This document shows positions 1 to 21,046 of a stretch of DNA of 21,046 nucleotides, piece by piece. Origin of the DNA: a virus; the IMG/VR virus record IMGVR_UViG_3300038701_003462, positions 1 through 21,046 of that record. One strand, given 5' to 3'. The first letter of the stretch is position 1. Each line of letters begins with the position of its first letter. Under the pieces are notes generated by a model. It saw nothing but the letters and a program-made list of their open reading frames with translations. It made no database searches and was not told the DNA's origin. The position numbers and the translations under genes were made by a program.

Positions 1-258
1 ACGGGCAACCTGCCCGACGCCGAGCTCGCCGCGCCCCCGCTGCGCGTGATCGACGGCCGCGCCCGCGCGCTGCTCGACGACCCCGCCGACCCCGACGCGT
101 GGCGGGGGCTGCTGCTGGACGTCGTCCGCGAGGGCGGCGCGGCGGCCCTGGCCGTCGCCCAGCGCACCGGCCATGCCGCCGACGCCCCCGCCCCCTTCGG
201 CGGCCCCCTGCCCGAGCTCGCCCGGTGGGCCGCCGAGGCCCTCGTCCCCGCCGACTGA
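1..258 (+). CDS. C-terminal fragment of an unknown protein (truncated by window edge)
   Basis: An open frame runs in from the left edge in frame 1 and ends at a TGA at 256-258, so only the last 85 residues are visible. The fragment is rich in Ala, Leu, Pro and Asp, and its middle (about residues 25-60 of the visible part) looks helical. There is no signal peptide, membrane segment or catalytic motif in view. An ATG-less internal start at GTG 46 is possible, but the frame is open from base 1, so a longer gene is more likely. It precedes the beta-helix protein by 80 bases and may belong to the tail region. Function is not recognised. Confidence 0.6.
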   Translation, partial: TGNLPDAELAAPPLRVIDGRARALLDDPADPDAWRGLLLDVVREGGAAALAVAQRTGHAADAPAPFGGPLPELARWAAEALVPAD

Positions 259-271
259 CCCCCCGCGGCCG

Positions 272-332
272 ACCGCAGGACCGACCCCACACGACCGACC
301 CCACGACCCCCACGACCGACCCCCGCGAGGTA
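272..332 (+). repeat. C-rich period-7 spacer repeat
   Basis: The 80-base spacer between the first two genes consists largely of 7-base words such as ACGACCG and ACCCCAC that recur in one phase. It is nearly free of T. It is shorter and different in sequence from the TGAG/TCA heptad arrays further right, but it shares their 7-base period. No clear Shine-Dalgarno sequence lies before the next start apart from GAGG at 327-330. Confidence 0.5.
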
Positions 333-338
333 CCCGCC

Positions 339-2402
339 ATGACCGTCACCCGGCTCCGCGACATGGGCATCACCGCCGACCCGAAGCGCGACGGGCGGCT
401 CTTCGCCGATCAGTCCCGGTCGGCGACCGGGCGGTACCTCGGCTATGCGCGCCGCGGCGACCCGTCGCTGCCGGCGGTCTACGTCGCGCTGGCGCCCTCG
501 GGCGGGGGCGGGACGGGCGCGGGGAGCATGGCCGACCCGTACCTGCTCAGCGCGGCGAGCGCGGCGACGCGGGGCGCACAGCTCGTCGCCTACGCCGCCA
601 CGGTGCACGCGGCCCTGACCAACGGCTCGCGGCTGCTGCTGCACCGCGAGCTCGCGTCGTGGGCCAACCGCGTGCGCGTCGCCGACGCGTCCTCGGTCGC
701 GATGGCGACCGCGTTCTCGCACCTGGGCGCGTGGGGCGAGGGCCCGGGCCGCCCGCTGCTGACCAAGTACGACGACTGGTCGGCCTCGTGGACCGAGGTC
801 GTCGATGCCGACACGGGCCAGAGCTACTACTGGACGAGCTGGGCGGGCTCCGACAAGGTGCGGATCGCGATGGGCACGCCCGAGACGGCCGACCCGTGGA
901 ACGCCGACCGCTACGGCGCCGACGACTTCGTGATGGTCGGCAGCCTCGCGCGGTTCCGCAAGATCATGCAGCACGACCTGGTCGCCGTCGCCGCGTCGGC
1001 CGAGGGCGACGAGCGCTCGCGGCAGAACCTCGTCTTCGTGGACACCGGCGCCAACCGGCTCTACCTGTTCATCCACGGCTCGGCCGACCCGTCGGGCGTG
1101 AGCCTGCAGAAGTGCGAGGCGACGGCCAACATCGCGGGCGTCAGCGCCGACGGCGTGCTCTTCGACGGCGTGCACCTCGAGGGCGGGTCGGTCGACGCCG
1201 ACGAGTACGTCGTGAAGAACACCGCCGGCGGCGTCGGCTGGGGCATGGTGGACTGCTTCGCCGGCGACGCCGACGCGCACGTGGCGGGCACCGCGGGCTC
1301 GAACGCCGACGGCTCGGTCGCCTTCTTCAGCGGCTGCGTCTTCTCGGGCGGGTCGTACCACAACACGGCCTTCACGCACCTGGTCGCCTTCGCCAACGAC
1401 GGCGACGTGGACCTGATCGCCGACGGGTGCGACTTCCTGCAGGGGAGCCTGGGCCCGACGCACACCCGCGGGCAGCTGGCCATCTCGCACGGCTCGGGCG
1501 GCAACACCGCGGGCTCGATGGTGCTCAGCAACGCCCGCACCAAGACCCGGGGCGCGCAGTCGGTCGTGGCGTACGCCAACACGACGCCCGAGGCGGGCGA
1601 GGTGTACGGCGCCGCGATGGTCGAGAAGGACTGGGACGTGCTGGGCGAGGGCTCGAACGCGCCCGACGGCACCGCCGACGCGGTGAGCTCGGCCGACGCG
1701 ACGACGGCCTTCTCGATCGTCCCCTTCGGCGTCTTCGAGAAGATCCCGCACGGGTGCATCCGGGGGCGCGTCGCGGTGCGCAACTACCAGAACTCGTCGG
1801 GCGGCGAGGCGTACGCCAAGCTCACGAGCATCGCGCGGGTGACGGCGGCGAACATCGACCTGGCCGTCTCGCTGCCGGTGCTCAGCGACTCGGGCGACCG
1901 GGCCCGGCTGGCCTGGATCCTCTCGGGCAACACGGTCGCGATCGACTGGGTCGGCCTGACGCTCCGCCTGGACTACGCCGGGGGCGCGCAGGAGCTGCGG
2001 TGCTTCCTCGACAGCGGCACGCCGAGCCAGACGTTCACGGGCTGCCTGTTCGAGAGCGTGGGCGCGGGCACGGTCGTGATCGAGCAGGACCACGACTACA
2101 ACGCCGCGGCCTCGTCGGGCAAGGGGTTCGCGCACTGCGCGTTCTACGGGATCGACGACGACGACTACGGCAGCTCGACCTCGCCGGTGGTGCTGAGCGA
2201 GCCGGTGGACCCGGACGCGCCGGTGCTGCCCTCGAGCCCGCTCGTGCTGGCCTACGGCGACATCGACCCGGGCGTGATGCCGGTGTGCGACGCGCACGGC
2301 AACCCGCGGCACCCGGCCTACCCGACCATCGGGGCCCGCGCCGCGACGGTCCGCGGGCGGCCCGCGGTGCGCGGGCGTGACCCGAGGGCGGTGACGACGT
2401 GA
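339..2402 (+). CDS. Right-handed beta-helix protein, candidate tail spike/fibre
   Basis: This 687-residue protein starts at ATG 339, where GAGG lies upstream; earlier in-frame starts run back through the neighbouring gene. From about residue 230 it shows repeated short turns with stacked Gly, Asn and Cys and strands of the type 'GCVFSG', 'DGCDFLQG', 'GCLFES' and 'AHCAFYG'. These are typical of right-handed parallel beta-helix (pectin-lyase-like) folds. The C-terminus has an 'HGNPRHP...TIGA' stretch, seen at the ends of many beta-helix surface proteins. No N-terminal secretion signal is visible, which favours a virion protein over an exported one. In phages such folds form tail spikes or fibres that bind or degrade surface polysaccharide; that role is inferred. 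Its stop overlaps the next start by 4 bases. Confidence 0.75.
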   Translation: MTVTRLRDMGITADPKRDGRLFADQSRSATGRYLGYARRGDPSLPAVYVALAPSGGGGTGAGSMADPYLLSAASAATRGAQLVAYAATVHAALTNGSRLLLHRELASWANRVRVADASSVAMATAFSHLGAWGEGPGRPLLTKYDDWSASWTEVVDADTGQSYYWTSWAGSDKVRIAMGTPETADPWNADRYGADDFVMVGSLARFRKIMQHDLVAVAASAEGDERSRQNLVFVDTGANRLYLFIHGSADPSGVSLQKCEATANIAGVSADGVLFDGVHLEGGSVDADEYVVKNTAGGVGWGMVDCFAGDADAHVAGTAGSNADGSVAFFSGCVFSGGSYHNTAFTHLVAFANDGDVDLIADGCDFLQGSLGPTHTRGQLAISHGSGGNTAGSMVLSNARTKTRGAQSVVAYANTTPEAGEVYGAAMVEKDWDVLGEGSNAPDGTADAVSSADATTAFSIVPFGVFEKIPHGCIRGRVAVRNYQNSSGGEAYAKLTSIARVTAANIDLAVSLPVLSDSGDRARLAWILSGNTVAIDWVGLTLRLDYAGGAQELRCFLDSGTPSQTFTGCLFESVGAGTVVIEQDHDYNAAASSGKGFAHCAFYGIDDDDYGSSTSPVVLSEPVDPDAPVLPSSPLVLAYGDIDPGVMPVCDAHGNPRHPAYPTIGARAATVRGRPAVRGRDPRAVTT

Positions 2403-2743
2403 TCGAGCTGCGGATCGAGAATCTGGGCGAGGCGGTCGGGGTGCTCGTCGCCGCGTACTTCGCCGTCGGGGCGCTCGTCGCGCTGGCGTCGATCGGGCCG
2501 TGCCGGGCGATCATGCCCGGCGTGGTTGAGCTCCGACGCATCCGCGAGACGCAGCGGGGCAACGGCGAGCCCGTCGCCCCGCCGTGGTGCGTGGCGTGGG
2601 CGGTGATGCTCGTGATCGCGGTCGTCGCCTGGCCGCGGGTGGCGCGCGACGCGTGGGACTGGTGGACCGACAAGGCGTACCGGGCCCGGATTCGCCGGGC
2701 GGTGCGCTCCGTTCGCCCCAAGACGGGGGCGACTGGAACATGA
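2399..2743 (+). CDS. Small two-TM membrane protein (holin-like by size only)
   Basis: The GTG start at 2399 overlaps the upstream TGA (GTGA), pointing to translational coupling. The product has 114 residues. Hydrophobic segments lie at about residues 11-33 and 62-79, followed by a very basic C-terminal tail rich in Arg and Lys. Two helices, small size and a charged tail fit a phage holin, but no family signature is visible. No endolysin is seen nearby, so the lysis role is only a possibility. Neighbouring genes on both sides overlap it by 4 bases. Confidence 0.75.
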   Translation: MIELRIENLGEAVGVLVAAYFAVGALVALASIGPCRAIMPGVVELRRIRETQRGNGEPVAPPWCVAWAVMLVIAVVAWPRVARDAWDWWTDKAYRARIRRAVRSVRPKTGATGT

Positions 2744-3180
2744 CCACGGATGAGAGACCCAGAGACGGCGAGGCGGGCGGTGCGACCGAGACGGTCGCGG
2801 CGATGCTGCGCCGCACGCGCGGTGCGGTGATCCTGCAGGTGCACTACCCCCCGCGCTTCGTGATGATGACGCGCGCGTGCTGGCGGCGGTGCCTCGTCGA
2901 GCACGGCATGACGCCGGACGGGGCGGGCCGGATCGCGATGCGGGGCGCCAGCGTCGCCGGGCTCCGGATCGTCGGCGAGCTGCCCGGCGACGATGACGCC
3001 AAGGCGACGCTCTGGATCGAGGACCCCCGGCCGATCGCGGGCCTCGGGTGGGTCCGGGCCGACGGGTCGTACGACGACGACCGGGCGGAGGCGGAGCCCT
3101 GGGGTCTGGACCTCGACGCCACGCCGGCGCGGGATATCGCGTTGGTCGGCCTGTTCCTCGACGGGGAGCCGATGGCATGA
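2740..3180 (+). CDS. Hypothetical phage protein, 146 aa
   Basis: The ATG at 2740 overlaps the previous stop as ATGA, which selects this start over earlier in-frame ones lying inside the preceding gene. The protein is soluble. Its first 20 residues are polar and probably disordered; a mixed alpha/beta region follows, and the C-terminal half is acidic (a DDDR-type patch, then 'WGLDLD'). No recognised motif was found. It belongs to a chain of five genes joined by 4-base overlaps, so it is probably co-translated with two small membrane proteins. Confidence 0.75.
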   Translation: MTTDERPRDGEAGGATETVAAMLRRTRGAVILQVHYPPRFVMMTRACWRRCLVEHGMTPDGAGRIAMRGASVAGLRIVGELPGDDDAKATLWIEDPRPIAGLGWVRADGSYDDDRAEAEPWGLDLDATPARDIALVGLFLDGEPMA

Positions 3181-3815
3181 CCGCCCAGCCCGTGCACACC
3201 TCGCACACGCCGCCCGAGATGCGCTGCCGCGACAACGCCCGCGTCAGCGCGCACGCGCCGGGCGGGCTGGGCATCCGCCGCGACAACAGGCGGGCCGTCG
3301 CCGACCCCGCGCTCGTGATGACGCTCGACCCGGCCGACTGCGCCCACCTCGAGCGCGAGATCGTGGACCCGGCCGCGCCGCCGGGCGACGCGTCCAACTG
3401 GAAGCTCGTGCCCGCCCAGACGCTCGCCGAGCGGGGCGTGGCGGTCGTGCCCCGGCGGTACCACCGCTCGCAGGCGGTGGGCGTGCGGCGGCTCGTGGTG
3501 GGCGGCCGGCCCGTGCTCGTCGGGCTCGGGGCCGACAGCGCCCACGACCGGGCCGCCGTGATCGCGGCCCGGCTCGCCGAGGCGGGCATCGAGACGGGCA
3601 TGACGAGCGTGACCGACCCCCGCGGCCCGCGCGCCCCGGACGCCGCGGCGGCCCACCTCGCCGCGCGGATGCGGGCCCAGGGCAAGCGGCTGCGCGACCG
3701 CCTCGAGCTGCGCGGGCCCGAGAGCGCGGCCGACCGGGTCGCCTCCGCCTTCCTCCGCGAACGCGGCTTCGGGCCCGACGGGCGGGAACTCAAACCACGA
3801 AAGGAGACGCGATGA
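3177..3815 (+). CDS. Hypothetical phage protein, 212 aa
   Basis: It starts at ATG 3177 in an ATGA overlap with the upstream stop. The first 50 residues are His/Pro/Arg-rich. A central part (about 90-150) has alternating strands and helices, including 'VGVRRLVVGGRPVLVGLG'. The C-terminus is a basic helical region (about 160-212) that could bind nucleic acid or another virion protein. No family is recognised. The base composition matches its neighbours. The last codons contain the AAAGGAG Shine-Dalgarno sequence that serves the next gene. Confidence 0.75.
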   Translation: MTAQPVHTSHTPPEMRCRDNARVSAHAPGGLGIRRDNRRAVADPALVMTLDPADCAHLEREIVDPAAPPGDASNWKLVPAQTLAERGVAVVPRRYHRSQAVGVRRLVVGGRPVLVGLGADSAHDRAAVIAARLAEAGIETGMTSVTDPRGPRAPDAAAAHLAARMRAQGKRLRDRLELRGPESAADRVASAFLRERGFGPDGRELKPRKETR

Positions 3816-4102
3816 GCGAAGTGATGCTCGGCGGTGATCTGGCGTGGTGGGTGCGGGCGGTCCCGTGCGTGCTCGGGTTCCTCATGATGGCGGTGCCGCC
3901 CGGCATGGCGATGCAGTACGAGCTGAGCCCGGCGTGGCCCCGGTTGTATCGGACGGTCCCGCGCCGGTGGTTCGTCGCGATGGTGGCCGTGATGCTCGCG
4001 GGCTTCGTGGTGTTCGTGTTCGGCGTGTCGAGGCCGCGGGGGAAAGTGGCGCCGGGCTGGTTCGCCGCCGGAGCCGAAGCAAGGGAGGCGCGGGGGGCAT
4101 GA
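3812..4102 (+). CDS. Small two-TM membrane protein, 96 aa
   Basis: The ATG at 3812 overlaps the previous TGA by 4 bases and has a strong Shine-Dalgarno sequence, AAAGGAG at 3800-3806. Hydrophobic helices lie at about residues 12-35 and 53-71, with 'PRLYRTVPRRW' between them, and the C-terminus is basic. It could be a holin or another envelope protein. It is the second two-TM protein in this overlapping gene chain, so the pair may form a holin/antiholin-like set, but nothing beyond topology supports that. Confidence 0.75.
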   Translation: MSEVMLGGDLAWWVRAVPCVLGFLMMAVPPGMAMQYELSPAWPRLYRTVPRRWFVAMVAVMLAGFVVFVFGVSRPRGKVAPGWFAAGAEAREARGA

Positions 4103-4350
4103 CGCACACGCTCTGCCTGCTCTGCGGGAACCGCCGCGTCGAGACCGTCTGCGGCGACCAGTCGTGCCCGTGCACCGGCGGGCCCGGTTTCGTGTGGACG
4201 ACGCCCGTCGTGATCGCGGGCATGGAGTACGACACGCCCGCGGGCCCCCGCGTGATGGCCCGCTGCGGGCGGCTCGTGCCCGCCGACCGGGCGGGCGCGG
4301 AGACCGACTGGATCGATCCCGCGCGGGATTCCCGCGCACCGGTGGCGTAG
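4099..4350 (+). CDS. Small cysteine-rich protein, possible zinc ribbon
   Basis: It starts at ATG 4099 (ATGA overlap) and encodes 83 residues. Cysteines at positions 6, 9, 18, 23 and 25 form a CxxC...CxxxxCxC cluster in the first 30 residues, with one further Cys near residue 56. That spacing suggests a small metal-binding (zinc-ribbon-like) fold. Whether it binds metal or DNA is unknown. It ends the chain of overlapping genes; the next gene begins 15 bases downstream. Confidence 0.7.
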   Translation: MTHTLCLLCGNRRVETVCGDQSCPCTGGPGFVWTTPVVIAGMEYDTPAGPRVMARCGRLVPADRAGAETDWIDPARDSRAPVA

Positions 4351-4365
4351 TCATAGAGGGCACGG

Positions 4366-4662
4366 ATGACCGACGATCCCGAGCGCGACCACGCCGGGCC
4401 TCTCGACCTCCACCCGCACGAGATCACGCCCGAGACCCGGGCCTACCTCGCCGCGTGCGTGGACAACGACCCGGCCCGGGAGGCGGCGTGCGCCGACGTC
4501 GTCTTCGGGGGTATCGCCGCGCGCCGGGCCGCCCGCGACCGCGGCGTGCCCGGCTCCACCCTCCGCGACGACCTCCGACGCTTCCGGGCCCGATTCGCCG
4601 CCTATATCAAGCGCGAGACCGACGCCGGCGGGTCGCTCCACCGCTTCGTGAGGCCCGCGTGA
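4366..4662 (+). CDS. Small helix-turn-helix protein upstream of terminase
   Basis: This 98-residue protein starts at ATG 4366 with GAGGG at 4356-4360 as a possible ribosome site. Residues about 47-72 ('AARRAARDRGVPGSTLRDDL') look like a helix-turn-helix: an Ala/Arg helix, a Gly turn, and a Ser/Thr-led recognition helix. The region before it is acidic. It overlaps the terminase small subunit start by 4 bases, so it may assist packaging-site recognition or regulate late genes. The functional choice is open. Confidence 0.65.
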   Translation: MTDDPERDHAGPLDLHPHEITPETRAYLAACVDNDPAREAACADVVFGGIAARRAARDRGVPGSTLRDDLRRFRARFAAYIKRETDAGGSLHRFVRPA

Positions 4663-5513
4663 CCGACGCGGCCCTCACCCTCGAAGACCCCACCGAGGGG
4701 CTCGTCACCCCCGCCGAGTTCGGCGCCCGCGTCGCCGCCGTCATCGGCCGCGAGCCCTACTCCCGCCCCGCCGTGCACAAGTGGCGCCAGCGGGGCGAGG
4801 TCGCGCCCCGCTACGTCGATCCCGACCGGGGCACCGCCTGGTACGACCCCGCCGACGCCGAACGCGTCGCCAAGAACCGCCCCGCCCACGGACGCGGCGG
4901 CGCCCGGCCCGGCTCGGGCCGGCCCCGCCGCACCGCCACCGGGCGGCCCGACGCCCCCGACCCGCTCGCCGACGAGGACTCGCTGGCCGCCCGCGCCGCC
5001 GTCGCCGAGCTGCGCTCCGAGCTCGCCGACCGAACCGAGCCGCCCGCCGGGGCGATCGAGCCGCGCGACGTCGCGCTGCTCACCCGCGACGAGCTGGCCG
5101 CCCTCGCCCGCTTCCCCGACGAGTCGGGCCCGATGACGGGCGCCGCCCTCGCCCGCTACGCCAAGCTCGAGGAGATCCGCAAGAAGGCGATCGCCAACGA
5201 ACGCGACGCGGGCAACCTCGTGGACAAACGCACCGCGGCCCGGGCGTGGGTCAAGACCGTCAGCGCCCTGCGGGCCGGGCTCGAGGGCCTGCCGATGGCC
5301 GTCGCCGCCCGCGTCGGGCCGATCGCCGCCCCCAACGACGCCGAGCTCGCCCAGGCCGGCGACCTGCTGCTCGCCACCGGCGCCGACCCCGACGCCGTGA
5401 ACCGGGCCCTCGCCCTCGTCGAACGACCCGCCGACTGCGAAGACGCCGTGCGGACCATCGTCGCCGCCGAGGTCCGCCGGCTGCTGGATGAGTTGGGGGG
5501 GAGTGAGGCGTGA
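4659..5513 (+). CDS. Terminase small subunit (DNA packaging)
   Basis: The GTG at 4659 overlaps the upstream TGA and gives 284 residues. Residues about 15-70 resemble a winged helix-turn-helix DNA-binding domain of the Nu1 type. A basic 'GGARPGSGRPRR' stretch follows at about 80-91, of the kind common in terminase small subunits. The C-terminal half has a long helix, 'KLEEIRKKAIANERDAGNLV', followed by a helical region ending near residue 220, the usual pattern for this family. It would recognise the packaging site and recruit the large subunit. The last codons (GSEA) and the stop lie within the first heptads of a repeat array, so the C-terminus may have been shaped by the repeat. Placement just before gpA-type terminase supports the call. 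Confidence 0.8.
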   Translation: MTDAALTLEDPTEGLVTPAEFGARVAAVIGREPYSRPAVHKWRQRGEVAPRYVDPDRGTAWYDPADAERVAKNRPAHGRGGARPGSGRPRRTATGRPDAPDPLADEDSLAARAAVAELRSELADRTEPPAGAIEPRDVALLTRDELAALARFPDESGPMTGAALARYAKLEEIRKKAIANERDAGNLVDKRTAARAWVKTVSALRAGLEGLPMAVAARVGPIAAPNDAELAQAGDLLLATGADPDAVNRALALVERPADCEDAVRTIVAAEVRRLLDELGGSEA

Positions 5514-5601
5514 GGCCTGAGGCCTGAGGCTTGAGGGATGAGCCGTGAGCAGTGAGCAGTGAGCAGTGAGGCCTGAGGCCTGAGTGCTCACGGATGACGC
5601 C
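5504..5601 (+). repeat. Heptad array 1 (small terminase to 59-aa gene)
   Basis: Fourteen consecutive 7-base words in one phase, the first overlapping the last two sense codons of the terminase small subunit. The second word supplies that gene's TGA stop at 5511-5513. Words include TGAGGCC (four times), TGAGGCT, TGAGCCG, TGAGCAG (three times) and TGAGTGC, then TCACGGA and a degenerate last word. Mostly TGAG orientation. The next gene follows after a 36-base stretch with a GAGAAAGG ribosome site. Confidence 0.95.
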
Positions 5602-5637
5602 CGCACGCGGCGGACCAAGAGAAAGGCGACAACGACG

Positions 5638-5817
5638 ATGGGTGAGCACGCGAAGAAACCCCCTTGCGAGCCCACGCCCCCGGGTGATCTGGTGGTGCGG
5701 CTGACGCTCGACGACGGCGAGTACCGGGAACGGCTGCGCGAAGACCTCGCGATGCTTGACGAGCTCATCGCGAAGATGGAACGCGTCAACGAACTCAAGG
5801 AGCAAGGAAAGGCCTGA
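5638..5817 (+). CDS. Small coiled-coil protein, 59 aa
   Basis: ATG 5638 is chosen because GAGAAAGG lies at 5619-5626 and because the earlier in-frame GTG at 5584 falls inside the repeat array. The product is small. After a Pro-rich start, residues about 20-55 form an amphipathic helix with a Leu/Ile/Met heptad pattern ('LREDLAMLDELIAKMERVNEL'), likely a coiled coil. It sits between the small and large terminase subunits and may be a packaging accessory, but no family is recognised. Its TGA stop is the first word of the following array. Confidence 0.65.
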   Translation: MGEHAKKPPCEPTPPGDLVVRLTLDDGEYRERLREDLAMLDELIAKMERVNELKEQGKA

Positions 5818-5919
5818 GGCCTGAGCAATGAGCAGTGAGGCGTGAGGCCTGAGTGCTGAGTGCTCACGGCTGAGTGCTCACCCCGCAAGCCTCACCCCTC
5901 AAGCCTCAAGCCTCCCCCC
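5815..5919 (+). repeat. Heptad array 2, exactly 15 heptads from stop to start
   Basis: The region from the upstream TGA to the base before the terminase ATG is 105 bases, exactly fifteen 7-base words without any phase change. The first seven are TGAG words. Then TCACGGC, TGAGTGC and TCACCCC alternate, one degenerate word follows, and the rest are TCA-type words ending in TCCCCCC. No Shine-Dalgarno sequence precedes the terminase start. Confidence 0.95.
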
Positions 5920-8061
5920 ATGACCTCCATCGCGGGCATCACCGACGCGGGGGCGTTTGTTCGTGAGACGGTCCGCGCGGCGCTGGCCGTGCGCGAAACG
6001 CCGCCGCCGGACGTCTGGCTCGACCGCCACCGCGGCGCGGGCGGGGCCTTCCGCTGGTCGATCCGGACCACCCCCTACCTCCGCGGCGTGCTGCGGGCCC
6101 TGGCCGACCCGCGCGTCCGCGAGGTCGTCGTGCTCAAGTCCGCCGGCGTCGGGTTCACCGAGGCGATCGTCGGGTACCACCTCTACGCGGCCGTCGAGCT
6201 GGGCCTCAGCTCGATCATGTTCGCCCCGACCAAGGACAAGGTCGGCAAGCTCGTCAAGAACAAGGTCACCCCCGCGATCCTCGCCACGCCCGCCGCCCTC
6301 GCGGCCCTGCGCGGCAACGTCAAGGACATCCAGGCCTCGGCCGTCACCTTCAAGGGCGCCGAGATCGGCTTCGCCTGGACGCAGTCGGCCGCGGGCAAGA
6401 AGTCCGAGCACGTGCCGCTCGTCTCGAGCGACGAGCACGACGAGGCCCCCGAGGGCACCCGCGACCAGCAGCAGTCGCGCACGCAGACCTACGAGCACCG
6501 GACCAACCTCTACGGCGGCACGCCCAACAACGCCGGCGACGAGACCGACGAGCTCTTCGGGCTCTCCGACCAACGCCGCTACTGCGTGCCCTGCCCGATC
6601 ACCGGGCGGTACTTCGAGCTCTGGGACTTCCCGCTCGTCCGCTGGGAGGGCGGGCTGCGGGCCGACCCCGACGGGGTCGAGTCGAAGGCCTGGGTGCAGA
6701 GCCCGTTCACCCCCGAGGGGTACACGCATGACGACCCCCGCGCCCGCGCCTACCGGATCCACAACCACGACAAGGCCTGGATGCTCGCCAACGGCGTCTG
6801 GGTCCGCGCCGGTGAAACGGTTGAGTCCGACGGGTCCATCCTCGAAACCCGACTTCAGCGAGCCCCGGCCGATAACGCCCGAGCAGACCGCGGCGCTTCG
6901 AGCCTCTCTGAGCTCGACCCCGCCCTGCTGCGCGTGCGGACGCCCGGCGGGCGGCGACGCCTGCCCGACCCCGAGCCCACCGACGCCGAGCGCCGCCTGA
7001 TCGAACGCTCGGGCGTGCGGATCGTCGGCGAGCCCGAGCGGCCCGACGCGCGGCTCGTCGGCTTCCGGCTCAACGCGCTCGCCTCGCCGTTCAACACCTT
7101 CGGGTACGTCGCGCGGGGCTTCGTCGAGGCGAAGGGCTCGCCCAGCCCGCACTGGTACCGCGAGCGGCTCGCCCAGCCCTGGCAGCCCGCCAGCGACAAG
7201 CTCGGGCTGGCCTACCTCCGCAAGCGCTGCGTGAGCGTCGCCGAGGGCGGCTACACCCGCGGCACCGCGCCCGACCCGGTCCGCTTCGTCGTCGCCGCCG
7301 TTGACACGCAGAAGGACCACGTCTGGGCCAGCTGGTGGGGCTTCTCCGCCGACGGGCTCGACTGCTGGTACCTGGACCACGAACGCATCGAGGCCCCCGA
7401 CGGCAACGACCTCGCCGAGATCGAGACCCGGGTGCCCGGCGCGACCTTCGCGCGGCGCGGCGGGGCCGAACGCCTGGGCGTGAGCGTGACGGCGGTGGAC
7501 TACGGGCACCGGTCCGAGGAGGTCGAGCGGTTCGTCGGTCGGCTGCTCGCGAATCGCCGCCTGGCCGTCTCGGTCAAGGGCGACATCAGCGCCGACCGCT
7601 ACCGCGAAGCGCGCGAGGGGATGACGAAAAACGGGGGGCTGCTGCTGCAGCTGCCCGTCAACCGGATCAAGGACCAGCTCGCGGGCATGATCGCCGGCCC
7701 GGCCGTCTGGAACCCCTCGGCCGAGGGGCAGCGCGGCAGCAACTTCTACCTCCCCGCCGACGCCCCCGACGAGCTGCTCGAGCACCTCTCGAGCGAGGAA
7801 CGCGCCCGGCCCAACGCCTCGACCCGCCCGTCCGCCCGCGCCTCGCAGCGCTTCGCCGTCTGGACGCCCCGCCGCGGGCGCTCGGACAACCACCTCTGGG
7901 ACGACCTGGTCTACGCCGTGGGCGTGCTCGACTGGGTGGGCGTGGACGCGCTGGTCGGCGCCGCGGCCCAGCCCGCCGCCCATCCCGCCGCCGACTCCGC
8001 CCCGCGGCCCGCCGCGCGGCCCGCCCCGCTCGTGCGCCGGCTGCGGCGCTTCGAGGACTGA
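5920..8061 (+). CDS. Terminase large subunit, lambda gpA type
   Basis: This 713-residue packaging motor starts at ATG 5920, right after the repeat array; earlier in-frame starts would translate the repeat. A gpA-type Walker A-like loop, 'KSAGVGFTE', lies at 73-81, with the lysine at its start as in lambda gpA rather than in a GKT/S box. A Walker B-like acidic pair is D171-E172 in 'LVSSDEHDE'. The gpA signature 'SDQRRYCVPCP' is at about 216-226 and 'VGFRLNALASPF' at 380-391. The nuclease domain has candidate acidic residues D462 ('VVAAVDTQKD'), D527 ('VTAVDYGH') and D661/D662 ('NHLWDDLVYA'). The enzyme pumps DNA into the prohead and cuts concatemers. Residues about 300-350 differ in codon use from the rest. 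The Ala/Pro-rich tail after residue 680 is probably flexible. Confidence 0.92.
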   Translation: MTSIAGITDAGAFVRETVRAALAVRETPPPDVWLDRHRGAGGAFRWSIRTTPYLRGVLRALADPRVREVVVLKSAGVGFTEAIVGYHLYAAVELGLSSIMFAPTKDKVGKLVKNKVTPAILATPAALAALRGNVKDIQASAVTFKGAEIGFAWTQSAAGKKSEHVPLVSSDEHDEAPEGTRDQQQSRTQTYEHRTNLYGGTPNNAGDETDELFGLSDQRRYCVPCPITGRYFELWDFPLVRWEGGLRADPDGVESKAWVQSPFTPEGYTHDDPRARAYRIHNHDKAWMLANGVWVRAGETVESDGSILETRLQRAPADNARADRGASSLSELDPALLRVRTPGGRRRLPDPEPTDAERRLIERSGVRIVGEPERPDARLVGFRLNALASPFNTFGYVARGFVEAKGSPSPHWYRERLAQPWQPASDKLGLAYLRKRCVSVAEGGYTRGTAPDPVRFVVAAVDTQKDHVWASWWGFSADGLDCWYLDHERIEAPDGNDLAEIETRVPGATFARRGGAERLGVSVTAVDYGHRSEEVERFVGRLLANRRLAVSVKGDISADRYREAREGMTKNGGLLLQLPVNRIKDQLAGMIAGPAVWNPSAEGQRGSNFYLPADAPDELLEHLSSEERARPNASTRPSARASQRFAVWTPRRGRSDNHLWDDLVYAVGVLDWVGVDALVGAAAQPAAHPAADSAPRPAARPAPLVRRLRRFED

Positions 8062-8150
8062 CCCCTCTCCCCGGCCCGCTCCCCGGCGGGGAGCGGGAGG
8101 CATCTCAAGACCCCTCACCCCGGCCCTCTCCCCGGCGGGGAGAGGGAGGC
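8062..8150 (+). repeat. Two copies of a hairpin repeat filling the terminase-connector junction
   Basis: Two units offset by 49 bases each contain a perfect 10-bp stem with a GGC loop, at 8075-8097 and 8124-8146. The fourth base pair is G-C in the first copy and T-A in the second, a compensatory difference that preserves the stem. No U-tract follows, so these are not classical intrinsic terminators. They resemble the widespread CCCTCTCCCC-type REP-like palindromes of GC-rich bacteria, by memory rather than by search. Confidence 0.9.
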
Positions 8151-8156
8151 AAGCCG

Positions 8157-8396
8157 ATGGCCGTCTGGACCTACAGCGCGTGGCGGGAAGAGGCGACCGA
8201 CGAGGCGCGGCTGACGATGCTCCGCCGGCACATGACCGAGGTCGATGACGCGATCGCGGCGACGGTGGCCAAGGACGGCGCCAGCCGCGACGCCAACGTG
8301 CTTAACGCCAAGATGGACCGCCTGGAGGAACAAGAGCGACGCTACATGGCCCGGACCGCCGACACCGTGCACTACGTGCGCCGAAGCCGGGCCTGA
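8157..8396 (+). CDS. Small head-tail connector candidate (gpW-like by position and size)
   Basis: ATG 8157 follows the hairpin repeat; no earlier start in this frame avoids the terminase gene. The product has 79 residues, with helices at about 13-36 and 44-66 and a short basic C-terminus ('YVRRSRA'). In lambda-type phages the gene between terminase large subunit and portal encodes gpW, a small head-completion protein of similar size. Sequence identity to gpW is not evident, so the assignment rests on synteny and size. The portal gene starts 3 bases after its stop. Confidence 0.6.
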   Translation: MAVWTYSAWREEATDEARLTMLRRHMTEVDDAIAATVAKDGASRDANVLNAKMDRLEEQERRYMARTADTVHYVRRSRA

Positions 8397-8399
8397 GCG

Positions 8400-9947
8400 A
8401 TGGCCTACGGCGGGTACGTGCTCGACGAGTCGGGCGGGCGGCACTACTTCCACCCCCGCGCGTCGCTCGGCTCGTTCGACAACACGAGCCGCTCGCGCAT
8501 CCGCACCCGCCCCGCGCCGCCGCTCGCCTCGGCCGCCGGGCACCGCGACGAGCGGACGCTCGAGGCGGCGATCCGCGACGGCCGCGACGCGCAGCGCAAC
8601 AGCGACGTCGTCGGGGCGATCATCAACGGGGCCATCTCGACGGTCGTCGGCGACGAGGTCACGCTCAAGGTCACGACCGACGACGAGGCGTGGAACCGCG
8701 AGGTCGAGGAGCGGTGGGCCGCGTGGTCGTGCCGGTGCGACCTGACGGCCCAGCTCACCTTCACCGAGCTGCTCGCCGCGGTCGTCTCGGACCACTTCGC
8801 CGCCGGCGGGCTGCTCGTCAACAAGTACCAGGCGACGGCGAACCACCAGGGCCGGCTGCAGGCGATCGAGGTGGACCGCCTGCGCAACCCCCGCGGCACC
8901 CGCGACGACAAGACCCACCACGCGGGCGTGCAGACCGACGAGCTCGGCGGCGTGCTCGGCTACCACGTCGCCGAGTGGGGCCGCTCGAAGACGCACCTCG
9001 AGACCGCCACCACCTTCGTGCCCGCGGGCCACGCCTGGCTCGTCAACGACTGCTACATGCCCCAGGCGGGGCTCTACCGCGCCGAGCCCCGGCTCACGCG
9101 CGTGCTCGAGCGCCTCGAAGAGCTGCTCATCGCCCGGCGCTCCACGCTCGCGGCCTACGAGCTCGCGACGCTCATCGGGCTCTTCTTCGCCCGCGAGGAC
9201 CCCGACGGGTCGATCGGGCAGAAGTTCGCCCGGGCGATGGTCAACGCGGGCGGGGCGGCGGACGTGAGCCAGGCCCAGGACCGGGGCCAGTACCAGGCGG
9301 CGGCGATCCTCGAGGGCCGCCCGAACGAGCGCGTCACCCAGATCAAGCCCGAGTTCCCGACGACGCAGTTCGACCTCTACCTCTGGACCGAGCTGCACAT
9401 CATCTGCGCCTCGGTCGGGCTGCCCCTCGAGATCGCGATGTTCCGGTTCATCCGGAACTTCAGCGCGTCCAAGGCGGCCGTCTCGATCGCGCACCGGACC
9501 GTCAAGCGGCAGCGGGCGCGGCTGCGCGACCGGCTGATGAGCCCCGTCTACGAGTGGTGGCTGCACCAGGAGATCGCCCACGGCCGCATCGCCGACCCCG
9601 ACCCGCACGCCCGCGACCGCTCGCGGGCCTACATGCGCCACCGCTGGCGCTTCGCCCCGATGCCCTCGATGGACCTCGACGCCGAGGTCGAGGCGCACCT
9701 CAAGATGCTCGCCGGCGGGCTGATCACCCACGGCGCCGCCCTCGACGCCGTGGGGCAGGGCCCGCGCGACCGGTACCTCACCGAACGCACCGCCGAGCTC
9801 GCCGAGGAACGCGAGCTCGGCCTCGAGATCGGCAAGAAGCCGACCCAGCCGACCGAGTCGCGGACCGTCGAAGACCCCGAGCACGACCCCGAGCAGGACG
9901 GCGAGACCGCCGACGAGCTCAACGGCCGCCGCTTCGCCAACGCCTGA
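8400..9947 (+). CDS. Phage portal protein, lambda gpB family
   Basis: The product has 515 residues, the usual size for this family, with ATG 8400 three bases after the upstream stop. Around residues 60-93 a helix followed by 'VVGAIINGAISTVVGDEV' matches the portal N-terminal clip region. 'IEVDRLRNPRG' near residue 153 matches the family's 'I.pdRl' strand. 'LHIICASVGLPLEIAMFRF..NFSASKAAV' at about 330-360 is the strongest signature. 'RWRFAPMPSMDLDAEVEAHLKMLAGGLITHG' near 414-444 is the typical C-terminal element. It forms the dodecameric DNA entry ring at one capsid vertex. The C-terminal 50 residues are acidic and low in complexity. Confidence 0.9.
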   Translation: MAYGGYVLDESGGRHYFHPRASLGSFDNTSRSRIRTRPAPPLASAAGHRDERTLEAAIRDGRDAQRNSDVVGAIINGAISTVVGDEVTLKVTTDDEAWNREVEERWAAWSCRCDLTAQLTFTELLAAVVSDHFAAGGLLVNKYQATANHQGRLQAIEVDRLRNPRGTRDDKTHHAGVQTDELGGVLGYHVAEWGRSKTHLETATTFVPAGHAWLVNDCYMPQAGLYRAEPRLTRVLERLEELLIARRSTLAAYELATLIGLFFAREDPDGSIGQKFARAMVNAGGAADVSQAQDRGQYQAAAILEGRPNERVTQIKPEFPTTQFDLYLWTELHIICASVGLPLEIAMFRFIRNFSASKAAVSIAHRTVKRQRARLRDRLMSPVYEWWLHQEIAHGRIADPDPHARDRSRAYMRHRWRFAPMPSMDLDAEVEAHLKMLAGGLITHGAALDAVGQGPRDRYLTERTAELAEERELGLEIGKKPTQPTESRTVEDPEHDPEQDGETADELNGRRFANA

Positions 9948-9952
9948 CCCCC

Positions 9953-9988
9953 ACCCCCACGACGACCGCCACCCCCACGACGACCGCC
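9953..9988 (+). repeat. Two exact 18-bp direct repeats before the protease gene
   Basis: Two identical 18-base copies, 9953-9970 and 9971-9988, lie between the portal stop and the protease ATG at 9991. They are C-rich and have no Shine-Dalgarno sequence. The period is 18, not 7, so this is separate from the heptad arrays. Confidence 0.9.
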
Positions 9989-9990
9989 AC

Positions 9991-11466
9991 ATGCCCGACC
10001 CCACCATCACCCCCGACGGCCTGAGCCGGCAGACGTTCCGCGCCCCGATGTTCGCGGCGCCCGAGCTGGCCGACGAGCTGCGGCTGGCCATGAACGCCGG
10101 CAAGCCCTCGCACCGCGGGCCCCGGCCGGTCTGCTCGATCCTCGAGCCCTACGCCCGCGCCGCCGAGGCCGCCTGCGAGCCCTTCCTCCGCGCGGGCCGC
10201 GCCGCGATCGTCCGCCTCGACGGGCCGATCTTCTTCGCCGCCAGCGTGTGGAGCTGGTACCTGGGCGGGTGCTCCTCGACCGCCCTGGTCCGCGCGTTCG
10301 ACGCGGCCGCGAACGACCCGACCATCGAGGAGGTCGTCGTCGATATCCACTCGCCCGGGGGCGACGTCTTCGGGCGCGACGAGCTCATCGCCGCCGTGGA
10401 CCGGTGCGCCGAGTCCAAGCCGACCACCGCGCTCGTGCACGGGATGTGCGGCTCGATGGCGACGTGGGTCGCCTCCCGCTGCGGCGGCGTCGCGATCACG
10501 CCCGAGAGCTGGATGGGCGGCATCGGCTCGATCGTCACGCTCGAGGACTCGTCCGAGGCCGCCGCCAAGCACGGGTACAAGGTCGTCGCCGTCACCGACG
10601 CCCAGCTCAAGGCGGGCGGGTACGGGCTGCCCATCACCGACGAGATCGTTGACAACTACCGCGAGCTCATCTTCGCCGAGGGCGCCGCCTTCCGCGCCTC
10701 GGTCGCCGAGGGCCGCGGCGTCAACCCCGACACCATCGCCGGCTGGAACGGCCGGATGTTCACCGCCCCGCGCGCCGTCGAGATCGGCCTGGCCGACCGC
10801 GTCGTCGGCGCGCACGACTGGTACGCCGAGATCCTCGGCGCCCACACGGAGACCGACATGACCGCCGCCCCCACCCGCGTTTCGCCCGGCAACACGACCC
10901 CCACGACCCCCGCCCCCAAGGCCGAGACCGCGCTCGAAGACAAGCCCCTCAGCGCGATGACCGACGACGAGAAGAAGGAAGCCCTCGCCCAGCTCACCGC
11001 CGAGGTCGGCACGGCCGACGACGACGAGGAGACCCCCGCGGCCGAGACGACGACGCCCGACAAGGACGAGGAGCCGACGGCGCGGATGACCATCGCCCAG
11101 GCCCGGTCGGTCGTCTCGGATTTCGAGATCCCCGAGGCCGCGGCGAAGTCGATCGTCCTCGACGCCGTCGAGCACAACTGGGCCGGCGCCAAGCTGCTCA
11201 GCTCGTGCATGGCCGCCCAGCGCGAGCACGACGGCACCGAGACCCGCCGGCGTGAGCTCGACCGCGCCGCCGGGGGCGGGCAGACGCCCGTCTCGGCCAG
11301 CCCCGCGGCCGGGGGCGGGGAGTTCCCCGACTTCAAGTCCGCCGTCGCGCACTACCAGCAGACCGAGAAGCTCACCTACCCGCAGGCCTGCCTCAAGGCC
11401 CGCGACGCGCACCCCGACCTCCGCCGCGCCGCCTTCGCCCCGGCGGACCTGCAGGAGGCGGGTTAA
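9991..11466 (+). CDS. Prohead protease (S49 family) fused to scaffold-like C-terminus
   Basis: The product has 491 residues from ATG 9991. Residues about 70-290 form an S49 (SppA/ClpP-like fold) protease: 'VVVDIHSPGGDVFG' at 115-128 is the SPGG strand-turn, S155 in 'GMCGSMATWVAS' is the likely nucleophile, and K207 in 'AQLKAGGYG' the likely general base. The C-terminal 200 residues are acidic and low in complexity, then helical, as in the scaffold part of lambda gpC/Nu3. It should process the prohead during maturation, and the scaffold part should guide capsid assembly. Its position between portal and decoration protein is canonical. An internal start at 10858 may give scaffold alone. It ends with TAA, unlike most neighbours, and the next heptad array starts there. 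Confidence 0.88.
   Translation: MPDPTITPDGLSRQTFRAPMFAAPELADELRLAMNAGKPSHRGPRPVCSILEPYARAAEAACEPFLRAGRAAIVRLDGPIFFAASVWSWYLGGCSSTALVRAFDAAANDPTIEEVVVDIHSPGGDVFGRDELIAAVDRCAESKPTTALVHGMCGSMATWVASRCGGVAITPESWMGGIGSIVTLEDSSEAAAKHGYKVVAVTDAQLKAGGYGLPITDEIVDNYRELIFAEGAAFRASVAEGRGVNPDTIAGWNGRMFTAPRAVEIGLADRVVGAHDWYAEILGAHTETDMTAAPTRVSPGNTTPTTPAPKAETALEDKPLSAMTDDEKKEALAQLTAEVGTADDDEETPAAETTTPDKDEEPTARMTIAQARSVVSDFEIPEAAAKSIVLDAVEHNWAGAKLLSSCMAAQREHDGTETRRRELDRAAGGGQTPVSASPAAGGGEFPDFKSAVAHYQQTEKLTYPQACLKARDAHPDLRRAAFAPADLQEAG
10858..11466 (+). CDS. Possible internally initiated scaffold protein (Nu3-like)
   Basis: An in-frame ATG at 10858, residue 290 of the protease gene, has GGAG at 10848-10851 with 6 bases of spacing. 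It sits exactly where the protease domain ends. The product would be 202 residues: an acidic linker, a helical segment near its middle, and a C-terminal helical part with 'FKSAVAHYQQTEKLTYPQACL'. In lambda, Nu3 scaffold is made in this way from within gene C. Separate production here is inferred from the ribosome site and the domain boundary only. Confidence 0.5.
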   Translation: MTAAPTRVSPGNTTPTTPAPKAETALEDKPLSAMTDDEKKEALAQLTAEVGTADDDEETPAAETTTPDKDEEPTARMTIAQARSVVSDFEIPEAAAKSIVLDAVEHNWAGAKLLSSCMAAQREHDGTETRRRELDRAAGGGQTPVSASPAAGGGEFPDFKSAVAHYQQTEKLTYPQACLKARDAHPDLRRAAFAPADLQEAG

Positions 11467-11743
11467 GAGTCCTGAGGCCTGAGGCTTGAGGCTTGAGGGG
11501 GCGGCACTCAGCCGTGAGCACTCAGCACTCAGGACTCAAGCCTCCCCCTCAGGACTCACCCCTCAGGACTCAGGACTCGGCAGTGAGCAGTGAGCAGTGA
11601 GCAGTGAGGCTTGAGGCCTGAGTGCTCACGGCTGAGTGCTCACGGCTGATTGCTCACGGCTGATTGCTCACCCCTCAGGACTCAGGTCTCAGGACTCAGG
11701 TCTCCCCCCCAGGACTCAGGTCTCAGGACTCAGGTCTCCCCCC
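11466..11743 (+). repeat. Heptad array 3, the longest (about 40 heptads)
   Basis: About 278 bases of 7-base words begin at the last base of the protease stop. Order: TGAG words, a mixed TCA block, a second TGAG block with TGAGCAG three times, four alternations of TGA(G/T)TGC with TCAC words (11619-11674), then alternating TCAGGAC and TCAGGTC. Bases 11675-11709 are followed by a near-perfect tandem copy (11710-11743, one T lost). Phase slips of one base occur near 11548 and 11710. It fills most of the 370-base gap before the decoration gene. Confidence 0.95.
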
Positions 11744-11751
11744 ACCCCCAA

Positions 11752-11791
11752 CGCCGCCGGGGCCGGTCCGTGACCGGCGACCCCGGCGGCG
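11752..11791 (+). promoter_or_regulatory. Long GC hairpin in the leader of the decoration gene
   Basis: An 11-bp outer stem (11752-11762 with 11781-11791) and a 6-bp inner stem around a CGT loop are separated by a small asymmetric bulge. A second, shorter stem at about 11800-11818 (GTCGCC with GGCGAC) follows. No U-tract is present. It may act as an RNA stabiliser or attenuator; the role is inferred from structure alone. Confidence 0.6.
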
Positions 11792-11823
11792 CATCCCCCG
11801 TCGCCGAAGGGCGGCGACTCAGA

Positions 11824-11836
11824 CAAGGACCACGCC
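11824..11836 (+). promoter_or_regulatory. Ribosome-binding leader CAAGGACCACGCC of decoration gene
   Basis: AAGGA lies 7 bases before ATG 11837. The AGGACCAC block is shared with four other structural genes in the window, and it fixes the start. Confidence 0.75.
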
Positions 11837-12205
11837 ATGACCCCCCCCGCACGCCACCCCCAGCTCGTCGAGGGCGCCGACCGCACGCTGCAGGCGGGCG
11901 TCGCGCTGACCTACGGCGAACGCTGCAAGCTCAACTCGTCCAAGAAGCTCGTCAAGGTCGCCCACGACGAGCCGGGCACGTACGTCGTGATGGACGGCGA
12001 CGTCGCCGCCGACGGCTACGCCCGCGTGCGGCGCATCAAGGGCCCCGACCAGTTCCCCGGGCTGCTCTCGACCGCCGCGTCCACGATCGGCGCCGCCGCC
12101 TACGCCACCGCCTCGGGCAAGATCTCGGGGACGGGCTCGCAGCAGGTCGGCACGTTCCTCGAGGCCGGCGCCGCCGGCACGTTCGTCGCCGTTGAGCCGA
12201 TCTGA
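11837..12205 (+). CDS. Head decoration protein (DUF2190/gpD-like)
   Basis: This 122-residue protein has ATG 11837 supported by AAGGA. It is beta-rich and Gly/Ala-rich. The ending 'VGTFLEAGAAGTFVAVEPI' resembles the C-terminal strand pattern of DUF2190/capsid cement proteins, 'VG.aleA...G..v.V'. Size, composition and location between protease/scaffold and major capsid protein are those of a lambda gpD-type decoration protein, which stabilises the expanded capsid. The match is by pattern and context, not by alignment. It is flanked on both sides by hairpins and heptad arrays, so it may be translated at its own level. Confidence 0.75.
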   Translation: MTPPARHPQLVEGADRTLQAGVALTYGERCKLNSSKKLVKVAHDEPGTYVVMDGDVAADGYARVRRIKGPDQFPGLLSTAASTIGAAAYATASGKISGTGSQQVGTFLEAGAAGTFVAVEPI

Positions 12206-12211
12206 TCTGAG

Positions 12212-12289
12212 TCCGGCCCCTCCGGGCCGGAGCGATGCGCCGTCGCGGTCGCGGGGCCAAGGCCCCGCGGCGACGGCGGGCTTGCCCGC
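12212..12289 (+). terminator. Cluster of three hairpins downstream of decoration gene
   Basis: Three stems follow each other. An 8-bp stem with a CTCC loop is at 12212-12231. A two-part stem is at 12238-12278 (9 bp, internal bulge, 8 bp, AA loop). A 6-bp stem with a TT loop is at 12276-12289. The last two share three bases and are mutually exclusive at their tips. No U-run follows, so termination, if any, would be atypical; processing or RNA protection is equally possible. This is part of the 320-base gap before the capsid gene. Confidence 0.6.
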
Positions 12290-12299
12290 GGGCGAGGCC

Positions 12300-12452
12300 T
12301 GAGTTCTGAGTCCTGAGGCCTGAGTGCTCACGCCTGACTGCTCACCGCTCACTGCTCACTGCTCACTGCTGACTGCCCACTGCTCACCGCTCACCACTCA
12401 CCGCTCACGCCCTCCCCTCAAGTCTCACCCCTCAGGCCTCAGGCCTTTCCCC
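12300..12452 (+). repeat. Heptad array 4 (decoration to capsid gene)
   Basis: About 22 words: four TGAG words, TCACGCC, then chiefly TCACTGC and TCACCGC with interspersed TGACTGC, ending in TCAAGTC, TCACCCC and TCAGGCC twice. There is one 6-base slip at 12412-12417. An isolated TGAGTCC at 12208-12214 next to the decoration stop suggests that the hairpin cluster inserted into, or replaced part of, a once continuous array. Confidence 0.93.
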
Positions 12453-12462
12453 CCCCAACCCC

Positions 12463-12501
12463 GACCCCGCGCCGTGACCGCCGCGCCGAGGCGCGGGGGT
12501 C
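12463..12501 (+). promoter_or_regulatory. Hairpin in leader of major capsid gene
   Basis: GACCCCGCGCC at 12463-12473 pairs with GGCGCGGGGGTC at 12490-12501, with one bulged G, around a 16-base loop. It is followed by CTTCGTG. It occupies the same position as the hairpin before the decoration gene: after the repeat array and before the AGGACCAC leader. Confidence 0.55.
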
Positions 12502-12514
12502 TTCGTGCGCCCAC

Positions 12515-12525
12515 GAGGACCACCG
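12515..12525 (+). promoter_or_regulatory. Ribosome-binding leader GAGGACCACCG of capsid gene
   Basis: GAGGA lies 6 bases before ATG 12526, with the shared AGGACCACC block. It fixes the start over the earlier in-frame start at 12505, which lies inside the leader. Confidence 0.75.
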
Positions 12526-13488
12526 ATGCCCACCGCCAGCGACGCCGTCATGCCACGCGACGACCTCACGGGGTCGTACCAGGAGTTCCGCGAGGAGGAC
12601 CAGCGGCATATCGCCCGCCTGGTCCTGCCCGAGTACGCCGTGCCCGAGCGATCGGGCAGGCTCGGCCGCATCCCCGCCGAGCAGGCGACCAAGCGGGAGA
12701 ACACGATCCGCCGGCCCAACACCCCGCGCGCCCGGGCCAACTGGACGCCCGAGCAGATCACGTACGACCTCAAGGAGTACAGCTTCGAGGTCCCGTGCGA
12801 CCGCACGGACAAGATGACGTGGCGGCAGTGGTTCGACGCCGAGGACGAGGCGGCGAAGATCGCCGGCTCGACCGTGGACCTGGACCTCGAGTACACCACG
12901 GCCTCGCTGCTGTTCAACCGGACCACCTGGCCCGACGACGGCGTGCTCGGGCTGGACGTCACCCACGAGTGGGACGACGCGGCCAACGCGACGCCGCTGG
13001 CGAACATCGCCTTCGCCAAGCAGAAGCTGCGGTCGCGCGGGATCAAGAGCGGGCTCGCCCTGATCATCACGCAGGACACGATCGACGACCTGGGCTTCTG
13101 CGCCGAGATCCTCAACCGGATCAAGTACGTCGCGGGCGAGGTGAAGAGCATCGAGATCAGCCCCGAGTTCCTCCGCCAGCTCGTGAAGGTGGACCAGGTC
13201 ATCGTCGCCGACAGCCAGCAGAACACGGGCGGCTCGGGCGCGGCGCTGAGCATGGAAAACGTCTGGAGCCCCGAGTATTGCATGCTCGCGGCGGTGGGCA
13301 CCGGCCCGATCCAGGCGGGCGGCCCGCAGCTCGGCCGCACGTTCGTGCAGAGCGACATCGGGGGCATGATGGTCAAGACGTACGCCGAGGAGCAGAGCAA
13401 CTCCGAGATCGTCTACGCCGAGGACCACGCCGACCCGAACGTCTTCCACGTCGAGGCGGGGTTCCTCTTGGGCAACCTCGTCACGTGA
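12526..13488 (+). CDS. Major capsid protein (HK97-fold, gpE-like)
   Basis: The product has 320 residues from ATG 12526 with a GAGGA ribosome site. Size and position after protease/scaffold and decoration protein are those of the lambda-type coat protein. The central 'DKMTWRQWFDAEDEAAKIAGSTVDLDLE' resembles a spine-helix region. The C-terminal 'QSDIGGMMVKTYAEEQSNSEIVYAEDHADPNVFHVEAGFLLGNLV' resembles the end of phage E-type capsid proteins, with its 'v.syr.....d.v.....d..v.....g.ll.n' pattern. It would build the icosahedral shell. Family membership is judged by pattern; no alignment was made. The next gene overlaps its stop by 4 bases. Confidence 0.82.
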   Translation: MPTASDAVMPRDDLTGSYQEFREEDQRHIARLVLPEYAVPERSGRLGRIPAEQATKRENTIRRPNTPRARANWTPEQITYDLKEYSFEVPCDRTDKMTWRQWFDAEDEAAKIAGSTVDLDLEYTTASLLFNRTTWPDDGVLGLDVTHEWDDAANATPLANIAFAKQKLRSRGIKSGLALIITQDTIDDLGFCAEILNRIKYVAGEVKSIEISPEFLRQLVKVDQVIVADSQQNTGGSGAALSMENVWSPEYCMLAAVGTGPIQAGGPQLGRTFVQSDIGGMMVKTYAEEQSNSEIVYAEDHADPNVFHVEAGFLLGNLVT

Positions 13489-13682
13489 TCCACCCGATCG
13501 ATCCGACGCCGGAGCGCGCCTGCCCCGCCCGCGGGGCGATGGCGGCGCTGGACGACGCCCGGCGGGCGTGGGGTCGGTCGTTCGCCCTGACCGCCTGGCA
13601 CAACGAGAACCTCCGCGCCGTGCGCGACGCGGTCGGCACGCTCTGGGCCCTGATCGACCGCGGGGCCCTGCGCACCGAGTAA
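13485..13682 (+). CDS. Hypothetical small protein, 65 aa
   Basis: The GTG start at 13485 overlaps the capsid TGA (GTGA), so translation is probably coupled to capsid synthesis. The product is helical after residue 18, with several aromatic and Arg residues ('RRAWGRSFALTAWHNENLRAV'). It has no membrane segment and no recognised motif. A short capsid-associated or chaperone role is conceivable because of the coupling. It ends in TAA 15 bases before the next gene. Confidence 0.6.
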   Translation: MIHPIDPTPERACPARGAMAALDDARRAWGRSFALTAWHNENLRAVRDAVGTLWALIDRGALRTE

Positions 13683-13687
13683 CCACG

Positions 13688-13697
13688 AAGGACCACC
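13688..13697 (+). promoter_or_regulatory. Ribosome-binding leader AAGGACCACC
   Basis: AAGGA lies 5 bases before ATG 13698, with the same AGGACCACC block as the capsid and tail genes. It starts right after the upstream TAA. Confidence 0.7.
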
Positions 13698-14228
13698 ATG
13701 GCCGAACCGACCAAGAAGGACCTGCAAGACCAGGTCGCCGAGCTGCAGGCGCAGCTGGGCGCCGCCAACGCGCGGGCCGACGAGCTCGAGGCGGGCGGCG
13801 ACGACGTCGCCCGCGAACGCTTCGCCAGGCTCAGCGCCGCGGCCGACGCGCTGCGCGACGAGAACGCCGCGCTGAACGCCCAGATCGAGACGCTGGCGCG
13901 GCAGAACGAGGCGGCCGAGGGCGCCCTGGCCGAGCTCGAGATCGGGGCCGAGGGCGGCGCGCTGCTGCCCGTCCGCCTCGACCACGAGTTCCGCCACGGG
14001 CACGAGATGCACCCGGCGGGGACCGTGATCGGGCACGTGCTCGACGGCATGATGTTCTCGCCCTCGACCTTCGGGCACCTGATCTTCAGCGGCAAGGCCT
14101 CGGTCGTGCGGCCCGAGCCGCCGGCCGGGCCGGCCGAGCCGGCCGACCCGCTCGCCGCGCTCAGCGACGACGAGAAGCTCGAGGCCTACGAGCGGCTCCG
14201 CGCGGAGCTCGAAGGGGGTGACGAATGA
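13698..14228 (+). CDS. Coiled-coil phage protein, 176 aa
   Basis: The start at ATG 13698 is backed by AAGGACC. Residues about 5-82 form a long heptad-patterned coiled coil ('DLQDQVAELQAQLGAANARA', then 'LRDENAALNAQIETLARQNE'). A compact beta-containing region follows at about 90-140, then a Pro/Ala linker and an acidic helical tail. It could be a head-tail connector or a minor head protein; no family is recognised. It overlaps the lipoprotein gene by 4 bases. Confidence 0.7.
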   Translation: MAEPTKKDLQDQVAELQAQLGAANARADELEAGGDDVARERFARLSAAADALRDENAALNAQIETLARQNEAAEGALAELEIGAEGGALLPVRLDHEFRHGHEMHPAGTVIGHVLDGMMFSPSTFGHLIFSGKASVVRPEPPAGPAEPADPLAALSDDEKLEAYERLRAELEGGDE

Positions 14229-14857
14229 ACCGGCTCACCCTCCCGGCGCTCGCGCTGCTGGTGACGCTCGTGGGGCCGCTCGTGGGGCTGCTCGCCCTGG
14301 CGGGGTGCGCCACCGAGCGGGCCCAGACGCCCGGGCAGGTGGTGCTCGACGCGGGCGCGATGGCCGCGCGGACGACCGCGGGTCAGAACGTGCAGGTCTA
14401 CCCCGACGGGTCGATGCAGTCGCAGTCGGTGCAGGCCGACAGCGGGCAGATCGACCGGGGGCTCATCGACTACCAATCGACGGGGCTCAGCGCGATGATG
14501 AGCCTGGGCCGCGAGGGCGTGAGCCTGCGCAACCCGGGCAACTTCGGCGCCGACCGCGCCGTGATCGAGTTCGGCGAGCCCGTCGGCACGCCGCCCGACG
14601 GCGAGCTGGTCGTGCCGATCCGGACGCTCACGCTCGAGGGCGTGAACAACGAGGTCACGACGGTCGTCGAGGCCTCGACGGCGCAGGTGGGCGTCTGGGC
14701 CTCGGCCCTGGCCACGCTCGCGCCGGCCCAGCAGGAGGCGTTCGTGCGGGCGCTGGAGCGCGACGAGCGGGTCGCCGCCTCGTTCACCGACGCGCTGCGC
14801 GAGGCCCTCGGGCTCGCCGGCGGCCTGCTGAGCCCGGGGGTGGACCTTGCGGATTGA
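14225..14857 (+). CDS. Lipoprotein, 210 aa
   Basis: ATG 14225 overlaps the previous stop (ATGA). The N-terminus has an Arg followed by a hydrophobic stretch and a lipobox 'LAGC', with Cys28 as the lipidation site, so the mature protein should be anchored in a membrane. The mature part is beta-rich in its middle and helical at the end (about 155-195). A lipoprotein is unexpected between capsid and tail genes. It might be an outer-membrane spanin-like subunit, a superinfection-exclusion protein or a cargo gene. Its base composition does not differ from its neighbours. Confidence 0.75.
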   Translation: MNRLTLPALALLVTLVGPLVGLLALAGCATERAQTPGQVVLDAGAMAARTTAGQNVQVYPDGSMQSQSVQADSGQIDRGLIDYQSTGLSAMMSLGREGVSLRNPGNFGADRAVIEFGEPVGTPPDGELVVPIRTLTLEGVNNEVTTVVEASTAQVGVWASALATLAPAQQEAFVRALERDERVAASFTDALREALGLAGGLLSPGVDLAD

Positions 14858-15224
14858 CGAGGTCGAGTGGGCGACGGGGTACGGCGTGGAGACCAGCGAG
14901 CACGAACGCACCGCCTCGGCCGGCCGCGCCGCCAACCTCGGCGGGGCGCTGGCCGCGATCACCGGCATCGGCGGGCTCTCGGGCGTGGCGCTCGACGCGC
15001 TGCCCGTGCCCGTCGCCGTCGCGATGGTCGTCGGCGCGTTCGCCTTCGCGCTGGGGGCGCTGGCGCTGAAGACCTGGGCGGACGTCGAGTACGCCCGCGG
15101 CCGCGCGTCGATCAAGGCCGTCACCGCCGCGGCGACCGCCGCCGACGCGATGCGCGAGCCCGAGGCGAGCCCCGGGGACGTGCTCGCCGGCATCGAGCGC
15201 CTGCTCGCCGAGAAGGGCGCCTGA
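14847..15224 (+). CDS. Two-TM membrane protein (holin-like topology), 125 aa
   Basis: The proposed TTG start at 14847 overlaps the lipoprotein by 11 bases and has GGGGGTGG 6-7 bases upstream. The alternative GTG at 14886 would drop the first 13 residues. Hydrophobic segments lie at about 31-50 and 52-75, followed by a soluble Ala-rich helical tail. Topology and size fit a holin, but that call rests on shape alone. It stands between a lipoprotein and a one-TM coiled-coil protein, an arrangement reminiscent of lysis modules. Confidence 0.65.
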   Translation: MRIDEVEWATGYGVETSEHERTASAGRAANLGGALAAITGIGGLSGVALDALPVPVAVAMVVGAFAFALGALALKTWADVEYARGRASIKAVTAAATAADAMREPEASPGDVLAGIERLLAEKGA

Positions 15225-15225
15225 C

Positions 15226-15675
15226 GTGGCCGACGGCTCGATCGCGACGTGCGAATCGCGCCGGGACGACGACGGCCGGCGGCAGTTTGTCGTGCTGCCC
15301 TCGCCGCTGGTCAAGATCGGCGTCGTCGTGCTCGCGGGCCTGCTGCTGGCGGCCACCATCGGCGGCTTCGGCGCGTGGGTCAGCTTCAAGGGCTTCGAGC
15401 GCGAGTGGGCGACCTACCGCTCGGACATCCGCGCGAACAACGAGTTCAGGCTCCAGGGCGACCGCGTCACCCCCGCCGACGTCGATGCGATCAAGGCCTG
15501 GGCCGAGGCCCTCGTCGAGCGGCAGGACGAGTCGCTCAACGCCCTCGCCGAGACTTTCCGCGGGCTCAACGAGACGATCGTCGATCTGGCGATCCAGTTC
15601 GGGGCGCTCCGCGCCGACGTCGAGGCCGTTCGGCGCGAGCAGGACCGCGCCCGCCAGCAGGGAACCCGACCATGA
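15226..15675 (+). CDS. One-TM coiled-coil protein (inner-spanin-like topology)
   Basis: GTG 15226 starts one base after the upstream stop, with GAGAAGGG about 7 bases before it. The product has 149 residues: a short polar N-terminus, one membrane helix at about 29-51, then a long, mostly helical region (about 75-145) with coiled-coil character. An N-terminal anchor plus extended coiled coil is the layout of inner-membrane spanins, and many phage structural proteins lack it. No spanin motif was recognised. The stop overlaps the next start by 4 bases. Confidence 0.7.
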   Translation: MADGSIATCESRRDDDGRRQFVVLPSPLVKIGVVVLAGLLLAATIGGFGAWVSFKGFEREWATYRSDIRANNEFRLQGDRVTPADVDAIKAWAEALVERQDESLNALAETFRGLNETIVDLAIQFGALRADVEAVRREQDRARQQGTRP

Positions 15676-16238
15676 GCATCCTCTCGACCGACGTCCTCCG
15701 CCCGCTCAGCACCGCCGGGCTCCGCAAGAGCGCGTCGGACCTCGCCGTCGGGTACAACACCGTCAACGCGGCCCTCGACGCGCTGAGCTTCCCGCTCGGG
15801 CGGCCCGGGGCGCGGTTCCGCTCGTTCGACGGGCGCTTCGCCGTGGGCGGGGCCTCCGAGGGCAACACCGTGGACTTCTACGCCTGGCTGCGCTTCAACC
15901 CCGCCGCCGGGCCGGGCGCGACGGCCGAGAAGGGCAAGTGCGAGCTGATCGCGCTGGGCTCGGGCACCATCACCGCCGGCGCGACCGCGTGCGACGGCGT
16001 CGTGCTGCCCGACACCTTCCTCTGGGCCAAGGCCGTGAGCTGGACGCTCGACACCAACGGCGTGAGCGACCTGATCACCGACGACTTCCTCGGGGCCCTG
16101 CCCTCGAGCCGCGGGTTCGGGGCCTCGTCGCTGCACCGCCGCTTCTGCGTGCCCGAGTGCTGCGCCGCCGACGCGATCGTCTTCGAGTTCGTCGATGCGA
16201 CGTACACGGGGACCGTGGTCGGGCGGGCGTATACGTGA
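15672..16238 (+). CDS. Hypothetical phage protein, 188 aa (structural candidate)
   Basis: ATG 15672 overlaps the previous TGA (ATGA). The sequence is soluble and beta-rich, with Gly/Ala turns and four Cys residues in its second half, including 'CVPECC'. It has no signal peptide. It could be a minor head or joining protein, given the position just before head-tail joining genes. No family is recognised. Its TGA stop is the first word of heptad array 5. Confidence 0.65.
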   Translation: MSILSTDVLRPLSTAGLRKSASDLAVGYNTVNAALDALSFPLGRPGARFRSFDGRFAVGGASEGNTVDFYAWLRFNPAAGPGATAEKGKCELIALGSGTITAGATACDGVVLPDTFLWAKAVSWTLDTNGVSDLITDDFLGALPSSRGFGASSLHRRFCVPECCAADAIVFEFVDATYTGTVVGRAYT

Positions 16239-16319
16239 GGGGGAGGCTTGAGTCCTGAGGCTTGAGGCTTGAGAGACTCAGGACTCAGGCCTCAGGACTC
16301 AAGACTCAGGCCTCAAGCC
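16236..16319 (+). repeat. Heptad array 5
   Basis: Twelve words start with the TGA stop of the upstream gene. The first part has TGAG words (TGAGGGG, TGAGTCC, TGAGGCT twice), with one 6-base and one 8-base word. The second part is entirely TCA words (TCAGGAC, TCAGGCC, TCAAGAC, TCAAGCC). It is thus split cleanly by orientation at 16278. Confidence 0.93.
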
Positions 16320-16332
16320 GCCTGCAGGCGGC
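16317..16332 (+). other. Perfect 16-bp palindrome before joining gene
   Basis: GCCGCCTGCAGGCGGC is a perfect palindrome that joins directly to the end of heptad array 5 and precedes the next ATG by 9 bases. It could form a stem in RNA or be a protein site. No Shine-Dalgarno sequence is seen in this leader. Confidence 0.7.
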
Positions 16333-16341
16333 GACACAGCC

Positions 16342-16725
16342 ATGACCTTCGCCGACGAACTCGACGCGCTGGGCGCGGACTGCGGGGCGCACCTGGGGGA
16401 CCAGGCGGCGACCGTGACGGTGATGGCCTTCGAGCTCACGGGCGTGCTCAACGCGGCCAAGCGCACCCGCAACGAGCGCGCGACGGCAACCTTCACCACC
16501 ACGCTCATCGACCGGGCCGAGCGCGACGGGCGGCTCGACGCGGGCGACGCGTCGCGGCGCGTGCGGCGGCGGTCGGTCAGCTTCCCCGTGGCCGACAACG
16601 ACACCGCGCACGCCTTCACGCTCGAATCGACCGTGACCGTCGGCGCCGACGTCTGGAAGGTCGCGTCGATCACGACGAGCCTGGGCGGGCGGATGTACGA
16701 CGTGGACCTCGAGACGGAGGCGTAG
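16342..16725 (+). CDS. Head-tail joining protein candidate, 127 aa
   Basis: ATG 16342 follows the palindrome. The product starts with a short helix, then is beta-rich ('ATVTVMAFELTGVLN', 'ATATFTTTLI', 'TLESTVTVGADVWKVASI'). Length and position before the tail terminator and tail tube genes match head-tail completion proteins such as lambda gpFII, but no residue-level signature is recognised. The next gene starts 4 bases after its stop. Confidence 0.6.
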   Translation: MTFADELDALGADCGAHLGDQAATVTVMAFELTGVLNAAKRTRNERATATFTTTLIDRAERDGRLDAGDASRRVRRRSVSFPVADNDTAHAFTLESTVTVGADVWKVASITTSLGGRMYDVDLETEA

Positions 16726-16729
16726 GGCC

Positions 16730-17182
16730 GTGCCCGGGATCCACGTCGATGTGGTCGGCGTCAAGGGCATGATCTTCGATCTGCTCATCGACGGGCTCGG
16801 GTCGGGCCCGGCGTTCCTCTTCCCGAACGAGCCCGTGCCCGCCGGCGAGGGCCGGTGGGTGCGCGCCCACGAGCCGCGCTTCGTCGCGCCCGCCGCCCGC
16901 CGCCACGGCGACGGCGAGCACCGCGAGCTGCGGTTCACCGGCGTGGTCTCGGTGAGCGTGCGCGGCGGCGCCGCGGCCCAGCACACCGCCGACGCGAACC
17001 TCGTCAGCCGGATCCTCGACGGGGCCGTCGCGACCGACGACGACCACGTCGTGACGCTCGATGCCGCCGTGCCCAACGACGAGACCGCCCCCGGCGAGGC
17101 GCCGTCGACACGCGTCAGCAGCGTCGCCTACTCGGGCACCGTCACCCGCACCGCCGGCAGCTCGATCACGAGTCCGGCCTGA
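16730..17182 (+). CDS. Tail terminator candidate (gpU-like by context), 150 aa
   Basis: GTG 16730 starts four bases after a TAG, implying coupling. A helix near residues 85-100 ('TADANLVSRILDGAVA') and several strands, one near residue 66-78 ('LRFTGVVSVSVRG'), fit the alpha/beta layout of tail terminators. The gene lies immediately upstream of the tail tube gene, as gpU does relative to gpV. Evidence is context and length. The stop TGA begins a heptad (TGAGTCG), after which a hairpin interrupts the array. Confidence 0.55.
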   Translation: MPGIHVDVVGVKGMIFDLLIDGLGSGPAFLFPNEPVPAGEGRWVRAHEPRFVAPAARRHGDGEHRELRFTGVVSVSVRGGAAAQHTADANLVSRILDGAVATDDDHVVTLDAAVPNDETAPGEAPSTRVSSVAYSGTVTRTAGSSITSPA

Positions 17183-17185
17183 GTC

Positions 17186-17201
17186 GCCGCCCGCCGGCGG
17201 C
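17186..17201 (+). other. 6-bp GC hairpin after tail terminator gene
   Basis: GCCGCC pairs with GGCGGC around a CGCC loop, three bases past the stop codon. It sits between a first heptad at the stop and the main array, as does the hairpin cluster after the decoration gene. No U-tract is present. Confidence 0.6.
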
Positions 17202-17202
17202 C

Positions 17203-17308
17203 TGAGGCCGGAGGGATGAGGCTTGAGACCTGAGTCCTGAGTGCCTCAAGCCTCGCCCCTCGCCCCTCAAGCCTCACCCCTCAGGCCTCACCCCTCAAGC
17301 CTCACCCA
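17203..17308 (+). repeat. Heptad array 6 (before tail tube gene)
   Basis: Fifteen words: TGAGGCC, a degenerate GGAGGGA, TGAGGCT, TGAGACC, TGAGTCC and an 8-base TGAGTGCC. Then only T(C)A/TCG words follow (TCAAGCC three times, TCACCCC twice, TCGCCCC twice, TCAGGCC, TCACCCA). The orientation switches once, at 17246. Confidence 0.93.
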
Positions 17309-17312
17309 TCGC

Positions 17313-17324
17313 GAGGACCACCGC
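17313..17324 (+). promoter_or_regulatory. Ribosome-binding leader GAGGACCACCGC of tail tube gene
   Basis: GAGGA lies 7 bases before ATG 17325 and carries the shared AGGACCACC block. It fixes the start against the earlier in-frame start at 17241 that would translate the repeat array. Confidence 0.75.
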
Positions 17325-17837
17325 ATGGCCGACGTCAATATCAACACCACGAACAAGCGCACCGACGCGGACGTCGATGGGGTCGTGATCAAGTTCACGG
17401 CGTCGGACGTGGGCGCGGACACGTACTTCATTCTCAACACCGTCGACGGCTCCATCCGCGAACGGGTCGGCAAGCGCGCGGTCGTGCCCCCGGGGAACGA
17501 CAGCGACCGGGGCGTGTATCCGACCAAGCCCCGCCAGGGCGCGCAGCAGACGAGCGCCGTCGAGCTCGACATCCAGTACCACAGCAGCGCCACGGCGACC
17601 GAGCTCGAGTCCGTGCTCACCCGCGACGACACCAGCGACGGGTACGTGCCCGTCTTCGAGACGTTCATCCTCGAGTTCCCGACGTACCGCGGCGCCGACA
17701 CCGGCGTACGGAAGACATACGCCAACATGTACGTCGTCGGGGACGTGGAGTTCGAGCATCAGAACGGCGGCGGTGTGCTGAAGATGCGCCTCGAATGCAC
17801 CAAGAAGCCCACCGTCGCGGCGTACGACAACAGCTGA
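17325..17837 (+). CDS. Major tail tube protein
   Basis: ATG 17325 with a GAGGACC leader gives 170 residues, typical for siphophage tube proteins. The sequence is beta-rich and polar, with 'AVELDIQYHSSATATELESVL' and a strand pair, 'TYANMYVVGDVEFEHQNGGGVLKMRLECTKKPTV', near the C-terminus. That matches the 'nf.v.gs.n.e...gg.v..tv.l...g...' pattern of tube proteins. It lies between the terminator candidate and the tail chaperone with its frameshift, the usual order. It polymerises into the hollow tail tube around the tape measure. Confidence 0.75.
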   Translation: MADVNINTTNKRTDADVDGVVIKFTASDVGADTYFILNTVDGSIRERVGKRAVVPPGNDSDRGVYPTKPRQGAQQTSAVELDIQYHSSATATELESVLTRDDTSDGYVPVFETFILEFPTYRGADTGVRKTYANMYVVGDVEFEHQNGGGVLKMRLECTKKPTVAAYDNS

Positions 17838-17853
17838 ATCGAGGGGTGGGGCT

Positions 17854-17954
17854 TGAGCAGTGAGCAGTCAGCAGTCAGGCCTCATCCCTCACTGCTGATC
17901 ACTCACTGCTGACTGCTCAGTGCTGACTGCTCGCCCCTCAAGCCTCCTCCCCCC
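17854..17954 (+). repeat. Heptad array 7 (tail tube to tail chaperone)
   Basis: About 14 words: TGAGCAG twice, then TCAGCAG, TCAGGCC and TCATCCC, and alternation of TCACTGC with TGACTGC or TGATCAC, then TCGCCCC and TCAAGCC, ending in a C-run. It starts 16 bases after the stop, so the stop codon here is not part of a clean word. The AAGGACCACC leader follows directly. Confidence 0.9.
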
Positions 17955-17968
17955 AAGGACCACCGACC
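17955..17968 (+). promoter_or_regulatory. Ribosome-binding leader AAGGACCACCGACC of tail chaperone
   Basis: AAGGA lies 9 bases before ATG 17969. It is the fifth copy of the AGGACCAC block in the window. Confidence 0.7.
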
Positions 17969-18508
17969 ATGATCGAGAAAGACAGCCTCGTCGCGACCTC
18001 CGAGATCCCCGTCGTGCTGCCCGACGGCAAGCCGGGGTCCATGCGCGCGCTCACGCCGGCCGACCGCTCGGGGCTGCAGCGCGCCCACCCCGGGCCGGTG
18101 CCGCCGCTGGCGCCCGACCCCGAGCGGCTGGGCGGGGCGCGGGTGCCCAACGAGCTCGACGCCGGGTACCGCGCCGCGCGGTCGGCCTGGAACGGCGAGC
18201 AGCGGCTGCTGCAGGTGATGGCCTGCCTCGGGTACCGCACCGCCTCGGGCAAGGAGTGGTCGCGCGACCACCTGCACCAGGGCACCGACGACCAGCGCCG
18301 CCGCGCCGACGACGGCCGCACCGCCTGGGCCCGCGACACCATCGCCGACCTGGCCGAGGACATCAGCGACGAGTGGGTCTACACGGCCTCCGAGGCGCTG
18401 TTCGGGTCCGACGGCTTCTCCGCGGCGCTGGCGGCGTCGGGAAAGGGCGGCTCTGGCACCCCCGCCGGGCCGAAACCGCCGAAAGACGCATCGAGCGGCG
18501 CGGGCTGA
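17969..18508 (+). CDS. Tail assembly chaperone, short form (gpG-like)
   Basis: The unshifted product has 179 residues from ATG 17969. It lies between tail tube and tape measure, the fixed place of lambda gpG. The central part is helical and Arg/Asp-rich ('LDAGYRAARSAWNGEQRLLQVMACLGY', 'TIADLAEDISDEWVYTASEAL'). The last 25 residues are Gly/Pro/Ser-rich and follow a G GGA AAG slippery site. Such chaperones coat the tape measure during tail assembly and are absent from the virion. No sequence signature was seen; the call rests on position, size and the frameshift. Confidence 0.75.
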   Translation: MIEKDSLVATSEIPVVLPDGKPGSMRALTPADRSGLQRAHPGPVPPLAPDPERLGGARVPNELDAGYRAARSAWNGEQRLLQVMACLGYRTASGKEWSRDHLHQGTDDQRRRADDGRTAWARDTIADLAEDISDEWVYTASEALFGSDGFSAALAASGKGGSGTPAGPKPPKDASSGAG

Positions 18509-18696
18509 GCCACGCGCTCACCCCGCCCGACGCGTACGACGTGACGCTGCGGTACGTGCAGCTGCGCGTCGCCGAGGCCTTCCCCGCCGCCGGCCCGCCC
18601 GAGGCGATGGACCCCGCGGCGCTCGCCGAGCTGTACGCCTACTGCCGGATGCGCGACGCCGAGCGGGCGCGCGAGCTCGCGGCGGCGATGGTGTGA
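17969..18696 (+). CDS. Tail assembly chaperone, -1 frameshift product (gpGT-like)
   Basis: If ribosomes slip back one base at 18439-18445, translation resumes at 18445 and runs to the TGA at 18694-18696. This gives 159 shared residues plus 83 new ones, 242 in all. The extension is a credible coding sequence: 'AYDVTLRYVQLRVAEAFPAAGPPEAMDPAALAELYAYCRMRDAE...' has helical character and high third-position GC. It has no start codon of its own near a ribosome site. In lambda the GT extension recruits tail tube protein while the G part binds the tape measure. Confidence 0.8.
18439..18445 (+). other. Programmed -1 frameshift slippery site GGGAAAG
   Basis: The heptamer is in the required phase, G GGA AAG, relative to the ATG 17969 frame, and is identical to the lambda G-T slippery sequence. 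The zero-frame stop is 61 bases downstream and the -1 frame stays open for 83 codons. A 5-bp stem (GGCGG with CCGCC) can form immediately downstream but its spacing is unusual. Confidence 0.85.
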
Positions 18697-18799
18697 GGGG
18701 TGAGGCCTGAGGCCTGAGGCTTGAGTGCCTCACGGCTCACGGCTCACTGCTCACGGCTCCCCCCCTCAAGCCTCACCCCTCAAGCCTCAGGACTCGCCC
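18694..18799 (+). repeat. Heptad array 8, from GT stop to next ATG
   Basis: Fifteen words and short variants run from the TGA at 18694 to the base before ATG 18800. TGAGGGG, TGAGGCC twice, TGAGGCT and an 8-base TGAGTGCC come first. TCACGGC three times, TCACTGC, TCAAGCC twice, TCACCCC, TCAGGAC and a shortened last word follow. Orientation changes once, at 18730. No ribosome site precedes the next start. Confidence 0.94.
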
Positions 18800-19528
18800 A
18801 TGCCCACGATCCAGGTCAGCACGGAGGGGATGCGGCGGGCGGTCGAGGTGGCGGTGCGGGCGCGGGAGACGGCGGCGGCCGACGCGGGCTCGGCCCTGGC
18901 CGGGGCGTTCGTCGAGGCGCACACCGACGTCTCGCCCAAGGACACCAACCGGTACGCCAACGGGTTCATCGACGCGGGCCGCAAGGCGGGCGTGACCGAC
19001 CGGCCCCTGCTGCCCTACCAGCGCAGCGCGCGGCACGAGGCGTACGTCGAGAAGCTCGAAAAACAGCTCGAGGGGTACGTGAAGGTCCGCGACACGTGGC
19101 AGACCTGGCAGAACCACTACATCAGCTCCCACCGCACGGGGGAGCCGTACTACCGCAAGATCGTCCGCCGGCTCAAGAAGGCGGAGAAGAACGTCACGCG
19201 GGCGATCCGCGAGCTGGGCCGCGCGTACGGGTCCGAGTCGATCATCTTCTTCGACCGCGAGGCGTACGCGAACCGGCGGCAGAGCCGCTCGCTCTCGACC
19301 GTCCGCGCCGAGCCCGTGGGCGGGCGCGGCGAGGTGGTCACCGGGCCGCACGGCGCGGTGACGATCCTGACGAACATGGAGCCGCACGCGGTGCTCGTGA
19401 ACCGGAACCCGAACCTCGGGCACCCCGTGACCGCCGCGATCCAGGCGACGCGGGTGCTCGGGCTGCAGCGGGTGAGCAAGAAGTACGTCGAGGGGCTCAA
19501 GCCCTCGACGCTCGTGAGGGCCGCCTGA
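18800..19528 (+). CDS. Tail completion-like protein with coiled-coil insert, 242 aa
   Basis: ATG 18800 abuts the repeat array; earlier starts would translate it. The N-terminal half has a helix and 'SPKDTNRYANGFIDAG' (45-60), similar to the 'P.DTG..rns...' box of HK97 gp10-like proteins. The C-terminal 'NMEPHAVLVNRNPNLGHPVTAAI' resembles that family's 'n..pYa..vE.G' strand. Between them is a long charged helical region, about 77-140 ('KLEKQLEGYVKVRDTWQTWQ'), absent in the short family members. The match is weak, and a different minor tail protein is possible. Its position between chaperone and tape measure is unusual for gp10, which normally lies before the tube gene. Confidence 0.6.
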   Translation: MPTIQVSTEGMRRAVEVAVRARETAAADAGSALAGAFVEAHTDVSPKDTNRYANGFIDAGRKAGVTDRPLLPYQRSARHEAYVEKLEKQLEGYVKVRDTWQTWQNHYISSHRTGEPYYRKIVRRLKKAEKNVTRAIRELGRAYGSESIIFFDREAYANRRQSRSLSTVRAEPVGGRGEVVTGPHGAVTILTNMEPHAVLVNRNPNLGHPVTAAIQATRVLGLQRVSKKYVEGLKPSTLVRAA

Positions 19529-19529
19529 G

Positions 19530-21041
19530 GTGGCCGGGCCGGAGCTGCAGGTCCGGCTGGGGCTCGACGACCGCGAGTTCGTCCGCGAGCTCGGCCGCGC
19601 CGAGCGCGAGGCGGGCCGGTCGCTCGAGCGCATGCGGCGCGACAACGAGCGGCACGAGGCCGACCGCCGGCGCGCCGCCGACGAGACCGCCCGCCGGCGC
19701 GCCGACAACTTCCGCAAGGTCGGGCGGGGGGCGCAGGTCGCGGCCGTGGGCATCGCCGCCGGGTCGGCCCTGATCGCCAACGCCTACGCCGCCGCGGCCG
19801 AGCGGTCCGACGAGATCGCCCGCGGGCTCGAGCGCGCCCGCGCCGAGGGGCGCGGGCTGCTGGCCGACATCGGCGAGGACCTCAACCGCCTCTTCCCCGT
19901 CGAGCAGCAGGGCCGGTTCATCGCCGGGTTCCGCGAGGCCCGCGACGCCGCCACCGACTTCCTGGGCAACGCGGGCCGGTCGCTCCTGTTCGACGGGTTC
20001 GGCGGCGGCGGGCCCGAGTCGCTCAAGAACCTGCAACGCCAGGAGGCCGCGCAGCGCGAGCTCGACCGGCAGCAGTCCGCCGGCGACTCGTTCCGGTCCA
20101 TCCGCCGCCGGCTCACCATCGAGGCCCCGGGCGACTCGGACGCCGCCAAGCGTGCCGCCCTCGAGGCCCGCGTCGCCGCCTCGCTCGAGGAGACGCTCAA
20201 GTCCATCAACCGCGCCCAGCAGGAGGCCGGGCTGACCAACGAGCAGGTCGCCGAGCTGCGCGAGATGGCCCGGAACAACGCCGCGGGCACGCTCGCCGAC
20301 GACGACGCCCGCGTCGCGGCCGAGCGCGACGCGCGGTCGCGCTCGTTCGGCCGGGCCGCCGACGACGCGGCGCTGGGCCTCCGCCTGGCCCGCGCCCAGG
20401 GGTCGGCCGCGGGCGCGACGGGCGCCGAGCGGGCGGGCTTCGAGCTCGAGGCCAACGAGATCCGCCGGCACCAGGAGACGCTGGCCGTCCAGCGCGAGAT
20501 CGCCGACGCCGAGTACGACCGCGTCCAGGCCGCCGAGATGCTCGCGGCCCGGCTCGGCGAGGTCAACGCCCGCTACGACGCGCAGCGCGACGCGATCGAG
20601 CGGGCCCGCGAGGCCGAGCGGCAGCGCGAGATCCAGGCCCGGCGCGACGCCAGGGAGAGCCTCGACGAGCGGCTCGAGCGGCTCGAGATCGACGAGCTCG
20701 CCGCCCGCGGCGCCGACGAGGAGGCCCAGCGGCGGCGCATCGAGCTCGACTTCGCCCGGCAGATCCGCGACGTGCAGCGCGACGAGCGGCTCGACCAGTC
20801 CACCCGCGACGCCGCCGTCGGGCGGCTCGAACGCTTCCGCGACCTCGCGCTCGGACGCGTCGGCGAACGCGAGGGCTCGAGCCGGGCCGTCAACGCGTCG
20901 GTCGCGGCGCAGCTGGGCCCCGCCCTGGCCGGCGGGCCCGAGCTGCAGAAACAACAGCTCGCCGAGGCCCAGGGGCAGACGAACATCCTCAAGGAGATCC
21001 GCGACAACACCGCCGCCGGCGGCGTGGCGGTGGCAGGATGA
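19530..21041 (+). CDS. Tape-measure-like tail protein, 503 aa
   Basis: GTG 19530 starts one base after the upstream TGA. The N-terminus ('ELQVRLGLDDREFVRELGRAEREAG') is typical of tape measure proteins, followed by charged helices and one hydrophobic segment at about 69-90. The remainder is a long Arg/Glu/Ala coiled coil with heptad repeats, predicted to be almost fully helical. At 503 residues it is short for a tape measure, which sets tail length, so the tail would be short or the protein may be one of two parts. It ends with TGA at 21039-21041; what follows is cut off. Confidence 0.72.
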   Translation: MAGPELQVRLGLDDREFVRELGRAEREAGRSLERMRRDNERHEADRRRAADETARRRADNFRKVGRGAQVAAVGIAAGSALIANAYAAAAERSDEIARGLERARAEGRGLLADIGEDLNRLFPVEQQGRFIAGFREARDAATDFLGNAGRSLLFDGFGGGGPESLKNLQRQEAAQRELDRQQSAGDSFRSIRRRLTIEAPGDSDAAKRAALEARVAASLEETLKSINRAQQEAGLTNEQVAELREMARNNAAGTLADDDARVAAERDARSRSFGRAADDAALGLRLARAQGSAAGATGAERAGFELEANEIRRHQETLAVQREIADAEYDRVQAAEMLAARLGEVNARYDAQRDAIERAREAERQREIQARRDARESLDERLERLEIDELAARGADEEAQRRRIELDFARQIRDVQRDERLDQSTRDAAVGRLERFRDLALGRVGEREGSSRAVNASVAAQLGPALAGGPELQKQQLAEAQGQTNILKEIRDNTAAGGVAVAG

Positions 21042-21046
21042 GACCT
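21039..21046 (+). repeat. First heptad of a further array (cut by window edge)
   Basis: The tape-measure stop codon is followed by GACCT, giving one complete TGAGACC word and a T that would start the next. This is how the other arrays begin, so another array probably continues beyond the window. Confidence 0.6.

Follow-up and report, generated by a model that had tools for sequence, protein, structure and literature searches.

The DNA analysed here is an IMG/VR virus record, an isolated contig of 21,046 bases with a GC content of 73.5%; this whole stretch is referred to below as the window. Pfam matches place a lambda-like late operon on its + strand. The terminase large subunit, with GpA ATPase and nuclease domains (5920-8061, +; PF05876, E 2e-28; PF20454, E 1e-30), is followed by a portal protein of the lambda family (8400-9947, +; PF05136, E 9e-42) and by an S49-type head protease with a C-terminal extension (9991-11466, +; PF01343, E 7e-11). 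The terminase large subunit is preceded by a terminase small-subunit-like gene, which was recognized by a weak PHROG match (phrog_57 terminase small subunit, E 1e-4), and the gene at 12526 occupies the major-capsid position. Gene calls were made with a simple self-trained gene finder written for this analysis, which reproduced the map of the window. On this gene map, intergenic DNA makes up 7.9% of the window.

In the tail region, the ORF at 17969-18508 carries a GGGAAAG slippery site (18439-18445) near its end, and the -1 frame remains open as far as 18696. A programmed frameshift yielding a tail chaperone is probable at 17969-18696, and its product is presumably the counterpart of lambda G/GT. 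In pattern searches of a viral contig collection, neither the terminase nor the portal gave a close relative. The terminase is 26-33% identical to its best Planctomycetota matches and 22-29% identical to phage relatives, and order-level pattern searches found no genome that shares the heptad vocabulary described below.

Eight heptanucleotide arrays, all described on the + strand, lie at the junctions of this operon and are built from units with a TGAG or a CTCA core. Array 1 (5504-5601) is one-armed and comprises 12 TGAG units where the terminase small-subunit-like gene ends, and the stop codon TGA of that gene (5511-5513) is itself an in-register unit. Array 2 (5815-5919) consists of a TGAG arm, TG spacers and a CTCA arm that reaches the ATG of the terminase large subunit; the upstream ORF ends in a stop codon (5815-5817) that serves as the first unit of the array. 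Array 3 (11466-11743), behind the head protease gene, contains two or more successive palindromes. Array 4 (12300-12452), with a short TGAG arm and a long CTCA arm, precedes the gene in the major-capsid position. Array 5 (16236-16319) is a near-perfect palindrome whose first unit is the stop codon of the upstream gene (16236). Array 6 (17203-17308) begins 20 bases past the upstream stop and runs from a TGAG arm to a CTCA arm. Array 7 (17854-17954) is partly degenerate and is flanked by two tail-region genes. Finally, array 8 (18694-18799) starts at the stop codon that ends the frameshift tail-chaperone ORF and runs up to the following ATG.

The heptad register of these arrays is clear. The window contains 90 TGAG and 124 CTCA cores, and pairs of the same core occur 39 times each at a spacing of 7 and 33 times (TGAG) and 35 times (CTCA) at a spacing of 14; other spacings occur 0-2 times. 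In 200 first-order Markov shuffles of the window no array was formed, compared with the eight observed. All eight positions given in the initial annotation stand. A further array start that it had placed at 21039 is only a stop codon, TGA, with five more bases at the end of the record. In its proposed vocabulary, TGAGTGC largely represents the switch point between the arms, TGAG-TG-CTCA or TGAG-TGC-CTCA. An assembly artefact is ruled out, as similar arrays occur in many independent assemblies and the adjoining reading frames are intact.

The view that the arrays form one family at gene junctions is correct. On the gene map, ten gaps reach 80 bases, and eight of them contain an array. It was also correctly noted that they are absent where genes overlap. 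No window array lies inside a gene, and the overlap between arrays and genes is confined to stop-codon or terminal bases (10, 3, 3 and 3 bases). Most arrays start at, or just past, the upstream stop codon, and in four of them this codon doubles as a TGAG unit (stops at 5511, 5815, 16236 and 18694). TGAG units come first and CTCA units last, with the switch to CTCA preceding the next start; array 1, with TGAG only, is the exception. Three gaps without heptads contain repeats of other kinds. The long gap at 8062-8157 is filled by two GC-rich hairpin copies of the CTCCCCGGCGGGGAG type, the other long gap has a tandem repeat of the GACCGACCCC type at 259-338, and the gap at 9948-9990 has a short tandem repeat of the 18-base unit CCACCCCCACGACGACCG.

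Neighbouring units are far from uniform: between adjacent units of the window arrays, 45% of the N positions differ while the TGAG core persists, a conservation that is inflated because the arrays were located by that fixed core. Segments of 20-30 bases are common to different window arrays. Compared with dinucleotide shuffles, seven of the eight arrays are predicted to fold stably as RNA (z from -3.2 to -6.5). Among these are array 5 (-58.4 kcal/mol, z -6.5), array 6 (z -6.3), array 2 (-52.2 kcal/mol, z -4.9), the segment 11466-11610 of array 3 (z -3.9), array 7 (z -3.8) and array 8 (z -3.2); the exception is array 4, with z -1.7. The sense frames are closed within 28 nt in seven of the eight arrays. 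The G3+ quadruplex pattern is absent from both strands of all eight arrays, and a G-quadruplex reading of them was rejected. Canonical intrinsic terminators were rejected as well: seven terminator-like sites (a stem followed by a T-run) were found, none of them inside an array. Rfam gave no matches above the gathering score.

Similar arrays, spelled with other heptads, are found in phages and bacteria unrelated to this phage. A strict palindrome pattern was defined as three TGAG heptads, a gap and three CTCA heptads. In the viral contig collection it occurs in 34 stretches, compared with 2 for the CTCA-first order, and the vocabularies of the viral palindromes include TGAGTGG, TGAGCNN, TGAGTGC/TGAGGAC and TGAGTAA. 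The same architecture is built on other cores in the viral scan, namely CGAG (17 stretches) and TGAC (5). Among 392 Planctomycetota genomes, 6 have the strict palindrome and 10 the TGAGKCY pattern. Neighbouring same-sense cores in the collected arrays are separated by 1624 steps of 7 and 92 of 14, with few of other lengths.

The polarity seen in the window is near-absolute elsewhere. In 307 arrays with gene calls, a total that includes loci picked by the palindrome pattern, the order is TGAG-CTCA in 83 and CTCA-TGAG in none. Loci picked by a one-strand pattern only give the same result, 33 vs 0. Palindromes built on different heptads, which a search with no fixed core recovered, lead with the purine-rich arm in 34 of 41 cases, part of which come from loci chosen for a purine-first core. 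The only CTCA-first palindromes of the viral scan are at L410 and L409. L410 has two of them with identical CTCAGTG/CACTGAG heptads, which are possible exceptions to the polarity rule. One Planctomycetota genome (G112) has 8 matches to a backwards control pattern, with ACTC first, and none to the TGAG palindrome.

The placement of arrays outside the window follows that within it. Palindromic arrays lie a median of 10 nt past stops and 30 nt ahead of starts, and at 58 of their 70 gene-end sides a stop lies inside the array or within 30 nt of it. One-armed arrays follow the polarity rule too, in that the purine strand runs outward from whichever gene is closer: the median distance is 18.5 nt to the gene 5' of the TGAG strand and 106 nt to the other gene, and the 5'-side gene is the nearer in 120 of 176 (p 1.6e-6). 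They show no transcription-strand bias (65 vs 66). Arrays are depleted between divergent genes (4/71 vs 195/1288, p 0.024). The initial annotation had set arrays inside genes against its junction rule; there are none in the window, and elsewhere a minority of 29 lie wholly in genes. In all 29 the coding strand is mainly CTCA, the heptad orientation without TGA stops. An in-frame TGAG/CTCA palindrome is present in the head maturation protease of another phage (L134:941-996), where the unit whose TGA would fall in frame reads CAAG.

The two arms of a palindrome are independent of each other. In 40 arrays, an array's own arms pair on average 0.08 kcal/mol/nt worse than arms swapped within the genome (p 0.036), and snap-back duplication of one arm is thus not supported. 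The length of the spacer and the register of the arms vary among arrays, and in some genomes one central spacer is common to several arrays (GCTCGGAA; AAGACCCTCTGG). The reused spacers, together with the 20-30 base segments common to window arrays, point to copying between arrays. Degenerate units are as frequent in the outer as in the inner halves of arms (33 vs 31 of 459 each), and growth at the inner tip was rejected on the lack of a gradient.

Two other groups of phages carry dense sets of arrays at the junctions of their structural operons. Contig 3300005578_000008 (loci L134, L272, L283 and L344) encodes a ClpP-type head protease, a major capsid protein E, a tape-measure match and a DUF2460 protein, and its arrays, with TGC, TCC and GAC heptads, lie 0-16 nt past most stops of the structural operon. 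The second group (L278, L336 and L333) uses the window vocabulary of GCC, GCT and TCC, and L278 encodes a GpA nuclease, a lambda-family portal and a capsid protein. Homologous stretches are 89% identical between L278 and L336, and 83-87% identical between L336 and L333. At the first homologous junction, TGAG/CTCA arrays are kept in L336, L333 and L057, the last being 99% identical to L278 and standing for it in this comparison, and the numbers of units differ. At the next junction, where its relatives have TGAGGCY, one arm of L333 is made of GCAGGCT/GTAGGCT and the other of GGAGGCY. Replacement of heptads has thus gone arm by arm, without loss of the period, the polarity or the location.

A second vocabulary, CGGAGGC/GGAGGCC, occurs in and near genes of this group (L278:5085-5184 and L336:4619-4709), and in frame it encodes RRPEAGG-like peptides. 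L278 also encodes a ParB N-terminal domain fused to a DNA methylase (1606-2952).

From the abundance of repeats in the window, the initial annotation had suggested long residence in a host rich in them, or domestication. This is not established: arrays are sparse in Planctomycetota, and the dense arrays of other phages differ in vocabulary, so that arrays need not be copied from one host.

We consider it about an even call that these are fast-turnover intergenic heptad arrays, tolerated where DNA is untranslated and folding into intercistronic hairpins when transcribed. A full array would be made of two independent arms, with the purine-rich strand running from the flanking genes to the middle. 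The arms would turn over fast through slippage, homogenisation of units and copying between arrays. Heptads would persist only in untranslated DNA because the TGAG strand has TGA in all three frames, and within genes only the CTCA strand would be readable. If the late operon is transcribed through the window arrays, stable hairpins are predicted to form directly past the stop codon, and they may punctuate or stabilise the transcript. Against this account, slippage on its own would be expected to give units that are all alike and inverted pairs in either order, and the near-regular presence of arrays at junctions in several phages would be compatible with a function. The near-absolute polarity, together with NNN variation around a retained TGAG, hints at a constraint or a directional process beyond slippage.

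Such a constraint could act on the RNA. A hairpin behind the stop would shield the upstream cistron from 3'-5' decay or attenuate transcription, thereby setting the ratios of late proteins, and pyrimidine-rich CTCA arms before starts would leave the ribosome site unstructured. This is possible, and we regard it as unlikely rather than remote. The stable predicted folds are consistent with it, as are the location of arrays directly past stops, their rarity where genes diverge, their repeated presence at capsid and tail junctions in a second phage, and the retention of an array at homologous junctions despite changed heptads. Its expectation for polarity is the one observed, that is, purine after stops and pyrimidine before starts, and polarity would be explained if RNA of this composition were selected. 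On the other hand, the arms are not co-adapted, spacer length and arm register vary, and no terminator-like site is found inside an array. One-armed arrays are also as common as palindromes, and array 1 of the window is one of them.

Alternatively, the directional process could act on DNA ends. A repeat-adding or slipping polymerase would add one-sense heptads to both 3' ends at breaks in the gap, and the ends would then be joined. The product would have convergent purine arms, independent content and a random junction, which would account for the near-absolute polarity regardless of gene direction, the independence of the arms and the variable spacers. We find this doubtful. No enzyme or template for it is identified, growth at the inner tip predicts older and worse units on the outside whereas outer and inner units are equally often degenerate, and the central spacers shared between arrays in some genomes suggest the copying of whole arrays. 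End addition of this kind would explain the polarity, and a wider form of the idea, to which we give a similarly small chance, is that in many bacteria and phages a directional process lays one-sense heptads outward from both gene edges and so builds the DNA of the gaps. If this were true, the convergent polarity would be the trace that the process leaves, recorded most densely in phage structural operons with arrays at nearly every junction.

The remaining two explanations turn on the TGAG core. A host or phage protein might read GAG or TGAG at 7-base intervals in DNA or RNA and leave the remaining positions free, as the variation of NNN around a persistent core would suggest. The core itself was used to find the arrays, though, and at one junction L333 has swapped TGAG for GCAG/GTAG; moreover, other cores share the arrangement and no candidate protein is known, which makes such binding sites improbable. 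Least credible, to the point of being nearly negligible, is selection of TGAG heptads for closing all reading frames behind a gene, which fits the rapid closure of sense frames in the window and the upstream stops that are often array units, but which is useless for CTCA arms before starts and is refuted as a general cause by the commonness of CGAG palindromes, which have no stops, the GGGAATC repeats of Xanthomonas likewise obeying the same placement rule (PMC4692102) and, by their sequence, carrying no stops; a local benefit could remain.

Intergenic heptad arrays of this sort have several counterparts among known repeats. STRR are 7-base tandem repeats in the intergenic DNA of filamentous cyanobacteria. 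They resemble the TGAGNNN arrays in being intergenic 7-base tandems and differ in their unit, CCCCART, of which the window holds no tandem pairs; the relation to STRR, with a difference in sequence, was rightly drawn in the initial annotation. According to work cited in PMC4679880, the long simple repeats of many bacterial genomes are most often heptameric. TAACTGA repeats of Beggiatoaceae, Cyanobacteria and Bacteroidetes (MacGregor 2015, PMC4679880) are also intergenic heptamers with forward-sense stop codons. They differ in having a near-invariant unit and in being mostly direct and just upstream of starts, with one indirect repeat reported (PMC4679880), and no tandem TAACTGA pair was found in the window. 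REP/BIME elements, as the abstracts of PMC3733652 and PMC8266576 describe them, are extragenic palindromes near stop codons as the window arrays are, but have short units tagged GTAG or CGTC and are tied to TnpA-REP transposases. The window arrays have period-7 arms of variable length, and it is by this architecture that the two were compared. Borg tandem repeats are likewise pervasive and fast-evolving in an extrachromosomal element, and are set apart by their description, which in the abstract has no defining 7-base period or convergent arms (PMC9879509).

The closest match is with the heptameric (GGGANTN)n and GGGGA(C/T)T repeats that Rehm et al. (2015) described in Xanthomonas and Nostoc (PMC4692102), and for the (GGGANTN)n repeats the authors found no function (PMC4692102). 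Both kinds have an intergenic 7-base unit with fixed and variable positions, and both form convergent pairs on opposite strands, near the end of the upstream ORF on the coding strand and near the start of the downstream ORF on the non-coding strand. Arrays of both kinds overlap stop codons in some cases, are scarce between divergent genes and, in relatives, recur at corresponding junctions with altered length and sequence (PMC4692102). The heptad build of the Rehm repeats, their convergent pairing and their position relative to ORF ends and starts are all present here, and the G-tracts of a quadruplex are missing. Unlike those repeats, the window arrays have TGAGNNN instead of G-runs, without a G-quadruplex pattern in any of them, and sit in a phage structural operon, in nearly every gap of at least 80 bases. 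By analogy, we would file them as intergenic heptameric repeats of the Xanthomonas/Nostoc kind, with TGAGNNN as the unit. What we would file as new is the non-quadruplex TGAGNNN form in a phage operon, as judged on the open-licence literature, with earlier descriptions in subscription journals possible. Since arrays without G-quadruplex potential share the placement and polarity of the Rehm type, a quadruplex explanation cannot hold for the class, and the main earlier explanation for intergenic heptameric repeats is thereby removed. The phage arrays offer a small, dense system for separating slippage, hairpin function and directional addition, and those of the window, striking as they are, represent one form among others of a bacterial repeat whose kind is known and unexplained.

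Follow-up and report, generated by a model that had tools for sequence, protein, structure and literature searches.

Convergent heptad repeats between late genes of a phage, and the exact fit of one array at the terminase junction

Does a repeat that runs unbroken from the stop codon of one gene to the start codon of the next set the distance between them? The question arises at a junction in a 21-kb IMG/VR virus record (the window, 21,046 nt at its full length), whose + strand encodes the head-tail module of a phage. An earlier note had described the region at 5815-5919 as exactly 15 heptads from stop to start with no base out of phase, and the listing of the words confirmed this. From 5815, words 1 to 7 are TGAGGCC, TGAGCAA, TGAGCAG, TGAGGCG, TGAGGCC, TGAGTGC, and TGAGTGC, and words 8 to 15 are TCACGGC, TGAGTGC, TCACCCC, GCAAGCC, TCACCCC, TCAAGCC, TCAAGCC, and TCCCCCC, amounting to 105 nt. 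The upstream gene, encoding 59 aa without a family match (5638-5817, + strand), ends in a TGA at 5815-5817 that, as had been stated, opens word 1, given the rotation chosen. Because the heptad register extends into this gene through GGCC at 5811-5814, the statement that word 1 starts at the stop codon hinges on that rotation. The ATG at 5920 indeed adjoins word 15 and begins the gene of the terminase large subunit (TerL) of the GpA type (713 aa; 5920-8061, + strand), which matched the Pfam families GpA_ATPase (1.9e-28) and GpA_nuclease (1e-30). In several distant homologues, candidate start codons lie close to this position, and others offer none or several. The proposed lack of a Shine-Dalgarno (SD) sequence was also borne out: in a survey of 27 starts, 16 of which had a 4-base SD, TerL had the weakest match, tied with an overlapping gene.

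The repeat at this junction is not uniform. Its TGAG words give way to CTCA words, forming a long inverted repeat, so that the array as a whole (5811-5919, no phase slip) comprises a TGAG arm, the core TGAGTGCTCA twice, a CTCA arm, and a terminal C-run. Words 11 (GCAAGCC) and 15 (TCCCCCC) are off consensus, and the sister arrays are likewise ended or interrupted by C-runs. The sequence TGAGNNNTGAGNNNTGAG occurred 56 times in the window and not once in 100 dinucleotide shuffles; the tandem 7-nt units of the arrays thus exceed chance. The predicted RNA of 5811-5919 had a minimum free energy of −56.2 kcal/mol (z −4.5).

Eight such arrays were found in the phage, all of them between genes and slightly overlapping 3' gene ends. 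According to the gene map made in this analysis, on which the gap sizes rest, they fill every late-operon gap of at least 100 nt, and tight gene overlaps are free of them; the other genes overlap or are at most 15 nt apart, except for one gap of 43 nt and one of 96 nt with other repeats. In the arrays, TGAG words come first and CTCA words last, mostly joined at TGAGTGC(C)TCA. The + strand module includes a probable terminase small subunit gene (terS, 4659-5513; phrog_57, E 1.1e-4), the GpA-type terL, and the genes of the portal, the protease, and the major capsid protein, and a long 3'-terminal gene without a family match looks like a tape measure gene by position only. The array after terS (5504-5590) consists almost entirely of TGAG words, the second of which supplies the terS stop TGA at 5511. 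Between the protease gene and the next gene lies a double array (TGAG-CTCA, TGAG-CTCA; 11469-11745) with two phase slips, within which a 34-nt stretch is tandemly duplicated at 97% (11671-11743); 34 is not a multiple of 7. The array upstream of the major capsid gene (12293-12446) and those at 16242-16318 and 17199-17312 have one phase slip each, and a degenerate array at 17850-17950 has none. The last array (18694-18799) is a near-twin of the terminase junction: the TGA of an upstream frame is its word 1 and an ATG at 18800 adjoins it, with a length of 106 nt and two slips. In total, seven one-base slips were counted in about 138 words across the eight arrays, and gene stops lie within the repeat at 5511, 5815, and 18694.

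These counts allow the exact fit to be judged. At 7 slips in about 138 words, a slip-free run of the length seen at 5815-5919 has a probability of about 0.5. The chance that the ATG falls in phase is 1 in 7, or about 2/7 when both ATG-abutting arrays are considered. Since the stop codon lies inside the repeat, it is in phase by construction; only a slip-free run and an in-phase ATG are then needed, and the 105 nt therefore require no constraint. The exact fit is a modest coincidence, mostly a by-product of the stop codon lying in the repeat. The suggestion of the earlier note that the repeat defines the junction thus holds for one edge, where its TGA is the stop codon.

The note had also suggested that indels at the junction are confined to 7-base steps, as though the repeat set a measured stop-to-start distance for the terminase, and had proposed a comparison of lengths among relatives. 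Searches of IMG/VR with TerL, the portal, and the major capsid protein (MCP) returned no close relative of the phage; one 29% MCP relative was found, without arrays, and the array DNA matched none of the named phages and plasmids. TerL had 22 matches in 392 Planctomycetota genomes, only about 23-33% identical, and no array was present near the TerL matches at the 20 planctomycete loci checked; a planctomycete host, hinted at by the first matches, was not established. The comparison was therefore made at proxy loci. In other viral contigs, pure TGAG arrays with matching flanks at two loci differed by 7, 21, 28, and 35 nt, in line with unit-wise change. One 5.2-kb stretch of the acidobacterial genome G403 was aligned to its family members, and arrays at orthologous junctions in G421 had spans that differed from those in G403 by 1, 5, 3, −14, and −14 nt. 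Unit steps thus occur in pure arrays, but junctions also differ in length by other amounts. The constraint has the exact 105 nt and the pure arrays in its favor; it is contradicted by the 106-nt twin, the seven one-base slips, and the 34-nt duplication in the phage itself, and by the orthologous differences of 1, 5, and 3 nt. A heptad-measured junction is not needed, and we consider such a constraint highly improbable.

At the same G403 junctions, other species lack an array or have one built from another heptad unit, which indicates that a junction can do without the element. Among related acidobacterial MAGs (L252-L263; L229 in G403), the units at orthologous junctions include TGAGTAC, TGAGTCC, GGATTGA, GGGGTCG, GGATGAA, CGATGAA, GTCGGTT, GAGTGAC, and others, or there is none; all of these arrays are head-to-head, and nearly all have period 7 with a G-rich left arm. 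Elsewhere, in G081, the start codon of a minus-strand gene directly adjoins a convergent array (L205), and the congeneric locus L206 in G396, at 68% identity, is without an array. A second heptamer array, ATTCCGG, directly abuts the TGAGTCT arrays at L209 and L210 of G081.

Taken together, the terminase junction is best explained as one of eight convergent heptad arrays that have spread or grown in the gaps between late genes, its exact fit being incidental; we assign this reading a probability of about 0.6. On this reading, only the spaces between genes would tolerate arrays. A TGA lies in every TGAG word, and since 7 is not divisible by 3, a run of three such words puts a stop in each forward frame; an array that reaches the 3' end of a gene accordingly supplies its stop codon in word 1, 2, or 3. 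In G403, an unrelated acidobacterial MAG, 9 of the 17 genes upstream of arrays ended in word 1 (three genes), word 2 (five), or word 3 (one), as counted with crude ORF calling and with the phage window left out. At 5811-5919 the array would have extended to the next ATG, displacing any SD sequence, and a selected role for it in terminase expression is improbable. Translation of TerL probably begins independently of an SD sequence, at an unpaired AUG that directly follows the hairpin; speculatively, the hairpin may draw the stop and start codons together and so aid initiation. Slippage alone does not account for identical units at many loci. The junction is thus ordinary once the repeat is understood, and heptad arrays of a published, unexplained kind fill the late-operon gaps of this phage.

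The polarity of the arrays was recorded in several sets of loci. In viral loci plus the window, TGAG followed by CTCA within 60 nt outnumbered the reverse order by 17:1, and among the 392 Planctomycetota genomes the TGAG-CTCA order occurred in 6 and the reverse in 0. In 14 genomes, a set biased by its retrieval with a pattern containing the convergent core, the matches were 471 to 4 with overlapping matches counted. The only reverse-order array (CTCA then TGAG) in these genomes is at 68900-68960 of contig C25 in G400. A unit-blind detector found 19 inverted arrays in synteny-fetched regions; the period was 7 in 18 of them, and the left arm had more G than C in 18 and more C than G in 0. In two sets of other loci, which had been picked by TGAG patterns, the period was 7 in 40/45 and 14/16, and G exceeded C in the left arm in ratios of 41:3 and 15:0. 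Units without stop codons (GGGGTCG and GTCGGTT) share the polarity, and stop codon supply by TGAG was accordingly rejected as its full cause. A layout rule of period 7, with the G-rich arm first and the unit varying by species, makes repeat dispersal testable, and we regard the generality of this polarity as the by-product of greatest interest. In the searched literature, which covered few subscription papers, no general account of the rule was found. It is conceivable, though we hold it only tentatively, that period-7, G-first, head-to-head arrays form one general class of element at gene junctions in bacteria and their viruses, in which layout and sites persist while the unit is replaced between species, which would imply active, sequence-flexible dispersal. 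The arrays would then not be relics of slippage but would owe their spread to, say, a mobile element or the addition of heptads at the ends of breaks, and the phage junction would be a limit case, its array supplying a stop codon and reaching the start codon that follows.

Other explanations of the arrays were weighed against the same evidence. They might be functional mRNA hairpins, acting as RNase barriers or in processing or attenuation, and selected to set head and tail gene expression relative to each other. Four arrays were folded, and all were more stable than their dinucleotide shuffles (z −2.6 to −5.6, the latter at 17199-17312), so that an RNA role is possible; the presence of an array at every large gap points the same way. 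However, when the word order was permuted within the arms, folding was equally good in every array except one sub-array (0.04). Tuning of the word order for the hairpin was thus rejected; pairing stems from the two arms, with no sign of selection on word order. None of six candidate intrinsic terminators (a G+C-rich hairpin plus a T run) lay inside an array, no Rfam model matched the arrays at the gathering score, and orthologous junctions elsewhere often have no array at all. Selected hairpins are therefore rather unlikely.

Another possibility is that the convergent blocks are small mobile elements whose terminal inverted repeats are built of heptads and which a transposase or RAYT-like enzyme moves in trans. 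Such an element would account for the fixed polarity on either strand (17:1, 6 versus 0 genomes, and 471 versus 4) and for the hundreds of matches found in G403 and G397. The arrays resemble REP and BIME palindromes (PMC3733652) in being intergenic, palindromic, multicopy, and of fixed polarity, but differ in their tandem 7-nt units, variable length, and lack of a tag: the array as read at 5811-5919 contains neither GTAG nor CGTC, one of which marks the foot of the 20-40 bp palindrome in REPs. In addition, arm length and unit vary within a genome and the loops are unrelated, and we judge this origin improbable. Break-repair scars, in which G-rich heptads were added to both 3' ends and the ends were then joined head-to-head, would produce the orientation observed, and the stop-free units GGGGTCG and GTCGGTT keep the polarity, which is hence not set by stop codons. 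On the other side, comparison of the loops with ancestral spacers neither showed a match nor excluded one (permutation p 0.14 and 0.73), so that the loops being leftover ancestral spacer is not supported; of the explanations weighed, we give scars the least credence.

The phage arrays belong to a known group, the intergenic, convergent, G-first heptamer repeats, which are widespread and poorly understood; the two-arm convergent orientation with the G-rich arm first was found on either strand, and numerous bacteria and viral contigs share this layout. The closest parallel is the GGGAATC and GGGGA(C/T)T heptamers of Xanthomonas and Nostoc, which are intergenic, present in many copies, and often arranged as two close convergent arrays (70 and 75 cases), with the G-rich strand being the coding one downstream of ORFs and the non-coding one upstream (PMC4692102). 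The phage arrays share the seven-base unit, intergenic location, copy number, and convergent pairing; they differ in that the unit is TGAGnnn, is degenerate, and lies in a phage late operon. The TGAG arm of 5815-5919 contains no GGG run, and hence none of the four GGG tracts of a GGGAATC-type G-quadruplex. According to PMC4679880, TAACTGA heptamers of Beggiatoaceae, Cyanobacteria, and Bacteroidetes are nearly all direct repeats, with one indirect set, and lie just upstream of starts with SD sequences rare; their TGA limits gene-end overlap, and 7-nt indels occur between Cyanothece strains. The likeness lies in a TGA-containing heptamer that overlaps gene ends and adjoins start codons where SD sequences are rare or absent, and the difference in the unit, which is not among the words of 5815-5919, and in the two convergent arms; no phage case appears in the part of that study covered here. 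Mrazek et al. 2007, as cited in PMC4679880 and PMC4692102, described an excess of 7-nt units among long simple sequence repeats in bacteria. As cited, these repeats are likewise intergenic, with slippage proposed for them, and the description includes neither degenerate words nor a convergent two-arm layout, both seen here. The words of the phage arrays vary around TGAGnnn, and a further group of 7-nt intergenic repeats is the STRR heptamers of cyanobacteria.

Three further observations were made in the window. Downstream of terL, the gap before the following gene (8063-8155) contains CCCTCACCCCGGCCCTCTCCCCGGCGGGGAGAGGG, which closely resembles the TM/PIT motif in reverse complement; the study describing that motif did not find it in phages (PMC4666352). 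At 18439-18445 there is a slippery heptamer, G GGA AAG, at which a −1 shift would extend the frame of 17969-18508 as far as the TGA (18694) that opens word 1 of the final array. This heptamer is the known signal of lambda gpG-GT. Finally, a near-identical leader with an SD-like core, (A/G)AGGACCACC or AAGGACCACG, is common to five start codons (11817-11836, 12506-12525, 13678-13697, 17305-17324, and 17949-17968).
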